Shown here: positions 1-64,000 of the stretch, piece after piece | Numbering within the stretch: the stretch's first letter is position 1 | Layout: each line of letters starts with the position of its first letter | Source: Planctomycetaceae bacterium | Lineage (GTDB): Bacteria > Planctomycetota > Planctomycetia > Planctomycetales > Planctomycetaceae | Direction: 5' to 3' | Length of the DNA: 64,000 nucleotides | Assembly (NCBI GenBank): GCA_019636285.1 | Contig: JAHBXV010000001.1 | Span: 1 to 64,000, forward strand | Notes under the pieces: model-generated | The model's database searches: none | Told to the model about the DNA's origin: nothing | The model's input: the letters and a program-made list of their open reading frames with translations, nothing else | Translations under genes and position numbers: made by a program

Positions 1-6
1 GTAGTA

Positions 7-82
7 CCGTCAAAACCCTCTGGACGTCCGAAGTGTTCCTGAATTTTCAGGGGTCTTCGAGCCGCCAACCGGGTTTTGACGG
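7..82. repeat. 12-bp inverted repeat enclosing a small hairpin
   Basis: CCGTCAAAACCC at 7-18 is the exact reverse complement of GGGTTTTGACGG at 71-82. Inside the 52-bp loop there is a further small hairpin, CCTGA...TCAGG (about 39-52). It lies just upstream of the potassium-channel gene. It could be an RNA structure or cruciform in the leader or the end of an upstream unit; the window edge prevents a decision. Confidence 0.5.
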
Positions 83-130
83 AGGCTCTGAGTCCCCTCG
101 CAGCAATCCGCGCGCTCGCGAACGGCATCC

Positions 131-1813
131 ATGAAATCGCTTCCTGTCGCCTTGCAGTTCATCACCAACCCATCGCGGCGACGCAATTTGTGGGCGTTGG
201 GAAAGTTGCTGCTGGTCTTCGTCGGCATGGTGTTCGTCTTCACCGTGACGTTCCACTATCTCATGGCGCGCGAGGGGCAGCGGCACTCCTGGGCCACCGG
301 CATCTACTGGGTGCTGGTCGTCATGTCGACGCTCGGCTTTGGCGACATCACCTTCCACTCGGACCTCGGGCGACTCTTCTCGGTTGTGGTGCTGCTGTCG
401 GGGTCGGTCTTCATGCTGGTCCTGCTGCCGTTCATGTTCATTCAGTTCTTTTATGTCCCCTGGATGGAAGCGCAGGCGGCCGCGCGGGCGCCGCGTCAAC
501 TCCCGGCGTCGCTGTCGGGGCACGTCATCCTCACGGGGCTGGGGCTGGTCGAACAGGCCCTGATTCGCATGCTGGCGCGCGCGAAGATTCCGTACGTCGT
601 GCTGGTTGCCGACCTCACCGAAGCCCTGCGACTCCACGACGAAGGCTATTCGGTCATGCTGGGCGATCCGGTCGATCACCTGACGTATGGTTCGGCCCGA
701 GCCAACCAGGCGGCCCTGGTCGTCACGGCCCAGCGGGACACGACCAATACGAACATTGCCTTCACCGTCCGTGAAATCTCGTCGTCAGTGACCATCGTGG
801 CGACCGCTTCGACCGATGCGTCCGTCGATATCCTGGAACTGGCAGGCTGTAATCAGGTGCTGAAACTGGCGGAAATGCTCGGCCAGGCACTCGCTCGGCG
901 CGTTCTCGGCCGCGATGCTCGCAGTCTTGTCGTGGGGCAGTTCGGCAACCTGTTGATCGCCGAGGCAGCCGCTGCCGGCACCGCGCTCGTCGGACGAACC
1001 CTCGCGGAACTGCGTCTGGGAGAAGAAACGGGCGTGACGGTCGCAGGGGTGTGGGACCGGGGACGATTCACGATTGCGGGTCCGCGGACTCGGGTTGAAG
1101 CCGCTTCGGTACTGCTCCTGGCGGGAACGCGCGAAAACCTGGATCGTTACGACAATCGCTATCGGATCGACGGCATTACCGATGGCCGCGTCATCATCAT
1201 TGGCGGCGGCCGCGTCGGTCGAGCCGTTGCCGCGGAATGCGGCAAGCGAAATATCTCATTTCGTATCATCGAGCGTTTGCCGGAACGGGTCCGTAACCCA
1301 GCCGATTATATCGTGGGAGACGCGGCCGAACTGGAGACACTTCAGGCAGCAGGGATCGATGCCTGTTCCTCGGTTGTCATCACGACGCATGACGACGACG
1401 TCAACGTCTACCTCGCGATTTATTGCCGCCGGCTAAGGCCCGATGTGCAGATTCTGGCCCGCGCGAACCAGGACCGAAACGTCTCGACCTTGCACCGAGC
1501 GGGAGCCGACTTCGTTATGTCGTATGCCTCCACCGGGGCGAGCAGCATTTATGATCTTTTGAAGCGCGGAAATATTCTGTTTCTCGCGGAGGGACTGGAT
1601 GTTTTTCGAGTGCCGGTCCCGCCGAGCCTCGTGGGGGATTCGCTGGCGGAAAGCCAGTTCCGCGCCAAGACCGGCTGCACGGTCCTGGCGATCGAAAGAG
1701 CAGGCGACCAGGTGATCGACCCGGGCCCCGATCATCGCCTGGCGTCCGACGAAAGCCTGATTGTCGTGGGGGGTTCCGAGTCCGAAACGAAGCTCTTCGA
1801 GACTTTGTCGTGA
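131..1813 (+). CDS. Potassium channel protein with two RCK (TrkA-N/TrkA-C) modules
   Basis: 560 aa. Two membrane helices (about residues 25-45 and 82-108) flank a pore loop with the filter TLGFGD (67-72), a variant of the canonical K+ filter TVGYGD. A first RCK nucleotide-binding domain starts near 130 (GLGLVE, a degenerate Rossmann glycine motif), followed by a TrkA-C-like region near 262-340. A second RCK (GGGRVG at 358-363, preceded by VIII) and a C-terminal TrkA-C follow. Family knowledge: the two-helix pore plus cytosolic RCK domains forms a ligand-gated K+ channel in the inner membrane. The second RCK looks more intact for NAD(H) binding than the first. The next gene, encoding a CHAD protein, starts 36 bp downstream on the same strand, so cotranscription is plausible. 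Confidence 0.9.
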   Translation: MKSLPVALQFITNPSRRRNLWALGKLLLVFVGMVFVFTVTFHYLMAREGQRHSWATGIYWVLVVMSTLGFGDITFHSDLGRLFSVVVLLSGSVFMLVLLPFMFIQFFYVPWMEAQAAARAPRQLPASLSGHVILTGLGLVEQALIRMLARAKIPYVVLVADLTEALRLHDEGYSVMLGDPVDHLTYGSARANQAALVVTAQRDTTNTNIAFTVREISSSVTIVATASTDASVDILELAGCNQVLKLAEMLGQALARRVLGRDARSLVVGQFGNLLIAEAAAAGTALVGRTLAELRLGEETGVTVAGVWDRGRFTIAGPRTRVEAASVLLLAGTRENLDRYDNRYRIDGITDGRVIIIGGGRVGRAVAAECGKRNISFRIIERLPERVRNPADYIVGDAAELETLQAAGIDACSSVVITTHDDDVNVYLAIYCRRLRPDVQILARANQDRNVSTLHRAGADFVMSYASTGASSIYDLLKRGNILFLAEGLDVFRVPVPPSLVGDSLAESQFRAKTGCTVLAIERAGDQVIDPGPDHRLASDESLIVVGGSESETKLFETLS

Positions 1814-1849
1814 TACCTTGAAGCCCTCGCCCCTGAGAGGCCCTGTGCG

Positions 1850-2773
1850 ATGGCCGTTCTGCTTCCTCCGAAATGGATCACGACCGTCTCGGCGGACGAA
1901 CCGCCCAGCCGTCTGGCCCTCGTCACGCTGACAGGCCGCCTGGAAGCCGTCGTTGCTCTGTTACCTCGCGCGGCGCGGCATGGCGACGATGATCCCGAAT
2001 TGGTGCATCAACTTCGCGTCTGGACCCGCCGTGCGGGTTCCGCGATCGTTCTTTTCGGCGACATTTTGCCCCAGCGCCGCGCGCGATGGATCGCCAGGCG
2101 TCTCAAGCTCATCCGAAAGAGCTGTAACCCGGCCCGCGATGGCGATGTTTTGATCGAACGGGTGATGCAGGAACCAACCTGGTCAAGCCTCCAGCAGTGG
2201 CTCGAAGTGTTGCGCTCCGATCGCCGGAAGGCCCAGCGAAAGCTTCGTCAAGTCGCACGTGACTTGCGACGCGACGAGGACTTCCCCGGCCGTGTCGCCG
2301 CCTTTCTCAAGAAACTCCGGCGGCGCGACTCCAATCGCTCTCCGGAAGTGCTTTTACTGACGGATTGGGCGCGCGAGCGGTTGCGCCCCCTCTCCAGCGA
2401 CTTCTTTTCGTCGATCCCCGCCGACTGGCAGGACGACACCGCGCTCCATCGCCTGCGCGTGCGAACGAAGCACGTGCGCTATGCCCTGGAACCGCTGGCC
2501 GGCTGTTTTTCTGAAGAACTACGAACCAATCTCGTCCCCCAGATTGAGTCACTGCAGGACGCACTGGGCGTGATCCAGGACCTGGCCATCGCGCGCGACC
2601 GGTTGCAGTCCGACCTCAATCAAACCCGCCTGCCCGAGACAACCGAACTGCGGAACCTTTTATCGCGCTGGCACGAAGCGTCCCATCGAGCCAAGGCCTC
2701 GCTGGCGGCTCAATGGCCGGCGGAGAGGTTCGTGGAATTTCAACGTGAGTTTCGGGAGTTGCTGGAAGGATGA
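1850..2773 (+). CDS. CHAD domain-containing protein
   Basis: 307 aa, almost entirely one alpha-helical CHAD domain (about residues 30-300). Conserved signatures seen are ELVHQLRVWTRRAGSA near the N-terminus and DTALHRLRVRTKHVRYALEPL in the second half, the two histidine/arginine-rich helices typical of the family. Family knowledge: CHAD domains bind inorganic polyphosphate through basic helices. No CYTH (triphosphatase) domain is fused here and none is adjacent. It lies 36 bp behind the K+ channel gene and converges on the kinase gene, with its stop 8 bp from that gene's 3' end. Its role is likely polyphosphate binding; a partner is not evident. Confidence 0.85.
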   Translation: MAVLLPPKWITTVSADEPPSRLALVTLTGRLEAVVALLPRAARHGDDDPELVHQLRVWTRRAGSAIVLFGDILPQRRARWIARRLKLIRKSCNPARDGDVLIERVMQEPTWSSLQQWLEVLRSDRRKAQRKLRQVARDLRRDEDFPGRVAAFLKKLRRRDSNRSPEVLLLTDWARERLRPLSSDFFSSIPADWQDDTALHRLRVRTKHVRYALEPLAGCFSEELRTNLVPQIESLQDALGVIQDLAIARDRLQSDLNQTRLPETTELRNLLSRWHEASHRAKASLAAQWPAERFVEFQREFRELLEG

Positions 2774-2780
2774 CGTCGTT

Positions 2781-5486
2781 TTAACGCGAAGGGGGCGGCA
2801 GGAGTTGGACTTCAACATCTTTGAAGATTCCGACCGCGGACTCGGGACCTGAAAGCGCCGAGACGCCCGGGATCATAGTCGGGAATTCCGAGTCCTCGAT
2901 CGAACCGTCTTCGTATTCCAGAATCTGGCGACCATCGACGTAGCCCTTGAGAGTTCTACCGACACAAGCCATAGCGATTTCCAGCTCGTTACCGGGATAT
3001 CCATCCGGTTTATAGTCGACAAGAGTCGTCCACTGGCCGTTGACGATTCTCCCCAGACTAAACTTGAAAGGCCGATAATCGGTGAAGTCGTACACAAAGG
3101 TATAAGTCAGCTGATCGTCGGGAGTCCGGAAGTGGAGATGTAGGCTGCGTCCGCTTTCCTTCTCGACTTTCGCGCGAATGATTGCGTTTCGGGCGGAAAC
3201 GCTCGGGAAGTAAAGACTGGATGCCTCCAGTCGAAGAATGCCGTTTTCATACTGCTGGCCCTTTGAACGGGAATTCTCCTCGTGTTGGTTGACGGCTTTC
3301 GACCCCGCTTTTCGAAATGGGGCATTCTCGACAAGGTTGATGAATTCCTCCTCGGACGTGAGCACTTTTTGCCATGTTCCGGATGCCAACTGCGAATAAT
3401 CGGGCTCGAGTTGCGGATAGCCTCGCTTGTCGCCGCCAATGATGACGCAACGGGGCAATGCCAGACGGAGTTTCTCAATTCCGGCGTCCGTGACTTTTGT
3501 CTCAGTGACACTGACGTGCCGAAGGTTCCTGCATTGGGCGAGATCGGCCAGACCGGCGTCGGTGAGATTCGTGTGATAAATTAGCAGGAGTTCCAGGTCC
3601 GGCAGCAGCTTGAGATCTTTCAGGCAGCGATCCGTAACGTCAGTCCACGCCAGCCGCAGCCTCTTCAGATTCTTCCAGCCGGCAATTGTAGCGGCCGCGT
3701 TGTCCGTGCATTTCGTACCGCCGAAATCGCAATGCACCAGATGGTCGCCGCTCAAGTGAACGAGGTCTGCGTCACGAATCGGAACACCCCACGCGAACAG
3801 GCTGCTCAATTGTCGGGAGTTCGCCAGGTATTTCAGACAGTCGCCCGTCAGGTCATGATTGTTATTCAGCGTGACGATGCGCAGATTCGTGAATTCCTTG
3901 AGTACAGCCAGGTCGCGGTCGCGCAGTGCGACGGATGTGTTCAGTGATAGTTCTTCGATTTCGCGACATTCACGGAGGTCTGCAAGCGGGTTCTCGGGCA
4001 ATTCACTCTTGTTATCAAGCACGACGCCGGTGACAACGAACGCCTCATGGGGGATTTGATCCGGCTTCGAGGCATGAACGATTTCCTTTCCGCCGACTCG
4101 AAGGCGAACATTACCGCCGAGCGCAATCACGGACTCCGCAGCGCGGCGATCAGACTCCAAATGATCCTCGGCAGCGATCTTCGACGGAGAGAGATTCGCG
4201 ACAACCGGAGAAGTATTGGCCGGTACGCTGGCTGGCGCCAGGACCGGGGTTCGGATCGCGGTCTGATTGGCCGGTTTTGACGATACGAGCCACGCCAAGG
4301 CAAGGAATGCAGGTAAGAAGAATGCCATCGCTGCGATTGCGATAATTGTTCGACGCGAAAGTGTTCGGGAAGTGTTGTGGCTGGCTTTGCCAGGGATGAT
4401 CGCCGCAGCTCCGCGATCCAGCAAATCTATCACCTCCCGAGCCGATGAAAATCGTTCCTGGGGCTTCTTGGCGTGTAATCGGGCGATGATGGAGGTCAGC
4501 CACTCGGGCACATCCGGCAGAATTTCATGGATTGCTCTCGGTTGGTCCTCTACGACGCGTTTCAAGACGGCGATCGCTGTGGACGCCCGAAACGGGGGCC
4601 GGCCGCAGGACATCACATACAGAACGCTGCCCAGGCTGAACAAATCCGAGCGATGATCCACCTCCAGACCCTGTGCCTGCTCAGGGGACATATACAGCGG
4701 TGTCCCGGAAATCACTCCGCTTCTGGTCAGGCTGGCGTCATCGCTGGAACGGGCCAGGCCGAAGTCGGTGATCCGGGGGCGTTCTGAACCATTTTCCAGC
4801 AGAATATTCGCTGGCTTGATGTCGCGGTGGATCAAGCCCTGAGCATGAGCAGCTTCCAGACCACTGGCGATCTGTCGGCCAATGGAAACAACCTCATGGA
4901 TACTGAGTGGCCCGGTGGCGTTGATCGCGTCCTGCAAAGTCTGACCGTCGATATACTCCATGACCAGGAAGGGCAACGGCTGTTCCTCGACGGCATGAAT
5001 GCTGACGACATTGTCGTGTCGGACGGCCGCCGTGGCGCGGGCTTCGCGGAGAAATCGTTTTCGCGCGGGGGAGGTCGCTGCCAGTTCAGGTGTCATGACC
5101 TTGATGGCGACGATGCGATGAAGTTTGGCATCGAATGCCTTCAAGACAATACCGCACCCGCCTCGGCCGATGATTGCTTCAACATCGTAGTGCAACAGTC
5201 GGCCGAGCGAGCCTGGCCTGGTGGACGGTTCCAGAAACGACAGGTCCGTTTCTTCGTCGATCTCTCGGCTCCGCATGGCTCCGTGGTCTTCGGCCTGTGC
5301 TCCGGCCATCTGCTGTAGCGCGGGAACGTCGAGAAACTCTCCGGAGCGTTCATGAGCCGTCAGGAGGGCTTTGACTTTGCGAAGCAGTGCCTCGTCCCTC
5401 TCGCACGCCTTCGCAATGTATGCCGCACGTTCCTGGAGGTCGTCAATTTCAAGGGCGGCAAGGAAGATATCCTGGACCTGCATCAT
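2781..5486 (-). CDS. Transmembrane Ser/Thr protein kinase with LRRs and C-terminal jelly-roll domain
   Basis: 901 aa. An N-terminal helical region is followed by a complete Hanks-type kinase domain (about 100-360): glycine loop GRGGCG (107-112), Lys129, HRD (220-222), DFG (241-243) and SPE (267-269). One membrane helix (about 380-402) separates it from an extracytoplasmic part. That part has leucine-rich repeats (about 490-670, e.g. NLRHVSVTETKVTDAGIEKL) and a C-terminal beta-sandwich domain resembling DUF1080/LamG-type modules (about 705-895). All catalytic residues are present, so it should be active. It is the last gene of a minus-strand run with an ECF sigma factor and a secreted protein, a common planctomycete grouping that suggests extracellular sensing linked to transcription. 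Confidence 0.92.
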   Translation of the reverse strand: MMQVQDIFLAALEIDDLQERAAYIAKACERDEALLRKVKALLTAHERSGEFLDVPALQQMAGAQAEDHGAMRSREIDEETDLSFLEPSTRPGSLGRLLHYDVEAIIGRGGCGIVLKAFDAKLHRIVAIKVMTPELAATSPARKRFLREARATAAVRHDNVVSIHAVEEQPLPFLVMEYIDGQTLQDAINATGPLSIHEVVSIGRQIASGLEAAHAQGLIHRDIKPANILLENGSERPRITDFGLARSSDDASLTRSGVISGTPLYMSPEQAQGLEVDHRSDLFSLGSVLYVMSCGRPPFRASTAIAVLKRVVEDQPRAIHEILPDVPEWLTSIIARLHAKKPQERFSSAREVIDLLDRGAAAIIPGKASHNTSRTLSRRTIIAIAAMAFFLPAFLALAWLVSSKPANQTAIRTPVLAPASVPANTSPVVANLSPSKIAAEDHLESDRRAAESVIALGGNVRLRVGGKEIVHASKPDQIPHEAFVVTGVVLDNKSELPENPLADLRECREIEELSLNTSVALRDRDLAVLKEFTNLRIVTLNNNHDLTGDCLKYLANSRQLSSLFAWGVPIRDADLVHLSGDHLVHCDFGGTKCTDNAAATIAGWKNLKRLRLAWTDVTDRCLKDLKLLPDLELLLIYHTNLTDAGLADLAQCRNLRHVSVTETKVTDAGIEKLRLALPRCVIIGGDKRGYPQLEPDYSQLASGTWQKVLTSEEEFINLVENAPFRKAGSKAVNQHEENSRSKGQQYENGILRLEASSLYFPSVSARNAIIRAKVEKESGRSLHLHFRTPDDQLTYTFVYDFTDYRPFKFSLGRIVNGQWTTLVDYKPDGYPGNELEIAMACVGRTLKGYVDGRQILEYEDGSIEDSEFPTMIPGVSALSGPESAVGIFKDVEVQLLPPPSR

Positions 5487-5561
5487 TCGGCTCGCTTGTC
5501 CTCAACCCGTTTCAATCGTGTGTCACTACTAACCAAGGCAATGCCTATGAACGGATTACGA

Positions 5562-6629
5562 TTACCGCTCGACTTGTCGCACAAACGTTCTAGTGTCTCC
5601 AGGAAGCTGAAACGTGTTACCATCAAGTGAAATTCCGTCAAAGGTTCCCGTTCCGGTCTTGAACGTGAGTCGATATGTTCCATCGTCCTTTCTCTCCCAG
5701 GAGAAATGCATCGTCTGGATGAGACGCTTGGCGGCTTCAAATTGCTGAAGGGTCTGTCCGGGACTCGGCTTTTGTGTCGCCAGAACCTTCGGATCGACAG
5801 TCATCACGCCGGTTCCGTTCCGGTGAAAATGGTAGGTGGCTGGAATTCCTCCTCTTGGACCGATGTGGCCGTCCCACTTGCCCACAATCGGGTCATTCCC
5901 CCCGTCGGGCTTTCCGGCCGCAGCTCGCTGGCGCTTTTCGGCATCATCCAGTCGCATCAGCCAGATCGTCACGTCTTCACCCGTCGCGGCGGCTTCATTG
6001 AAGAGCTTGCGAGCCGCCTTTCGGTCGGCGATGCGGTCAAACGCCAGGAAAATGCCCAACGTGAGTTCAGGGGCTTCCAAGGCTGCCAGATCGAATTCGG
6101 CGAGTTCCACCCAGGTTCCGGCAGGCAGGTCGACAATCTGTTTCTTGGTCTCGCGACCCAACGATTTCGACTTGAGAACCAGTGCGTCGCCACGCGTGCT
6201 TTTCTCGTAACGCACCAGCGTGTATTCGATACCGGAAATCTCGATGGGCGACCCCGGCTCCAGTTGGGCAGCTTGTTCAAGGACGATTCGTTCCAGGACT
6301 TGCAGCCCATGAATGGCATTCTTGTCTGCTTCAAGTCGCGTTCCGTAGTTCCGCAAGTCCTGCTCTTTCGCCAGCGAATCCAGCGTGGCGGCGGCACTTC
6401 CGTACTCCCGCCGACGAAGGAGTTCCGACACTTCTTCCCAGACCACCTGATACGCGTCCCTCGGCTTTTCCTCCTTCGCAAGCAACCCAGCGGCGTCCGA
6501 CAACAAGAAAGGGAGCACGCCGAAGAAAAATGCCACATGGAGGAAACAGCGACAACACCATTTCCCGAAAGGCGAGCCGTGGTTCCGGAGGGGAAAAAGA
6601 CTCTGGTTCGAGCTGGAAATTGGTTGCAT
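5562..6629 (-). CDS. Hypothetical membrane-anchored or secreted protein between sigma factor and kinase
   Basis: 355 aa. It has a hydrophobic N-terminal segment (HVAFFFGVLPFLLSDAAGLL, about 31-50), read as signal peptide or anchor. A helical region (about 55-110) and a middle beta-rich part follow. The C-terminal domain (about 250-353) begins DPIVGKWDGH and ends with TFDGISLDGNTF, a pattern like small lipocalin-like or 'GxW' beta-barrel domains. I do not recognise a specific family. The gaps are 96 bp from the upstream sigma factor and 75 bp to the downstream kinase, consistent with one transcript. A role in the same signalling module is inferred only from position. Confidence 0.75.
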   Translation of the reverse strand: MQPISSSNQSLFPLRNHGSPFGKWCCRCFLHVAFFFGVLPFLLSDAAGLLAKEEKPRDAYQVVWEEVSELLRRREYGSAAATLDSLAKEQDLRNYGTRLEADKNAIHGLQVLERIVLEQAAQLEPGSPIEISGIEYTLVRYEKSTRGDALVLKSKSLGRETKKQIVDLPAGTWVELAEFDLAALEAPELTLGIFLAFDRIADRKAARKLFNEAAATGEDVTIWLMRLDDAEKRQRAAAGKPDGGNDPIVGKWDGHIGPRGGIPATYHFHRNGTGVMTVDPKVLATQKPSPGQTLQQFEAAKRLIQTMHFSWERKDDGTYRLTFKTGTGTFDGISLDGNTFQLPGDTRTFVRQVER

Positions 6630-6725
6630 GGCTGCCTCTGTTTGGGAGTTGGCAATGGGTCAGGAGGACGAACGCCGTCATCCCAGAGTCAATGCGCCAT
6701 TCCAGAACAGGGCTTGCCAGAATTT

Positions 6726-7307
6726 TCAGGAAGTTTCTCCGAGGTTTCCGTTGCCCTCCATTTCGTCGCGCAGCCATGCACGCGCGAAAGCCCATAACCG
6801 GCTCGCTGTACGTGGGGAAATGTCCAACGCGCGACTTGCTTCGGGGAGCGTCAGCCCGGCGAAGTAGAGGAGTTGCACCAGCTCAGCCGCTTGCGGATCC
6901 AATTCGTTGAGCTTTTGCAGGGCTTCGTCCAGAGCGAGGAGATCCTCCTGAGGTTCCGGCAGAAACGCCAACGCTGCCTCATCCAGTTCCGCGCGAACCA
7001 GTCCGCCGCCTCGTTTCTGGCGCCCCTTGCGGCGGGCGTTGTCGATTAAAATCCGGCGGATCGCGACTGCCGCGGCTGCGAAAAAGTGCCCCTGGTGATC
7101 CCAAACTTCCGGGTTGGCCCCTCCCGTCAGCCGCAGATAGGCTTCATGGACGAGGGCAGTTGGTTGCAGCGTCTGGCCCGGTTGCTCGGCGGCCAGCCAG
7201 GCAGCAGCCAACTGCCTCAATTCGCTATAAACCAACGGCAGCAACCGGTCGGCCGCCAGCGGATCGCCAGATTCAATCGCCGTAACGATCTCTGAGAATT
7301 CACTCAT
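6726..7307 (-). CDS. ECF-type RNA polymerase sigma factor (planctomycete ECF family)
   Basis: 193 aa from the Met at 7307 (MSEFSEIV); a start 8 codons upstream at 7331 is also open. Region 2 is seen as LLPLVYSELRQLAAAWLA and TALVHEAYLRLTG, and continues through HFFAAAAVAIRRILIDNARRKGRQKRGG. Region 4 is seen as LDPQAAELVQLLYFAGLTLPEASRALDISPRTASRLWAFARAWL, with a clear helix-turn-helix. Family knowledge: this subfamily is typically encoded beside Ser/Thr kinases in Planctomycetes and may be controlled by phosphorylation rather than by a classical anti-sigma factor. No anti-sigma gene is adjacent, which fits. Confidence 0.92.
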   Translation of the reverse strand: MSEFSEIVTAIESGDPLAADRLLPLVYSELRQLAAAWLAAEQPGQTLQPTALVHEAYLRLTGGANPEVWDHQGHFFAAAAVAIRRILIDNARRKGRQKRGGGLVRAELDEAALAFLPEPQEDLLALDEALQKLNELDPQAAELVQLLYFAGLTLPEASRALDISPRTASRLWAFARAWLRDEMEGNGNLGETS

Positions 7308-7770
7308 TGGCTCAGCCGCTCCACGGTTCATTCCCAGCCAGGCTAGTTGATGATATTAGTCCCTCACGGCATTCCCTGCATGGGATTTGGCTGGCAGGCT
7401 GTTCGATTCGAAAGGATCAAGCGACAATCCCGGCGCCAACTTCGCCTCGCTCCGGTGCTCTTCTCCGGTGATACGGCGACGAATTGATTCGCCGTAATAG
7501 CCCGCGTCGAAAGCCTGGAACACGAAAATGAAGGCTTCTCGAGCAATGTTCGGAAGTTGGCGCTCAAGCAAGAGGCACCAGATCGGGCGGCGAAGCGAGC
7601 AAAAAATGCCAACTTCTGACCGCTCTATCACCTGCCCGCAACTCCGAGCAGCCTGAACAAGAACAGTAGACCGCAGTGGAGTGCTGCCTTTTCTACTGTT
7701 CTCCTGCTCCACTGCTCGGCTTTTTCGCCGTCAGGCGCAGGATTGTTTTATTGCCGTCGGCAATATGAGC
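7308..7770. other. 463-bp intergenic region with a compact structured element
   Basis: I see no convincing gene here. A 118-codon minus-strand open frame (7356-7712) has no recognisable motif or domain and runs across the structured element. The notable content is the folded element at 7644-7726, listed separately. The rest is ordinary sequence between the tRNA and the sigma-factor gene. Confidence 0.5.
7644..7726 (+). other. Candidate structured RNA or terminator with A-B-A'-B' (pseudoknot) pairing
   Basis: Four exact pairings can be read directly. The outer stem is CCGAGCAG (7644-7651) with CTGCTCGG (7712-7719). Stem A is AGAACAGTAGA (7660-7670) with TCTACTGTTCT (7692-7702). Stem B is CAGTGGAG (7674-7681) with CTCCACTG (7707-7714). 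The order A-B-A'-B' is that of an H-type pseudoknot, and B' overlaps the outer stem by 3 nt, so those two pairings compete. CTTTTT follows at 7720-7725, giving a terminator-like end on the plus strand. Strand and function are not established. Confidence 0.5.
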
Positions 7771-7856
7771 GGAGAGGGAGGGATTCGAACCCTCGATACC
7801 CTTGCGGGTATACCGGTTTTCGAGACCGGCGCATTCAACCGCTCTGCCACCTCTCC
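7771..7856 (-). tRNA. tRNA-Ser (anticodon CGA)
   Basis: Reading the minus strand gives an 86-nt cloverleaf. The acceptor stem is GGAGAGG/CCTCTCC, and the D arm lies within GCAGAGCGGTTGAATGC. The anticodon stem is CCGGT/ACCGG with loop CTCGAAA (anticodon CGA, codon UCG). A long variable arm, TACCC-GCAA-GGGTA, is typical of class II tRNA-Ser. The T arm is GGGTTCGAATCCC. The CCA end is not encoded. No integrase or element border is near it. Confidence 0.97.
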
Positions 7857-8172
7857 GGACGGTTGAGTTCGACCGGCGGATGATACCCCTGGAACCCGGA
7901 CCGGGCAAGCGGCGAACCGACTGCGTCCACCGGGCAACAGCGTTTTCAGACCGCGATGCACCTTTTTCCCGCCATTTTGGCCGGTCGCATGGCCGCGACC
8001 CATCGGGGAGCGTTCTTCCGCATCAATGTTTCTCCCCGAACGAACGTGCCCCATTTCCCTTTTTTCCCCTTGGCCGCTAGTCTGCTGTCGGACGGAGTCG
8101 CCACTGGCCACGGAGGGCACTTTTCGATTCCTGGGGGCAGCCTGCCATCACCCGGCCTGCCGCGAGACGCTC
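7857..8172. other. 316-bp intergenic region, no feature recognised
   Basis: This lies between the tRNA-Ser (transcribed away) and the start chosen for the next plus-strand gene. The downstream reading frame stays open back to 8026, but that stretch reads as cysteine- and histidine-rich low-quality sequence and is treated as leader. No terminator, promoter or repeat stands out. Confidence 0.4.
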
Positions 8173-10011
8173 ATGACGATTTCCGCCACCGCTTCCGCGG
8201 CGCCGGTCGCCGATTCTTCGGACGTAGAGTTCCTGAAGTCCCTCAAATGGCAGCCGGGGACCGACGCTGAACTCCGTCGAGCGGCTGCCCAAGGCGACGT
8301 CGCCTCGTTCCTCAAGCTGTGGTGCCGGCAGGCATCCGCCTCTCCGCGACTGCCGGACGAATGGCTGGCGTCCTGGGGGCATGTCGAAGGAGCCGATGAC
8401 GCGCTGACATCCCTCTTTGCCAGCCGCCTCCCCACCGGACGGCGATCGTCCAAAACGGCCATCCATGCATCGCCGGGCTGGGGAGTTCGCGTCGAAGCCT
8501 TTCTCAAACGCCTCCGTTCGAGCGATGCGCCGGCCGATGCGATCGTCCTGCTGGTGGGTGCCGAACTGTGCGCGCGGCTGGCGCGAGCGGGCGACACCGA
8601 GAACTTGTGGCCGGTCTGGCGAGCCGTCCTTGAGGCGGCTCGGTCACATCAACCGGCCCGCAACGCCATTCCCTCGACACGGTTCGACCTGAAACTCGTC
8701 GAACAGGGCGAACTTCCGTATGTGCTGGGGACCGTCTTCGCCCCGCTCGCGGAATCGGCCGCGTGGAGCAGAGCGGGTAAGAAATTCCTGATCGAGGAGT
8801 TGGTGGGACGGACCGACTCCGATGGGACGCCGCATGCCGAGTTGTTGCCGGTCCTGCCAGGCTGGATCGCCTCGCTGGCTCGCGCGACGGGCTGGTCGCG
8901 CTGGGCGGGGATACCGCTTTGGACTGGCGACGCCGAGGGGATGCTCGAATCGCTGTGGGAACGTGCGATTCCTCTCTGTCAACACGACGGCCGATTGTCT
9001 CTCAGCAATGGCCATCCGGTCAGCCCGCTTCCCGTCCTGCGATGGGGTGCGACCACGCTCGAACTGGCCTCGGGGGCCACGTCTGCGTTACTCGCTAACT
9101 TGTCTCGGCCACAAACCCGTCGGCCAGCCGGCCGGAGTCGCAGCAGCAGCGGTGGGGGGCTGATGCCTTCGAGCCAGTCGGACTGGGCTCGGTTGGCCGT
9201 TCTGCGCAGCGACTGGAGTCCGCAAGCCGATTCCGTCGTCGTTTCGCATCATCAGTCGGCCCCCGGGCTCGAAGTCGCCATCGGTGGATTTCCCATTTTG
9301 CAGGGTCCGTGGCAACTGGAATTGCAGGCGGGATCGACCGTCCTGGAACTGGCTGACGAGTGGTCCTGTGTCTGCTGGCAGTCCGACGCCGATCTCGACT
9401 ACGCCGAATTGCAGATGGTTGGCCCGAAAAACTGCCGCGTGGAACGGCAGGTCTTGCTGTCGCGAACCGAGCAGTTCCTGATCCTGGCGGATACGATTCG
9501 CAATGCTCCTGGCGAGCCGCTGTGCGTCAAATCGACGCTGCCGCTGGCACCTGGAGTTACCTTCCAGCCCGAAAAATCGTCCCGGGAAGGATGGCTGCAA
9601 GCCGACCGTCGCCGCGCACGGCTGTTGCCGCTGGCCTATCCGATCGACCGCGTGTTGAGCACGCCGCATAAGTTGACATCGTTACCGGGCGGCCTGGAAT
9701 TCGAATACCGCGTTGCGGGTCGCGGACTGTTCGCGCCCATCATCATCGACTGGAATCCGAATCGATCGCGCGCGGCCGTGGAATGGCGGGCGCTCACCGT
9801 CACCGAGAACAGCAAGATCGTCCCGGCCGGTCACGCCGCCGGCTATCGCGCTCGCCTCGGCAAGTTGCAGTTACTCCTCTATCGCAGCCTCAAGACGCCT
9901 CAGTTCCCGCGAGCCGTGCTGGGCCACCATACGAATTCGGAAACGGTGATTGCCACGTTCGGCAAAGACGGAACCGCCGAGCCTCTGCTGACGGTCGATG
10001 ACGACGAGTGA
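8173..10011 (+). CDS. Conserved-looking protein of unknown function
   Basis: 612 aa from the Met at 8173 (MTISATASAAPVADSS). The frame is open to 8026 but the extra 49 residues are compositionally odd. The N-terminal half looks alpha-helical with few motifs. The C-terminal half, from about residue 330, is beta-rich (QGPWQLELQAGSTVLELADE, then a stretch with RVEQ-like and FLILADTIRN strands). That pattern is reminiscent of the C-terminal beta-sandwich of heparinase II/III-like polysaccharide lyases, but I cannot identify catalytic residues. No signal peptide is seen, so it is probably cytoplasmic. It is monocistronic, facing the esterase gene across a minus-strand terminator. Confidence 0.75.
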   Translation: MTISATASAAPVADSSDVEFLKSLKWQPGTDAELRRAAAQGDVASFLKLWCRQASASPRLPDEWLASWGHVEGADDALTSLFASRLPTGRRSSKTAIHASPGWGVRVEAFLKRLRSSDAPADAIVLLVGAELCARLARAGDTENLWPVWRAVLEAARSHQPARNAIPSTRFDLKLVEQGELPYVLGTVFAPLAESAAWSRAGKKFLIEELVGRTDSDGTPHAELLPVLPGWIASLARATGWSRWAGIPLWTGDAEGMLESLWERAIPLCQHDGRLSLSNGHPVSPLPVLRWGATTLELASGATSALLANLSRPQTRRPAGRSRSSSGGGLMPSSQSDWARLAVLRSDWSPQADSVVVSHHQSAPGLEVAIGGFPILQGPWQLELQAGSTVLELADEWSCVCWQSDADLDYAELQMVGPKNCRVERQVLLSRTEQFLILADTIRNAPGEPLCVKSTLPLAPGVTFQPEKSSREGWLQADRRRARLLPLAYPIDRVLSTPHKLTSLPGGLEFEYRVAGRGLFAPIIIDWNPNRSRAAVEWRALTVTENSKIVPAGHAAGYRARLGKLQLLLYRSLKTPQFPRAVLGHHTNSETVIATFGKDGTAEPLLTVDDDE

Positions 10012-10022
10012 ACACCGCTATG

Positions 10023-10062
10023 AAAAAAGAAGCTGGGATACGCCGAACGGCTATCCCAGCTT
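10023..10062 (-). terminator. Rho-independent terminator of the esterase/SMP-30 gene
   Basis: On the minus strand an 11-bp perfect stem AAGCTGGGATA/TATCCCAGCTT (10052-10062 with 10030-10040) has a small inner GCC/GGC pairing and is followed by CTTTTTT. It lies 17 bp past the stop codon at 10079. The T-tract is only on the minus side, so it serves that gene; the stem might also stop the convergent plus-strand transcript. Confidence 0.88.
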
Positions 10063-10078
10063 CCGTTGCGGCCGTTAA

Positions 10079-11818
<1,740 letters not shown>

Positions 11819-11878
11819 AGAATGATCGTCCTGGTGGAATCTCAACGGCAGCGCTCTGTCAATGTTAATAATTTGGAT

Positions 11879-11953
11879 GTGCGCCACTGGCTTCGCCAGT
11901 GCATCTTTTTTTGAATGAAAGACTTAATACGCACTGGCAGAGCCAGTGGCACA
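11879..11953. repeat. REP-like inverted pair of self-complementary units
   Basis: Two copies of a palindromic unit are inverted relative to each other: GCCACTGGCTTCGCCAGTGC (within 11879-11902) and GCACTGGCAGAGCCAGTGGC (11931-11950), separated by an A/T-rich 28-bp spacer. Each half also folds on itself (CACTGGC...GCCAGTG). It sits between the ThuA gene and the esterase gene. This is characteristic of REP/BIME-type intergenic repeats. Confidence 0.7.
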
Positions 11954-11985
11954 CGAAAGTCAAGTCCTGACAGAACCGTAGGCTG

Positions 11986-12855
11986 CTATTCGATGCTCTG
12001 AGTCGCCTCGGCCGATGGAAACGTGGTCGGAGGCTTAAGCGTCACTTGACCCGTAGCGGCCCACTCGGCCCCTCGCTGCAATGTCGTGACGAAACCCGCG
12101 CACTTCATGGCTTCCACCGAGTGACCCAGCGCCGTGTGGAACACGCGACCCTTGCCATAGTCGAGCGCGAACAGAAGTGGCTCGTGTTCGCCTGTTCCGC
12201 CGGTCGCGGGATCCGAATAGGCCGTCGCCAGGACCGTGATGTTCTTCGCCGGCCCGCGCAGGCGGTCGTAAAGTTCGTCGGCAACGTGCATCCACTTCGC
12301 CGGCAGTCCGGCAATAATGGGATGGTCCGTGTTGATGTGCTCAACCACGAATGCATGCTGCTTGCCATGGCTGCCACCGCGGCCGGGTGACTCATCGCGA
12401 ACGATCTTGCCGTCTCGCAGCCGCAGGTACGGCCCGTCCTTCTCGGTTCGGCCGCCCCAACCGCCGAGGCCGATCATCTCGTTATAGGCGGGCCATTCCG
12501 GGAAGGCATTGTTCGCCGCGTGAACGCAGACGAAGCCGCCGCCCGCCGCCAAGTATTCTTCGAATTTCCGCTGGGTTTCTTCCGGCCACGGCTTGCCGTT
12601 GTAGTTGGAGACGACGACATCGTACGCACGGAACGGCGGATCGAATCCCTCGGTCTCGTCGGGCGGTGCGGTGACGACATCCACCTTGAACCGCCCGGTT
12701 TGCTCCAAAATCGACTTCAAGACCGGCGTTGTCCCCTTCCAGTTGTGGTTGTTCTGACCATCAATCAGCAACGCACGAATGGGCGCATCATTGGCAGCCG
12801 AAACAGATCCCAGACACACCAAGGAAAACAATGCGAAGAGACCAAGACGGATCAT
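11986..12855 (-). CDS. Secreted ThuA-domain protein
   Basis: 289 aa from the Met at 12855 (MIRLGLFALFSLVCLGSVSA), which gives a clean signal peptide; the frame is open 41 codons further upstream without coding character. The ThuA-like domain occupies most of the protein: IRALLIDGQNNHNWKGTTPVL, VVSNYNGKPWPEETQRKFEEY, GGFVCVHAANNAFPEWPAYN, then HPIIAGLPAKWMHVADELYD and GRVFHTALGHSVEAMKCAGF. Family knowledge: these are glutamine-amidotransferase-like folds linked to trehalose or other sugar utilisation, abundant in Planctomycetes, with uncertain catalytic activity. The esterase/SMP-30 gene lies downstream after a REP-like repeat. Confidence 0.88.
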   Translation of the reverse strand: MIRLGLFALFSLVCLGSVSAANDAPIRALLIDGQNNHNWKGTTPVLKSILEQTGRFKVDVVTAPPDETEGFDPPFRAYDVVVSNYNGKPWPEETQRKFEEYLAAGGGFVCVHAANNAFPEWPAYNEMIGLGGWGGRTEKDGPYLRLRDGKIVRDESPGRGGSHGKQHAFVVEHINTDHPIIAGLPAKWMHVADELYDRLRGPAKNITVLATAYSDPATGGTGEHEPLLFALDYGKGRVFHTALGHSVEAMKCAGFVTTLQRGAEWAATGQVTLKPPTTFPSAEATQSIE

Positions 12856-13221
12856 CGGGCACCTCAAGCAGGTTCGTCGGGAGGTTACTTCGTCAGCGTG
12901 CCTGTTCAAGCGGCAACCACTGGCACACAGAGCGTACCTGTGTCCAGGCGCCAGGTCGAGCGGGCCAAGGAGCCGCAAGTACCAGGTGACGGCATAGAAA
13001 AACGGGTGGCACGCCCTGAAGGCTTTGCAAAAGGGCGTGGTCTTCCGTCGCCACCGGGTTAACTCGACCGCATGCCATCGTCATCAGACGAGCCCACGCC
13101 CTTCGAAGACACCGGGCGTGCCACCACTTCGCGTCGGGTTCCGATTTGACCGTTCTTTCACCATAATGCCCCACACGTCTGAAGAGAGACCGAGTCGGAA
13201 CTGTGGGAGCGCTCGCAAGCG
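12856..13221. other. Divergent intergenic region carrying a nested REP-like repeat
   Basis: 366 bp between the divergently transcribed ThuA and glucosidase genes. Its main content is the nested inverted repeat at 13005-13125. No clear sigma-70 promoter is visible on either side. Confidence 0.5.
13005..13125. repeat. Nested double inverted repeat (REP/BIME-like)
   Basis: The outer pair is GGTGGCACGCCC (13005-13016) with GGGCGTGCCACC (13114-13125), 12 bp perfect. The inner pair is AAGGGCGTGG (13031-13040) with CCACGCCCTT (13093-13102), 10 bp perfect. A stem of this form could fold across 121 nt. It is non-coding and lies in the divergent ThuA/glucosidase interval. Confidence 0.7.
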
Positions 13222-15903
13222 ATGGGAACCAAGGCCAGCCTGTCCGCGGAAGAATTGCGACTTCAACAATCGGCAGACCGGACCGCGAACTGGCAGCGCT
13301 GGGGCCCGTATCTCTCCGAACGGCAATGGGGAACCGTTCGCGAGGACTACTCCGAATACGGCGAATGCTGGAGTTATTTCCCGCACGATCACGCCCGCAG
13401 CCGGGCCTATCGGTGGGGCGAAGACGGTCTTCTGGGCATTACCGATCGGCAATGCCGACTCTGCTTCGGCCTCGCGCTCTGGAACGAGCAAGACTCGATT
13501 CTCAAAGAACGGCTTTTCGGTCTCACTGGGCCGGAAGGGAATCATGGCGAAGACGTCAAAGAGCTCTACTACTACCTCGACTCGACCCCGACCCATTCGT
13601 ACATGAAGGGACTCTACAAGTACCCGCAGGGCGCCTATCCGTACGGCGAACTGGTGAACAAGAACCGGCAGGCCGGCAAGTTGGCCCCGGAGTACGAACT
13701 GCTCGATACCGGCTTGTTTCGCGAGAACCGGTATTTCGATGTCATTGCCGAGTACGCCAAATCATCGCCCGATGACATCCTGATCCGGCTGACGCTCATC
13801 AACCGCGGTCCCGAGACGGCACGGCTGCATGTCGTCCCGACGCTCTGGTTCCGCAACAGCTGGTCGTGGGGTTGCACGCACGAAGGCTGCGAAGTCAAGC
13901 CGCGACTGATGCTTAATGCCGAGGGGTCTGTCGACGCCGATCACGCCACGCTGGGACGCTATCGGTTCGCGTTCGCACCGGGCCCGGACGGTCAGCGTCC
14001 CCGGGTGATGTTCACCGAAAACGAGACGAACTTTCAGCGGCTGTTCGGTGAAGCGGGACCACCCGTCGCCGCGAAAGATGCCTTTCACGATGCCGTCATT
14101 CATGGCGATTCCCTGGCGCTGACGCGCCGCGTCGGCACGCGGGCTGCCCCCTGGTACAAACTCACTCTTCCCTCCGGCGGCCAGTGCGTGCTCCGGCTGC
14201 GCCTCTCGTCAAAAGACGTTGCCACGGACGACCCGTTCGGCCCGGAGTTCGAAAAGACCTTCACGCGCCGCCATGACGAAGCCGATGCGTTCTATCGCGC
14301 GAAGATTCCGGACTCTGCCAGTGCCGAAGAGGCAAGTGTCGCGCGGCAGGCCTATGCCGGCCTCTTATGGACGAAGCAGTTCTATCACTACGCCATTGAA
14401 CCATGGCTCGATGGCGACCCTGAACAGCCGACGCCCCCCGCCGCGCGAAAACGTGGCCGCAATCATGACTGGCGGCATCTGTTCAATCGCGACGTCATCT
14501 CGATGCCCGACAAATGGGAATACCCCTGGTACGCCGCCTGGGATCTCGCGTTTCACATGATTCCGATGGCCGCGGTCGATCCCGAGTTCGCCAAGGCGCA
14601 ACTGCTGCTGATGCTGCGCGAATGGTACATGCATCCCAACGGGCAGATTCCCGCCTACGAGTTTGCGTTTTCGGACGTCAACCCGCCGGTCCATGCGTGG
14701 GCCTGCTGGCGGGTCTATAAGCTGACCGGCCGCAAAGGGGCTCGCGACCGTGAGTTCCTCGCGCGGGCGTTTCAGAAGCTGCTCATCAATTTCACATGGT
14801 GGGTCAACCGCAAGGATATCGACGGCAAGCATCTTTTCGCGGGGGGCTTTCTCGGGCTCGACAATATCGGGGTCTTCGATCGCTCGAAACCACTTCCCAC
14901 GGGGGGGCAACTCGAACAGGCCGATGGCACGGCCTGGATGGCATTCTACTGTTCGACCATGCTGGCGATCGCCCTGGAACTGGCTGACGGCGATCCGACC
15001 TATGAAGACGTCGCCAGCAAATTCTTCGAACACTTTGTCGCCATCGCCGATGCGATGAATTGCCTGGGGGGCTCTGGCTTGTGGGACGAAGCCGACGGCT
15101 TCTATTACGACCAGTTGCACACCGAGACGGATTCCCATCGACTCAAGATTCGGTCCATCGTTGGTATTATTCCCTTGTTCGCCGTCGAAGTGCTGGAAGA
15201 CCAGCGTCTCACGAAGGTCCGCGGGTTCCGCCGCCGCATGGACTGGTTCCTCAAGAATCGCCAGGACCTCGCGCGGCATATCTCGTACATGACCGAAGAA
15301 AGCGACGTCGGTGGCACGCATGAACGCCGGCTGCTCGCCATTCCGTCACGCGAGAGGCTGGAAAAGGTTCTTCGTTACGTGTTCGATGAGAACGAATTTC
15401 TCTCGCCGCATGGCGTCAGAGCGCTCTCACGCGTCCATCGCGAGAAGCCCTATGTTTTCAATGCCGGCGGCGAAGAACATCGCGTGGAGTACGTGCCGGC
15501 CGAATCGACCAGCGGTATGTTCGGCGGCAACTCGAACTGGCGCGGCCCGCTGTGGTTCCCGGTCAACTATCTGCTGGTCGAAGCACTCGAGCGCTATCAC
15601 TATTTCTATGGGGATTCGCTGCTGGTCGAATTTCCGACCGGTTCCGGGAATCGAATCACGCTGCATCAGGCCGCCTGCGAACTGAGCGCGCGGCTGCAAT
15701 CGCTATTTCTTCCGGACAAGGACGGCCACCGCCCCTGTCACGGGGGCGAACCCCTGTATGCCCGCGATCCGCACTGGCGCGACCTGGTTTTGTTTTACGA
15801 ATACTTTGACGGCGACACCGGTCGTGGCGTGGGGGCCAGCCATCAGACCGGATGGACCGCCCTGGTGGCGAAGCTCATTGGCCTCGCGTGTAAGGATCGC
15901 TGA
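13222..15903 (+). CDS. Glucosidase-like glycoside hydrolase (GH63/MGH1-like (alpha/alpha)6 barrel)
   Basis: 893 aa, no signal peptide, so cytoplasmic. The N-terminus (QRWGPYLSERQWGTVREDYS, YGECWSYFPHDHARSRAYRW) and the long central barrel match proteins annotated as glucosidase or mannosylglycerate-hydrolase-like (MGH1) within the GH63 clan. Signature segments are DKWEYPWYAAWDLAFHMIPM, LLLMLREWYMHPNGQIPAYE, WWVNRKDIDGKHLFAGGFLG, SGMFGGNSNWRGPLWFPVNY and GASHQTGWTALVAKLIG. By family analogy the Asp in AAWDLAFH and a later Glu are the likely acid/base pair. It presumably hydrolyses an alpha-glucosidic or mannosyl-type compatible-solute or oligosaccharide substrate. The length is near the usual 880-900 aa. 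It is monocistronic. Confidence 0.88.
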   Translation: MGTKASLSAEELRLQQSADRTANWQRWGPYLSERQWGTVREDYSEYGECWSYFPHDHARSRAYRWGEDGLLGITDRQCRLCFGLALWNEQDSILKERLFGLTGPEGNHGEDVKELYYYLDSTPTHSYMKGLYKYPQGAYPYGELVNKNRQAGKLAPEYELLDTGLFRENRYFDVIAEYAKSSPDDILIRLTLINRGPETARLHVVPTLWFRNSWSWGCTHEGCEVKPRLMLNAEGSVDADHATLGRYRFAFAPGPDGQRPRVMFTENETNFQRLFGEAGPPVAAKDAFHDAVIHGDSLALTRRVGTRAAPWYKLTLPSGGQCVLRLRLSSKDVATDDPFGPEFEKTFTRRHDEADAFYRAKIPDSASAEEASVARQAYAGLLWTKQFYHYAIEPWLDGDPEQPTPPAARKRGRNHDWRHLFNRDVISMPDKWEYPWYAAWDLAFHMIPMAAVDPEFAKAQLLLMLREWYMHPNGQIPAYEFAFSDVNPPVHAWACWRVYKLTGRKGARDREFLARAFQKLLINFTWWVNRKDIDGKHLFAGGFLGLDNIGVFDRSKPLPTGGQLEQADGTAWMAFYCSTMLAIALELADGDPTYEDVASKFFEHFVAIADAMNCLGGSGLWDEADGFYYDQLHTETDSHRLKIRSIVGIIPLFAVEVLEDQRLTKVRGFRRRMDWFLKNRQDLARHISYMTEESDVGGTHERRLLAIPSRERLEKVLRYVFDENEFLSPHGVRALSRVHREKPYVFNAGGEEHRVEYVPAESTSGMFGGNSNWRGPLWFPVNYLLVEALERYHYFYGDSLLVEFPTGSGNRITLHQAACELSARLQSLFLPDKDGHRPCHGGEPLYARDPHWRDLVLFYEYFDGDTGRGVGASHQTGWTALVAKLIGLACKDR

Positions 15904-15935
15904 TCGCACTCATACGATGGATCGACGTTAGTTGG

Positions 15936-17090
15936 TCAGCCGTCGTTGCTCGACAAGAGACACGCTGTCCCCATGCCGCCCCCCACACAGAGAGCGGCAG
16001 CGGCGCGGGTCACGTCACCACTGGCAATCCGCCAGGCCAGATGGACCACCAGCCGGGCTCCGCTCGCGCCGATGGGGTGCCCGAGAGCAATGGCTCCCCC
16101 TTCCGGATTCACTCGGTCCGAATCGCAACCGAGTTCCCGCAGGCAGGCCAGCGTCTGTGCCGCAAACGCCTCGTTGATCTCGATCTGATCGAGTTGCTCA
16201 AAGTCCAGCTTTTGTCGCTCCAGGAGAGAGCGAAGCGCATGAACCGGTCCCAGACCCATCGCCGCAGGATCACAGCCGACAGTAAGCGCGTCATCCCACA
16301 AGCACAGGACGGGCCATCCTTCGCGTTGGGCAATGTCACGCCGCGTCAGCACCACCAGTGCCGCACCGTCGTTGATTCCACTCGCATTCCCGGCGGTGAC
16401 CGTTCCCCCGGCGCGAAACGATGGTTTGAGCTTCGCGAGATCTGCCGGTTTCGAATCTGGTCGCGGGTGCTCGTCCGCCGTTAAATCGAAGGTTGGCACC
16501 AGTTCGTCGGCAAAGATCCCTGCCTCGGCTGCCGTCGCATAAAATTGCTGGCTGCGGAGTGCCCAGGCGTCCTGCTCATCGCGCGACAAGTCGTACTTCA
16601 CCGCCAGGTCTTCGGCCTGCTCGCCCATATGCCGACCGTCGAACGCATCGCGCAGGCCGTCGCTGAGGATCGAATCGACCAGCGTGGCATCGCCGAGCTT
16701 CAATCCCTGCCTCGCACGCGGCAACAAGTAGGCGGCCTGCGACATCGACTCGACTCCGCCGCACAGGACCGTCTCGGCTTCACCCGTCTTGATGAGCTGC
16801 GAGGCCAGGCGAATCGACTCGAGCCCCGATCCGCACATCATGTTGATGGTGACCGCAGGCCGATTGACGGGAATCCCCGCGCGGATGCCAATCTGCCGGG
16901 CGATATTCATCCCCTGCCCCGCACCCAGCACGTTGCCGATCAGAACCTGGTCAATCTTCTCAGCCGGCACGACGTTCAAGACAGCCTTTGCGACGACCTC
17001 ACCCAGGTCGGCACAACTGCGATCTTTCAGCTTTCCGAGAAAACGTCCCACGGGAGTTCTTCGCGCGGCAACGAGACAGAGTTCGCTCAT
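15936..17090 (-). CDS. Acetyl-CoA acetyltransferase (thiolase)
   Basis: 384 aa, complete. Catalytic Cys86 lies in [14 protein letters not shown]. The His motif is [19 protein letters not shown], and the second Cys is in [15 protein letters not shown]. It interconverts two acetyl-CoA and acetoacetyl-CoA (or acts on slightly longer 3-ketoacyl-CoA). It is the third gene of a minus-strand operon: its ATG is 24 bp after the CoA-transferase stop, with the SDR gene upstream. Together these can activate and cleave acetoacetate, or with the reductase work in the 3-hydroxybutyryl direction. Confidence 0.93.
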
Positions 17091-17114
17091 GGTTCGATGA
17101 CCCGAATAAACGTT

Positions 17115-18689
17115 TCAAGGCCCGTTCGATCCAGTCGAAGTGACCGCATCAAAACAGCGCGCGGGCATCAGGGCAACTTCGCGGACAATCGGCCGAAAGT
17201 CCATCTGGGCGAGGACGTCATCGTTCAAGTCGATTCCCGGCGCGATCTCAATCAGTTCCAGGCCCCCTTCAACGAGGCGAAAGACCGCGCGCTCGGTGAC
17301 ATAAAGCACTTGCTGACCGCGGGCGCGTGCCACCTCGGCCGCAAACGAGAGTTGTTCCACCCGTGCCCGAAACTTGCGATGGCAGCCCTCTCGAACGATG
17401 TGCAGTTTCCCGTGCCGACACGCGACTTCGAGTCCTCCAGAGGTCAGCGTACTGCAGAAGACCAGCCGCCGCGCGCTCTGCGAAATGTTCACGAAACCGC
17501 CGACGCCCGCCAGCCGCGTCCCGAACCGCGAAACATTGACGTTCCCCGTCGCGTCAATCTCAGCCGCCCCAAGAGCTGCGAAGTCGATGCCGCCGCCGTC
17601 ATAAAAATCGAACTGCGACGGCTGATCGACGATTGCCTCCGGATGACGCGACGCCCCAAAGCTGAGACCGCCGGCGGGGACTCCACCAATGGGACCGCTT
17701 TCGACGGTCAGGGTCACGCGATCGAGCAGCCCGCGTTCCCGAGCAACCTGGGCCACCCCCTCGGGCATCCCGATTCCCAGGTTCACGATCGAACCTGGCA
17801 GCAGTTCATCGCACGCCCGACAGGCGATGATGCGGCGGGCGGCGTCCCACGTAGTACCCAAAGCCAATGACGGCTCGTCGTCGCCATCCATCGACTCGGA
17901 CAGGAAATACGACGTGTTAGATGCTTCTGCGAAAGTCTGCTGATGATCCGATTCATCAGCGACGACGATCCGATCAATCAATACTCCCGGTACGCGAACC
18001 GTGTGCGGTGGTGCAGCATGTACGAGAATCCGTTTGACCTGGGCGATCACAATGCCGCCACTGTTCCGCGCGGCCTGGGCGATGGGCAGCACCTCACCCA
18101 CGATTGCTTCTTCATCCATGATGAGATTGCCATGGATGTCGGCCGCCGTCCCGCGGATCAGGCCCACATGAACTGGAAACGCCTTATAGAACAGCCATGT
18201 CCGGCCGTCGAGTTCGACGCGTTCCACGAGCCGCGAGGTCGAACGCTTGTTGAGCGCCCCACCGGCATGCGCGGGATCGATGAATGTCCCCAGCCCAACC
18301 TTGGTGATGCACCCTGGTCGCCCGCCTGCGATGTCGCGCAAGAGATGGCAGATCACCCCTTGCGGGAAGTTGTAGGCTTCAATCGCTTCTTCGATGGCCA
18401 GTCGACCAATCCGTGGAGCCAGCCCCCAATGTCCGCCGATGACGCGTTGAAGCAGCCCGGCATGGCCGAGATGATTCAATCCGCGCGACGCACCATCTCC
18501 CTGACCGGCTGCATAGACCAACGTCAGATCGCGCGGTTCGCCCGTCGCCAGGAAGCGTGATTCGATAGCCGACGTGAGCGCCTCCGGATGGGCGGCTCCG
18601 ACGAAGCCACCGCTGACAATCGTCTGCCCGCTGCAAATGAGCGCGACGGCCTCGGCGGCTGAACAGATCTGGCGTTCGCTCCGAGGCAT
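17115..18689 (-). CDS. CoA-transferase, fused alpha and beta subunits (acetate/acetoacetate CoA-transferase type)
   Basis: 524 aa. The start is set by an overlapping stop/start TAATG with the upstream SDR (A of ATG at 18689), giving [22 protein letters not shown] longer open frame upstream overlaps the SDR in another phase and is rejected. The N-terminal CoA-transferase I domain has [14 protein letters not shown]. The C-terminal domain carries the catalytic Glu in [19 protein letters not shown]. It is of the YdiF/propionate CoA-transferase type, with both subunits in one chain. It likely transfers CoA between acyl-CoA and a short-chain acid such as acetoacetate, feeding the thiolase 24 bp downstream. 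Confidence 0.92.
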
Positions 18690-19441
18690 TAACCCCACCA
18701 GCCCCCGTTGACGTGAAGCGTCTGGCCCGAGACGTACTTTGCGAGGTCGCTGCACAGGAACAGAATCGCGTTTGCAATGTCGTCGGGTTCCCCGAAGCAT
18801 CCCAGCGGAATGTTCTTGAGCATCTCGCCGCGCACGGCCTCTGGAATGCTGGCACCCATGTCGGTGAGCACGACCCCCGGCGCCACGGCATTCACGGTGA
18901 TCCGCCGCGACGCCAGTTCTTTGCTGAGCACTTTGGTGAGGGCAATTACCCCGGCCTTGGCCGAGGCGTAATTGGCCTGCCCGAAAAAGCCGACAACCGC
19001 TGAGATCGACGCAAGACTCACAATTCTTCCGCCATCGGCCAGCACCTCCGCAGCAGCGCGGCATACACGAAAAACGCCGGTCAGGTTCGTTCTGATGACT
19101 GCCTCCCATTCGTCGTCGGTCATCTTTCGCAACGTGCGATCTCGAATCACGGCCGCGTTGTTGACCAACCCGTGGAGACCGTACCCGTGCTGCCGAATCG
19201 CGGCGAACATCGCGTCGACCTGCTCACGATCGGTGACATCCGCCGGAACAGGAACTGCACGCGAACCAAGTTCGCCGGCCAGTTCTTCAGCGCGCTGCCG
19301 ATTCGCCTGGGACTCGTCGGGAAAGTAATTGATGAAGACGCTTCCCCCGGCCGCGTGCAGCCGTCGAACCGTCGCGGCCCCCAGCCCCTGGCTACCGCCA
19401 GTCACTAGATACGTCTTGCCCGTGAGGTCGATTTCAACCAC
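18689..19441 (-). CDS. Short-chain dehydrogenase/reductase (FabG/PhaB-like 3-oxoacyl reductase)
   Basis: 250 aa, classical SDR. The cofactor motif is TGGSQGLG near residue 15, NNAAV is present, and the catalytic Ser and Tyr-x-x-x-Lys lie in [23 protein letters not shown] motif: [11 protein letters not shown]. The protein ends HVNGGWWG, like other 3-oxoacyl-[ACP/CoA] reductases. It is the first gene of an operon with CoA-transferase (stop and start share one base) and thiolase, so acetoacetyl-CoA or 3-hydroxybutyrate is the likely substrate class. Confidence 0.9.
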
Positions 19442-19605
19442 CCGCCCACTCCCGTACGTCGGTGTCGATCGCGATGTTAGTTCGAGGAATCTGCGACTGT
19501 TATCCGCCCCGGCGACACTCCGTGCAATCCTCGTCGGACGGGCAAATCAATCACCGGGGCCAGATGGGCTGACTCGACCTGCTTAAATGAGCCAATTCTT
19601 ACCCG

Positions 19606-19634
19606 TTGACAAAAAACCGACCGGTCGGTATAGT
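19606..19634 (+). promoter_or_regulatory. sigma-70 promoter with embedded palindromic TetR operator
   Basis: TTGACA (19606-19611), a 17-bp spacer, then TATAGT (19629-19634). A perfect 14-bp palindrome ACCGACCGGTCGGT (19616-19629) fills the spacer and touches the -10. It lies 26 bp before the ATG of the TetR gene. A repressor bound there would block RNA polymerase, giving autoregulation of the regulator and the exporter genes behind it. Confidence 0.9.
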
Positions 19635-19659
19635 AAATCAAGCCAATGGGATTGTCGGG

Positions 19660-20295
19660 ATGACTACGCCAGCAACGACCGAGAGAATTTTTCAAGCTGC
19701 CATCCAGCTCGTCTCGCGCGAGGGGATGCTGGCAATGACGATCGACAACGTCGCCAAGGAAGCGGGGATCAGCAAAGGGGGAGTGATGTACCACTTCCCC
19801 TCCAAGGATCAACTCGTCTCCGGCACGCTCAAGTACTACGCCGAGCGGCTGGAAGGGATGCTGTTGCGGCGGATCGCCGAAGATCCCGAGCCGCGGCGGA
19901 GGTGGGTGCGGGCCATGCTTGGCTGCCTCTTCGATCCTCCTCCCTCGGCTGACTCAGCCATCCCGGACGAACTGTCCGCCGAGACCGTTCAGAAATTCAT
20001 GCTGGCTGTCTTCGCGGCCGCGATCAACAACCGCGGTTTTTTAGAGCCCCTTCTGGAAGTCGGACGACGGCTGCGTGACCGGTTGCTGTCCGATCCCGAA
20101 GATGGCCTGACTCAGGTTCTGATCTGGCTGGCAGTCGATGGCCTGTTCTTCTGGGAATTCGTGGGGATGATCCAGCCCGGAGAACCCCTGTACCAGCAGA
20201 TCGGAGCGGCTCTCCGGGAACTCGCGGACCCGAACAATGAAGCGCCCGCATTGGCGGCGAAGCGTCTCTTCGAGACTCGAGGAGGTGCCCCATGA
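19660..20295 (+). CDS. TetR/AcrR family transcriptional regulator
   Basis: 211 aa from ATG 19660 (MTTPATTERIFQAAIQLVSR). A TTG-start reading from 19606 is rejected because it would begin at the promoter -35. The HTH is clear: MTIDNVAKEAGISKGGVMYHFPSKDQLVSG (about 28-57). The C-terminal ligand domain has a TetR_C-like helical pattern (RRWVRAMLGCLFD, LSAETVQKFMLAVFAAAINN). Its stop overlaps the ATG of the membrane-fusion-protein gene by 4 bp (ATGA), tying it to the exporter. It probably represses its own operon through the palindrome in its promoter; the inducer is unknown and may be an exported substrate. Confidence 0.93.
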   Translation: MTTPATTERIFQAAIQLVSREGMLAMTIDNVAKEAGISKGGVMYHFPSKDQLVSGTLKYYAERLEGMLLRRIAEDPEPRRRWVRAMLGCLFDPPPSADSAIPDELSAETVQKFMLAVFAAAINNRGFLEPLLEVGRRLRDRLLSDPEDGLTQVLIWLAVDGLFFWEFVGMIQPGEPLYQQIGAALRELADPNNEAPALAAKRLFETRGGAP

Positions 20296-21386
20296 CCCCT
20301 TCAACTTGGAAACCCTTTCTGCAAAACCGAGTCTGGCGCTGGCTGCTCGTCGCTGCTGTCCTCGTGACGGCTGCGGTGATCTGGGGTGTCCGTGAGCAGC
20401 CGATTCTGGCTGTTGCGACTCAACCGTCTGAAAAAACGAGTCCCCCGGCTCCACGTCAATTTGTTTCTTCCCTAGGACGGCTTGAGCCACGCGGAACAGT
20501 CGTGACCGTCGCGGCACCATCCGCAACCGCAGGTGCCGTCGTCGAAGAGTTGCACGTCGACGAAGGACAGACGGTCAAGAAAGGCGAGTTGCTGGCGACG
20601 CTCGACAGTTACGAGCGGCAGCGCGCCGTGGTCGAAGTCGCTCAGTCGCAACTCGCGGTTGCTCAATCGGTGCTCCAGCAGGTCGAGGCCGGTGCCAAGA
20701 AGGGCGACATCGACGCCCAGGAAGCCATGGTCGCACGGGCTGACGCGGAACTCGAAAAAGCCGATCGCGAACTCGAGCGTGCGAAGTCTTTGTCCGCCCG
20801 CAACGTCCTCCCGGCTGAAGAAATTGAGACACGCCAACTCGCCGCCGATCGCGCCCGCATCGAGACTCAGCGCGAGCGAGCCCGGTTGATCAGCCTCAAA
20901 GAAGTCCGCGAGGTCGACTTGAATGTCCGCAGGGCTGAAGTGACCGCCGCACGCGCGGAAATCACCCGGGCCAGTGCGGAACTTCGCTCGCACCGCATTG
21001 TCGCGCCACGCGATGGCCAGATCCTGCGTCTGCACGCGTACCCCGGCGAAGTGATTGGTGACGATGGGTTACTGCAAATGGGAGACGTGCGGCATATGCA
21101 GGCGGTTGCCGAAGTCTACGAAGGAGACATCCCACTGGTCAGACTTGGTCAGGTTGCCGAAATCATGGTCGAAAGCCTGGGACTGAAACTGAAGGGGACC
21201 GTCGCGGAACTGGGTTGGATGATCGCCCGTAAGGACGTCCTGTCGAATGATCCGGTCAGCGACACCGATGCCCGGGTTCAGGAAGTCCGCATCGATCTCG
21301 ATCCGGCGGCTGCCGAAGAAGTCGCGCGCCTCTCCAATGCCCGCGTGGAAGTCATCATCGACGTCCGTAAGCCCGCTGCCAAATAA
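20292..21386 (+). CDS. HlyD/DevB-like membrane fusion protein of an ABC exporter
   Basis: 364 aa. An N-terminal membrane anchor (about 16-34, WLLVAAVLVTAAVIWGV) precedes a biotinyl-lipoyl-like half (VVEELHVDEGQTVKKGELLATLDSYE). A long coiled-coil hairpin (about 120-225) follows, then the second lipoyl half (LRSHRIVAPRDGQILRLHAYPGEVIGDDGLLQMGD), and a beta-barrel domain with the VYEGDIPLVRLGQVAEI segment. The arrangement TetR-MFP-permease-ATPase matches the DevBCA/MacAB-like exporters. It acts as the periplasmic adaptor linking the permease to an outer-membrane partner, which is not encoded here. Confidence 0.9.
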   Translation: MTPSTWKPFLQNRVWRWLLVAAVLVTAAVIWGVREQPILAVATQPSEKTSPPAPRQFVSSLGRLEPRGTVVTVAAPSATAGAVVEELHVDEGQTVKKGELLATLDSYERQRAVVEVAQSQLAVAQSVLQQVEAGAKKGDIDAQEAMVARADAELEKADRELERAKSLSARNVLPAEEIETRQLAADRARIETQRERARLISLKEVREVDLNVRRAEVTAARAEITRASAELRSHRIVAPRDGQILRLHAYPGEVIGDDGLLQMGDVRHMQAVAEVYEGDIPLVRLGQVAEIMVESLGLKLKGTVAELGWMIARKDVLSNDPVSDTDARVQEVRIDLDPAAAEEVARLSNARVEVIIDVRKPAAK

Positions 21387-21481
21387 AGGTCTTCTCCAAA
21401 GTCGCAATGCTGGCATATTACGCGAAGCACTTGCGTCGCCGGCGGCACGCTGTCCAGAACAACAATCAATAAGCCCTACCC

Positions 21482-22639
21482 ATGTTCTGGTCCAGCTTTC
21501 TCCTCGCATGGCGGCAGTTGAGCTTCCACCGCATGAAACTGGCGGTGGCCTCGGCCGGAGTGGTCGTCGCGGTGATGCTGATGCTCGTGCAGCTTGGCAT
21601 CCGGGAAGGAGCGATGGACGGCAGCGTCTCGTTCGTTCGCAAAATTCAATCCGATCTGTGTCTGATCAGTCCGCGAACGAAGACCATCTTTCAATCCACC
21701 GCGCTGCCGCGCCGCCTCCTTTACCGGTTGCTCGCCGATCCAGACGTTGAGCGAGTGCAAGAACTCTACCTCGGTCAGGCACGTTGGCGCAATCCCTGGA
21801 CGTATCAGGAATGGCCGATCTCGATCTATGGTCTCGATCCCGAGCACTGCCTCGTTGATCTCAAGGGCTATGCCGGATACTCCTCGCTGCTGCACCAGCG
21901 CGACCGGGCCGTCTTCGATCAACTCAGCCGCGACACCTATGGGCCGGTGGTCGAGACCGTTGCTCGGAACGGCTTCATGGAAACCGAAGTCAACCGGCGT
22001 CTCGTTCGTGTCGTGGGGTCGATTCGAGGCGGCGTCTCCATCACGACCGATGGCAACCTGTACCTCACGCCGGAGAATTTTCTGCGCGTGCTCCCCGAAC
22101 GGAATCCCGGAGGAATCGACGTCGGCCTGATCAAGCTGAAGCCCGGAGCTGACCCGCAGACCGTTCGCGATCGTCTCGCACCGCTACTGGGTGGCGAAGC
22201 CATCATCATGAGCCGGCAGGAACTGGTCGATGCCGAAGTCCGCTTCGTCCGCGAAGTGACCCCCATCGACTTCATCTTTGGCATGGGGGCCATGGTCGGG
22301 TTCTTCATCGGCTTCGTGGTCGTGTACCAGATTCTCTATACCGAAGTCACCAACCATCTCCCCCAGTTCGCGACCCTCAAGGCCATGGGATTCACCAATC
22401 GTTACTTGTTGCAGGTCGTCATCAGCCAGGCTTTCATGCTCTCGATTCTGGGATACTTTCCCGGTTTCTTCCTGGCGATCTGGCTGTACGGAGTCGCCGA
22501 ACGGGCGATTCAGATGGAATTCTCGATGACAGTCGCGCGGGCGCTGCTCGTGTTTGGTTTCACGCTGCTGATGTGCGGTCTGTCGGGGGCCATCGCCGTC
22601 CGGAAGGCACAGTCCGCCGATCCGGCTGATGTCTTCTAA
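21482..22639 (+). CDS. DevC-like ABC transporter permease (FtsX/MacB fold)
   Basis: 385 aa. The first membrane helix is near residues 15-35 (LAVASAGVVVAVMLMLVQLG). A large extracytoplasmic domain follows, then three C-terminal helices: FIFGMGAMVGFFIGFVVVYQ, LQVVISQAFMLSILGYFPGF and ARALLVFGFTLLMCGLSGAI. The topology is that of FtsX/MacB-type permeases, and the cytoplasmic FtsX loop LPQFATLKAMGFTNRYLLQV is conserved. The gene overlaps the ATPase gene start by 11 bp, and a 95-bp gap separates it from the fusion-protein gene. Confidence 0.92.
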   Translation: MFWSSFLLAWRQLSFHRMKLAVASAGVVVAVMLMLVQLGIREGAMDGSVSFVRKIQSDLCLISPRTKTIFQSTALPRRLLYRLLADPDVERVQELYLGQARWRNPWTYQEWPISIYGLDPEHCLVDLKGYAGYSSLLHQRDRAVFDQLSRDTYGPVVETVARNGFMETEVNRRLVRVVGSIRGGVSITTDGNLYLTPENFLRVLPERNPGGIDVGLIKLKPGADPQTVRDRLAPLLGGEAIIMSRQELVDAEVRFVREVTPIDFIFGMGAMVGFFIGFVVVYQILYTEVTNHLPQFATLKAMGFTNRYLLQVVISQAFMLSILGYFPGFFLAIWLYGVAERAIQMEFSMTVARALLVFGFTLLMCGLSGAIAVRKAQSADPADVF

Positions 22640-23414
22640 GGTCGACTTTCCGAGCAGCATTCCGAATCACTTCATGCAGTTCGTCAGGCCTCCGCAAATG
22701 TCATCCCCACCAACGGAAGCTAACCAGACGCCCGATTCACCGTCTGTCATCCGCGGCCGCAACATGAACTTCTGGTTTGGCACGGGCGAGCTGCGAAAGC
22801 AGATTCTGTACGATATTTCGATCGATGTCGCCGCCGGCGAAATCGTGCTGCTAACCGGCCCGAGCGGGAGCGGAAAGACGACGCTGCTGTCCCTGCTCGG
22901 GGGGTTGCGGCACCTGATGGACGGGGAATTAGTCGTCCTTTCGCACTGCATGCACCGGGCCTCGGCCGACGAGCTCGTTCTCGTCCGTCGCGAGATTGGA
23001 TTCATCTTCCAGCAGCACAACCTGCTCGAGTTTCTGACGGCACGTCAGAATGTCGAGTTGATGCTGCAACTCCAGCCAGCCGTTTCCGCGGACGAACGCC
23101 GCCGCCGTGCGGAGTCCGTGTTGACCGATGTGGGCCTGGCGGACCGTCTCGACTACCACCCGGCGAAACTTTCCGGGGGGCAGAAACAGCGGGTCGCGGT
23201 CGCTCGCGCCCTCGTGGGCGGCCCCCGGCTGATTCTCGCAGACGAGCCGACTGCCGCCCTCGATAGCCAATCCGGTCGCGACGTCGCCAATCTCTTGCAG
23301 CGACTGGCGAGGACGAACGGGTGCCCCGTGCTGATGGTGACCCACGACTCGCGAATCCTCGACATTGCCGATCGAGTCATCGAGATGGAAGACGGCCGCA
23401 TTTCAGCCGCCTGA
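22629..23414 (+). CDS. DevA-like ABC transporter ATP-binding protein
   Basis: 261 aa. Walker [11 protein letters not shown]-loop [14 protein letters not shown], signature [15 protein letters not shown], Walker [12 protein letters not shown] and switch His VTHDSRI are all present. It is the energy-coupling subunit of the exporter with the preceding permease and fusion protein. The N-terminal about 35 residues before [10 protein letters not shown] are not part of the ATPase domain, so a later start is possible. The 3' end overlaps the convergent sulfotransferase gene by 12 bp. Confidence 0.93.
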
Positions 23415-24575
23415 CGGGGTGGCGACTTCGTCGAGACGGCTCGGGTACCCGTACAGGTCGAACGCGAATTTCAAGCGTTCGTACAGGGCGGCCTTAAGCT
23501 TCGGATCCATCCGGAATGCGTTCTTCTTGTAGTTCAGGAGATCGGGAAGAATCTTCTGAATCTCCGGTTCCAATCCCGCCCAGTTCGGCAGATTGATCGC
23601 TGAGTAGATCTCCCGCATCTTCCCGAGGGGATCGGCTTCCAGATCCTCGAACCGCACTTCGACCAGATTTCCTGCGGGAATCAGATGCTTTGTCGATTCA
23701 TACCGCCGGATCGCATGCTCATAAGTCAACAGCATGTCTTCCTCGGTCCCCACATGGTTGGGCCGGCTGATGGCATTCTCTTCAAAGATGGTCCGGCGGA
23801 GATGAACCGACGAGCTATAGACGGCGTACGGATCGCGGTAGATATAAATGAATTTCGCGTCGGGAAACATCTCGAGAAAGAGCGGCACGCGATACGTGTG
23901 CGACGGCGACTTGAAAACAATGGACTTATTCTGCAGGTAAGTCAGCTTCCGGGCCATCAGCAGGAAGCTTTCCTTCCAGGCCGCCAGTTCCTCGGCCGTG
24001 CAATCGGTCAGGTCGAAGAAGCGTTCGTAACGCGCGCGATTTCCCTGGTGAGCCAGCATCAGGTACGGCGAAACCAGAGTGGTCAAGAGCAGCGCCAGTT
24101 CGTCTTCCTGCGGCATCTTCCAGCCCGTCTCGACGTTATCCATCGGACGAGTCTTGGGAATCAGCGGCTGCGTCAGTGGAGCCAGGACCGATTCAGTCAG
24201 CAGAAAGTGCGGCAGAAACAATGTCTGGTAAAGGTTCGGGTAGGTCAGCGTCTTGTCGAGCATCATCAGGTTGTGCAGCAGCGTGGTTCCGCTGCGCCAA
24301 TGCCCAAGAATGAACACCGGAGGATGCTCGATTTTCACCCGTGCGACGCGCGCCCCGTAAATCGCGCGTTCCAGCATCGCCCAGAACGAATTCGACAGGG
24401 CCGTCATCGAGATCGAGAATCGGCGCAGGCGATAATCCGGGCTCAGCGCCGGCTCTTGCGCGAGCAGAGCGCGCCAGACTCCCCAGGTCGCGCCATGCCA
24501 GGCACAAAATACCCCTTGAGCTGTCCGCTTTTTCGCGGGAGCACTCGCGGATTCGGCCGGTTTGGACATCGACAC
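23403..24575 (-). CDS. Sulfotransferase family protein
   Basis: 390 aa. The PAPS-binding motifs of the family are visible. The 5'-phosphosulfate loop is [20 protein letters not shown] (about 110-130) and the 3'-phosphate motif is [21 protein letters not shown] (about 240-260). A conserved [20 protein letters not shown] precedes the latter. Family knowledge: it transfers sulfate from PAPS to a hydroxyl or amino group of a small molecule or glycan. This type ('sulfotransferase family 3'-like, with an N-terminal helical extension) is common in Planctomycetes and myxobacteria. It is monocistronic and convergent with the exporter operon. A start two codons later (MSKPAES) is equally possible. Confidence 0.88.
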
Positions 24576-24952
24576 CCCGTTCTTGGTCTCTCAATCGGTC
24601 TTCGACCAGGAGTCACGCGACGATCGCTGGGCTCGTCCCTCTGCCGCCATTCGAATTCCCGGCAGCGCGAATGGAGCCACGGCGATTGCCTGGTGGTTGA
24701 CCACGACTCGGGAAATCCCCTATACGTCCAAGCGATTCGACGGCGATGGCCCACTGCCCGTATCGGCTTTTGTGTTCGTCCGGCAAAACCCTTTCTCGGC
24801 AAGATCCGCCATCGAAAGGAGTGCCGGAACCAAGAGCCGACGAAGCGCCGGGACGGCGAGCCGGTTCGAGTTCTAGACCAATTCGAACTGGCGGACAAGC
24901 GGGAACCGGAATCGAAGCCGGGTTCATTCGGATCGCACGTCGATGGAACGAG
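24576..24952. other. 377-bp intergenic region, no feature recognised
   Basis: This lies between the 5' end of the sulfotransferase gene and the 3' end of mcsB, both on the minus strand. It should hold the sulfotransferase promoter, but no good sigma-70 match, hairpin or repeat stands out. Long open frames here are antisense extensions. Confidence 0.4.
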
Positions 24953-26023
24953 TTACATCGTATCGGGACGTCCGCCGTTGGCGAGAAATGACCGGATATA
25001 GGCTGCCCGGACGACATTCCGCTCGGTCGACTCCAGCCGCTGCCGCTGAAGTTTCTGCAAATGGGCGGGCTGAGTATGAATAAACAGCGAATTGATGGCC
25101 GGAATTTCCAGGTCGTCGATCAGGCCCAGGTTGATTCCCAATCGGACGCTTGAGAGCAGATGCATGGTTTCTTCAGAGGAAATTGTCTGCGCGGTCCGCA
25201 AAATACCGTACGCGCGGGCTACCTGATCGTGCAGGCTCTGACGGTTTTCCTTGATGAGGGCCTGCCGAACGCGCCGTTCGTACGAAATGATGTTGGGAAC
25301 GACGTCCTGAATGGTCTTGATCAGCTCGACCTCGCTTTTTCCGAGCGTGACCTGGTTGGAAATCTGGTAGAAGTCCCCCATCGCTTGGCTTCCCTCGCCA
25401 TAGAGGCCGCGGACCGCCAAGCCGATTTTTTGCAGGGCCTGAAAGACCTTGGAGATTTCCTTGGTCATGACCAGCGCGGGAAGGTGCAGCATCACGCTGA
25501 CGCGAATGCCGGTCCCGGCATTCGTCGGGCAGGCCGTCAGATAGCCGAACTGCTCGTTGAACGCATACGTCACACCCGATTCGAGCGCGTCGTCCAAGGC
25601 GTCCATCTGACGCCAGCACTCCTCGAGCGACAGTCCGCTGTGAATCACCTGCATCCGCAGATGATCTTCCTCGTTGACCATCAGGCTGACGCACTCTTCG
25701 TCGTTGAAGGCCACCGCCCGGCCTGCCTGATCCTGCGAGTGCTCGCGGCTGATTAACTGGCGTTCGACCAGGAGCTGGCGATCGAGTGACTCCAGGCCAT
25801 GGATTTCGCAGTAGTTGAGGCGGAGGCCAGCCGGGCGTCCATCGAACTGTTCCCGCAGCAGGTGCTCGATCTCGCAACGCGTCTCTTCATCCGCCCGCGT
25901 GGGAAATGGGTACTTCGCGAGATTGCGGGCCAGCCGCACACGGCTGGACATCACGATGTCCGACTCCGCGCCGCTCCCTTTGAGCCACTCCCCGCTCGTC
26001 CGAGTCAGACGCTCCAGATCCAC
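24953..26023 (-). CDS. mcsB: Protein-arginine kinase McsB
   Basis: 356 aa, the usual length. ATP:guanido phosphotransferase fold: MSSRVRLARNLAKYPFP near the N-terminus, NEEDHLRMQVIHSGLSLEEC (about 117-136), and the catalytic loop TACPTNAGTG with Cys165. The C-terminal TIRDLRPR-like region is represented by SSVRLGINLGLIDDLEIPAIN. Family knowledge: McsB phosphorylates arginines on misfolded proteins to mark them for ClpCP degradation, and needs McsA. mcsA lies 100 bp upstream on the same strand. No clpC or ctsR is next to the pair here. Confidence 0.94.
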   Translation of the reverse strand: MDLERLTRTSGEWLKGSGAESDIVMSSRVRLARNLAKYPFPTRADEETRCEIEHLLREQFDGRPAGLRLNYCEIHGLESLDRQLLVERQLISREHSQDQAGRAVAFNDEECVSLMVNEEDHLRMQVIHSGLSLEECWRQMDALDDALESGVTYAFNEQFGYLTACPTNAGTGIRVSVMLHLPALVMTKEISKVFQALQKIGLAVRGLYGEGSQAMGDFYQISNQVTLGKSEVELIKTIQDVVPNIISYERRVRQALIKENRQSLHDQVARAYGILRTAQTISSEETMHLLSSVRLGINLGLIDDLEIPAINSLFIHTQPAHLQKLQRQRLESTERNVVRAAYIRSFLANGGRPDTM

Positions 26024-26123
26024 TCAAAACTCCCGTAGTCGCGGCGGCCATATGGTCACGCCGTCCCGTCCGCCATGTCCGGTATGCCGTCCACCAGGCA
26101 CTGCCAAACTCGCTGCCGCACCG

Positions 26124-26609
26124 TCAATCAGCCGACTCGGCTTCCAGGGCGGAAATCTCATCGCGCAGCCGTGCCGCCTCCTCGTATTGTTCGTCATCAA
26201 CGGCGGCTCGCAACCGTGAGCGGAGCTTTATCAGGCGATACTGTTTCTGACTGGCGTCCGGCGCCCGTTTCGGCACCTTTCCAACATGCTGCGTTTCTCC
26301 GTGGATGTTTTCCAGAAGCGACAGCAGTTCTCCGCGAAAGACCTGATAGTCATTCGCGCAGCCCAGTCGACCATTGGCCCGGAATTCCTTGAATGTCATT
26401 CCGCATTCGGGGCACGTCAGATCGTCGACATCGTCATCTGTTTCGGCCAGGGAAGCAGCCACCGCTTCGCTGGGCGACGTCGCGCTCACCGGTTGATTCA
26501 GGTATTCCTTCGCGCAAGACTCGCACAGATGCCTGGCCTGAACTTCGCCATGCCGAATTTCGGTGATATGCAGAACAGATGGCTTTGAACAGCGTTCGCA
26601 CTTTTTCAT
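26124..26609 (-). CDS. mcsA: McsA-like zinc-binding activator of McsB (UVR-motif protein)
   Basis: 161 aa from the Met at 26609 (MKKCERCSKPSVLHITEI); 24 upstream in-frame codons lack coding character. Two CxxC pairs are visible (CERC...CESC) and a second cluster CPECGMTFKEFRANGRLGC, as in McsA zinc domains. The C-terminal UVR motif is LKLRSRLRAAVDDEQYEEAARLRDEI-like (about 125-155; quoted in part). It activates the McsB arginine kinase encoded 100 bp downstream. A promoter with TTGACA and TAAAAT is seen about 130-157 bp upstream. Confidence 0.92.
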   Translation of the reverse strand: MKKCERCSKPSVLHITEIRHGEVQARHLCESCAKEYLNQPVSATSPSEAVAASLAETDDDVDDLTCPECGMTFKEFRANGRLGCANDYQVFRGELLSLLENIHGETQHVGKVPKRAPDASQKQYRLIKLRSRLRAAVDDEQYEEAARLRDEISALEAESAD

Positions 26610-27019
26610 GGTGAGGCACTGTTCAGCAATGGGAACCAGTTGAAACAACCGCAAACACGACTGCACAAAGTCACCGCACAAATGCCAATCTGTTCAGGCC
26701 CCCTGAAGATCAGCCTCCGTAACCGGTTACCTGTCAGGATTTTAGCTGTCACTAGGGGGGTGTCAAGGTCCGCAGGTTGACTGGGTGGCGACCGAATGGT
26801 CTTGCTCTGTCCGCGGGGATGAAAATGACCCGCCGCGTTGCCGTTTTGTCACGTTCGTGATTCCGTTCGTTGACAAGTCTTCCGACAACTGCCGGTGAAT
26901 TCTCTCGAAATTCGGCTCGGAAAAGGGCCTTTTTACTCGGTAATCACCCCCCCTTGAACCCCGGCATAGGTCTTGCAGCCCACCACTTTAGGGCGCTTTT
27001 ATGGGGAGGTCGCGCGATC
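26610..27019. other. Divergent intergenic region between mcsA and the sulfatase-like gene
   Basis: 410 bp holding the minus-strand mcsA promoter (26739-26766). A Shine-Dalgarno-like GGAGG at about 27004 precedes the plus-strand gene. The plus-strand frame remains open back to 26870 but starts ahead of any RBS-like sequence. No hairpins or repeats other than the TGACAG direct repeat at the promoter. Confidence 0.45.
26739..26766 (-). promoter_or_regulatory. sigma-70 promoter of mcsA-mcsB with overlapping TGACAG direct repeat
   Basis: On the minus strand TTGACA (26766-26761), a 16-bp spacer, then TAAAAT (26744-26739). The -10 hexamer is flanked by TGACAG copies on either side (minus strand TGACAGC-TAAAAT-CCTGACAG). 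These could be a regulator's direct-repeat site. They do not match the classical CtsR heptamer GGTCAAA. The transcript would have a leader of about 120 nt. Confidence 0.65.
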
Positions 27020-28441
27020 ATGGTCTGGTGGAAACGTGGATTTCTGATCGTTCTCCTCGTGCTGGTGGGGCTGATCGGCTTTCGATTGGGCCGCGCGGTG
27101 CCGGCCCGACCGATTGCGACAGCCGCCTCGCGGACCGTCGAACCGACGGAATCCGGCATGGACGGCCAACCCGCAGCGCCGGGTGAGATTGCGGGAGCGC
27201 CTCAATCGGAGCCGGCGAAAACCCCGCTGATTGGGGCGCTGAAGTCCTTGGTTGAGAGTTCGCCCGTGTTCGACGAGGCCGATGCCACCGGCAGCCTTGT
27301 TGACTCGCTGGCCACGGCTGACGACCTCCTGTCAAAGGCCAAACTGCAAAACCGTCAGGCGCTCGCACGCCTCAACCGGCGTCCCCCGGTAGCGGGGACT
27401 CGCTCGATCGTCCTGGTGAGCGTACGCGGCCTGCTCCCGAGCGACGTTGCGAGTGACGATGCTTCCTCGAACCTAACCGCGATGTGCGCCGAGGGAATCC
27501 GGTTCACCAACAGCCACGCGGCCAGCCCCGATCCCGAGATGGCCTGGCGCGGGTTGATGCATGGACTGGGGAGCGGACGTGCGAAAGAAACCGGACGCCG
27601 CGGCACATCACTCGCCGAGGTCCTGTGGCGAGCATCTTACGTGACGGCATTCTGCGGAATCTGGCGAGAACCCGACCGGTTGCCAATCGATTCCGGATTC
27701 GAGCACTGGTTTGGAGTTCGCGGCAGCCATCAGGCTTCGATTCCTTCGATGCTCGAGTTTCGCAGCGACCGAGCCGCGGTGAAGGTGGACGCTCACTCTG
27801 CCGCCGACCTCATCGATGCCACGTTCGCGGATGGACGTCAGTGGCTCAAGACGGCCGATCGTTCGCCGTTGTTCCTGCATTTATCCTGGGCACTGCCTGA
27901 GTCGGATGCCGAACGCGCGTCGGCGTTAGAAGCCGTGTCGCGGGCCATGCGGGCCTTGCTGGACGACTCGGCGTCAGGTCGCCGGTTCACAATCATCCTG
28001 ACCGGTGATCTGGCCGCTCCCGATGGCGAGCGCCCACTGTCCGAAGAGGCTCTGCGGGTTCCGCTGGTCGTCTGGTCGGGCACCGGGCCTGGCAGCATTG
28101 ACGAACCTGTCTGGACATGCGACCTGCTTCCCACGGTCGCCGAATGGGCTCGCGCGCCGTCGGCCGTAAATCACGACGGCCGTTCCTGGAACCCTCTCCT
28201 CGCGGGAAAAGACTGGCCAGAGCGGCTGCTTTACTGGAAGACGACCTCCAATCCGCCCTGGCAGGCAGCGCTTTTGGGCGACTGGAAAGGGATTGCCGCG
28301 CCGGGTTCCGCAATTAGGCTCTATAACCTCGAACTCGACCCCGACGAAAAAATTGACGTCGCGCGACATCACCCGGAGATTGTGCGCCAACTGGTCAAAG
28401 AGCCGCCCAAGGCCACCGAGGAAGCGGCATCCGAGCTGTAG
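27020..28441 (+). CDS. Membrane-anchored sulfatase/alkaline-phosphatase-fold protein, probably catalytically inactive
   Basis: 473 aa from ATG 27020 (MVWWKRGFLIVLLVLVGLIG), giving an N-terminal membrane anchor. After a low-complexity linker, the core aligns by eye with sulfatases: RSIVLVSVRGLLPSD takes the place of the metal-binding N-terminal strand (normally ...DDxGxxD). LTAMCAEGIRFTNSHAASPD matches the segment before the formylglycine motif, but the C/S-x-P-x-R motif itself is absent (the next residues are PEMAWRG). Later strands VTAFCGIWREPDRL and VPLVVWSGTGPGS match sulfatase landmarks. Conclusion: likely a pseudo-sulfatase. It is convergent with the aminotransferase gene, with 7 bp between the stops. 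Confidence 0.8.
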   Translation: MVWWKRGFLIVLLVLVGLIGFRLGRAVPARPIATAASRTVEPTESGMDGQPAAPGEIAGAPQSEPAKTPLIGALKSLVESSPVFDEADATGSLVDSLATADDLLSKAKLQNRQALARLNRRPPVAGTRSIVLVSVRGLLPSDVASDDASSNLTAMCAEGIRFTNSHAASPDPEMAWRGLMHGLGSGRAKETGRRGTSLAEVLWRASYVTAFCGIWREPDRLPIDSGFEHWFGVRGSHQASIPSMLEFRSDRAAVKVDAHSAADLIDATFADGRQWLKTADRSPLFLHLSWALPESDAERASALEAVSRAMRALLDDSASGRRFTIILTGDLAAPDGERPLSEEALRVPLVVWSGTGPGSIDEPVWTCDLLPTVAEWARAPSAVNHDGRSWNPLLAGKDWPERLLYWKTTSNPPWQAALLGDWKGIAAPGSAIRLYNLELDPDEKIDVARHHPEIVRQLVKEPPKATEEAASEL

Positions 28442-28448
28442 AGCCGCC

Positions 28449-29753
28449 TCACGCCTCGGCCGATTTCAGGACATCGCGGATCGCGCCACTCAGGCGACGG
28501 ATCCCTTCCCGCAGGTTGTCGGGAGGAAGAACCCCGAAACTCAGCCGCATCTGATGGGCGCGGGACTGCCCATTCACCGTCGGGTAGCACAATTCGCCCG
28601 GCACGTACATCACGCCATGTTGCCGGGTGGCCGTGTGAAAGAGCGGAGACGCAAATCCCGTTTCGATGTGTTCGGGCAGGCTCAGCCAGACGTAAAGGCC
28701 CCCTTCGGGGCGCAGCCACGAAACGCCGGGGATATCCGCAAGAAACTCATCCGCGGCCCGCAACAGGGCATCGCGCTTCGTCCGGTAGCTGGCCTTCACC
28801 TGTTCTAAGTGGGCCACGTACGCTCCGGACTTCAGCACGTGTGTCAGCAACGCCTGATTCCACTGCGAAGAGCCAAAATCCAGATTTCCTTTCAGATTGC
28901 AGACCGGCGTCATCAGCGGTCGCGGCAACACGCCGAAGCCGGTGCGTACCCCCGGCGAAAAGCTCTTGGAGAACGTCATCGCGAGAATGACGCGTTCATC
29001 GCCACCCGGCCGCGACCAGATGCTTGGAATTGACGGACCGTCATAGCGCAATTCTCGGTACGCGGCGTCTTCCAGAATGTAGATCGGGTTTCGCCGCGAA
29101 TACTGCTGGGCCAGTCGCAGAACCTCGCTGCGACGATCGTCCGCCAGACACGCACCGCTGGGATTCTCAAAATCGGTGACCAGATAGATCAACTTCACGC
29201 GATCGAGTTCGCCGCGCTGTTCCAGGTCTGCCAATGTCGCGGCTAAGGCATCCATGCGCATGCCGTTTTCATCGGCCTCCACGCCGATCGTTCGCGCGCC
29301 GACCCCGTCGAGCACACCCAGGAACACGAAGTAGGTCGGCATGGCGACGAGGCAAATGTCGCCGGGATCGAAAAGCGCGTCGGCGACCAGGGCGAGAAGC
29401 TGCTGTGACCCGGTCGTGACAACGAGGCGATCGGCACCAATCCCCAGTTGCTCCACGGTCCGACCTTCCAGCCGTGCCAGATGCGCCAGCAGGCTGTTGC
29501 GGAAACCCTCGTCCCCCTGGGTGGTTCCGTATTGCAGGGCACCGCGACCGCGCGACGTATTGCTCAGCACGGACGTGGCTGCCTCCAGGCACTCCGCAAG
29601 CGGCAGACTCGATTCGTCGACAAAACCCGCAGCCAGGGACAGACAAGAGCGATTTTCGATCCCCTGCTGCATCAGAAAGCCGATGGCCTGGCGCGATGCA
29701 CGACGAGATCGGACGCTAAAAACACCATCACTGGGAGACGATTCATCGTTCAT
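28449..29753 (-). CDS. PLP-dependent aminotransferase (fold type I, LysN/2-aminoadipate-like)
   Basis: 434 aa. The MocR/aminoadipate aminotransferase-like pattern is visible: RGALQYGTTQGDEGFRNSLL, VTTGSQQLLALVADALFDPG, YLVTDFENPSGACLADDRR, and the PLP lysine in ILAMTFSKSFSPGVRTGFGV. Toward the end come RPEGGLYVWLSLPEHIETG and LSFGVLPPDNLREGIRRL. There is no N-terminal GntR DNA-binding domain, so it is an enzyme rather than a MocR regulator. The amino-acid substrate is not predictable. It lies downstream of sufS in the same direction with a 102-bp gap. Confidence 0.9.
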   Translation of the reverse strand: MNDESSPSDGVFSVRSRRASRQAIGFLMQQGIENRSCLSLAAGFVDESSLPLAECLEAATSVLSNTSRGRGALQYGTTQGDEGFRNSLLAHLARLEGRTVEQLGIGADRLVVTTGSQQLLALVADALFDPGDICLVAMPTYFVFLGVLDGVGARTIGVEADENGMRMDALAATLADLEQRGELDRVKLIYLVTDFENPSGACLADDRRSEVLRLAQQYSRRNPIYILEDAAYRELRYDGPSIPSIWSRPGGDERVILAMTFSKSFSPGVRTGFGVLPRPLMTPVCNLKGNLDFGSSQWNQALLTHVLKSGAYVAHLEQVKASYRTKRDALLRAADEFLADIPGVSWLRPEGGLYVWLSLPEHIETGFASPLFHTATRQHGVMYVPGELCYPTVNGQSRAHQMRLSFGVLPPDNLREGIRRLSGAIRDVLKSAEA

Positions 29754-29855
29754 GCGGGGACTTTCCAGAACACAAGCTCGTTACCGCGTCATCGGCAGAT
29801 ATCGCGCAATGCTGTCCCGGACAATCCGACCGGATGCCAGGTTCGAGGATTTCGC

Positions 29856-31103
29856 CTAACGGCGAAAGACGCGACGAGCCGCGAGGATCGCTTCCACGAG
29901 GCTATCAACCTCTTCGCGATTGTTGTAGAAGGCCAGGCTCGCGCGAGCCGATGCAGCTAGTCCAAGCCGGTCGTGAAGCGGCATCGTGCAATGATGGCCG
30001 GCGCGAATGGCCACTCCCTGCCGATCGAGCAGGTCGGACAGGTCGTGCGGGTGAACGCCCTCGACGACGAAACTGAAAATGGCTCCGCGATCGGGCCATG
30101 CCGGTCCGAGAATCGTAAGTTCCGGAACCTCGGCCAGACGCTCGCCCGCATACCTGGCCAGTTCGTGTTCGTAAGCCATGATCGGCTCCATGCCGATCTG
30201 CTTGATGTACGCAATCGCGGCACCGAGCCCCGCCGCCTGGATGAACGGCCCCGTTCCCGCTTCGAATTTCGCCGGAAGATCAGCCCATGTCGCGCTGTCC
30301 CGCGTGACTTCGCGAATCATGTGTCCGCCGAACAGAAACGGATCCATGGCTTCGAGGAGTTCGCGCCGACCGTAGAGCACGCCGACCCCCGTGGGACCGT
30401 AGAACTTGTGACCAGAGAACGCCAGAAAATCGATCTGGTCGCGTGTCACATCGGTCATGCCGTGAGGCACACTCTGGGCCCCGTCGACGGCGATCAGCGC
30501 CCCGACGTCGTGTGCCCGCCTGGCGAGTTCGGCAACCGGATTGATCGTCCCCAGGACGTTCGACATCGCTGTGACAGCAACCAGTTTCACCTGGCGGTCG
30601 AGCACGGTGTCCAACTGGTCCATGTCGAGCCGGCCATCCGTGGTGAGCGGAATGTGCCGAATCTCCGCTCCCGTTGCCTTCGCGGCTTCGTACCACGGAA
30701 CCAAATTGGCGTGATGCTCCATTTCGTTGAGGAGCACCACGTCGCCAGCTCGCAGGAACTTGCGTCCCCACCCATGAGCGACGAGGTTAAGCGACATCGT
30801 CGTGCCGCTGGTGAAGACAATCTCCTCGACCTCTCGGGCCCCCAGCAGCTCCCGCACCTGCTCGCGGGCGTCTTCCAGGAGCGTCGTCATCCGATCGCCC
30901 AGCTCATGGATGCCCCGATGCACGTTCGAATTGTCGCGTTCGTAGCATTGCCGGATGCAGTCGACGACCCGATTCGGCTTCTGCGCCGTCGCGGCGGTGT
31001 CGAGATACACCAGCTTTTTACCTGTCCGCAGCGTCTGATCGAGAATCGGAAACTCGGCCCGAATGGTTCTCCAAGTGGCATCGTCGCTGAGATCGGCCAT
31101 CAA
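29856..31103 (-). CDS. sufS: Cysteine desulfurase SufS
   Basis: 415 aa. PLP Lys233 is in LAFSGHKFYGPTGVGVLYGR and the persulfide-forming Cys372 is in IRAGHHCTMPLHDRLG, typical of group II (SufS) desulfurases. Other markers are YLDTAATAQKP, NSNVHRGIHELGDR and MEHHANLVPW. It provides persulfide sulfur for Fe-S cluster assembly, with SufU encoded 219 bp upstream as zinc-dependent sulfur acceptor. The rest of the suf operon (sufBCD) is not in the window. Confidence 0.95.
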   Translation of the reverse strand: MMADLSDDATWRTIRAEFPILDQTLRTGKKLVYLDTAATAQKPNRVVDCIRQCYERDNSNVHRGIHELGDRMTTLLEDAREQVRELLGAREVEEIVFTSGTTMSLNLVAHGWGRKFLRAGDVVLLNEMEHHANLVPWYEAAKATGAEIRHIPLTTDGRLDMDQLDTVLDRQVKLVAVTAMSNVLGTINPVAELARRAHDVGALIAVDGAQSVPHGMTDVTRDQIDFLAFSGHKFYGPTGVGVLYGRRELLEAMDPFLFGGHMIREVTRDSATWADLPAKFEAGTGPFIQAAGLGAAIAYIKQIGMEPIMAYEHELARYAGERLAEVPELTILGPAWPDRGAIFSFVVEGVHPHDLSDLLDRQGVAIRAGHHCTMPLHDRLGLAASARASLAFYNNREEVDSLVEAILAARRVFRR

Positions 31104-31322
31104 TTGAATCCTTCACTGATCGCAATGCTCCGGTCGTCGCCTCGATTCCGAAGCCGATAGGAGTCAAGCCGCGAACCGGCGGGCCGAACGGTCTCCGCTC
31201 CGCGCGGAAGCATTGCCCCTGCCGGAAAATGACCTGTTATGGCGACATCAAGCCAGCCCGAAGCCGTCCAACGTTCGAAGATTCGCCAATTCGCGCGGAG
31301 GAACCGGCCAGCCGCTCTGATG

Positions 31323-31748
31323 TTATCGCGCGTTTGAAGAAGCCATCTCTTCGGCGGCAGGCTGGTGTTCGCTCGCATACAGCATGGTCTTAAGGATCTT
31401 GAATCCCAGGAGGCCGCACTTCTGTCGACTGGCCGTAAGCGGAACCTTGATCAGATCGAGCATGTCACGCGCGCCGAATTCCTTGAGCTGCTCGAGCGTC
31501 TTCCCTTCGATGGCTTCACACAAAATCGAAGCTGCCGCCTGGCTGATCGCGCACCCCTTGCCGTCGAACCAGGCTTCCTCGATGCGCTGGTCGTCTCCCA
31601 GCCGCACTTCGAGCGAGAGCTGGTCGCCGCAAATGGGATTTCGATCCGAGTGCTGACAAGTCGCCCCCGGGCAATGGCCCTTGTGGTAGGGCGACTCGAA
31701 GTGATCGAGGATGTGGTCGTTGTACAGATCGTCCAGACTCACAAGCAT
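31323..31748 (-). CDS. sufU: SufU-type Fe-S cluster assembly protein
   Basis: 141 aa from the Met at 31748 (MLVSLDDLYNDHILDHFESP), the standard start for this family; 31 upstream codons are rejected. The zinc/sulfur ligands of SufU are present: Cys and Asp in NPICGDQ, Cys in GKGCAISQA, and Cys in RQKCGLLGF. It also has the longer spacing between the second and third Cys typical of SufU rather than IscU. It accepts sulfur from SufS, which is encoded next on the same strand. Confidence 0.94.
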   Translation of the reverse strand: MLVSLDDLYNDHILDHFESPYHKGHCPGATCQHSDRNPICGDQLSLEVRLGDDQRIEEAWFDGKGCAISQAAASILCEAIEGKTLEQLKEFGARDMLDLIKVPLTASRQKCGLLGFKILKTMLYASEHQPAAEEMASSNAR

Positions 31749-31940
31749 CCTCCACCGGCTCACTCGCCGGATGGCTCGAGCAACTCGAATTTTCGCAACG
31801 GTCTCTGCGAATATTGTAGAGCCGCACCCTGCATTGGCCAAGTCGACTCGCGGCTGATTTTCCGGAGACCGATCGGGAAGTGTCCCGGTGTGAACCGGCC
31901 CGGTGCTCGCCGCGTTTTATAAAATTCGCACAAGCACAAT

Positions 31941-32792
31941 CTAGGAAATAATTTGCGCTCGCAATCCTTCCAGCAGGCGGACCGCCTTGCCGATGTCGGC
32001 CCGCTGGCGATCGCGGTCGTGAGCAATCTCCCGCTCGATGGTCAGCGGACCTTTGTATCCGAGTTCCAGCAGCGTACGGAGATAAGTTTCCATCCCCACA
32101 TCGCCATCGCCCAGGGCCACTTCCTGACCCCAACCGGTACCGCGAACCTCCTCGGGGGCCCACTTTGCGTCTTTGCAATGGACGCTGCGAACGTACGAAC
32201 CGACCTTCTTAAGGGCCTCGATCGGGTTGCCGGTGCCGTAAAGGATCATGTTCGCCGGGTCGAAATTGATGAAGAGGTTCGGCCGGTCGACATCGTGAAT
32301 GAATTCCAGCAGGTGATCCGCCGTCTCCTGCCCGGTTTCCAGGTGAACGGCTTGTCCGTTCCCGGCGGCATGATCGAGGAGTTCACGCGTCGTGCTGATG
32401 AGATCTTTGTAAGAGCTGCTCGCCCGATCGGACGGCACGAAGCCAATATGCAGGCCGACCGCCGAGACGCCAAGCTGCTTCGCGAAGTCGGCGATTTCCT
32501 TCATCTCGGCAAGTCGTTCGGCCCGAGTCGCCTCGGGAACAAGCCCGACGGTCCGGGCTGTCGTCGCGATGTCGGCGTAACTTTCACCTTCGAAGCCGCC
32601 AAACACGACCGTGACAGTCGTGCCGGCATCGGCGCAGCGGGCCAGAAATGCCTCGGCAGCCGCCGGGTTGCGCGACTCGCGGTGGGGAGAATGAAGTTGG
32701 ACCGTGGGAATCTTGAGTTCCTTCACCACGTCGAGGTGGACGCCCAGACCCGCATCAACCGACGCGAAGACCCCAATTGACCACGGTTGCAT
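31941..32792 (-). CDS. Sugar phosphate isomerase/epimerase-like TIM barrel (AP-endonuclease 2 superfamily)
   Basis: 283 aa from the Met at 32792 (MQPWSIGVFASVDAGLGVHL); a further 103 open codons upstream lack coding character. Barrel landmarks are TVTVVFGGFEGESY, GVSAVGLHIGFVPSD, VHLETGQETADHLLEFIHDV, NLFINFDPANMILYGTGNPI, VRSVHCKDAKWAP and GPLTIEREIAHD. Glu, Asp, His and Glu residues at strand ends form the metal site expected for xylose-isomerase-like enzymes. The substrate is probably a sugar or inositol derivative. It is monocistronic; both neighbouring minus-strand genes are separated by over 180 bp. Confidence 0.88.
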   Translation of the reverse strand: MQPWSIGVFASVDAGLGVHLDVVKELKIPTVQLHSPHRESRNPAAAEAFLARCADAGTTVTVVFGGFEGESYADIATTARTVGLVPEATRAERLAEMKEIADFAKQLGVSAVGLHIGFVPSDRASSSYKDLISTTRELLDHAAGNGQAVHLETGQETADHLLEFIHDVDRPNLFINFDPANMILYGTGNPIEALKKVGSYVRSVHCKDAKWAPEEVRGTGWGQEVALGDGDVGMETYLRTLLELGYKGPLTIEREIAHDRDRQRADIGKAVRLLEGLRAQIIS

Positions 32793-32980
32793 GTCAGTGT
32801 CTCCCAGTGTTCCTGCTGACCGATACTTCACTTGCCGACGAATCGAATGGTCGCCGTTGCTGGCAGAATGTTCGACCCGCGCGGGAATCTCGTCTGGTTC
32901 AACGATTACGAGCCCGAAATGATAGGCGTTCGCGAGCCTGATCACCAGCATGTCGGAAGCCGCATGGCGTTGAAGCGTTG

Positions 32981-34768
32981 TCAGGGACGGACGACCCAGC
33001 CCTGGAGCTTTCGGCCGCGGTAGCGCACGGGCTCGCCAATCGAAGAAACCTGCCAGGTGGTTCCGAGGTCGGCATAGGCCAGCGATTCCCGCCGAGACCA
33101 CTCCACCAGCAGTCCCGCTCCGGAGGGGGAATCCTTAAGCGGCCAGCGCCCTTCCCAGCGCGAGGCAACTTCCAGTTCCGCCCGCGGCCACCGGTTGCGA
33201 ATGACCGCCAACAGGCGCGGGGGAATCTGTCCGCGTTCGGTCAGGAGGGCCACCTGGTCGACTTCCGGAGTCTCGTGCAATCGGAAACTGAATCGATCGA
33301 GTTGCTGCTGCCGGTCGTCGCGCTGCCGTAAAGACTTCATTCCCAGTGCCACATGCCCGAACAGGAGCACGAAGAGGAGTAACCGCAAACTGACTCGCAT
33401 CAAGCGATCATGACCGGGGGGGACATCCGGCTGACCGATCAGGGCAACAATCAGTCCCAGCACGGCCGTGGCAACCGCGGCCACGCCCGCCAGTTGCCAC
33501 GAACTGGTCACGAGCGCCGTCGCCAGGCCAATTGTGATAATCGTCCCCAGCGCGGCAACTGGCAGCGGCACGCTCCGACGAAGAAAGGCATCGATTCCGT
33601 AGGCCGCGATCACGCAGTCCGGAACCAGAAGCAGCGCATCCCACTGATCCGGCAGAATAAGAAGGCGATCCGTGACCAGGTAAATTGCGACACGCGCGAT
33701 CCAGGCCACCAGCCACCAGCCGACAAACAGGCCCATGGAACGCTCGCGCTGCGAGAATCCCCCCTTCAGGGCATCCGACACCAGACAGATCCAGCCAATC
33801 ACGATCCAGCCTGCCAGAAACGTCCGTTCCAACAGCAGGTAGTCAATCGACTTCAATGCGTGATCGCGAAGTTCCAGGGCTCCTTCCTGACTCAGCAATC
33901 GATCGGACGGCAAGCTCGTGATGAACTCGCGCCATCCCCAGTCAGCAACGACTCCGTTGACCGTTGCGATCCAGCCAATCATCAATGAGGCCGCGACCGC
34001 CGCGCAGAGAATCCAGGCCGCCAGCTTTCGAGTGCGATTGGAGAAGTCCCGTCGGCTACCGACAGCCATCGAACGGGATTTTCCGACAGACTCGTAAAGA
34101 AGTGCCAGGAGCAGCGCCAGCGGCACGATGAGTGCCGCCAGGCCAATCGTCAGGAACGCGGCCGCGAAACAGACTCCGGCCAATGGCAGCCGCCACGAAT
34201 ACCAGCGCCATTCCAGTTCCGAGTGACCGACATACAGACTGGCCCCGGCCAGCAGAAAGGCCAACCCGGGAATCTCGGGCGAAGGTTCCGCCGACGTTAA
34301 AAGAAACGTCGACTGAAAGACCAGCGCGACGGTTGCCAGCCACGCCAGCCGCTGCCCCGCCAACTGGCGGGTGAGGTGGAACGTCAGCAGCGCTACGGCG
34401 GCGCCGCTGAGGTACGAGACGACGCCCGCGGCGCGCACGGGAGAAATTCCCGACACCAACGAGAGGCCAGCCGCGAGCCACGATGCCATGGGGGGTTGAC
34501 CACCCAGCGTCGTCGTCGTTCGCGATCGGTTGCCGACCAGAAATTCCTCGAAAGTCGTGGCGGCCGAGACGTCGGCCGCGCGAACGGCCCACAGGGCTGC
34601 CGTATCGTTCCAGGTATTCTTCTTGATCGCCGCCAGTCCTGGAGCGAGGGCAAGAATGACCAGGAGGGGTTTCAGGCAATCGCCACGGTCCAGCCACGAA
34701 AACAGCGGGCGAGGAGGAACCCGCAAGAGTTGTGGCAACTGGTCGTCGGCGACAACACGAATGGACAT
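32981..34768 (-). CDS. Multi-pass membrane protein, GT-C glycosyltransferase-like
   Basis: 595 aa from the Met at 34768 (MSIRVVADD); a Met 19 codons upstream is an alternative. At least 11 hydrophobic segments are visible, e.g. LLVILALAPGLAAI, LAFLLAGASLYVGHS, AAFLTIGLAALIVPLALLLA, FLAGWIVIGWICLVS and AALGTIITIGLATALVTSSW. A periplasmic C-terminal part (about 490-595) follows. The layout resembles ArnT/PMT-like dolichyl-phosphate-type glycosyltransferases. However, the first loop has KKNTWNDTAALWA and no clear DE catalytic pair, so activity is uncertain. An isochorismatase-like gene lies 132 bp upstream in the same direction. Confidence 0.75.
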   Translation of the reverse strand: MSIRVVADDQLPQLLRVPPRPLFSWLDRGDCLKPLLVILALAPGLAAIKKNTWNDTAALWAVRAADVSAATTFEEFLVGNRSRTTTTLGGQPPMASWLAAGLSLVSGISPVRAAGVVSYLSGAAVALLTFHLTRQLAGQRLAWLATVALVFQSTFLLTSAEPSPEIPGLAFLLAGASLYVGHSELEWRWYSWRLPLAGVCFAAAFLTIGLAALIVPLALLLALLYESVGKSRSMAVGSRRDFSNRTRKLAAWILCAAVAASLMIGWIATVNGVVADWGWREFITSLPSDRLLSQEGALELRDHALKSIDYLLLERTFLAGWIVIGWICLVSDALKGGFSQRERSMGLFVGWWLVAWIARVAIYLVTDRLLILPDQWDALLLVPDCVIAAYGIDAFLRRSVPLPVAALGTIITIGLATALVTSSWQLAGVAAVATAVLGLIVALIGQPDVPPGHDRLMRVSLRLLLFVLLFGHVALGMKSLRQRDDRQQQLDRFSFRLHETPEVDQVALLTERGQIPPRLLAVIRNRWPRAELEVASRWEGRWPLKDSPSGAGLLVEWSRRESLAYADLGTTWQVSSIGEPVRYRGRKLQGWVVRP

Positions 34769-34900
34769 TGCAATCTCTGGGAGCGTGTCCGCGAATTCTC
34801 CGAATCCCGACGCGGCAACGGGCACGAACGCTACTTCCGCACGCGGGCCCCCCAGCCGTTGTTCGCGGAGACGGATCTCAGCAGGCCAATTAGTCTCCCA

Positions 34901-35470
34901 TCAGCGCCGGCGATTTTTCACCACCTGGCTGACCTGTCGAAACTCGGGCGAGGTCGATGTTTGCAACCATTCGAAAACGACCGCCTCCGCCGTGGTCAAC
35001 TGCACGCCGGCCCCCTGCAAACGCCTGAGGGCGGCGTCGTGATCGACGGCGAACCGACTACCGACTCCATCCACGCAAATCGTGACGTGATAACCAAGAG
35101 AAACCAAGTCCATGGCTGTCTGCGCGACACAGACATGCGTTTCAACACCCACCATCGCGACCTGAAACCGCTCCAGATCGAGATCGCCCGCGGCGGGCCA
35201 GTCCAGCGCCGGAACCGCGCTGAACTCCCGTTTTTCGCGAATGGCGTCAATCCCTTTCCGTAACGATTCGATGGTTGGTCCCAGGCCCTGGGGATATTGC
35301 TCGGTGGCTGTAATGGGAATCGACAGTTCCCGCGCCACCGACGCGAGAAACTCGCAGGTGGCCAAGACGGCGTCGCCCTGATCGATCGCCGGCATGAGCC
35401 GCTCCTGAACGTCGACGATCAGCAATTGGGATGTTGATCGTCCCAGCAGATCCACATGGCGCGGTGGCAT
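34901..35470 (-). CDS. Isochorismatase-family cysteine hydrolase
   Basis: 189 aa. Catalytic Asp is in LLIVDVQERLMPAI, a Lys is expected in the FSAVPALDWP region, and the nucleophilic Cys lies in VGVETHVCVAQTAMDLVSLG, followed by the cis-peptide-type VCVDGVGSR motif. Family knowledge: members hydrolyse amides or vinyl ethers (nicotinamidase, N-carbamoylsarcosine hydrolase, isochorismatase). This short form is often annotated as YcaC-like or 'hydrolase' with unknown substrate. Cytoplasmic. It shares direction with the membrane protein downstream. Confidence 0.88.
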   Translation of the reverse strand: MPPRHVDLLGRSTSQLLIVDVQERLMPAIDQGDAVLATCEFLASVARELSIPITATEQYPQGLGPTIESLRKGIDAIREKREFSAVPALDWPAAGDLDLERFQVAMVGVETHVCVAQTAMDLVSLGYHVTICVDGVGSRFAVDHDAALRRLQGAGVQLTTAEAVVFEWLQTSTSPEFRQVSQVVKNRRR

Positions 35471-35719
35471 GAAAAACCTTCTCGAGAAGATCTGGTAATG
35501 GTGGCGGTGGCGCCAACGAGATCGCGTGAGCCGTCAGGCACGAGGAAAAAATCCGCACGAGCGTAGACTTTCCCAGGAAAACTCGGTAGTGCAGTCAGGC
35601 TGGTTGCAGGGTGTCCGCGTCGAATTCACCCGGTTCGCTCCCAACGAACCATCGACGATGACTGCAGATTCCACATGTTCCATTCCGTTGGACGGTTCAT
35701 CCGTCGATAAGAGCGAAGC

Positions 35720-36517
35720 GTGAGCACGAAGATCCGTTGGCTGCCGTACCTGCGAAGTGCCTTCGTCCTGTCGATCGTGGGCATTCTGCTCGCCGAAGCG
35801 AAGGGTCAACAACCGTCGGGAAGTGGCGACCCCCTTGCGGTGTTTGCCGCGGAGCTGGTGGAAATCCGTCCGGGAGAAGGCCCATTTCCGGAGTCAACCG
35901 TGCTTCCCAAGACGTTCCGGATCGCGCGGCATGAAGTTCCGCAGAACCTGTACGCCCACGTGCAGGGCAGCGATCCCAGCCGCTGGAAGGGCCCTCGAAA
36001 TTCGTCCGAAATGATGACATGGAACGAGGCCCGTGCCTTCTGCGAGAAACTGACCGGCATGCTCATCGAGCGGAAGCTCATTCCTGCCGACTCCGTGGTC
36101 CGCCTGCCCACCGAAGCCGAATGGGAATACTGCTGTCGGGCCGGCACGACGACGCGATACAGCTTCGGCGACGAGGCCCAGCAGCCCGGCGACCAGGGAA
36201 ACAAGGCCACTCGGCTTGATGAATTTGCCTGGCACACGGGCAATGCGGCCGGCAACGACCCGCCCGTGGGAGCCTTGAAGCCCAACGCCTGGGGACTTCA
36301 CGACATGCACGGCTACCTGTGGGAGATGACCTCGGACAAGTGGTCCAAGGCTGAAGCCGATAACGTAGACGTACCCGAAAACGCGATCGTTGCTCGTGGT
36401 GGATCCTGGAAAGATCGTTTTGACCGATTGACATCGACCTCGCGAAAGCCGATCGGTCCCGAGGAGCGGGACGACAGCCTGGGGTTTCGCTGCGTCGTCG
36501 CACCGGCAAAAAAGTGA
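35720..36517 (+). CDS. Secreted formylglycine-generating-enzyme-like (SUMF1/FGE-sulfatase domain) protein
   Basis: 265 aa from a GTG start at 35720; the signal peptide is YLRSAFVLSIVGILLAEAKG. FGE-fold motifs are clear: RLPTEAEWEYCCRAGTTTRY, SFGDEAQQPGDQ, VGALKPNAWGLHDMHGYLWE, ARGGSWKDRFDRLTSTSRKP and DDSLGFRCVV. The two redox or copper cysteines of true FGE are not obvious near the end, so a non-catalytic or binding role is likely, as for most planctomycete family members. No sulfatase gene is adjacent. Monocistronic. Confidence 0.88.
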   Translation: MSTKIRWLPYLRSAFVLSIVGILLAEAKGQQPSGSGDPLAVFAAELVEIRPGEGPFPESTVLPKTFRIARHEVPQNLYAHVQGSDPSRWKGPRNSSEMMTWNEARAFCEKLTGMLIERKLIPADSVVRLPTEAEWEYCCRAGTTTRYSFGDEAQQPGDQGNKATRLDEFAWHTGNAAGNDPPVGALKPNAWGLHDMHGYLWEMTSDKWSKAEADNVDVPENAIVARGGSWKDRFDRLTSTSRKPIGPEERDDSLGFRCVVAPAKK

Positions 36518-37017
36518 GGATTCTCTTTGAAATCTTCGGGATGAGGCCGACTCGATCGACCGCGTTCCGTGTTTACCAGCAGTTTCGCAAACGTGGTCCG
36601 GAAGATTCCACGGTTGACCAGATGGAGAGCTTCCCGTTTCTGAAGCGTGTTTGCTGAGTGGTCGATGGCGGAAATTCTGCTCGCATCAGCCGCGCATCTG
36701 CAATGAAGACTTCTTCACAGACGCTCGAAGAGATTGGGAAACAGGCAATCTACGCGGACGTTTCCGCTGGTTGACGCAAGTGCTGGGGAACTAAATTTTT
36801 TGTTTGACGGGACTCGTTTCGGGGTATCGGGTTATGGTTTCCGAAACCGTGATTCGCTATCGTGACGAGCGCTCGAGCGGTCCGGCAGGGAAAACACGTA
36901 GACGGTCGGCAGCCCGAAACCCATCAGGCATCGGGTCAATCGTACGTCCTATCCAGATCTTGCTCGGGTTAATACCAGTGATGTTGCTCGCGTAACGGTG
37001 CGTTCCAGATCGTCAGG
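36518..37017. other. 500-bp intergenic region upstream of ribosomal protein S1 gene
   Basis: No gene is visible. An A/T-rich patch at about 36792-36803 is followed by TTGACG (36804-36809), a possible -35, but no well-spaced -10 is convincing. It probably contains the rpsA promoter and leader; S1 genes are often autoregulated, but I can see no defined structure. Confidence 0.4.
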
Positions 37018-38745
37018 ATGCAGGGACTTGGTGCAGCGATGAATGGTGATGAAAACCGGCAGGACTCGTCGGTTGAACCGGTGGTTTCGGAATCAATTCC
37101 CGAAGTCACGGCCCAACATTCGATCTCCGAAGAACAGTCTGCCGGGCCAGGCGGACAGGACGATGGAACCGGATCGGCTCCGGTCGATAGTGGCGCGGAA
37201 GTACCCGTTCTGGCGGAACCGGCGTTGGAAGCTCCTCCCGAGATCCGCTCGGAGTCACCCGCCGAGACCGTTGCCGCGACACCCGCGCCTGCCAATGGGG
37301 AAGCGCCCGCAGGGGAAGCTGTTCCGGAGCCCGAAGCACCGCGCCGCAAGATCCAACTGAATCCTACATCGACCGATCAGTCGCTGGCTGCCGTTCCTTC
37401 GCTCGGACCGGGAACGTCGACGGCCTCGCTGACTCCCTCAGCAGGACCGGTCGATCTGCCGCCGCGACAGACGCAACTCGACCAGGGTCTGGAAGACGAA
37501 ATCAATGCAGCCATGAGCGGCGCGATGGTCGCTCCCGTTGCCCGACCGGAAGCTCCGTCCGACGGGACACCCTCTCCGAGCACGCTTGCGTCCGAACTCC
37601 CCACGTCGGAAGAACAGCTCACCGGCGGAATGCGTTTGAAGGCCAAGGTCCAGTCGGTGACGGCCGAGGACGTCTTCTGCGACGTCGGCTACCGCGCTCC
37701 CGGCGTCGTGCCGGTCCGACAGTTCCCGCAGGGGAAGCAGCCGCGAGAAGGCGAAGAGTTTTTGGTGATCGTCGACAAGTACGATTCCGAGAACGGCGTG
37801 ATTCACGTCAGCCTGCCCAAGGCGACTCGTAAGGCCAAGGGCGGCTGGGACGAACTGCAGATCGGGCAGATTGTCGACTGTTACGTGAACCGAACGAACA
37901 AGGGGGGGCTGGAAGTCACGATCGCGAATCTGCGCGGCTTCCTGCCAGCCAGTCAGGTCGATGTAGGCTTCGTTGCCTCGCTCGACACTTATGTGGGCCA
38001 GAAGTTCCCGGTTCAGGTAACCGAAGTGAACCCGGCCAAGCGGAACCTGGTGGTCAGCCGCAAGGCGATCGTCATCCAGGAGCGAAAAGAAGCCGCCGCC
38101 GTTTTCTGGCAGAAAGCCGAAGTCGGCCAGCAATACAATGGTCGAGTCAAGACCGTGAAGGACTACGGGGCCTTCGTCGACATCGGCGGAGTGGACGGCT
38201 TTCTGCATGTGGGCGAGATGAGCTGGACCCGCATCCGTCATCCGTCCGAAGTCGTCCAGGAAGGCCAGACGGTTGACGTAATTGTCCTCTCGCTCGATCG
38301 CGATCAGGAAAAGATCGGCCTCGGAATGCGGCAGCTGGCCCAGAACCCTTGGGCCGAGGCAGTCGACAAGTATGCGGTGGGGCGTAACGTCACCGGCAAA
38401 GTGACGCGCGCCACCGACTTTGGCGCTTTCATCGAGTTGGAACCCGGAGTCGAGGGACTCGTTCACATCAGTGAACTCGACCATCGTCGCGTGCGGAAAG
38501 TCACCGACGTCCTCGCTGTCGGCCAGGAGGTCCAGGTCCAGGTGCTGGAAGTGGCCCCCGACCGGCAGCGAATCAGCCTGTCGCTTAAGGCGCTGAAGGA
38601 AAAGCCGGAAGAACCGAAGGACGAGGATCTCTCGCCTGGCAAAGGTCAGCAGTACGACCGCAAACGCAAAGAGCCTTTGCGTGGTGGGACCAGTGGCTCG
38701 GCTGGTTCATCCGGTCTCTTCGGCGATCCGAACGCGTATCGTTAA
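37018..38745 (+). CDS. rpsA: 30S ribosomal protein S1 with long acidic/proline-rich N-terminal extension
   Basis: 575 aa. About 200 residues of Pro/Ala/Glu-rich low complexity precede four S1 RNA-binding repeats. These begin near [20 protein letters not shown] (about 209), [20 protein letters not shown] (about 283), [20 protein letters not shown] (about 370) and [20 protein letters not shown] (about 456). Repeats 3 and 4 carry the FLHVGEMSW and LVHISELDH motifs. The start could also be Met8 (37039). Four repeats rather than the six of E. coli is common outside Proteobacteria. It presumably assists mRNA binding on the 30S subunit. The extension is unusual and probably disordered. Confidence 0.88.
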
Positions 38746-38767
38746 TCGGCGGGTCAGAACGCCGGCG

Positions 38768-38817
38768 ACTGGTATCGACACCAGTTCGACGGCACGGGCG
38801 CATGGATTTGCCCGTGC
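38768..38817. terminator. Two hairpins between convergent rpsA and RmlD-like genes
   Basis: ACTGGT/ACCAGT (38768-38785, loop ATCGAC) is followed by GCACGGGC/GCCCGTGC (38792-38817, 10-nt loop). They lie in the 81-bp gap between the convergent stops at 38745 and 38827. Neither has a T-tract, so they are possible transcription barriers rather than classical intrinsic terminators. Confidence 0.45.
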
Positions 38818-38826
38818 TCAAGTCAC

Positions 38827-39720
38827 TTAGGCCACCCGTGCTCGCGGTGCGTCGCTGGTGTGGTTCACGTCGTCCGCGATCTTGCAAATCGTGTCCGGCA
38901 CCAGGGGAAGCGAAACGCCCAGCGCGCGGCGGAGTTTCCGGCTTTGCAGCGAAGTTTCGCCGCCGCCGAATCGGGTTTGCGATTCCGCGCGGTCGGTCTT
39001 TGGCAGAACCAGTTTCCAGCCGTCGGGACGCCACTGGTCAGCGAGTTTACGGGCCACCTGAAACGGACTGACGCGCTCGCCCCCGCCCGCGTGATAAACT
39101 CCGGACAGCCCCCCTTGCCAGGCAAGAAGCACGAGGTCGGCGAAATCGCAAGCGGCCATCGGTGAGGCATGCGAGAAGGGGCATTCGCTCACGGTTTCGC
39201 CACGGCGGACTGCCGCTGCCAGACGATCGACCCAGGAGGTGCCGCTGCCGGAAGCTCCCAGGAGGTTCGTCCGCAGAATCAACGTGGCCGAGTTCAGTTC
39301 CATCGCGAAGTCTTCGAGCGCGCGGAATGCCACGGCTGCGGCATGTCGGGAGTAGCCGACGCTCGTCTCCGAATGAAACAGTCGAGGCCCCGTGAAGACA
39401 GCGTCGCTCGTCACCAGCGTCACATGAATGTCGACCTGAGCGGCAGCTCGCAGCCAGACTCGCTCGGACTCGAGCGCGCTCAGATCGCTCGGCTCGCCGG
39501 TCCAGGACGATTCGCTCGCGGCACCGCACAGGACCAGCCTGTGGACATCGAGCTCGCGGAGGCGTTGGACCACTTCCGCTTCGTTTGGCACGGCGGCATC
39601 GCCAATCTTGCCCAGGCAATCGGGTCGAGCAGCCGTATGCAGACACCCATGTCCCGAAAGTCGAGACTCGAGGACCGCGCCGACGACTGTTTCCACTCCG
39701 ACGACAATGGCCGACTTCAA
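38827..39720 (-). CDS. RmlD-like sugar-nucleotide-binding (extended SDR) protein lacking the catalytic Lys
   Basis: 297 aa. N-terminal KSAIVVGVETVVGAVLESRL corresponds to the Rossmann start, but the glycine pattern GxxGxxG is altered (VGVETVVG). TLVTSDAVFTGPRLFHSETS and LILRTNLLGASGSG match dTDP-4-dehydrorhamnose reductase landmarks. In SVGYSRHAAAVAFRALEDF the Tyr is present but the Lys of YxxxK is replaced by Ala. GVYHAGGGERVSPFQVARKL also fits RmlD. It is probably a non-catalytic or divergent member; no rml genes are nearby. It is divergent from the SDR gene at 39911. Confidence 0.75.
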   Translation of the reverse strand: MKSAIVVGVETVVGAVLESRLSGHGCLHTAARPDCLGKIGDAAVPNEAEVVQRLRELDVHRLVLCGAASESSWTGEPSDLSALESERVWLRAAAQVDIHVTLVTSDAVFTGPRLFHSETSVGYSRHAAAVAFRALEDFAMELNSATLILRTNLLGASGSGTSWVDRLAAAVRRGETVSECPFSHASPMAACDFADLVLLAWQGGLSGVYHAGGGERVSPFQVARKLADQWRPDGWKLVLPKTDRAESQTRFGGGETSLQSRKLRRALGVSLPLVPDTICKIADDVNHTSDAPRARVA

Positions 39721-39910
39721 GGCGTGCCTCCCTGCTCGCGATTCAACAGCATGCCGCCATCACTGGGGGGCGAGATGATAGTTCGAACCGCCCGGACCTG
39801 CCAAGATCAGTCCGCCCCCCGCAATTCCCGGTGGATAGTCATCGATGATTCCCGGATGATGTCGTCTTCCAAGAAACCTTCCCTTTCGCGACGGAACGTA
39901 AGAACTCCCC

Positions 39911-40672
39911 ATGATTCTTGATCTCTTTCGCCTGGATGGACGAGTGGCGCTGGTCACGGGTGCCGGCCGCGGCCTGGGCCAGGCCATGGCGGTCGGGCTC
40001 GCGCAGGCTGGGGCCAACATTGTCTCGGTCGCACGTTCCGCTGACGCTCCGGAAACCCGCGCGCAGGTCGAAGAAGCGGGACGCCAATTCTGGCATTATT
40101 CTGCCGACTTGCAGGAGGCTTCGCAGCGCGGTGGACTCGTGGATCGCATCGTCCAGGAGACTGGTCGCCTCGACATTTTGGTCAATAACGCCGGAATCAC
40201 CGGCCGACACCCGCCGGAAGACTATCCGCTCGAACACTTCACCGCGGTGCTGGAAGTCCATCTGGTCGCGGCATTCGACCTCAGCCAGCAGGCGGCACGA
40301 GTCATGCTGCCTCATGGCCGCGGGAAGATCATCAACATCGGCTCGGTCATGTGCTTCGAGGGTGGCCTGAACATTCCGGCCTACACCGCAGCCAAACACG
40401 CACTGGCCGGGCTGACGAAGTCACTGGCGGTCGGCTGGGCAGGTCACGGCATCAACGTGAATTGCCTGTGCCCCGGCTATTTTGCGACCGAATTGTCCGG
40501 ATCGCTTCAGCGTGACCCGGTTCGCGGTCAGCAGATTCTGGATCGCATCCCGGCCGGTCGCTGGGGAACCCCAGATGAACTGGCCGGATTGGCTGTCTTT
40601 CTGGCGAGCGATGCCTCGAACTATATGCACGGAAGCGTGATCGTTGCGGACGGGGGCTGGTTATCACGCTGA
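39911..40672 (+). CDS. KduD/gluconate-5-dehydrogenase-like SDR; 3' end supplied by the integrated element
   Basis: 253 aa, complete. TGAGRGLG (cofactor), NNAGI, catalytic Ser in INIGSVMCFEGG, YTAAK, then CPGYFATELS and the C-terminus GSVIVADGGWLSR. It resembles 2-deoxy-D-gluconate 3-dehydrogenase/gluconate 5-dehydrogenase-type oxidoreductases. The last 9 codons after the core AGCGTGATCG (40634-40643) use TTA and TCA, unlike the host-like CTG and TCG codons of the orphan copy at 57514-57555. I infer that the element's left end replaced the original tail while keeping the protein sequence functional. It was originally probably followed by coaB. Confidence 0.92.
   Translation: MILDLFRLDGRVALVTGAGRGLGQAMAVGLAQAGANIVSVARSADAPETRAQVEEAGRQFWHYSADLQEASQRGGLVDRIVQETGRLDILVNNAGITGRHPPEDYPLEHFTAVLEVHLVAAFDLSQQAARVMLPHGRGKIINIGSVMCFEGGLNIPAYTAAKHALAGLTKSLAVGWAGHGINVNCLCPGYFATELSGSLQRDPVRGQQILDRIPAGRWGTPDELAGLAVFLASDASNYMHGSVIVADGGWLSR
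40634..40643 (+). other. attL core of the integrated element
   Basis: AGCGTGATCG inside the last codons of the SDR gene, identical to 57517-57526. With the preceding bases the match extends to 12 of 13 (GG-A/C-AGCGTGATCG). It marks the left junction: host sequence to the left, element-encoded replacement tail to the right. Confidence 0.8.
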
Positions 40673-40746
40673 AACCGCTTGTTTTCTAGGGTTTTCTGCC
40701 GCTTTTGCCCCTTCGGTGGAATCCATCAAAAAACAGCGAAATTCCT

Positions 40747-40781
40747 CGAAATATTTCGCCTCGGGGAGTCAATTGACTCCC
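40747..40781. promoter_or_regulatory. Left-arm integrase/excisionase-type sites (palindromic GGGAGTCAA pair)
   Basis: GGGAGTCAATTGACTCCC (40764-40781) is a perfect 18-bp palindrome made of two GGGAGTCAA half sites. The same 9-mer occurs four times at the right end beside the integrase gene. CGAAATATTTCG (40747-40758), another perfect palindrome, lies just outside it. The distance from the attL core is about 120 bp, as expected of arm-type sites. Confidence 0.75.
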
Positions 40782-40869
40782 GAAAAACGCTGCTGGGTAT
40801 CGCCGACCCACCAAACGAAAGCACCCGGCAGCCGTGAAGCAACCGGGCGCGGAATGGTGATCGGCCAAT

Positions 40870-40909
40870 GAGACAGCCCCGGCCACATTGCTGCAACCGG
40901 GGCCGTCTC
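40870..40909. terminator. Strong hairpin after the last late gene of the element
   Basis: GAGAC-A-GCCCCGG (40870-40882) pairs with CCGGGGC-C-GTCTC (40897-40909), 12 base pairs with one internal mismatch. It lies 20 bp past the stop of the last minus-strand gene (40929). There is no T-tract on the minus side, so it is a likely 3' boundary structure rather than a textbook terminator. Confidence 0.5.
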
Positions 40910-40928
40910 GGGCAGGGGGTCGGACTGG

Positions 40929-41531
40929 TTATTCAGCGAACGTCGACAGGGGCCTGAGTTGCAGCGTCCAGGTTCGCGGCAGGTAGGCCACCGACAGCCG
41001 TTCGTTGTTTTCCGCCGTGGCGACAGCTTTCCCGGTATCGCGTTCGTAGACTCGTGTTCGCGGCGGGAACGATGTCGGGTCGGACGGTCGTTCCTTCACC
41101 GGGCAGGGCAGAAGCAACAGGTTGCCATTGTCGGCAACCGCCGCCCACAGCCTTCTCTGCACCGTCCATTCGCCAGCGTTCAACAGGATGGCGAGCTTGC
41201 CCAATTCACCCATCGGCAGCCCGTTCGCCTTGCTGGCCGGAACCGAGTCAGGGGACGTCGGTTTGAATGTCCGATCATTCGGAACGTCGATCACAACCAA
41301 CCCGATGGTTCGCTGAGCCGCTTCCGCTGGTCTTCTGATGCCATCGGCTTCCGCCTGAATCTCCCTCATCGTGTCATCGAACCGGGCCATTTCCTCCTTT
41401 CCATCGCCGATCTCGACACGCTGGAAAACCGCCGCTCCGGGACTGTCGCCCGCGATGATGGCAGCAGCCGACAGGGAATCGCCGGAGTGAACAACTCGAT
41501 CGTCGCCAACCACAACGAATTCTTTCGACAT
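40929..41531 (-). CDS. Element protein of unknown function (last late gene)
   Basis: 200 aa from the Met at 41531 (MSKEFVVVGDDRVVHSGDSL); 25 upstream open codons are unlikely. It shows a beta-rich N-terminus, a helical middle (MARFDDTMREIQAEADGIRR) and a C-terminal part rich in short strands (RLSVAYLPRTWTLQLRPLST). No recognisable domain and no membrane segment. It is separated by 111 bp from the preceding gene. Given its place after the tail genes it may be a particle component, but this is only positional. Confidence 0.65.
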   Translation of the reverse strand: MSKEFVVVGDDRVVHSGDSLSAAAIIAGDSPGAAVFQRVEIGDGKEEMARFDDTMREIQAEADGIRRPAEAAQRTIGLVVIDVPNDRTFKPTSPDSVPASKANGLPMGELGKLAILLNAGEWTVQRRLWAAVADNGNLLLLPCPVKERPSDPTSFPPRTRVYERDTGKAVATAENNERLSVAYLPRTWTLQLRPLSTFAE

Positions 41532-41642
41532 GATGAATATTCCTTCCAGAATCGCCCGCTGTGCCACGCATGGCCGCGAGCGTGAATTGAGTCGAACAAA
41601 AGACACGAGCCCCGGAGAACGTCAGCCAGGGCGTCAGGTGAG

Positions 41643-42134
41643 CTATTCCGCAGACGCCTCGGGCCACGGACACATTTTCCGTTTCCGGCTGGCCTCCCAT
41701 GTCTCGAGATTGCGGATCATGCCGCTGCCGAAATTGCCCGGCCGCCGGTTCACGCAATGCTGAAGGATCATCGCAGACGCGATCCGCGAGGGGTCTATTC
41801 CGAGCAGTTCGCACCGATGCGTGAACGTCTTCCACAGATCGGAAGGAACATCGATCTCGACCGTCTGGCAGCCCGGATACTTCACCGATGGCCGCTCTTC
41901 GACGGCTTTGACCATTCGCGGAACCGCCATCGGTGAACCGTCTGGTCGCGCCCACTCGTTGTAGAACCGGGCGACTTCGCTAGCTTCCTCGAACGTCCCG
42001 ACAAGCGGAGCATCCGGCATGAAATCCACCGTCCACGCGGTTCGTTCGCCCGGTCTTCTCACCGCTGGGCTACGGGCCTCGACAGGGCGACGGCGGAACG
42101 AACTCAAGGGGCCGTGTGGTATGCAGGTCTGCAC
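41643..42134 (-). CDS. Element protein of unknown function, translationally coupled
   Basis: 163 aa from a GTG at 42134, which shares its first base with the TAG of the preceding gene (TAGTG). The frame is open further upstream but would overlap that gene. The N-terminal part is Pro/Arg-rich. The C-terminal half contains a ribbon-helix-helix-like stretch, QTVEIDVPSDLWKTFTHRCE...IDPSRIASAMILQHCV, which could be a small DNA-binding or dimerisation domain. No other hint of function. Confidence 0.6.
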   Translation of the reverse strand: MQTCIPHGPLSSFRRRPVEARSPAVRRPGERTAWTVDFMPDAPLVGTFEEASEVARFYNEWARPDGSPMAVPRMVKAVEERPSVKYPGCQTVEIDVPSDLWKTFTHRCELLGIDPSRIASAMILQHCVNRRPGNFGSGMIRNLETWEASRKRKMCPWPEASAE

Positions 42135-42478
42135 TATCGCACCCCCTTTCCGCCGCTGAAGTCTCTGCAAACGGGGGGCGTCCATCCGCGAACGTAGCCA
42201 CGGCTTTCGAGTTGCCGGGTCATCGCCTTGCGGGCGTTGTTGTCGGCCGGAGCCAACCCGGCACGAATGCGGTGTTCGGCCTTCGACCAACCACGTCGAA
42301 TCTCTTCGCACATGGCCGCGATTTCGGCGGGGCTCGGGTCGCGTCTTCTGCCGTCGCGGTGCGCGATAGCTTTCTGCCGCTGGGCCTGACGATAGGCGTC
42401 GCTGAATCCGACTTCGGATCGGGCGGGTTCGGATTGTCCGGGCGCGGAGTCGCGCGGACTCGGGGCGTTTGCCACCAT
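42134..42478 (-). CDS. Small element protein with EIAA-x-C / W-S-x-A-E motif
   Basis: 114 aa. The central segment PAEIAAMCEEIRRGWSKAEH closely resembles EEIAAACAAIQLEWSEAERE in the small protein at 45710-45910, so the element carries two paralogous helical modules. N- and C-terminal parts are basic and unstructured-looking. It is the first gene after the 42772-43003 hairpin array and is coupled to the next gene. Function unknown. Confidence 0.65.
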   Translation of the reverse strand: MVANAPSPRDSAPGQSEPARSEVGFSDAYRQAQRQKAIAHRDGRRRDPSPAEIAAMCEEIRRGWSKAEHRIRAGLAPADNNARKAMTRQLESRGYVRGWTPPVCRDFSGGKGVR

Positions 42479-43335
42479 GAGAATGATTCCCCTCGGGAAA
42501 TGGCTCGTGCAGTCGCTAGAAAGCGGTCCAAGGGCCGCCGGGGTCGCTTACCAAACGCGCAGTAAACTGCGCCGCTCCTTGCGGAGCGCCCACGCCAGCA
42601 CGAGCCGTGTATTCCCCTTGATGCCTTGGAGTTTTTTCTACTTGGAAAACGGAACACAATGGCAGAGGTTCCGGTCGGGCAGTTTCTAGCTGCCCGGCGA
42701 CGGGGATCATGCTCGGGACCGTCCACTTTGGCAAGCGCAGTTCCGTAGATTTTTCGCGGCGCCGGTCAGGCTGTTGCAGCGTGCAACACCCTCGGCAGCC
42801 AGTTCAAGTTGCGGGCTGCAACTTGAAAACCAGTCCCATCGCGTGACAGGTTTCGAGTGGACTAACATCGCGTGAGCCCACTTCCGGCCGGATCAAGGTT
42901 GCATCGTGCAACTTTGATTTCCGGGGGCTTCATCTCTAATTGTCGATGCGCGCGACAATTGCCATCTGGCCGCCGCTCTCAACGGTTGCAGCGTGCAACC
43001 GTTGCCAGTGTGCTCGGTCCCATCGTGTGACCAACCACCACCGCATTCGCTCCCAGCCACGTCCTCCACGCCGGACGATGCCGGAGCCATCGAACCGGGC
43101 AATCGCACGCCACGCGAGCAGTCAGGGCTACCCCGGCAGGTTAGGTTCTTCCGGCCGCTACGCGCAGGTTGGTCATCTCGGCGGCGACCCATTTTTCCGC
43201 CAGCGAGGTGCGAAACATGGAAAGCAGCAGCATCAGCCGCGCGACATGTTGTTGTTTTCCGACATTTCGAGTTCTTCGGGCATAAAAGTTATTCGCTCGG
43301 CAGGAAACTGACCAGCATGGACGGGCCGGAAGAAC
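42479..43335. other. 857-bp non-coding region inside the element with hairpin array and inverted repeats
   Basis: No gene is supported. It holds five short palindromes (42772-43003), three copies of a CATCG(C/T)GTGA box, and two inverted copies of CCGGAAGAACCTAACC (43139-43154 and 43326-43341) that bracket its right part. This is the largest gene-free stretch of the element and a candidate cis-acting centre (origin, packaging or partition site, or late promoter). Confidence 0.6.
42772..43003. repeat. Array of five palindromes, mostly GTTGCA-N3-TGCAAC type
   Basis: Palindromes: 42772-42788 (TGTTGCA-GCG-TGCAACA), 42803-42827 (10-bp stem TTCAAGTTGC/GCAACTTGAA), 42892-42918 (12-bp stem with one G-T pair, loop TCG), 42938-42960 (AATTGTCG/CGACAATT) and 42981-43003 (AACGGTTGCA-GCG-TGCAACCGTT). 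Three share GTTGCA-(G/T)CG-TGCAAC exactly. CATCG(C/T)GTGA boxes at 42837-42846, 42866-42875 and 43021-43030 lie between or after them. Confidence 0.85.
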
Positions 43336-43341
43336 CTAACC
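43139..43341. repeat. Inverted pair of CCGGAAGAACCTAACC elements (third copy at 49815)
   Basis: GGTTAGGTTCTTCCGG at 43139-43154 is the exact reverse complement of CCGGAAGAACCTAACC at 43326-43341. A third exact copy is at 49815-49830, and copies 1 and 3 extend into a GGGGTAGC block. The copy at 43326 runs over the stop codon of the 43336-43683 gene. Confidence 0.8.
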
Positions 43342-43683
43342 CGGCGGGGCGTCGGAATCGTCGTCTTCGATGTCTTCAACCGCTGCCCGCTGTGTCCATA
43401 GGCGAATCAATTCTGGTTCGATGTTATCTCGCCAGCGTTGGACCGTCCTTGCCTTATCCACGCGGAACAGCCGTTTCCAGGAGGCCAGGTATGTTCCGTC
43501 ATGGTCTTCAAGAGCGCGCATGACAGACTCTGTCAGGGTATTTGTTTCTCCGGACTCATCTGAGTACGCCGCAAGATAGCCCATCACATCCAATAGCAGA
43601 CCAGAGCATGCGTACCAGTTCCGCCCGTCCTGCAAAGATCTCCACAAAACATCGAAATGGATTTCCGGTTCGTCGTCGCTCAC
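43336..43683 (-). CDS. Element protein of unknown function, coupled to the tape-measure gene
   Basis: 115 aa, acidic (ends EDIEDDDSDAPPG), mostly helical. Its ATG overlaps the tape-measure stop by 4 bp (ATGA). No recognised domain. In tailed phages the gene next to the tape measure is often a chaperone or distal tail protein; its acidic helical character would fit either, but that is inference. Confidence 0.65.
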   Translation of the reverse strand: MSDDEPEIHFDVLWRSLQDGRNWYACSGLLLDVMGYLAAYSDESGETNTLTESVMRALEDHDGTYLASWKRLFRVDKARTVQRWRDNIEPELIRLWTQRAAVEDIEDDDSDAPPG

Positions 43684-45707
43684 GTGAAACGCAACCCCCC
43701 GCCGCTTCGCATCGCGGCTAACATTTGTGTGGATTCTTCCTTCTGTTGCTTCGCCAAATCCTGAATCGCCTTCTTTGTTTCGATCGCGGCTTTCAACTGC
43801 CCACCAGCAGCCGTCTGGCTGAGCCCCATAAAATTGAACATCGCCGCTGATGCCTTGCCTGACTTCGTCGTCGATGCTCCCGGTTCTTCGCCCTCGCCTT
43901 CGGCGTCGCCAGTCGCACCACTGCTACTGCCGCCAGTCGCCACGGCGGCCACGTTAGCGGCTGCACGCTGTCGCAAGGCGTCCAGTTCCGCTTGAAGCAT
44001 AGCGACTTGAGACGATGCCGCCGCACCACTGCCCGCTGTTTTTTCTTCCAGGGCCGCACCAGTCGCGTCCGTGATCGACTTCATGCCATCGTTGGCAGCT
44101 TGCCCAGCCGCCGCAACAGCGTCTTTCATGGCCGCCAATCCGGCATGCTGGAACTGGTCGGATCGAACGATGCCGTCGCCAGTGTCAGGCGTCATGCCGC
44201 GAGCACGCCGCTGGGCTTCGATACGGCGACCGCGTTCCGCTTCTTCCTTCATGTTGACGCCGGAGATTTGCTCCAACGCCCAACCCATCGCGCCGCCTTC
44301 GCTGGCGGATTCAAGGATGTAATCGCTGATCGCGTTGACGGTCTGCTGCCACTTCGCCATCACGGCATCAGCAGCCCCTGTGAACAGTTGCACGAGTCCG
44401 GCGGTGATTTGTGCCCACGAGTCGAGCAGTGTTGAACCCAGCGTCGCAAAGGCTCCTGAGATGTCGCCGCTGAGCAGTTTGCTCGCGATGGCTCCAAGCG
44501 TCTCGCCGAACATAGCATGAATCGCCTCCAGCCCCTGCGTCATGACCAGTCGCAATCCGGTCATCGCGATTTGTCCGGCCAATGCCAGATCCCCACTCTG
44601 AACAGCAGCCACGATGCCGCCGACCGTGTCACGAACGGTCGTCAGGATGCCGCCGAACGTCGACGACACGAACTCCGCGAACGCCTTGCCGGACGCCGTG
44701 AATCGCACCCACGCATACGCACCAGCCCCCACGGCGGCGACCAGTAGACCCATTGGTGAAAGGATCGCACCGACCACGGACGCTACAAAACCGAATGCCG
44801 CGCCAACGGCCGACATGACGGTCAGCAGTCCGCCGATCGCAGCCCCCGCACCAACGAAGACCGCTCCAATGGCGGTGATCGCCGTTCCGACCGCAGCCAC
44901 GCCAATCGCGATTTTCGCAACAGTGACAATCAGGGCGTGATTCTCTGCTATGAACTTTCTTACCCCTTTGACGATCACCAGAAAGCTATCGAGCGCCTGT
45001 TGTGCCATTGGAGCCACGGCGGCCCCAATCTCATAAATCGTCGCTCCGATCACCCGGCGAACCCGATTGATTGCATCGGTGATTGATGCGGCTGCTTTGA
45101 CCGATTCCGGCGAGGGGGACAACCCGAGTTCCTTGGCTTCCGCCCGCAGTGCCCGAATGTCTTTCATCATCGGCAGCAACTTGCGACCGCCCTCGCCGAA
45201 CACCGCCATTGCTGATGCGGCCCGCTTGCTCGGGTCTTCGATGTCGCCGATCGACTCCGCGATGGTTTGGAACTGCTCATCCGGCGACATGGACTGAATC
45301 GCCTCTAGAGACAACCCCATCTCTGCCAGAGCTTCTTTTGTCTTGACCGACTCGGGACCGATGCCGCCTAGGTTCTTCTGCATTCGTTTGGCCGCGTTTT
45401 CAACCTCTTCCATCGAAGCGCCGGATTGTTCCGCCGCGAAACCGAGTTCCGATAAGGCTCCAACCGACATGCCAGTGCGTAGGCTCATCTTGTCGAGAGC
45501 GTCGCCGACACCGGCGAAGTAGGTCACGGCGCCAGCGAGCCCACCAACCACCGAAGCACCAGCCGCCGTGACCGTGGCACCAATCCCCATGATGCCTGAG
45601 CCGAACGATTGCAGGTTCGCCTGGGCTTGCTTCAGCCCCTTCGTGAGATTGTCTTTCACTCCCAGGCTGACCCATGCACGGCCCGCCATAATATCCGCTC
45701 GCGACAT
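43680..45707 (-). CDS. Phage tail tape-measure protein
   Basis: 675 aa. The N-terminus (MAGRAWVSLGVKDNLTKGLK, QANLQSFGSGIMGIGATVTA) and the MSLRTGMSVGALSELGFAAEQSG-type block are typical of tape-measure proteins of the TP901/minor tail family. Long hydrophobic Gly/Ala-rich segments (about 255-340) and a C-terminal coiled-coil region (about 560-675) follow. A strong Shine-Dalgarno AGGAGG lies 7 bp before the ATG, inside the end of the preceding gene. Family knowledge: it sets tail length and is threaded through the tail tube. This is the clearest evidence that the element makes, or once made, a tail structure. A length of about 675 aa would suit a tail of roughly 100 nm. Confidence 0.88.
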   Translation of the reverse strand: MSRADIMAGRAWVSLGVKDNLTKGLKQAQANLQSFGSGIMGIGATVTAAGASVVGGLAGAVTYFAGVGDALDKMSLRTGMSVGALSELGFAAEQSGASMEEVENAAKRMQKNLGGIGPESVKTKEALAEMGLSLEAIQSMSPDEQFQTIAESIGDIEDPSKRAASAMAVFGEGGRKLLPMMKDIRALRAEAKELGLSPSPESVKAAASITDAINRVRRVIGATIYEIGAAVAPMAQQALDSFLVIVKGVRKFIAENHALIVTVAKIAIGVAAVGTAITAIGAVFVGAGAAIGGLLTVMSAVGAAFGFVASVVGAILSPMGLLVAAVGAGAYAWVRFTASGKAFAEFVSSTFGGILTTVRDTVGGIVAAVQSGDLALAGQIAMTGLRLVMTQGLEAIHAMFGETLGAIASKLLSGDISGAFATLGSTLLDSWAQITAGLVQLFTGAADAVMAKWQQTVNAISDYILESASEGGAMGWALEQISGVNMKEEAERGRRIEAQRRARGMTPDTGDGIVRSDQFQHAGLAAMKDAVAAAGQAANDGMKSITDATGAALEEKTAGSGAAASSQVAMLQAELDALRQRAAANVAAVATGGSSSGATGDAEGEGEEPGASTTKSGKASAAMFNFMGLSQTAAGGQLKAAIETKKAIQDLAKQQKEESTQMLAAMRSGGGLRFT

Positions 45708-45709
45708 TG

Positions 45710-45910
45710 CTAAACCTCCTCGCCTGTTAACTGTGAATAGTGGATGTCTGCCGTTGGGTTCCTAAAAGCGCTGCGCCGCTCGCGTTCGGCCTCCGACCAT
45801 TCTAACTGAATCGCCGCACAAGCCGCCGCGATTTCTTCCAAGGTAGGCACATATGGCGCGTTATCGGTTTGCAGGTCGTCGGGTTCCATCAATTCGGGGA
45901 CCGTGTTCAT
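45710..45910 (-). CDS. Small element protein with EIAA-x-C / W-S-x-A-E motif
   Basis: 66 aa from the Met at 45910 (MNTVPELMEPDD), whose ATG overlaps the preceding stop by 4 bp; five more open codons upstream are unlikely. The core EEIAAACAAIQLEWSEAERE parallels the 114-aa protein at 42134-42478. It carries the Shine-Dalgarno of the tape-measure gene at its 3' end, two bases separating stop and ATG. Function unknown; a small tail-assembly or regulatory role is possible. Confidence 0.65.
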   Translation of the reverse strand: MNTVPELMEPDDLQTDNAPYVPTLEEIAAACAAIQLEWSEAERERRSAFRNPTADIHYSQLTGEEV

Positions 45911-46572
45911 TCTGTCACCTCGCAACAGGGGTCGCCGTGCCTTGCTTCCGCGCGTCGGACCGCTTCGTTAATCAGGCTGCCGTGCGGATCAAGCGGATTG
46001 ACCCAGAGTAGTTGCCGTGCGGCGTTCCAACCGACCCGCCAGCGCTGTGCGGTCTTGGCTTTCGCAATCTGCTTTTCAGTCGGTTCGATGCCGTCGCCGC
46101 GTTCCACGAGAGCGGCATGACGGGCGAATCTCGTCTCTGCCTCTTGAAGCCAGCCGATGATTGTCGCGCGATTGGAAAGGCACCATTGCGGGCCGCCTGC
46201 GTCCATCAATGCGGCGCGACCTTCGCACGTTTCACACCAGGCACTCGGGATATTCAATTCCGCGAGCAATTTTTTCAACTCGGAGCCAACGCCATAAGTT
46301 GGCGCTGGGCGCGGAGTTATGGCGATAGCGCTATGGATATCTGTTTTTCCGCTGCGAACTCCACTGGACGAATGAGCCGCGCGATGTGATTGTGCGTTGT
46401 TAGCCTGTGCTGCGAACACCGCCCGGTATCGCTTCACATCTTCTGGCGACACCCCTTCCGCAGTTCCGAGACAGATAGCTTTCAGGCGCCGTGGTAAATG
46501 CTCACACAACGATTCGTCAAACGGCTGAACTTCGCCGCAATGCTGGTCTTGATTGGGATTGCCGGTTTTCAA
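45907..46572 (-). CDS. Element protein of unknown function with a CxxC pair
   Basis: 221 aa. The N-terminal part contains SPEDVKRYRAVFAAQANNAQ. The central segment is VGSELKKLLAELNIPSAWCE, followed by CEGRAALMDAGGPQWC (Cys pairs that could bind metal), and the C-terminal region is basic and helical (KQIAKAKTAQRWRVGWNAAR). No domain assigned. It overlaps the next gene by 4 bp. Its 5' end is overlapped by the plus-strand zinc-ribbon frame at 46498-46758. Confidence 0.65.
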   Translation of the reverse strand: MKTGNPNQDQHCGEVQPFDESLCEHLPRRLKAICLGTAEGVSPEDVKRYRAVFAAQANNAQSHRAAHSSSGVRSGKTDIHSAIAITPRPAPTYGVGSELKKLLAELNIPSAWCETCEGRAALMDAGGPQWCLSNRATIIGWLQEAETRFARHAALVERGDGIEPTEKQIAKAKTAQRWRVGWNAARQLLWVNPLDPHGSLINEAVRRAEARHGDPCCEVTE

Positions 46573-46758
46573 TTGGTTGTCCTTTGCCGCCTGATTGACT
46601 CACAATCTGCCAGCCAGTTGCCGGTTGACGTCTCTGTCGGAACCGGGGTTTGCCCCCATTGTGGCTATCGAACACCGGCCGAACCGGATGCCCTCTTTTT
46701 CACATGCGACCATTGCCGCCGCACGTCTTACGGCCCATCGAACATCGTCACAGACTGA
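46498..46758 (+). CDS. Small membrane protein with zinc ribbon, antisense to the late genes
   Basis: 86 aa. A single hydrophobic helix (FAAMLVLIGIAGFQLVVLCRL) is followed by CPHCGYRTPAEPDALFFTCD and HCRR, a CxxC-x17-CxxC zinc-ribbon pattern that is hard to get by chance. It would start at 46498 or at an internal Met (46540). It overlaps the ends of two minus-strand genes and fills most of the 175-bp gap between them. It is the only plus-strand gene candidate in the element, so it might be a separately expressed morphon. Existence is moderately supported. Confidence 0.5.
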   Translation: MLTQRFVKRLNFAAMLVLIGIAGFQLVVLCRLIDSQSASQLPVDVSVGTGVCPHCGYRTPAEPDALFFTCDHCRRTSYGPSNIVTD

Positions 46759-48103
46759 CCGTTGCCGACATGACGTAGCTCACACCGGCGCCGCCGCCGC
46801 AGCAGTTGTCGGTATCTGTCCATGAGACAGACGGGAATGTGATAATCAGCGGGCTAACAGACGTCACGCTCCCGGTCAGTGTCGGAAGCCCTTGGCAAGA
46901 TACGTTGGGCTGCAACTGCCATGAGTTGCTCGAACAGGTAAGGATTGCCTGCGGGACGCAACCGGATCCGTTGGCATCCCAAATCGAGCCCGAGACACCC
47001 GCCAGCGGGATTTCGCAGTCGAACGCCGCACAGTCCGACACCAAATCGAGCACCAGGCTCGGATAGTCGCTAATGGTCGGACAGGCACAGCAATCCAACT
47101 CCGGCAGCGTGAACGTCAGCCAGATACCAACACACCGGCATTCCTGATTGGTGATGTCGGCTTCGCCTTGCGACACCCAACAGCCATCAATGAGGCAGAA
47201 TACTTCAACGTGCCAGTCGGTTCCGTCGCACCAACTGAGCAGACCGAGCCCACTGCCGGTCGTCCCCCAAAAGTATCCACAAGCGCCGTCAGGATCAGAG
47301 ACACCGCATGGAAGCGTCGCGTTTCTGGTGACCTGCACGCCAACTTGACCGCTGTGCTGCGGGCAGCCGGAAATAATGAATGTGAACACCCCCTCATCCC
47401 AACCGGGATCGCAGCAGGTGCATTTGTGGGCTGGGTCATTGCACGGATTGACCGTCTCTGAATCAACCGGCACAACACAGATTGAACATTGCAAATTGGC
47501 CTGCCTCAGTCCGGCGTCGATCGACTCAAGGATAAAGACGCCTTTCGAGTTCCAATCCCACGCCGCGCAGGTATAGACCGCCGTGAGCCCCTCTTGACCA
47601 ACAACCTGATCGTCGGTCGTAAGTGTGAGAATCGCGCCGCCGGTCCCGTCTGGTTCCAACTTCCACATGCGGTGAAATAGCGTTGTAAACGATTCCCAGT
47701 CGTCGACACCGGGCGAATCAACCGCACCGGCTGCTACCGCGTCCACCCATGTGCAATATGCTTGTGTGCGGTTCGCGTCGTTCACGCGAACGATGCCATT
47801 CTTGGCCGTGGTATCGCAGATCGACGGAGCCGGGCTGTCATCCACTTCCAGGGCTCGCCGCCGCCAGATTGACCAGACACAACCCACCGTGCACTCTTTG
47901 CGCAGAATGCTGCATGGCCAGAGTACGCTGGTCGACATGGGGCCTGCGCCAAGCTGGTTATGGTCGCACTCGACCAGCACGGCGTAGGCACAATGCGATG
48001 TCGGCAGGTCAGGGCAACAGATTGAATCGGCATCCGGGCTGTCTGTCGCCGTGTTCTCATGCAGACAGTTGCAGCCGTGTTTGATGCGAGAGAGGCGAGG
48101 CAT
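46748..48103 (-). CDS. Extremely cysteine-rich element protein (putative particle component)
   Basis: 451 aa with 36 Cys by my count (about 8%), distributed along the whole chain with adjacent pairs (CC) and C-x-C/C-x-x-C motifs (e.g. NPCNDPAHKCTCCDPGWDEG, ELDCCACPTISD). It is beta-rich, with many Gly/Ser/Asp/Trp and no signal peptide or membrane helix. A Shine-Dalgarno AGGAG is 9 bp before the ATG, 15 bp after the preceding stop. I do not know a family. Position between a structural-type protein and the tape measure suggests a tail or fibre protein stabilised by metal or disulfides. Confidence 0.7.
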   Translation of the reverse strand: MPRLSRIKHGCNCLHENTATDSPDADSICCPDLPTSHCAYAVLVECDHNQLGAGPMSTSVLWPCSILRKECTVGCVWSIWRRRALEVDDSPAPSICDTTAKNGIVRVNDANRTQAYCTWVDAVAAGAVDSPGVDDWESFTTLFHRMWKLEPDGTGGAILTLTTDDQVVGQEGLTAVYTCAAWDWNSKGVFILESIDAGLRQANLQCSICVVPVDSETVNPCNDPAHKCTCCDPGWDEGVFTFIISGCPQHSGQVGVQVTRNATLPCGVSDPDGACGYFWGTTGSGLGLLSWCDGTDWHVEVFCLIDGCWVSQGEADITNQECRCVGIWLTFTLPELDCCACPTISDYPSLVLDLVSDCAAFDCEIPLAGVSGSIWDANGSGCVPQAILTCSSNSWQLQPNVSCQGLPTLTGSVTSVSPLIITFPSVSWTDTDNCCGGGAGVSYVMSATVSL

Positions 48104-48118
48104 TTTCGTTGGCTCCTG

Positions 48119-49078
48119 TTAAATGACCGCCTCGGGACATGCCGTGCCCGTCACCTCAAACGATGCCGCTTGCGGACTGGTGATTTCATCCGACCCGGCG
48201 TCGAAGTTGACTTGGCAAGGCGACTCATCGAGCAGGTTGTAGGTCGTCGTCGCCGTGACCTCGATTCCTGACCCGGCAAACAGTTCGACCGTCACGGAAC
48301 CAGACGACGAATCGGCAGTCGTGACCGCGTTGCGGAAGAAGTGGCGCCCGCCGTCGAACGCCTGCCATTTGTCATCTTGTTGGTAGGCTGCAACGATGTC
48401 GCCTGTGATGTAGCAACCGCGAACGAAATCGAAATACAAATCTTCTTCGTCGCCATCCGTGCCGTCGTACAGAACCTCAGTTGCATCCGCTCCACTGGGA
48501 TGCGATCCGCGGTAAAAGGCTTCCGGTCCCGTGCCGTCAATGCGGAACAGTTTTCGAGCAGAGACCGCACCAGCGAACCGAACTACGCAATCAAGCTCAT
48601 CAGTTCCATCGGGCTTATAGAGAATCTCCAGCGGTCCCGAGTCCCATGATTGAAGAACGTATTCGCCATCGACGGCACGGGCGAACGTATGATCTGCGTC
48701 CGTGATGTTGACGAGTGCCATGCAGACGCCCGACACTTGGGCGGTCTCAACCTCCTCATTGAGGGCCGGACCTTTCAGGATGCCGAACCGGCAATCGGGC
48801 TCGGGCTCCTTGCCATCGAGCCAGATACTCTCATCGGTCACCTTCTCGATCACTTTGCCGTCGATCCGCAGAATCTCACCCTTGCGGCGGGATTCGCCAG
48901 ACGAGTTGCGGAGCTTCAACAGGTCGGTCGCACGAGCCCGCGTTGGCGATGGTGTGGAACTGCTGAGGCGCTGATTCGCGAACGATTGTCCGGCGTCGAT
49001 CATGTTGTTCCAGATGGTTGCCGGAACAGACTTGATAACCGAGCCAGCGGATACTTTTCCCGAGTTGTCGGCGGTCAT
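48119..49078 (-). CDS. Putative structural protein of the element
   Basis: 319 aa. It starts MTADNSGKVSAGSVIKSVPA (helical), followed by a repetitive beta-rich body with many Asp/Gly turns (VLYDGTDGDEEDLYFDFVRG, SSGSVTVELFAGSGIEVTAT). The composition suits a tail fibre or capsid-associated beta-protein. No domain assigned. Its ATG overlaps the preceding gene stop by 4 bp, and the cysteine-rich gene follows after 15 bp. Confidence 0.65.
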   Translation of the reverse strand: MTADNSGKVSAGSVIKSVPATIWNNMIDAGQSFANQRLSSSTPSPTRARATDLLKLRNSSGESRRKGEILRIDGKVIEKVTDESIWLDGKEPEPDCRFGILKGPALNEEVETAQVSGVCMALVNITDADHTFARAVDGEYVLQSWDSGPLEILYKPDGTDELDCVVRFAGAVSARKLFRIDGTGPEAFYRGSHPSGADATEVLYDGTDGDEEDLYFDFVRGCYITGDIVAAYQQDDKWQAFDGGRHFFRNAVTTADSSSGSVTVELFAGSGIEVTATTTYNLLDESPCQVNFDAGSDEITSPQAASFEVTGTACPEAVI

Positions 49079-49293
49079 AAACTGGTCCTCTTAGAAAGAG
49101 TTTGGATTCGCGCCCGGACATGACACCCGGCCGCGAAGGATTGCAGGTCGTTCAGACCGGCCACGTCAGTACGGTTGATCCGAAGTCGCGCGATTGCCGA
49201 TTGCAGCAACCGGAGCGCCTCGTCTTTCTCTTCTTCGGTCGCGGACTCGGGAAGCGGCAGATTCAGTTTTGCTTGTAGTTCAGGGGTCATCAT
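49075..49293 (-). CDS. Small helical element protein
   Basis: 72 aa, mostly alpha-helical (PESATEEEKDEALRLLQSAI). ATGA overlaps on both sides with its neighbours show that it is a genuine translated gene in the late operon. Function unknown. Confidence 0.6.
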   Translation of the reverse strand: MMTPELQAKLNLPLPESATEEEKDEALRLLQSAIARLRINRTDVAGLNDLQSFAAGCHVRARIQTLSKRTSL

Positions 49294-49730
49294 GCGGCAG
49301 CCTGAAAAGCGTCAAGGTTTTCGAGCAGTTCAAGAATGGCCGCCTGTTCTTCGCCTGGGCTGCATCGGCCACCGGTCAGCCGCTCGCGCAGGCTTTGTGT
49401 GTTCACTGCATAAAGCAGTTCATCGAGAAATGCCGTCTTCCATGCTGCCAGCCGTTCGCGAACTTCGGTCTCAACCGAGAGCTTCGGAACCAACCGATCC
49501 AATAGCGTGCGGGCAGCCACGGCATCGCCCAACTTGGCCTGCGTGAGCAAGGCTTTCCCCAGATCGGCGACGTCCCGTGCAGTGACCGCGTTTTCGAGTG
49601 CCTTGCGGGCCTCCGCTGATCGTGTGCTCCGGCCGGCCGCTGCTTGATTGCCGCTGACGAACCGGCCATTGGGGTCGCGGTCGTGTCCGTTCACGTCCGT
49701 TGAAACGGTCGTTAAATCTTGCTTACCCAT
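49290..49730 (-). CDS. Element protein resembling terminase-small-type DNA-binding proteins
   Basis: 146 aa. The N-terminal motif DPNGRFVSGNQAAAGRSTRS resembles the 'GRFxxGNxxxxGR' start of DUF5681/small-terminase-like proteins. A helical C-terminus (about 45-146) follows. If correct it could recognise packaging DNA, but no large terminase is found beside it. Its stop overlaps the next ATG by 4 bp. Low-certainty functional call; the gene itself is well supported by coupling. Confidence 0.55.
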   Translation of the reverse strand: MGKQDLTTVSTDVNGHDRDPNGRFVSGNQAAAGRSTRSAEARKALENAVTARDVADLGKALLTQAKLGDAVAARTLLDRLVPKLSVETEVRERLAAWKTAFLDELLYAVNTQSLRERLTGGRCSPGEEQAAILELLENLDAFQAAA

Positions 49731-49814
49731 CTTAACTGCTCCAAAGTGATTTCGAGATTACGGTGTGTGTGTGGGAATTATCCGGTCGGAAATTGCGGGC
49801 TGCGCGAGGCAGCG

Positions 49815-49830
49815 CCGGAAGAACCTAACC
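49815..49830 (+). repeat. Third copy of CCGGAAGAACCTAACC
   Basis: It is identical to the inverted pair at 43139-43154 and 43326-43341, and is followed by CCAGCGGGGTAGC. It lies in the 176-bp gap between the HExxH gene and the terminase-small-like gene. Confidence 0.8.
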
Positions 49831-49906
49831 CCAGCGGGGTAGCTAGGGGCCACCCAGCGAGCGCCGCCGAAGGAAATAAACGGCGCCCGCCAGGTGACCG
49901 CCTCGA

Positions 49907-50899
49907 CTATCGCGTGAACAACTCATCGAATGCCGCTGGTGCGGGCAGGTCCACAATCGTCGACACGAACAACGGCGCGAGTCGTGCGGGCTCATCGCCG
50001 AGCGCCATCAATACCTTGAATGGCGTTGGCGCGCCGTACCACTCAGCCTGCCAGAGCATGCCAGACGGAAACCAGAACTCGGGATGGAGAGCTAGAAGCC
50101 GTTTCCAGTAATGGATAGCGGCCCGCGCGAACTTCACAGAATGCAGGGGGTCGTATTCCATCGGCACGCGGGGATTCTCGGCCGAACGGGCAATCGTCTG
50201 TCGCTCTCGCTCCACTCGCTCGACTGGGACGTCTTCCGCCGCCTGTTCATGATCGAAGCCCCATTCCGCATAATGTGCTAACTCGTGGCATAGGATGGCC
50301 AGCGTCGTCGACCGATCACCGGGGTCAAGGTCATCGACGTAAAAAGCGGGACGCCTGCCATCCCATCGACCAGCCGCCTGCAATTCGTCCTGGGCCAGCA
50401 TGTCGAGCACTTGCCCGTACATACCGCCGGTCATCTCGCTACCGAATTGGAAGCCGTCGCTCGCCGTGAGAACGTAAGCCGGATGGCCGGTCAGTTTGGC
50501 TGCGATCCCTTCCAATTCCTCGCGCGTCAATGTCTCCGGGGGTTCCGCAGAGTCGTCGTCGTCATCGTCTTCCGAATCTTCGTCGTCCTCATCTTCGGAC
50601 GGTTCCGCCGCGAAGCCCCGGATGGCCACGGGCTGCGTTGCTGTGTCGTCGCTCACCCGCTGATACCATCGCTCGCCACCGCCGTCGACGCGCCACGGAA
50701 CCCAACAATCGCCCGCCACTCCAACCCCTTCGATCTGTTGTTCGGTCAGTTGTGACGCTGGCAGGTATCGCGGCTGCTCGCTGGCCTGATGCGCCGCCGT
50801 GGCGTTAGTTCCCGCCGTCGATCGGTCATCGGGCGGAACTCCGAAAATTGCCCGTCGTAGATTCATCGCCATGTCGATTCCCTTCTGTAGAAATGTCAT
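49907..50899 (-). CDS. HExxH metallopeptidase-like element protein with an acidic tract
   Basis: 330 aa. Zinc-peptidase-type motif HELAHYAEWGF preceded by STTLAIL (about 203-217). A highly acidic run (SEDEDDEDSEDDDDDDS, about 100-116) separates it from a small N-terminal domain. The C-terminal third (HSVKFARAAIHYWKRLLALH) is helical. A third zinc ligand cannot be assigned by eye. In phages such a protein may process a structural protein or act on the host envelope; the lack of a signal peptide favours the former. It is followed by a 176-bp gap, unlike its tightly packed neighbours. Confidence 0.65.
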   Translation of the reverse strand: MTFLQKGIDMAMNLRRAIFGVPPDDRSTAGTNATAAHQASEQPRYLPASQLTEQQIEGVGVAGDCWVPWRVDGGGERWYQRVSDDTATQPVAIRGFAAEPSEDEDDEDSEDDDDDDSAEPPETLTREELEGIAAKLTGHPAYVLTASDGFQFGSEMTGGMYGQVLDMLAQDELQAAGRWDGRRPAFYVDDLDPGDRSTTLAILCHELAHYAEWGFDHEQAAEDVPVERVERERQTIARSAENPRVPMEYDPLHSVKFARAAIHYWKRLLALHPEFWFPSGMLWQAEWYGAPTPFKVLMALGDEPARLAPLFVSTIVDLPAPAAFDELFTR

Positions 50900-50935
50900 C
50901 GTTCGTCCGATCCTGATTCGTTGGTCATCGGCGGG

Positions 50936-51655
50936 TTAAAACGCCGTATCGGTCTGGAGATTCTCGCGGGCCGTGTTTTGAACAGCCTTTGCGGCATCCC
51001 ACGCGCGGTGCAAATCGATCAGCGTGCTTTCGGCCGCAGTCCGCTCGCCGCGCAGCCGTTCCAGTCGCGAGGTTTCGCCGGTCAGTTGTGCGGGGGTAAT
51101 GCCCCGAGCCCGTTCGCTGGCAATGTGCGCCGCGAGTTGCTCGATTTGCCGGGTAACCCGCCGGATGGCCTGATCGGTCTCGTCCACCTTCAGACGGGCG
51201 GTTTCGGCAGCGCGAGCAGCCCGGTTGTACTCGTCTTTCAGCGGTCCGACTGCCGTTTGTTGCAGATCCTGTGCAGCCGTGCGGCCAGCTTGTTCAACAT
51301 CCAGGAGCCGTCGCACCTCATGTTGCAACGGAACCACGCTTTCGCGATGCGACTGAACGGCCCGTTCGAGCGCCGCGTCAGCGTCGGTAATTTGCTGGGA
51401 GACGGCTGCCCGTTCAGCCACGGCGGCAACGCCAGCTTGAACGTCAGCGACCAGACGGCGGCGGCGGTGAAGGGTTTGGACGTCGTTGCGCAAATCAGCG
51501 GGCGACTTGTGGGCCGCTTCGAGCACGTCGACGACTTCATCGGGGGCGGGGTCGCCGCCGTCAGCGACCTCGATCACTAGTTCGCGATATCGCGCAGCCC
51601 GTTCCGCTTCGCGGGCGCCGGCCAGTTGAGAAACTTTCGACAGCAGATCAGTCAT
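50936..51655 (-). CDS. Coiled-coil element protein (scaffold-like)
   Basis: 239 aa from the Met at 51655 (MTDLLSKVSQLAGAREAERA); 22 upstream codons lack support. Nearly all of it is Ala/Arg/Glu-rich heptad sequence typical of scaffolding or tail-associated coiled coils. It is the first gene downstream of the GTACGG/CCGTAC cluster at 51807-51869 and hence may start the late transcription unit. No enzymatic motif. Confidence 0.6.
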   Translation of the reverse strand: MTDLLSKVSQLAGAREAERAARYRELVIEVADGGDPAPDEVVDVLEAAHKSPADLRNDVQTLHRRRRLVADVQAGVAAVAERAAVSQQITDADAALERAVQSHRESVVPLQHEVRRLLDVEQAGRTAAQDLQQTAVGPLKDEYNRAARAAETARLKVDETDQAIRRVTRQIEQLAAHIASERARGITPAQLTGETSRLERLRGERTAAESTLIDLHRAWDAAKAVQNTARENLQTDTAF

Positions 51656-51806
51656 GGTCAATTCCTTCGATTGGGGTTCTGAAAGTGAGATTCGGTTCGG
51701 TCCTATGTTCGCTTCGGTCATCGGGTCGAGTCGGTCAGGTCATCTTTGCGGCACCTCCGAGCCGCCTTGGGTTTCCCGGTCTAATCCGGCAGACAGACGG
51801 GGTATG

Positions 51807-51869
51807 GGGGTACGGCCCCCCCTTATAGGGGCCGTCCGTACCCCGTACGGTCAGGGGGGTACGCCGTAC
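51807..51869. promoter_or_regulatory. GTACGG/CCGTAC box cluster with nested hairpins (candidate early/late control site)
   Basis: GGGGTACGG (51807-51815) pairs with CCGTACCCC (51836-51844). A competing stem is ACGGCCCC (51812-51819) with GGGGCCGT (51828-51835). GTACGG at 51845-51850 (within palindrome CCGTACGG, 51843-51850) pairs with CCGTAC (51864-51869). In all, four boxes lie in 63 bp, between the RepA-like gene and the first gene of the following unit, where a repressor or antiterminator would act. Confidence 0.7.
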
Positions 51870-51895
51870 AGACGACCCGACGACGTAACAACTGT

Positions 51896-53365
51896 TCATG
51901 CTCGCGACCCCATCAGATAGTCCGCGAGTCGATAGGTCACACACTGGTTGCCACGAACGTTTGACTCTTGCTTTGAGACTCGCCCGTCCTGTTCCATCTG
52001 GGCGATGATCCGCAACGCCCGGTCGCGGCTGAATCCGGTTTCCTCACGGATTTTGGTTAGCGTCAGTTCGCCACCAGCCAGTCGAATCTTCTCAACAATC
52101 TGCCCGGCCGCTTCGCCATCCTTGTTCGCCTGCCGTTGCTCTTGCTTCGTCGGCAGCCGCTTCAACTGGTTCGGGTCGCAATCATCAGCGGGCGACCACA
52201 GCGGATACGTCCACGCCAAGCAAAACGGCTCAACTGGTGCGAATGACCGGACCGCCGCGTCGACCACTACCACGTCCTCGGCTTCATGGGGCCGCACGAC
52301 GACGTGAGCGTCGACGGCTCGCGCCATCGCTCCGGCCCCGCTTCCCACGTCCACGACGTCTTTGTCGGACTGGCCGCCCTTGCTCGCATGGTGGACGAGC
52401 AGGTAAGCCGCTCCAGTCTCACGAGCCATCGTGTCAATTGTGTTGTAGACGACCTTCATGTCGTCGTTGCTGTTCTCTTGAGTGCCGCCGAGCAGCACGC
52501 GGTACAGGGCGTCGATAATCACCAAGAGGTAAGGCTCGCTTGCCCGGCGAACCATCTTCCCGATTTCTTCCAGCCCCATGAGGCGCCCGCGCAGCGACAC
52601 CACGTCCAGCCGTCCAGTCAGGTCATCGACCGACAGTCCCATCGCCTGGGCCACGGTTGAAATACGGCTCGCCAACACCTCGGGATGTAACTCGTTATCC
52701 ACGAGCAGCACTCGACCGGGAGCGCAGTTGTAGCGGCCCCATAGCTGCCGACCCGTCGCAACCGAAATTGCGATGCCGTACGTCATGAAGCTTTTGCCGA
52801 CCTTCGATTTCGCATTCAGACTGCCCGTCTCGCCTTGGCGAATAACCCCGTCGATCACCGGGCGCCGGAGCGTCGGGTAATCCTGCACCAGCTTCGACAG
52901 CGTCATCGGGGCCACGCGGGCTTTGCCGACCCCTTCATTCTCCAGGTCGTCACACAATCGCCGGAGTTCGGCGACAGCTTCGTCGACGTCGATGTCGGGT
53001 CGTGTCTGCTGTGCCAACCGCTCGACCAGCCGTCGCCGTCGCCACGCCTTGCGGACCAATGCCCAATTGCCAGCCGCCTGACCCGTCAGCAATTCACCAT
53101 TGAGCAGCGTTGCCGCGAGTGTTGAACCCTCATGGTGACTCAATGGGCGTTCAGGAATCGAGTCGGAAGCCTCTTGCAGTTCCCAAATGCTGATGGGTCG
53201 GTCGTCACCATGCTGGCGATAGACGAACCGCGCGAGCAGCAGTAAGTCGCGTGCAGCCGGATCGGTGATCGCAACCGGCTCAACACTGAGTTCGTCGATC
53301 AGCCTCGGGCAGAACACCAGCGCGGCCACGAGATTGCATTCCGCCTGTGTCAGATTATTCGCCAC
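51896..53365 (-). CDS. RepA-like AAA/RecA-fold ATPase with C-terminal winged helix
   Basis: 489 aa from a GTG at 53365 (VANNLTQAECNLVAALVF), which overlaps the stop of the preceding small gene by 11 bp; the frame is open upstream, but that stretch overlaps a coding gene. An N-terminal domain is followed by an ATPase core: Walker A NAKSKVGKSF, VLLVDNELH, Walker B YLLVIIDALYRVL, and a sensor region YLLVHHASKGG. This matches plasmid RepA/DnaB-like hexameric helicases. A C-terminal winged helix (about 415-485, ELTLTKIREETGFSRDRALR) could read DNA. It is probably the replication initiator or helicase of the element. Confidence 0.82.
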   Translation of the reverse strand: MANNLTQAECNLVAALVFCPRLIDELSVEPVAITDPAARDLLLLARFVYRQHGDDRPISIWELQEASDSIPERPLSHHEGSTLAATLLNGELLTGQAAGNWALVRKAWRRRRLVERLAQQTRPDIDVDEAVAELRRLCDDLENEGVGKARVAPMTLSKLVQDYPTLRRPVIDGVIRQGETGSLNAKSKVGKSFMTYGIAISVATGRQLWGRYNCAPGRVLLVDNELHPEVLASRISTVAQAMGLSVDDLTGRLDVVSLRGRLMGLEEIGKMVRRASEPYLLVIIDALYRVLLGGTQENSNDDMKVVYNTIDTMARETGAAYLLVHHASKGGQSDKDVVDVGSGAGAMARAVDAHVVVRPHEAEDVVVVDAAVRSFAPVEPFCLAWTYPLWSPADDCDPNQLKRLPTKQEQRQANKDGEAAGQIVEKIRLAGGELTLTKIREETGFSRDRALRIIAQMEQDGRVSKQESNVRGNQCVTYRLADYLMGSRA

Positions 53366-53543
53366 CGGGATTGCCCTCCCGCGTGATCGATAGGGGGCGA
53401 AAACCGCTGTGTTTGAGAAGAATCCGCAGGGCCTCAAGCCGTTGCTGTAACGGCTTGCCATTCCATCGCGGATAAGTGGCAACCCGAATGTCGATCACCT
53501 CGGGCGTGTCGTCCGCTTCTTGCGTCGCCTTAATCATCGCCAA
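53355..53543 (-). CDS. Small coupled element protein
   Basis: 62 aa. It contains DIRVATYPRWNGKPLQQRLE and LKHSGFRPLSITREGN. It overlaps the upstream gene by 10 bp and the RepA-like start by 11 bp, both as translational-coupling arrangements. Function unknown. Confidence 0.55.
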   Translation of the reverse strand: MAMIKATQEADDTPEVIDIRVATYPRWNGKPLQQRLEALRILLKHSGFRPLSITREGNPGGE

Positions 53544-53737
53544 CCGCCTTTCTTCTGGACGGTCGCGAGCAGCGCATCAGCCGCCGACCAGACGTCTGAA
53601 ATCTGGTCCTGTCGCGCGGTCTGTAGCCATCGCGTCACGATTTCTGCCGGGTTCGGAGCCGTCGTGAGAACAGCCAGGGCGTCGACGTCGTCGGTCTGGT
53701 CGCAAGCTGGGTCGAACAGGGATCGGGTCTGGCTCAT
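53534..53737 (-). CDS. Small coupled element protein
   Basis: 67 aa, mildly acidic N-terminus (MSQTRSLFDPACDQTDDVDA) and a helical C-terminus with several tryptophans. It overlaps its neighbours on both sides (4 and 10 bp). No family recognised. Confidence 0.55.
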   Translation of the reverse strand: MSQTRSLFDPACDQTDDVDALAVLTTAPNPAEIVTRWLQTARQDQISDVWSAADALLATVQKKGGWR

Positions 53738-53916
53738 CGGGCCACCCCCAATCGCCGGAGAAGCCTTACAAAACGGCCTGCCAGTGAAACGGGGCCGCGT
53801 GACTCGGTCGCGAGCCCGCAGCGTAGGCGGGCCGCGTGATAGGCGAGTTCAAGACGTTCGCGATCGTCTGGTGGCAAACCCGGATTGCCTGCCGTGGCAA
53901 TTGTGCTACGATTCAT
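53734..53916 (-). CDS. Small basic coupled element protein
   Basis: 60 aa, basic, helical (RLELAYHAARLRCGLA, RFVRLLRRLGVAR). Its stop overlaps the next ATG (ATGA). First gene of the run leading into the RepA-like gene. Function unknown. Confidence 0.5.
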   Translation of the reverse strand: MNRSTIATAGNPGLPPDDRERLELAYHAARLRCGLATESRGPVSLAGRFVRLLRRLGVAR

Positions 53917-53976
53917 TTCGTTGTCCTTCGAGAATGCCCGCGAACCATGCTCCCCAGCCGGTCGCGGGCGTTTTTG

Positions 53977-54366
53977 TTACCACTCCAGCGCAAGTTCGGC
54001 CTCTTCTTCGCACTCACGGTCCATCGCCACATGGAAAGCGTTGTTCCATGCCTGCGGGTCCGGTTGCTGGGCAATCCAGGCTTGCAGCTCTTCAAGAATC
54101 GAATCCGCGAACTCGCGGTCGGCGCCATCGCAGACCAGTGACAAATCGAGAGCACAACTCGCCACGCCTGCGGCCTCGTCGAAGCACTCGCCAAAGTTGG
54201 ATTCCTCTGGTCGCTCGCCCGTCTGCTGCAATTCGTAGGCGGCCTGCATCCTGTGCAGAGACTTCCGATATTCGGCCAAGCCGCGTTGCGGCGTCATGGT
54301 CGGGTCATCGACATGCGCGAACTGGAGACGTTCGCCAGGGGGCTGAATCAGTGTCAGTGTGGGCAT
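53977..54366 (-). CDS. Acidic element protein of unknown function
   Basis: 129 aa from the Met at 54366 (MPTLTLIQPPGERLQFAHVD); 73 further open codons upstream, Arg/Pro-rich, overlap the downstream part of the HTH gene region and are rejected. Acidic and helical (REFADSILEELQAWIAQQPD). No motif recognised. Its acidic character is compatible with a DNA mimic or anti-host factor, but this is speculative. Confidence 0.55.
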   Translation of the reverse strand: MPTLTLIQPPGERLQFAHVDDPTMTPQRGLAEYRKSLHRMQAAYELQQTGERPEESNFGECFDEAAGVASCALDLSLVCDGADREFADSILEELQAWIAQQPDPQAWNNAFHVAMDRECEEEAELALEW

Positions 54367-54421
54367 GGTCGGTTCCTTCGGTTGAGAGTTGAGCCCGGCC
54401 GCGACATTGCGACGGGGCTGG

Positions 54422-54688
54422 TTAAACCCATTCCTTCGATGTCGCGATTTGCTTTCGCCTGGGCTTCGCGGCCTGGGCCTGCTGGGCTGCCGCTGGACGA
54501 TTGCCACGAGTCGCGAGAAAGGCGTCAAAATCCTCGGGCAAGATTCGCCACCGTGGCTTTTTGCCGCCTGGGGTTCGGCAGACATTCGTGGCCGCGAGTT
54601 GCTTCGAGACGATCCAGTACTTCACCGTCTCAATGTCGACTTGCTTGGCCTCGGCAATCTGCTGGACGGTCAGCGCGTCTTTCAGCAC
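54422..54688 (-). CDS. Excisionase-like / MerR-type helix-turn-helix protein
   Basis: 88 aa from a GTG at 54688 which overlaps the preceding stop by 7 bp. The HTH is LTVQQIAEAKQVDIETVKYW, a domain-17/AlpA-like or excisionase fold, with a wing (CRTPGGKKPRWRILPEDFDAFL) and a basic tail. Such proteins direct excision or regulate the integrase. Position between the integrase side and the replication genes fits. Confidence 0.72.
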   Translation of the reverse strand: MLKDALTVQQIAEAKQVDIETVKYWIVSKQLAATNVCRTPGGKKPRWRILPEDFDAFLATRGNRPAAAQQAQAAKPRRKQIATSKEWV

Positions 54689-54852
54689 GGCACCGCCTCC
54701 GTGGTTCGTGGTGGCTCACCGTAAAGCCGCTGGAGCTCCTCCCGGTCTTTCTCCAGTTGCTTCGCTTCGGCGACAATCTTGTCAGTCGATCGCAGGATGC
54801 GGGCGAGAACGACAGCTTTGTCGATCGCTTTTCGCGGGTCTGGTTGCGGCAT
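54682..54852 (-). CDS. Small helical element protein coupled to the excisionase-like gene
   Basis: 56 aa from the Met at 54852 (MPQPDPRKAIDKAVVLARIL), with the Shine-Dalgarno-like GGAG just upstream; an alternative start lies 10 codons upstream. Helical/coiled coil (EAKQLEKDREELQRLY). It overlaps the HTH gene by 7 bp. Function unknown. Confidence 0.5.
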   Translation of the reverse strand: MPQPDPRKAIDKAVVLARILRSTDKIVAEAKQLEKDREELQRLYGEPPRTTEAVPC

Positions 54853-54890
54853 GTTTGTCTCCTTTGAGTGCCGTACAACCAACCCGGCGA

Positions 54891-55029
54891 GCGTTAGCGT
54901 TTGCGTTAGCGCTAACGGGGCCGCGCAAGCAAAAACCCCAGCTTTCCAACTGGAAAACCGGGGTTCGAGATTTCAGATTTTTTTCAGAGCGTTAGCGGAG
55001 CGTTAGTCCAGGTTCCTTTCGTTAGCGCG
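54891..55029. promoter_or_regulatory. Cluster of GCGTTAGC operator-like boxes
   Basis: GCGTTAGCG at 54891-54899; a perfect 14-bp palindrome CGTTAGCGCTAACG at 54904-54917; GCGTTAGCG at 54989-54997; GCGTTAG at 55000-55006; CGTTAGCGCG at 55020-55029. These surround the terminator of the 55003-55887 gene and precede the next leftward unit, so they look like a repressor or initiator site. Confidence 0.7.
54931..54965 (-). terminator. Rho-independent terminator after the 55003-55887 gene
   Basis: On the minus strand a bipartite stem AACCCC/GGGGTT with inner TTTCC/GGAAA is followed by TTTTT (plus-strand 54931-54935). It lies about 38 bp beyond the stop at 55003, separating the integrase-proximal unit from the following early genes. 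Confidence 0.8.
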
Positions 55030-55887
55030 GAGCGCCTTCCAATCGTCCAGTTGTCGAATCCGGCTGTCGCCGACGTTCAGCACTTTTGCCCATCGTTTCG
55101 CGGTCCAGCTTGCGGAACCTTTTTCGATCAGCAGCAGCCGCCGGAACTTTTCGTCAGTCTTCAGTACCTTGCTGGCGAGAATCTCCGCTATTTGACCGAC
55201 ATGCTCCTCCCCGGTGGTCGCCAGCACGATTCTTTCCCGAAGTTGATCGTACGGGTCTGATTCCTGATTCTCCCGATCGGCCAGTTGAACACCAGTTTCC
55301 GCGACTGCCCCAGCGATAGCCGGTTGTTCGACGGCAGCCGGTTCGCCAATCGGCTGTGCAGCTTCGCGGGGTTCTTCGACGGCAGCCGCCCCCCGTTTTG
55401 CTCGCGGGTCTGGGATCGATTCAACCCGAAGGCGGGCCCGTGGATTCTCCCATTGGGCGAGAATCTCGCCAATCTTCTCTTGATCCGTTTCACTGCCGTC
55501 GTCGGCAATGTAACCACGGGCCACAACCCCGGCCGCTGAGAGTCTCACTTCGAGAAGCCCCGCCCCGATCGACACCGTGGCATCGCGAACAAAACCGCCG
55601 TCACGAACGACACCAGCACTGACAAGCGACTTTTGCTGGACGGCCTTGAAGCATCCCAGCCCACCAGCGACATAGAAGAATTGCCGCTCGGGTTCTGGTC
55701 CGTCACGGAATTGGACAATCGCATCTAGCCGCCATTCGATGAATCCGGCGTCCGTGAGCCGCTTTAGGGTTTGTTGCCCGATCGCTGGCACTTCGTCCCA
55801 TTGAATCGGCGACCACGTCTCTGGGCCATTAAGTAGCCACCCTGTCATCGCGCTTTGAAATGGTTCCGTCCAGTGAATCTCTGTCAT
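55003..55887 (-). CDS. Element protein with possible terminal DNA-binding domains (regulator-like)
   Basis: 294 aa. The N-terminal part (about 15-60, GPETWSPIQWDEVPAIGQQTLKRLTDAGFI) reads like a winged-helix. A Glu/Pro/Ala-rich linker follows (about 165-215). The C-terminal segment (SASWTAKRWAKVLNVGDSRI) looks like a helix-turn-helix. It is the gene directly after the integrase, with its own terminator and GCGTTAGC boxes at its 3' end. I suggest a regulator of the element, without family support. Confidence 0.6.
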   Translation of the reverse strand: MTEIHWTEPFQSAMTGWLLNGPETWSPIQWDEVPAIGQQTLKRLTDAGFIEWRLDAIVQFRDGPEPERQFFYVAGGLGCFKAVQQKSLVSAGVVRDGGFVRDATVSIGAGLLEVRLSAAGVVARGYIADDGSETDQEKIGEILAQWENPRARLRVESIPDPRAKRGAAAVEEPREAAQPIGEPAAVEQPAIAGAVAETGVQLADRENQESDPYDQLRERIVLATTGEEHVGQIAEILASKVLKTDEKFRRLLLIEKGSASWTAKRWAKVLNVGDSRIRQLDDWKALRANERNLD

Positions 55888-56012
55888 CGTGCCAGCCCCT
55901 GATTGCTGGTCGCCTGAATGAGAAAAGCACGCGGGAAACTGGCTTCAGGAAAACCAGCTTGTCGAACCGTCGCTCTATCCCGCGCGTGTACGATTCTACG
56001 CGATTTGCACCA

Positions 56013-57314
56013 TTACCGGGACTGTTCCGCAACCTCGGGCCAGAGCCATTCGCGGACCGTGTTGACGGCCTTCCGCAGCCGATCATCCGAAACGCCGTGG
56101 CGATAGTTTCCGGCCATTGTGTTGTCGCTGTGTCCCATCACGCTATTGACGCTAACCTGATCGGCGCACTCGCCCGCGATCGTCTCGAATTGGTGGCGCA
56201 GGCTGTAGAACCCCCTGCCCCTGTGCTTCGGAATCTTCAGTGTCGTGACCAGTAGATCGAACCGCCGCGCAATCACGTTGATCGTCGACACTCGGTCAGG
56301 GTTCGTCATGCTGGGTCGCAACTGCATGAACTGCCCGCCCTTGTTGTTGAGAAACACGCGGTCACTGTCGGCGGGATCGGCGGGTTCTGGCCGTTCGGCA
56401 ATCGCCGCTTTCAGCGCCTCGATCGTCTCGGGCCACAGCGGGATGCGACGTCGAACGCCGGTTTTTTGTCGCGCGAACTCCACCCAACCGTTTTCCAGGT
56501 CCAGGGCTGATTGGGTTAGGGTCGAGATGTCCGTGTTGCCGAACGCACAGTTCAAACCCGCCAAGATCATCCCGCGCATGACAGGATTGGCGCGTCCCTT
56601 GATGGTCTTGCCGTCCACCTTGACCGCCTTCCCGGCCAAATGGTCGAGCATCTTCCGCAGTTCGTCGGCAGTGAATATCCGGGGATCGCGGGCGTTGCGG
56701 GCGACCAACAGGTCTTTTTTCTTCGGCCGCTTGAATGCGGAGCCGTACCGCACTGGCTTGCCATCCAATAGGTTTTCGGAAGCGTATCCGAAGACGATCC
56801 GACACCGCATGATGCGAGACAGCAGCGTCACGACGTTGACACCCTTGGCCAGCGCCGCGCGGAATGCCGCGAAGTCATCCGGCTGGAGCGTCGCGACGTC
56901 ACGGTCGCGCCCGAAGTGTCCGGCGATCAGATTGCACGTCCCGATATAGCTGTCGAATGTCGCCCGCGACAGTTCCCCGGAGTCGACCAGCGATTGCCGA
57001 TGGTTCAGAAACGAGTTGCACGCCTCGGCGATAGAGCAGCCTGCCACGGCGGGCGCTCCGTCAGCAGACGGAACCGGCAGCCCTTTCGCCAAGTAGGGCC
57101 ACTGCCTGTTAAACTCTTCCAGGGCAGTAGCCGCCGCCGCGTTCTGGTTATCGAACGCGACAACCTGACCGTTGACGACGCGACCCCATCGGCCGAAGAA
57201 AAACAAACGGCCTTTGATCTTCTTCGAGAATCGGCCAGTGACGTGGTATCCAAGCGGGAACGTCGGGTAGGGGCGTGACGGCTTGGTGGGCGCGATGGTA
57301 CGATTGGCAGACAT
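56013..57314 (-). CDS. int: Tyrosine recombinase (integrase) of the element
   Basis: 433 aa from the Met at 57314 (MSANRTIAPTKPSRPYPTFP), with a start 22 codons upstream rejected because it would cover an arm-type box. An N-terminal arm/SAM-like region is followed by a catalytic domain. The Lys-containing hairpin is FARQKTGVRRRIPLWPETIE, box II is FYSLRHQFETIAG (LRH plus HxxT), and the nucleophile Tyr is in MAGNYRHGVS after MGHSDN. The usual Arg I position in TGLR is occupied by Asn (AGLNCAFGNTDISTL). It is next to attR and GGGAGTCAA boxes, as expected of an element integrase. Confidence 0.92.
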   Translation of the reverse strand: MSANRTIAPTKPSRPYPTFPLGYHVTGRFSKKIKGRLFFFGRWGRVVNGQVVAFDNQNAAAATALEEFNRQWPYLAKGLPVPSADGAPAVAGCSIAEACNSFLNHRQSLVDSGELSRATFDSYIGTCNLIAGHFGRDRDVATLQPDDFAAFRAALAKGVNVVTLLSRIMRCRIVFGYASENLLDGKPVRYGSAFKRPKKKDLLVARNARDPRIFTADELRKMLDHLAGKAVKVDGKTIKGRANPVMRGMILAGLNCAFGNTDISTLTQSALDLENGWVEFARQKTGVRRRIPLWPETIEALKAAIAERPEPADPADSDRVFLNNKGGQFMQLRPSMTNPDRVSTINVIARRFDLLVTTLKIPKHRGRGFYSLRHQFETIAGECADQVSVNSVMGHSDNTMAGNYRHGVSDDRLRKAVNTVREWLWPEVAEQSR

Positions 57315-57347
57315 GGGGCTTTCCTCGGTAACAGCGGGGATTGCTTC

Positions 57348-57433
57348 TGACTCCCGGTAGCTCGAACTGCCGGGAGTCAACTTTCTACTTCCACGCTACC
57401 CCCACGGCTTCCGGGAGTCAAACCGGGAGTCAA
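57348..57433. promoter_or_regulatory. Right-arm integrase-type sites (GGGAGTCAA boxes)
   Basis: TGACTCCCGG at 57348-57357 (inverted) and CCGGGAGTCAA at 57370-57380, 57411-57421 and 57423-57433 (direct). The first two form an inverted pair with a 12-bp centre. They lie between the integrase start and the attR core, and match the palindromic pair at the left end (40764-40781). Confidence 0.85.
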
Positions 57434-57513
57434 CAGCACGCACGGCAGCAGCCACGATGCCAGAAAACACTACAGAAATAGACTTTCTGAGCTATCGTGA
57501 CGTCAGGAATAAT

Positions 57514-57555
57514 GGCAGCGTGATCGCGATCGATGGAGCCTGGCTGTCGCGGTGA
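57514..57555 (+). pseudogene. Displaced 3' end of the SDR gene (GSVIAIDGAWLSR-stop)
   Basis: The 14 codons GGC AGC GTG ATC ... CTG TCG CGG TGA encode GSVIAIDGAWLSR-stop, matching the C-terminus GSVIVADGGWLSR of the SDR at 39911-40672 in 10 of 13 residues. Synonymous and other differences follow the core AGCGTGATCG (57517-57526). No in-frame homology continues upstream. It is the part of the host gene cut off by insertion. Confidence 0.85.
57517..57526 (+). other. attR core of the integrated element
   Basis: AGCGTGATCG, identical to 40634-40643. Element sequence lies to the left and host sequence, the original SDR tail, to the right. Confidence 0.8.
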
Positions 57556-57616
57556 CTGGCCGAAGTTGTCGGCGGCCTCTGTGAAGCGCTTGGAATCTCA
57601 GCAATCAGTGACGTTC

Positions 57617-58294
57617 ATGACACACCAACCGGTTCCGGAAACTCGCCCTCTCAGAGTGCTGGTCACCGCCGGTCCGACCCGCGAATATCTCGACGACGTT
57701 CGCTACCTGTCGAACGCCAGCAGCGGACTGATGGGCTATGAGATCGCGGCGGCCATTCGCCACTCCGGGCACGAGGTCGTCCTCGTATCCGGGCCCGTAT
57801 CCCGGCTGGCTCCCGAGGGAGTGCAACTCGTTTCTGTCGAGTCGACTGCCGAAATGGCTGACGCCTGCCGGCTTCACTTCCCAGAGTGCGATGGCGCAAT
57901 CGGCGTCGCCGCCGTCTGCGATTATCGCCCGGTCAATCGTCATGCCGGCAAGCTGGCTAAGACCGGCGGCAAACTGATTCTGGAGCTGGAAGAAACCGAA
58001 GACATCCTCGCATCCCTCGGCAGCATGAAAACCCGGCAGTGGATCATCGGTTTCGCGCTGGAACCGGAGGCCGTGGGGCGGGAGAACGCTCTGCGAAAGT
58101 TGCGGCAGAAAAACTGCGACGCGATCGTTCTCAATCACCCCGAGAGTATCGGCTCGTCGAGCAACCGGGTGACGGTCCTGTTGCCTGACGGATCGACCGG
58201 ATTGAGCGCGAGCGGATCGAAAGCCGACGTCGCGAGTCAATTGTGGGCCTGGTGGCTCGGCCATTTATCGAGTGCGGGCTACATTCGGATGTAG
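57617..58294 (+). CDS. coaB: Phosphopantothenate-cysteine ligase-like protein (stand-alone CoaB domain)
   Basis: 225 aa from the Met at 57617 (MTHQPVPETRPLRVLVTAGP). CoaB landmarks: TAGPTREYLDDVRYLSNASSG, GHEVVLVSGPVSRLAP, GAIGVAAVCDYRP and IIGFALEPE. CoaB joins phosphopantothenate to cysteine in coenzyme A synthesis and is usually fused to a CoaC decarboxylase; here the CoaC half is absent. It starts 61 bp after the orphan SDR tail, so it was probably cotranscribed with the SDR before insertion. The stop overlaps the convergent GNAT gene by 16 bp. Confidence 0.9.
   Translation: MTHQPVPETRPLRVLVTAGPTREYLDDVRYLSNASSGLMGYEIAAAIRHSGHEVVLVSGPVSRLAPEGVQLVSVESTAEMADACRLHFPECDGAIGVAAVCDYRPVNRHAGKLAKTGGKLILELEETEDILASLGSMKTRQWIIGFALEPEAVGRENALRKLRQKNCDAIVLNHPESIGSSSNRVTVLLPDGSTGLSASGSKADVASQLWAWWLGHLSSAGYIRM
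58279..58294. other. Shared near-palindromic ends of convergent coaB and GNAT genes
   Basis: CTACATTCGGATGTAG is almost its own reverse complement (CTACATCCGAATGTAG). Both genes therefore end in codons for Tyr-Ile-Arg-Met and a TAG stop read from opposite strands. Confidence 0.9.
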
Positions 58295-59244
58295 GTATAC
58301 CCGCGATCGACGACGTGGAAGCCGGCGCTTTCAAACACCTTCACGCAGGGGGCGTCTACGTCGAGCACGCGGCCTTCCACCAGGTCGACCCCCTCTTCCC
58401 GCAGCCGCTTGCAGGTCTCGACCAGCAGTTGCCGACCATAGCCCTGGCGTCGAAACGAATGCTCGACTTTCAGATCAAGAATCCCGGCGGCCCGCCCTCC
58501 CCAGCAGTTGTAGTAAAAATCCAGCAGAACGATCGCCAAGTCCGCGATCGTGGCCCCGGTGGCCTTCTGAAGCAATGACTCGCGACGGGTCTCCAGCCGC
58601 CCCAGCCGCGTCGACCACCACCAGTTGGGAAGCGGATCGGCCTCGTTAGTTGTCAGCACCGTGCTGCGACGGAGTGAGAGAATTTTCGCCGAGATCGGAT
58701 CACGGGTGCGGGCAAGATTCCGCTGCATCACCAGCCAGGTTTCGGCCTTCCGATACCTTTGTGATTCCAGAAATCCGTGAATCAACGGATCTGACTCCAG
58801 AAACCCGGCGAATTCCGCGCCGCCATAAATCCCATGATAGAAGGGGGCACCGGCCGGACCAGCGATGATCGTCGTTGCCCCGCGCGACCTGAGATACTCT
58901 TCGCCGCGCGCGAGCAGTTCTCGGCCCACTCCCCGGCCTCGATAATCGGGCGCGACGATCAGGGCGTTGATGATCCCCTGGCGATGGTCCAGGCGGGACG
59001 ACGTGGCATCGGGCGCGAAACCGGCATGCACATAGCCAACGACGCGCCCATTTTCCTCGGCAACCAGGAGACCCGAGGGGTCGAAATACGTCGGCGCGAA
59101 GGCGACATCGTCCAGCACGTCGCAAGATCGCAGCCCGGCGGCACCACGTCCGAAACCACACGAATTCCAGAGCCGCAGGATCTGCGGCGGATCGGTGTTC
59201 CGAAAAGTCCGATATGCAATCACGGAAGAATCCGAACAGGACAT
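58279..59244 (-). CDS. Double-GNAT N-acetyltransferase
   Basis: 321 aa from the Met at 59244 (MSCSDSSVIAYRTFRNTD); a Met 10 codons upstream is possible. Two GNAT modules are visible. The first has GRVVGYVHAGFAPD, APDYRGRGVGRELLARGEEY and the Gly-rich acetyl-CoA loop. The second has DLKVEHSFRRQGYGRQLLVE and ends VFESAGFHVVDRGYTYIRM. Duplicated GNAT proteins of this kind include mycothiol synthase. No thiol-pathway genes are near, so the acceptor is unknown. Convergent and overlapping with coaB. Confidence 0.85.
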   Translation of the reverse strand: MSCSDSSVIAYRTFRNTDPPQILRLWNSCGFGRGAAGLRSCDVLDDVAFAPTYFDPSGLLVAEENGRVVGYVHAGFAPDATSSRLDHRQGIINALIVAPDYRGRGVGRELLARGEEYLRSRGATTIIAGPAGAPFYHGIYGGAEFAGFLESDPLIHGFLESQRYRKAETWLVMQRNLARTRDPISAKILSLRRSTVLTTNEADPLPNWWWSTRLGRLETRRESLLQKATGATIADLAIVLLDFYYNCWGGRAAGILDLKVEHSFRRQGYGRQLLVETCKRLREEGVDLVEGRVLDVDAPCVKVFESAGFHVVDRGYTYIRM

Positions 59245-59409
59245 TCCGTAGACAACAGCCAGAATCCGTCCCAAATGGCGCGATCAGAGACGGGTTCGAT
59301 GCATCCACGTTGCCTGCGGAGGGCGCGGGAGTACAACCTTATCGTATCAGCCCGCCGCGGGGCACGCGATCCCCGCAAAAAACGACGCGAAGATCATCGC
59401 CGCGTGCAA

Positions 59410-60369
59410 CTAGCGGGAACGGACCTTCTTGACCGCACCCACGATCGCTTCCGCCGTCAGCCCGTACTTCTCGAGCAGCCCCATCGGGTCGCCGCTCTCA
59501 CCGTAGGTGTCGCCGACGTTGACGTACTCCATCGGCACGGGCGTCGTCCGCGCGACAACCGAGGCAACCACCGAACCCAGCCCGCCCGCCATCAAGTGCT
59601 CTTCCGCGACGACGATCCGCCCGGTTTCCTTGGCGGCGGCAACAATCGCCTCTTCATCAACCGGTTTGACCGTGTGCATGTCGAGCACGCGTACGGTGAT
59701 TCCCTCTTTCGCCAGGAGTGCCGCCGCATCCAGGGCGATGCCGACCATCAGGCCGTTGGCAATAATGGTGGCGTCTTTTCCGTCGTTGAGCGTATTGGCC
59801 TTCCCGATCGTGAACGGAGCGTCGGCCCCATAGACTTCCGGCACTTCAATGCGGCCGCACCGCAGATAGACCGGGCCGTTGTGCTCGAGCATCGCGCGCG
59901 TCGCTTTACGGGCGGAATTGGCGTCGGCCGGAACAATCGTCACCACGTGAGGCAGCGCGGTCGACAACGCAACGTCCTCGATGCCCATCTGCGAAGCGCC
60001 GTCTTCCCCGATGGAAATGCCCGCGTGCGAGCCGACCATCTTGACGTTCATCTTGGGATACGCGACCGACATGCGGATCTGGTCGAACGCATTGCAGATC
60101 AGGAAGCACGCAAAGCTCGACACGACGGGAATCTTGCCAGCGGCGGCCAGACCGCCAGCGACACCCACCATGTTGCTCTCGGCGATCCCCACATTGAACG
60201 CACGATCCGGGAACGCCTTGGCAAACCATTCGGTACGGGTCGAATTGCCGACGTCGCCGTCAACCGTCACGACGGCCGGGAACTCGCCGCCGAGTTCCTT
60301 GAGCGCCATGCCGAAGGCATCGCGAGTCGCCTTGCCCAGCTTCAAACCACTGATTTCGCCGATATTCAT
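59410..60369 (-). CDS. Transketolase, C-terminal (pyrimidine-binding) subunit
   Basis: 319 aa from the Met at 60369 (MNIGEISGLKLGKATRDAFG). Transketolase pyrimidine-domain landmarks: VTVDGDVGNSTRTEWFAKAF, FNVGIAESNMVGVAGGLAAA and a Lys/His-rich SHAGISIGEDGASQMGIEDV. The C-terminal domain starts with TVRVLDMHTVKPVDEEAIVA. It must pair with the N-terminal subunit encoded 96 bp upstream; together they form one transketolase (pentose phosphate pathway, ThDP- and Mg-dependent). Split transketolases are common in Archaea and scattered bacteria including Planctomycetes. Confidence 0.93.
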   Translation of the reverse strand: MNIGEISGLKLGKATRDAFGMALKELGGEFPAVVTVDGDVGNSTRTEWFAKAFPDRAFNVGIAESNMVGVAGGLAAAGKIPVVSSFACFLICNAFDQIRMSVAYPKMNVKMVGSHAGISIGEDGASQMGIEDVALSTALPHVVTIVPADANSARKATRAMLEHNGPVYLRCGRIEVPEVYGADAPFTIGKANTLNDGKDATIIANGLMVGIALDAAALLAKEGITVRVLDMHTVKPVDEEAIVAAAKETGRIVVAEEHLMAGGLGSVVASVVARTTPVPMEYVNVGDTYGESGDPMGLLEKYGLTAEAIVGAVKKVRSR

Positions 60370-60465
60370 GTCTACTATCCAGGTTGGACCAATGTTCCAA
60401 AGCTGATGGAAGTCCGCGATCACCGGTTGGCCGCGATCGGCCCTCGGCCGAGCGTCATTGTCCGG

Positions 60466-61296
60466 TTAGGCCAGGTAGGCCAACGCCTTTTCGGCGAGTT
60501 CTTTCGAGAGCGGCTTGCCGTGATAATTCACGTCACCGGTCGTTTCCAGAACCGGCAGAATGCCGAAGCCCTTCTTCGTCTGCGAAACGATACACGTCGG
60601 ACGATCTTTGATCGACTTCAGCTTGCCCAGCGCGTCGACGACTTCGCTCATCACATTTCCATTGATGACCAGCGTTTCCCAGCCGAACGCCTTCAGCTTG
60701 GAGTCGAAGGGACGCAGGTCAAGAACCTCGGCGTGCGAACCGGTCTGCTGATAGCCGTTCTGGTCAATAATGAGCGTGAGGTTCGACAGCTTGTACTTCG
60801 AGGCGGAGGCGATGGCTTCCCACATCTGGCCTTCGCCCATTTCCCCATCGCCCGACATCACGTACGTGTGAGCGTCGTAGCCGTCGAGCCGGCAGGCCAA
60901 GGCATGGCCGACACCCAGTGAAAGCCCCTGCCCCAGCGAGCCGGTCGAAGCTTCGATGCAATCGAGCTTCGCCATGTTGGGATGCCCCTCGAACGGGCTC
61001 CCCAGCTTACGCAGCGTCATGATCTGGTCGAACGTGAAATAGCCGGCTTCGCACAGGGCGGAATACAGCACAGGGACCGCATGCCCCTTGCTGAGGATGA
61101 ACCGGTCCCGCTTGGGATCACGGGGGTTACTTTTGTTATGGCGGAGGAAGCCCCCAAAGTAGAGCGCGGTCACGACTTCCGTCGCCGACATGCTGCTCGA
61201 CGGGTGTCCGCTACCCGCTTCCGTCGTGATCTTGATGATCTTGCGACGGATCTCCTTGGCGGTTGCTTCGAGTTTGGCCAGATCGGGAGTGCTCAT
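60466..61296 (-). CDS. Transketolase, N-terminal (ThDP pyrophosphate-binding) subunit
   Basis: 276 aa from the Met at 61296 (MSTPDLAKLEATAKEIRRKI). ThDP motif: TYVMSGDGEMGEGQMWEAIA...IIDQNGYQ (GDG-x-N). Substrate-site landmarks are TEAGSGHPSSSMSATEVVTA and DRFILSKGHAVPVLYSALCE. It makes up the active transketolase with the subunit encoded next. Upstream is a 187-bp gap to an epimerase gene. No hint of specialised function such as DXP synthase. Confidence 0.93.
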   Translation of the reverse strand: MSTPDLAKLEATAKEIRRKIIKITTEAGSGHPSSSMSATEVVTALYFGGFLRHNKSNPRDPKRDRFILSKGHAVPVLYSALCEAGYFTFDQIMTLRKLGSPFEGHPNMAKLDCIEASTGSLGQGLSLGVGHALACRLDGYDAHTYVMSGDGEMGEGQMWEAIASASKYKLSNLTLIIDQNGYQQTGSHAEVLDLRPFDSKLKAFGWETLVINGNVMSEVVDALGKLKSIKDRPTCIVSQTKKGFGILPVLETTGDVNYHGKPLSKELAEKALAYLA

Positions 61297-61483
61297 AAAA
61301 CTTCCGCCTTCGCAGACTGACACGCGGTCCCTGATGGCAGGCACACGCTGGAAATCAACTTCAAAGTTGACGAATGCTAACCATGGGCCACGGGTGCCGC
61401 AAGGATTGACCGGCCGACTTCTGGGTCAAACAGGTCGTTTGCCACCCGCACGAATCAGCCGATATTGATGCCGAAATGCTGAC

Positions 61484-62359
61484 CTACGCAAACAACGCGT
61501 CCAATCCCTCAAGCGCGGAGGGATAACGCGGCTGCCAGCCCGTCATCGATTTCAGCTTTCGATTCGAGCAGCGTTTGTTCAGCCCGCCACTGCCTCGACG
61601 CGCGGTCTGATCCTCGTCGAATCGCGGCACCGGTGCGCTGACCAGTTCAGCCAGTCGCCCGTAGTAGTCTCCGCGCGTCAGCGGCCGGTCGTCCGACACA
61701 AGAAACGTCTCAAATTCCGACAGCCCCTCGCTCGCCAGGACAGCATCGACGGCTTCCGCCGCATCGTCCACATGGATGAGATTCAGCCAGGCAGCGGGAC
61801 TGCCAGAGAGGGTTTCTCCCGCCTGCAATGCGGCCACGCGCGACAGCAATCGGTTCGGGCCGTAGATGCCGCTCAATCGCAGAATGCGGTGGCGCGCTGC
61901 GGGCTCTCGCTCTTGGACGAGTCTTTCGGCGCGCAGGCAATACTGTCCGCCCGGCTGCGTTGGAACCGTGGGCGACGATTCATCGACCCACGAGCCATCC
62001 GACTGCCCGTAGACGCTGCTGCTTGAGATGTAGACAAACGTGTCGCACCGCCCTTTGAGGATTTCGCAGACGTTGGCGAGGCCGTCAACGTAAACCGCTT
62101 CCTGGGAATGTGTCGCGGCACGATCAAAACCGACAGCCCAAAGCACGCACCGTGCGCTAGGCAGCGATTCGAGAGACTCCCTGACGCACACGTCGCCAAT
62201 GACGGCATTCCAACCGCGGCCTTGGAATTCATCCGCCCGTGCGGCTGACCGAGTTAAGACAGAGACGGTCTGCCCGCGCTCCTGCGAGCGATGGGCGACG
62301 CGCTCGCCGAGATAGCCGCAGCCAATGACCAGGAGATCGCAGTCGCGGGTCGCGCTCAA
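61484..62359 (-). CDS. NAD-dependent epimerase/dehydratase-like protein (YeeZ-type atypical SDR)
   Basis: 291 aa. Rossmann motif LLVIGCGYLGERVAH (GxGxxG), TRSAARADEFQ, then VYISSSSVYGQSDGSWVDES with the Ser/Tyr region, and RILRLSGIYGPNRLLSRVAA. The C-terminal part has LNLIHVDDAAEAVDAVLASE. The pattern is that of YeeZ-like atypical SDRs, whose substrates are unknown. The YxxxK motif is represented by QYCLRAERL (Lys not evident), so activity is uncertain. Confidence 0.82.
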   Translation of the reverse strand: MSATRDCDLLVIGCGYLGERVAHRSQERGQTVSVLTRSAARADEFQGRGWNAVIGDVCVRESLESLPSARCVLWAVGFDRAATHSQEAVYVDGLANVCEILKGRCDTFVYISSSSVYGQSDGSWVDESSPTVPTQPGGQYCLRAERLVQEREPAARHRILRLSGIYGPNRLLSRVAALQAGETLSGSPAAWLNLIHVDDAAEAVDAVLASEGLSEFETFLVSDDRPLTRGDYYGRLAELVSAPVPRFDEDQTARRGSGGLNKRCSNRKLKSMTGWQPRYPSALEGLDALFA

Positions 62360-62430
62360 AACCGCGTCATCCTCGACGAATTGTTGTCGCGCGTGCCCTT
62401 ACGACGTCTTCGGAGCGTCACAATCGCTGA

Positions 62431-63042
62431 CTACGGAAGCAGTTTGGCGAGGTCGGCGTGCGGCCGCGGAATCACGTCGGCCAGAATGAGCTTTCCGCCG
62501 AGGCGTTCGACCGTCTGGCGGCCCACTTCGATCGCGGTCTGCACGGCCGCGACGTCGCCGCGAACCATGATGGTCACATAGGCAGCGCCGATTTTCTCTT
62601 TGCCAGCCAGCACGACGTTCGACGACTTGAGCATGTCGTCGGTCGCATGCAAAGCCGCAACCAGTCCCTGAGTTTCCAACAGGCCCAACGCGTTCGTGGC
62701 GCTCATGGTCGATTCTTCTCTCGGAATGCGATTGTCGTAACTGCCCAACAGCGGGCTCAGGACAGGTTTCGGGTTGGCCAGTTCCCAGGTGACATCCAGC
62801 GGAGCGGGCAGAATCGAAACGAGGCCGTCGCTTCCCATGCGACGCGCCAGCTCAATTCCCTGTTCGGCCGCCGCCGCCACGGCGCTGACCGTGCCAACGA
62901 GCTTGATGCACTGCGCCGCGCTGTCGGCGCTTTCGATTCCCAGAATCCGCACATCCGCCGTCTTCGCGCAACGATCCGCCACCACGAACGATGGGGCCAG
63001 ATTATTGATTTCCAGCAGTGCCAGGCTGAAACGATCGGGCAT
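62431..63042 (-). CDS. Tandem BMC-domain microcompartment shell protein (BMC-T type)
   Basis: 203 aa made of two BMC domains. Domain 1 (about 1-105) has SLALLEINNLAPSFVVADRC and the glycine-rich VAAAAEQGIELARRMGSDGL. Domain 2 (about 112-203) has MSATNALGLLETQGLVAALH, KIGAAYVTIMVRGDVAAVQT and RLGGKLILADVIPRPHADL, and resembles a stand-alone BMC-H. Tandem BMC proteins form pseudohexameric trimers in the shell. No aldolase, aldehyde dehydrogenase or BMC-P gene is in the visible neighbourhood. An internal Met (at about 62706) could give the single-domain form. Confidence 0.88.
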   Translation of the reverse strand: MPDRFSLALLEINNLAPSFVVADRCAKTADVRILGIESADSAAQCIKLVGTVSAVAAAAEQGIELARRMGSDGLVSILPAPLDVTWELANPKPVLSPLLGSYDNRIPREESTMSATNALGLLETQGLVAALHATDDMLKSSNVVLAGKEKIGAAYVTIMVRGDVAAVQTAIEVGRQTVERLGGKLILADVIPRPHADLAKLLP

Positions 63043-63371
63043 GAGCGACTCTGTGTTTGCACCACGTCGACGGACAGCGGAATTTCAAACTTCCGCCGAG
63101 TTCAGGCGCTGGAAACTTGTGACGAATCCCGCGGTTAAGACCCGCGCGACCTATCGCTTTTCGGCCCCCAACGGCGCAACTTTGGCAGACTCTGCGGATT
63201 TCGGCAACTGTGCGGCCAGTCGCGAGCGACCGGAAACACCAACGCCTGGTGTTCCTATCGAACGCCGACGGCGTTTCGGACGACTCGGCGTCGCATTCGT
63301 TCTCCAACGACGTTTGGGTAAGCTGTGCCGCGTGTTTCTTTTCCGAAACCATTCTGGCAGCGAAATGATCC
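63043..63371. other. 329-bp divergent intergenic region
   Basis: This lies between the BMC gene and the methyltransferase gene. It holds only a short hairpin AACGCC-GAC-GGCGTT (63261-63275). No clear promoter is assigned. Overlapping open frames are not coding-like. Confidence 0.4.
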
Positions 63372-64000
63372 ATGTCTGACGAACGACAGGCCCTGGCCGC
63401 CATGATTTCCGGCTACTGGATCTCACAGGCCATTCATGTCGCCGCGAAACTGGGGATCGCCGATCACCTGGTCGACGGCCCCACCTCGGCGGAGAAGCTC
63501 TCGCAAGAACTAGGCTGCCTCCCCGAACCGCTTCATCGCTTGCTGCGGGCGCTTTCCAGCATCGGAATCTTTGCCGCCGCCGACGATGGCCGCTATTCGC
63601 TCACACCCCGCGCCGAATTTCTCCGCAGCGATCATCCGGCCACCGTTCGCCCGATGGCGATCATGCTGGGCGGCGTGCAGTACGCCAGTTGGGGAGAACT
63701 GGAGTATTCCCTGGCAACGGGGAAGACAGGTTTCTCGAAGTTGCATGGCCAGGGACTGTTCGACTATCTCGGCGAACATCCCGAAGAGGCCGCCGTCTTT
63801 GATGCGGCGATGACGGCGATCCACGGAACCGAAACGCAAGCCGTTCTCGAAGCCTATCCGCTCGAGAGTGCGAAGAAGCTGGTCGACGTCGGCGGCGGAA
63901 ACGGTTCGCAGTTGATCGAGATGCTCGAACACGCTCCCCATCTCGAAGGAATTTTGTTCGATCTTCCGCATGTCGCCAGTCGAGCCGAACCCGTGCTTCA
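63372..64000 (+). CDS. Class I SAM-dependent O-methyltransferase, partial (runs off the window)
   Basis: First 209 residues visible from ATG 63372 (MSDERQALAAMISGYWISQA). The N-terminal dimerisation domain of the O-methyltransferase family 2 type is clear: VAAKLGIADHLVDGPTSAEK, LHRLLRALSSIGIFAAADDG, YSLTPRAEFLRS. The SAM-binding motif LVDVGGGNGSQLIEML begins near residue 177 and the start of the next strand is FDLPHV. It probably methylates a small molecule; the substrate is unknown. The 3' end is beyond 64000. Confidence 0.9.
   Translation, partial: MSDERQALAAMISGYWISQAIHVAAKLGIADHLVDGPTSAEKLSQELGCLPEPLHRLLRALSSIGIFAAADDGRYSLTPRAEFLRSDHPATVRPMAIMLGGVQYASWGELEYSLATGKTGFSKLHGQGLFDYLGEHPEEAAVFDAAMTAIHGTETQAVLEAYPLESAKKLVDVGGGNGSQLIEMLEHAPHLEGILFDLPHVASRAEPVL

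Follow-up and report, generated by a model that had tools for sequence, protein, structure and literature searches.

Among the prophages of icd, e14 and P21 are reportedly examples. To our knowledge, it is still an open question how a site-specific integrase can move to a new target and leave the invaded gene working. In one account, attP carries a replacement for part of the target gene, and icd is named as such a case (PMC10111431). For genomic islands, the Islander paper uses a regenerated target together with a displaced fragment to mark the island ends, and its table lists 159 islands with a 5' tDNA fragment compared to 3760 with a 3' fragment (PMC4383910). The dusA-targeting integrases are dedicated to a protein gene (PMC4482086). 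Here we describe an element in the window (the whole 64-kb stretch of DNA that was analysed) that, with a probability of roughly 0.9, integrated in the 3' end of an SDR gene and brought its own replacement end, probably after a switch from tRNA-Ser.

A phage-like element bounded by two identical cores

The phage-like element spans 16.9 kb and is bounded by two copies of AGCGTGATCG, a 10-bp exact repeat with only these two copies in the window (Table 1). The block of exact identity is limited to 10 bp because the triplets directly before the core, GGA on the left and GGC on the right, differ by one base. The SDR ORF terminates with GSVIVADGGWLSR-stop, and positions 57514-57555 read GSVIAIDGAWLSR-stop; in the left tail VADGGWLSR, the V codon begins with the final base of the core. 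A direct repeat of the att core at both element ends, a regenerated target and a displaced fragment, apparently the native one, are all present at the junctions.

The earlier note had claimed that the SDR end at 40672 and a fragment 16.9 kb away share a 10-bp core, after which the proteins stay alike while the DNA diverges. Positions and exact pair were confirmed, and so was the divergence: the two 13-residue tails have a BLOSUM62 score of 53, whereas only 17/29 DNA positions after the core are identical, with 16 identical among the 60 bases before it. The likeness of the two tails is far above chance: over 200 mononucleotide shuffles of 23.3 kb, the top-scoring C-terminal 13-mer per shuffle averaged 16.7 and never exceeded 31.

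Profile searches with PHROGs and Pfam recognised only a tape measure, a primase/helicase, an integrase and an Xis-like protein in the element. Capsid, portal and large terminase were found neither among the 16 element proteins searched with PHROGs nor among the 17 searched with Pfam, a weak negative because most PHROGs have no function. In the viral contigs and phages searched, there was no circular form of the element, no relative of the integrase and no exact match to the SDR tail.

Table 1. Features of the element and its junctions (window coordinates)
Feature	Position	Strand	Evidence or remark
KduD-like SDR gene, reconstituted	39911-40672	+	TIGR01832 kduD is the best model, below its cutoff; best solved relative 4z9y
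Host part of SDR gene	39911-40643	+	upstream of the proposed replacement, including the left core
Putative left core, attL, AGCGTGATCG	40634-40643	+	exact pair with 57517-57526; within SDR 3' end
Proposed element-carried replacement 3' end, VADGGWLSR-stop	40644-40672	+	between the two cores; fits 29 native orthologue tails worse than the right fragment
Putative P'-side arm-type sites, inverted pair GGGAGTCAA/TTGACTCCC	40764-40781	.	repeat search
Left-end element gene, function without assignment	40929-41606	-	homologue (33% over 123 aa) close to the left end of the tRNA-Ser element in G153
Phage tail tape-measure-like protein	43680-45707	-	phrog_8462, E 1.3e-26
AAA primase/helicase-like protein	51896-53482	-	profile matches; the G153 element has a homologue with 40% identity
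HTH protein, candidate excisionase	54422-54688	-	HTH_17; phrog_66 excisionase, E 1.2e-05
Tyrosine integrase	56013-57380	-	PF00589, E 2.7e-07, above its cutoff; PHROG integrase phrog_1
Putative P-side arm-type sites GGGAGTCAA	57372-57433 (copies at 57372, 57413, 57425)	+	same paired layout in sisters
Putative right core, attR, AGCGTGATCG	57517-57526	+	+86 to +95 from last arm, the sisters' anticodon loop position
Orphaned AIDGAWLSR-stop, proposed as the displaced native end of the SDR gene	57527-57555	+	beside integrase; orthologue-tail fit
CoaB-like (DFP domain) host gene	57617-58294	+	domain match; adjoins displaced SDR end

Orthologues point to the right fragment as the native end

Comparison with 29 orthologue tails revealed a PSSM log-likelihood of -15.0 for the right fragment and -25.8 for the left tail, so that the nucleotide fit favours the right one by 10.8 log units. 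The right fragment is also nearer in nucleotides to 26/29 orthologues and farther in three (L015, L016 and L032), and L009 and L010, the relatives whose SDR genes match best, end with GSVIAIDGGWLSR and GSVIAIDGGWLAR. These comparisons bear out the direction given in the earlier note, in which the left tail would be the element's and the right fragment native. In the reverse polarity, the left 3' end would be native and the right fragment the element's copy. At the protein level this finds some footing, in that both tails match the orthologues equally (means of 7.45 vs 7.41 of 10) and the right tail reads DGAW where the left keeps DGGW, with a Gly invariant in 29/29 orthologues; three orthologues are, moreover, nearer the left tail. 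Against it stand the nucleotide fit, the 26 nearer orthologues, the position of the left tail between the two cores with the right fragment outside, and the left tail codons TTA and TCA, which are rare in six host ORFs (0.6% of Leu and 5.8% of Ser codons, respectively), and we consider it very improbable. With the right fragment taken as native, its DGA is as expected, because the piece would no longer be selected.

The empty site is a reconstruction from orthologues outside the genus and was not observed directly. DNA downstream of the SDR gene was covered in 40 of 42 orthologue genomes (all but G073 and G031), over 547 to 20,000 bases per stretch, and contained no second SDR tail; the best score there was 25, compared to 53 for the window pair. 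Such a tail would escape notice if the element outran the stretch or the contig ended first. A pattern check for sister elements at the same site gave no SDR tail beside 29 sister loci (L039-L067). As for the donor of the left tail, the nearest orthologue tail is that of L015 (23/29), a stretch too short to name a donor; none of the seven same-genome SDR paralogues looked at ends with DGGWLSR. SDR homologues occur in 167 phage-collection records, all of them <60% identical. Capture from an earlier host would be the simplest origin.

The predicted adjacency of SDR and coaB in relatives, by contrast, did not hold. Within the up to 1.5 kb examined downstream, coaB follows the SDR gene in 0/29 relatives, and the gene order there differs; coaB was matched in 14/15 relatives, in G001 at a distance of 1.9 Mb from the SDR gene and in the others on a separate contig. 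The adjacency may be peculiar to the lineage of the window.

The integrase belongs to a family that mostly uses tRNA genes

In total, 92 places of sister integrases were surveyed, 80 of which lie beside a whole tRNA, three beside a tRNA 5' half and nine without a tRNA. The 5' 39-42 nt of the tRNA are repeated at the far end in 6/14 elements tried (four of the other eight had <4 kb of element-side DNA), and in the six elements with both ends found, the carried part is the tRNA 5' half. In G116, no 5' half of its tRNA-Ala was found in 58.5 kb. The only match there, of 12 nt, lies inside what appears by eye to be a tRNA-Met 5' half 19.8 kb away and was not counted.

The window integrase shares 48%, 44% and 48% identity with those of G166, G153 and G056, respectively. 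In the tree, it forms a four-row clade (support 99/95) together with three integrases that use tRNA-Ser, and the five rows nearest to it are all tRNA-Ser users; the window integrase itself has a long branch (1.19), which weakens its exact position. The G153 tRNA-Ser element resembles the window element in size and has four genes in common with it. A scan of genome contigs with the window integrase revealed three remote relatives (35-38%), and across 392 genomes of the phylum, a search at E 1e-95 gave only the window's own integrase and the already known G036.

The window contains five exact copies of GGGAGTCAA, every one of them at one or the other end of the element; 0/100 shuffles reach this number, and we regard the copies as putative arm-type integrase sites. 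On the P side, the arms at 57413 and 57425 are 12 bp apart, and a shorter inverted GGGAGTC is located at 57349-57355. The integrase more likely starts at the ATG at 57314, because the TTG at 57380 would place an arm site inside the gene. The arm-to-anticodon distance is 87-94 in 30/32 measurable sisters, and the window core lies at 86-95. On the far side, the tRNA-using sisters G166 and G153 have a comparable inverted pair, GGGTGTCAAAGACACCC, at +117 from the anticodon, compared to +125 in the window (worked out by hand). With an arm pair ~92 bp from the crossover region and an inverted arm pair on the far side, the window fits the family layout.

This layout also bears on a reading without integration, in which a partial duplication or pseudogene of the SDR tail came to lie beside an unrelated integrase. 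That neither an empty site nor a circle was observed leaves it some room, but the end repeats are confined to the two ends, the core sits at the usual arm distance of the family, phage-like genes lie within the interval and sister elements have the same layout; we give it hardly any credence.

For the window element, a change of target from tRNA-Ser to a protein gene is probable. The support for this switch comes from the tree and the attP geometry, and the P side bears no trace of a tRNA 5' half: the best residual candidate scored 18, which 182/200 shuffles reached, and the only tRNA in the window (7769-7856) is not near the integrase. Alternatively, the integration occurred as described and SDR use is an old trait of the branch, without a recent switch from tRNA to protein gene. 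The long branch without a close sister and the other protein-gene users in the family would agree with such a trait, but the 80/92 places at whole tRNAs and the tRNA-Ser use of all five nearest rows make it unlikely.

Other protein-gene targets are found in the family. Relative G047 provided a second probable case at the 3' end of a protein gene, together with one case at a start codon. For the G047 element at 411446, the first 30 kb contained only chance-like repeats, none at the predicted core, and a far end was found at 34.3 kb; in G043:C107, no far end was found in the 5.9 kb up to the contig end. For the zinc-ribbon gene of G047, a search of 39 genomes gave, apart from the gene itself, a single weak relative; relatives of the MMPL-like gene of G047 exist.

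A model for restoration and retargeting

Taken together, the exact cores, the coding likeness, the integrase and the orthologue tails make integration with an element-supplied replacement, as first suggested in that note, the best reading. We propose that the tyrosine integrase recombines within AGCGTGATCG, where the KduD-like SDR gene encodes the residues SVI close to its C-terminus. Directly beyond the core, on its integrase-distal flank, attP would carry a 29-nt replacement restoring the last codons. The host SDR would keep its conserved C-terminal DGGWLSR after insertion, and the native end would be moved to the far side of the element, cut off from the gene. The integrase would derive from a planctomycete family in which most members target the anticodon loop of a tRNA and restore its 5' half; the integrase lineage probably went from tRNA-Ser to the SDR gene and kept the arm-core-arm layout of attP.

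The left tail has an Ala in place of the Ile or Val found in 29/29 orthologues, so that full SDR function after integration is only presumed. This substitution would suit a tail that is not neutral and alters the enzyme, as in regulated gene integrity; with DGGWLSR kept and no regulatory logic seen, we hold such an effect to be improbable, somewhat more so than the old use of the SDR gene.

With slightly less than even odds, the family may keep a near-fixed attP frame (arm pair, ~92 bp, core, ~117-147 bp, inverted arm pair) and retarget by rewriting only the core and a short tRNA or coding segment on either flank. If so, one frame could serve to rebuild the 5' half of a tRNA, a start codon or the 3' end of a protein gene, and the window element and the two G047 elements would be natural products of retargeting. 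In this integrase family, a near-constant attP geometry goes together with a range of targets, many of them tRNAs and some of them protein genes, and restoration occurs on either side of the core. Retargeting is thereby open to test through an exchange of the core along with the restoration segment. Planctomycetes have few genetic tools, and attP/attB pairs from this family would serve them.

Comparison with known systems

The icd-type prophages keep their target gene working through an attP-borne replacement, as proposed here. They differ from the window in that its identity block is only 10 bp, its replacement 29 nt and the likeness one of protein, not DNA; moreover, the target is a KduD-like SDR gene, and the integrase comes from a mostly tRNA-using family. 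The sister integrases use the anticodon loop, like the anticodon-loop islands of Islander. Compared to the tRNA islands tabulated there, the sisters bear the rarer 5' half, whereas the window element targets a gene other than a tRNA and bears a 3' end. The dusA integrases share protein-gene targeting with the window, but target the 5' end of dusA. Restoration in itself is known; the SDR target and the switch from tRNA to protein gene appear to be new.

Two core copies bound the element at an apparently restored SDR gene

The window contains exactly two copies of AGCGTGATCG, at 40634-40643 in the 3' end of a KduD-like short-chain dehydrogenase (SDR) gene and at 57517-57526 in an orphan SDR-tail fragment beside the integrase, bounding an interval of 16.9 kb. 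Beyond the core, the left and right DNA are identical at 17 of 29 bases, whereas the encoded proteins remain alike (VADGGWLSR and AIDGAWLSR, respectively); on the 5' side, 16 of 60 bases are identical. The two tails match with a score of 53, compared to a maximum of 31 over 200 shuffles, and joining the outer flanks in silico gives an unbroken SDR gene ending HGSVIAIDGAWLSR-stop. An earlier note had described the gene, the fragment, the duplicated core and the protein likeness despite divergent DNA, and had proposed that an element enters the SDR 3' end and restores its C-terminus with other nucleotides; the observations were confirmed and the proposal is supported, and we judge the case real and correctly interpreted. 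An open frame at 57457-57555 (MPENTTEIDFLSYRDVRNNGSVI...) also crosses the core into the SDR tail, in attR and in the predicted excised circle, probably by chance.

The window covers the first 64,000 positions of contig C1 of a 6.37-Mb genome, the only one of its genus among the genomes compared. The element integrase lies on the minus strand, together with three further genes (table); no capsid, portal or terminase gene was recognised in the 16.9-kb element. Five exact copies of GGGAGTCAA are present in the window, all at the two ends of the element, compared to at most three in 100 shuffles. This end-only placement, taken together with the layouts of related elements, suggests that the repeats are arm-type integrase sites.

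Features of the window and of two elements in the relative genome G047
Feature	Position	Strand	Remark
SDR gene	39911-40672		
Orphan SDR-tail fragment	57514-57555		
Tape-measure-like gene	43680-45707	minus	
Primase/helicase-like gene	51896-53482	minus	
HTH gene	54422-54688	minus	excisionase similarity
GGGAGTCAA inverted pair	40764-40781		left end
GGGAGTCAA, three direct copies	57372, 57413, 57425		right end
G047 integrase 2546137 element	G047:C1 about 2545900 and 2588600; L141, L211-L213		41-kb, 3' end of zinc-ribbon membrane protein gene
G047 integrase 411446 element	G047:C1 about 411200 and 447000; L051, L189-L190, L214		34-kb, 5' end of MMPL-like gene

The right-hand fragment as the native SDR end

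A search of 149 genomes, including the window's own, returned SDR matches at E 1e-60 or better in 43 (42 excluding its own), from which 29 orthologue loci were compared. All 29 end in GS-x4-DGGW[LM]-x2-stop. At the nucleotide level, the right fragment is closer than the left tail to 26 of the 29 and more distant in three, with position-weight log-likelihoods of -15.0 and -25.8, respectively; at the protein level both tails fit equally (right 7.41/10, left 7.45/10). The left tail has Ala at a site that is Ile or Val in 29/29 orthologues, and the right fragment has Ala where all 29 have Gly, a change that would fit a displaced piece released from selection. In six host ORFs, the left-tail codons TTA and TCA account for 0.6% of Leu codons and 5.8% of Ser codons, respectively; the corresponding figures for ten element ORFs are 1.9% and 14.2%. 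Seven SDR paralogues of the same genome all have different ends. These comparisons thus indicate that the right fragment is the native end and that the left tail belongs to the element, as the earlier note had held; the positions of the tails relative to the two cores require the same assignment.

The accompanying prediction that relatives would have SDR followed directly by coaB failed: coaB was downstream in none of the 29 loci (up to 1.5 kb each). A coaB match was found in 14 of 15 genomes, always on a different contig from SDR or 1.9 Mb off, and the remaining genome is 64% complete. As this gene order is unconserved, the failure speaks neither for nor against integration.

Most related integrases adjoin tRNA genes

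Integrase matches at 1e-25 were found in 76 of 297 genomes, the window's own counted; remote relatives with named records are Planctomycetota. We examined the DNA outside the integrase at 92 sister places: 32 loci (29 from the 297-genome search and three from remote relatives of the contig scan), G036:C53, G043:C107 and 58 further. The family lies beside many different tRNAs (loci L039-L070, L131-L188). A whole tRNA gene is present at 80 places, its 5' end facing the integrase in 78 and reversed in two (L067 in G187, L181 in G279); at L067 the predicted core TTCGAAC resembles the T loop of tRNA-Glu. Three more places (L044, L050, L058), of which two are at contig ends, have a tRNA 5' half by eye; at L050 (G160:C159) the tRNA-Arg-like half runs not into the 3' half but into different sequence that looks transposase-like by eye. 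No tRNA was found at nine of the 92 (L051, L070, G043:C107, L134, L141, L149, L150 with only 166 bases, L152, L164).

Six of the 14 elements tried (G166, G153, G018, G141, G069 and one of those in G047) have, at the far end about 5.7-38 kb off, a second copy of the initial 39-42 nt of the tRNA region, which stops just beyond the anticodon loop. All six have the whole tRNA on the integrase side; by this anatomy, their crossover would therefore fall in the anticodon loop, and the part carried by the element would be the 5' half of the tRNA. No such repeat was found in G056, G015 and two of G036 (each with <4 kb of element-side DNA), nor in G137, G192, G041 and G116. In G116:C1 (L087, L209-L210), a tRNA-Met-like 5' half lies 19.8 kb from the integrase and the adjoining tRNA is called as tRNA-Ala, so the site may involve a tRNA array.

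A putative switch from tRNA-Ser to SDR

The window shares its attP frame with the sisters. Among 32 of the 78 forward-tRNA sisters, those where a strict pattern also found the arm pair, the second arm lies 87-94 from the anticodon in 30 (about 92 bp) and 68 and 100 in the other two; the window core lies at +86 to +95. On the opposite side, the inverted arm pair is at +117 from the anticodon in G166 and G153, and at +125 from the equivalent base in the window (distances worked out by hand). In a tree of 35 integrases, the window groups with the tRNA-Ser users G166, G153 and G056 (support 99/95) on a long branch (1.19). The G153 element, which measures 16.7 kb and occupies tRNA-Ser(CGA), has its integrase, primase/helicase, Xis-like and left-end genes in common with the window element. 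On the integrase (P) side of the window element there is no trace of a tRNA 5' half. We propose that the ancestor used tRNA-Ser and that the window lineage shifted to the SDR gene; the restoration segment would now lie across the core, within the spacer preceding the far-side (P') arms, because crossover is now near a protein 3' end.

Other probable protein-coding targets

Two further cases come from G047, a single-contig genome. In the 2546137 element, TGGATATCGAG is repeated 41.3 kb off, 145 bp ahead of an inverted arm pair; on the integrase side it spans +94 to +104 relative to the second arm, with a near-copy in tandem at +83 to +92. The far-end gene terminates VDIEANTRHAAKREFAREFAGDE-stop and the integrase side has DIESNTRRTAIQPASGEDA-stop; the first eight codons past the core share 13/24 bases and 4/8 residues (ANTRHAAK, SNTRRTAI), after which the ends diverge. 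The C-terminus is apparently replaced, resembling the window case but more weakly. In the 411446 element, TGGACAGGAAGTC is repeated 34.3 kb off, 147 bp ahead of an inverted arm pair, and relative to the second arm it spans +85 to +97. At the displaced end the sequence is ATGGACAGGAAGTC, and the MMPL-like gene adjoining the integrase has GTGGACAGGAAGTC, whose reading frame also contains an ATG upstream; this suggests that the start region was replaced, the native ATG being displaced and a GTG or the upstream ATG supplied.

The integrase adjoins a gene named by eye as McsA-like in G043:C107 (L084), with the predicted core within its first codons, and one likewise named as ABC ATPase-like in G056:C374 (L134); in G043:C107 the 5.9 kb up to the contig end revealed no far end. 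In G008:C440 (L164), a NuoI-like gene (also named by eye) lies several hundred bases farther out, with the predicted core that far ahead of it.

Comparison with known systems

In the Islander table (PMC4383910), 159 islands have a 5' tDNA fragment versus 3760 with a 3' fragment, so on those figures 5'-half carriage by the sisters is the rarer orientation. Protein-coding sequences are reported to hold 43.4% of islands (PMC12424338), and attP replacement sequences have been described for icd and tRNA genes (PMC10111431). Among the matches listed, no planctomycete integrase paper concerns this family by title or abstract opening; for SDR as an integration target a single paper was listed, and SDR is likely a new target. 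The family context raises the interest above that of a lone window case. Target-restoring integration is of a known general kind, here with an apparently new target in SDR.
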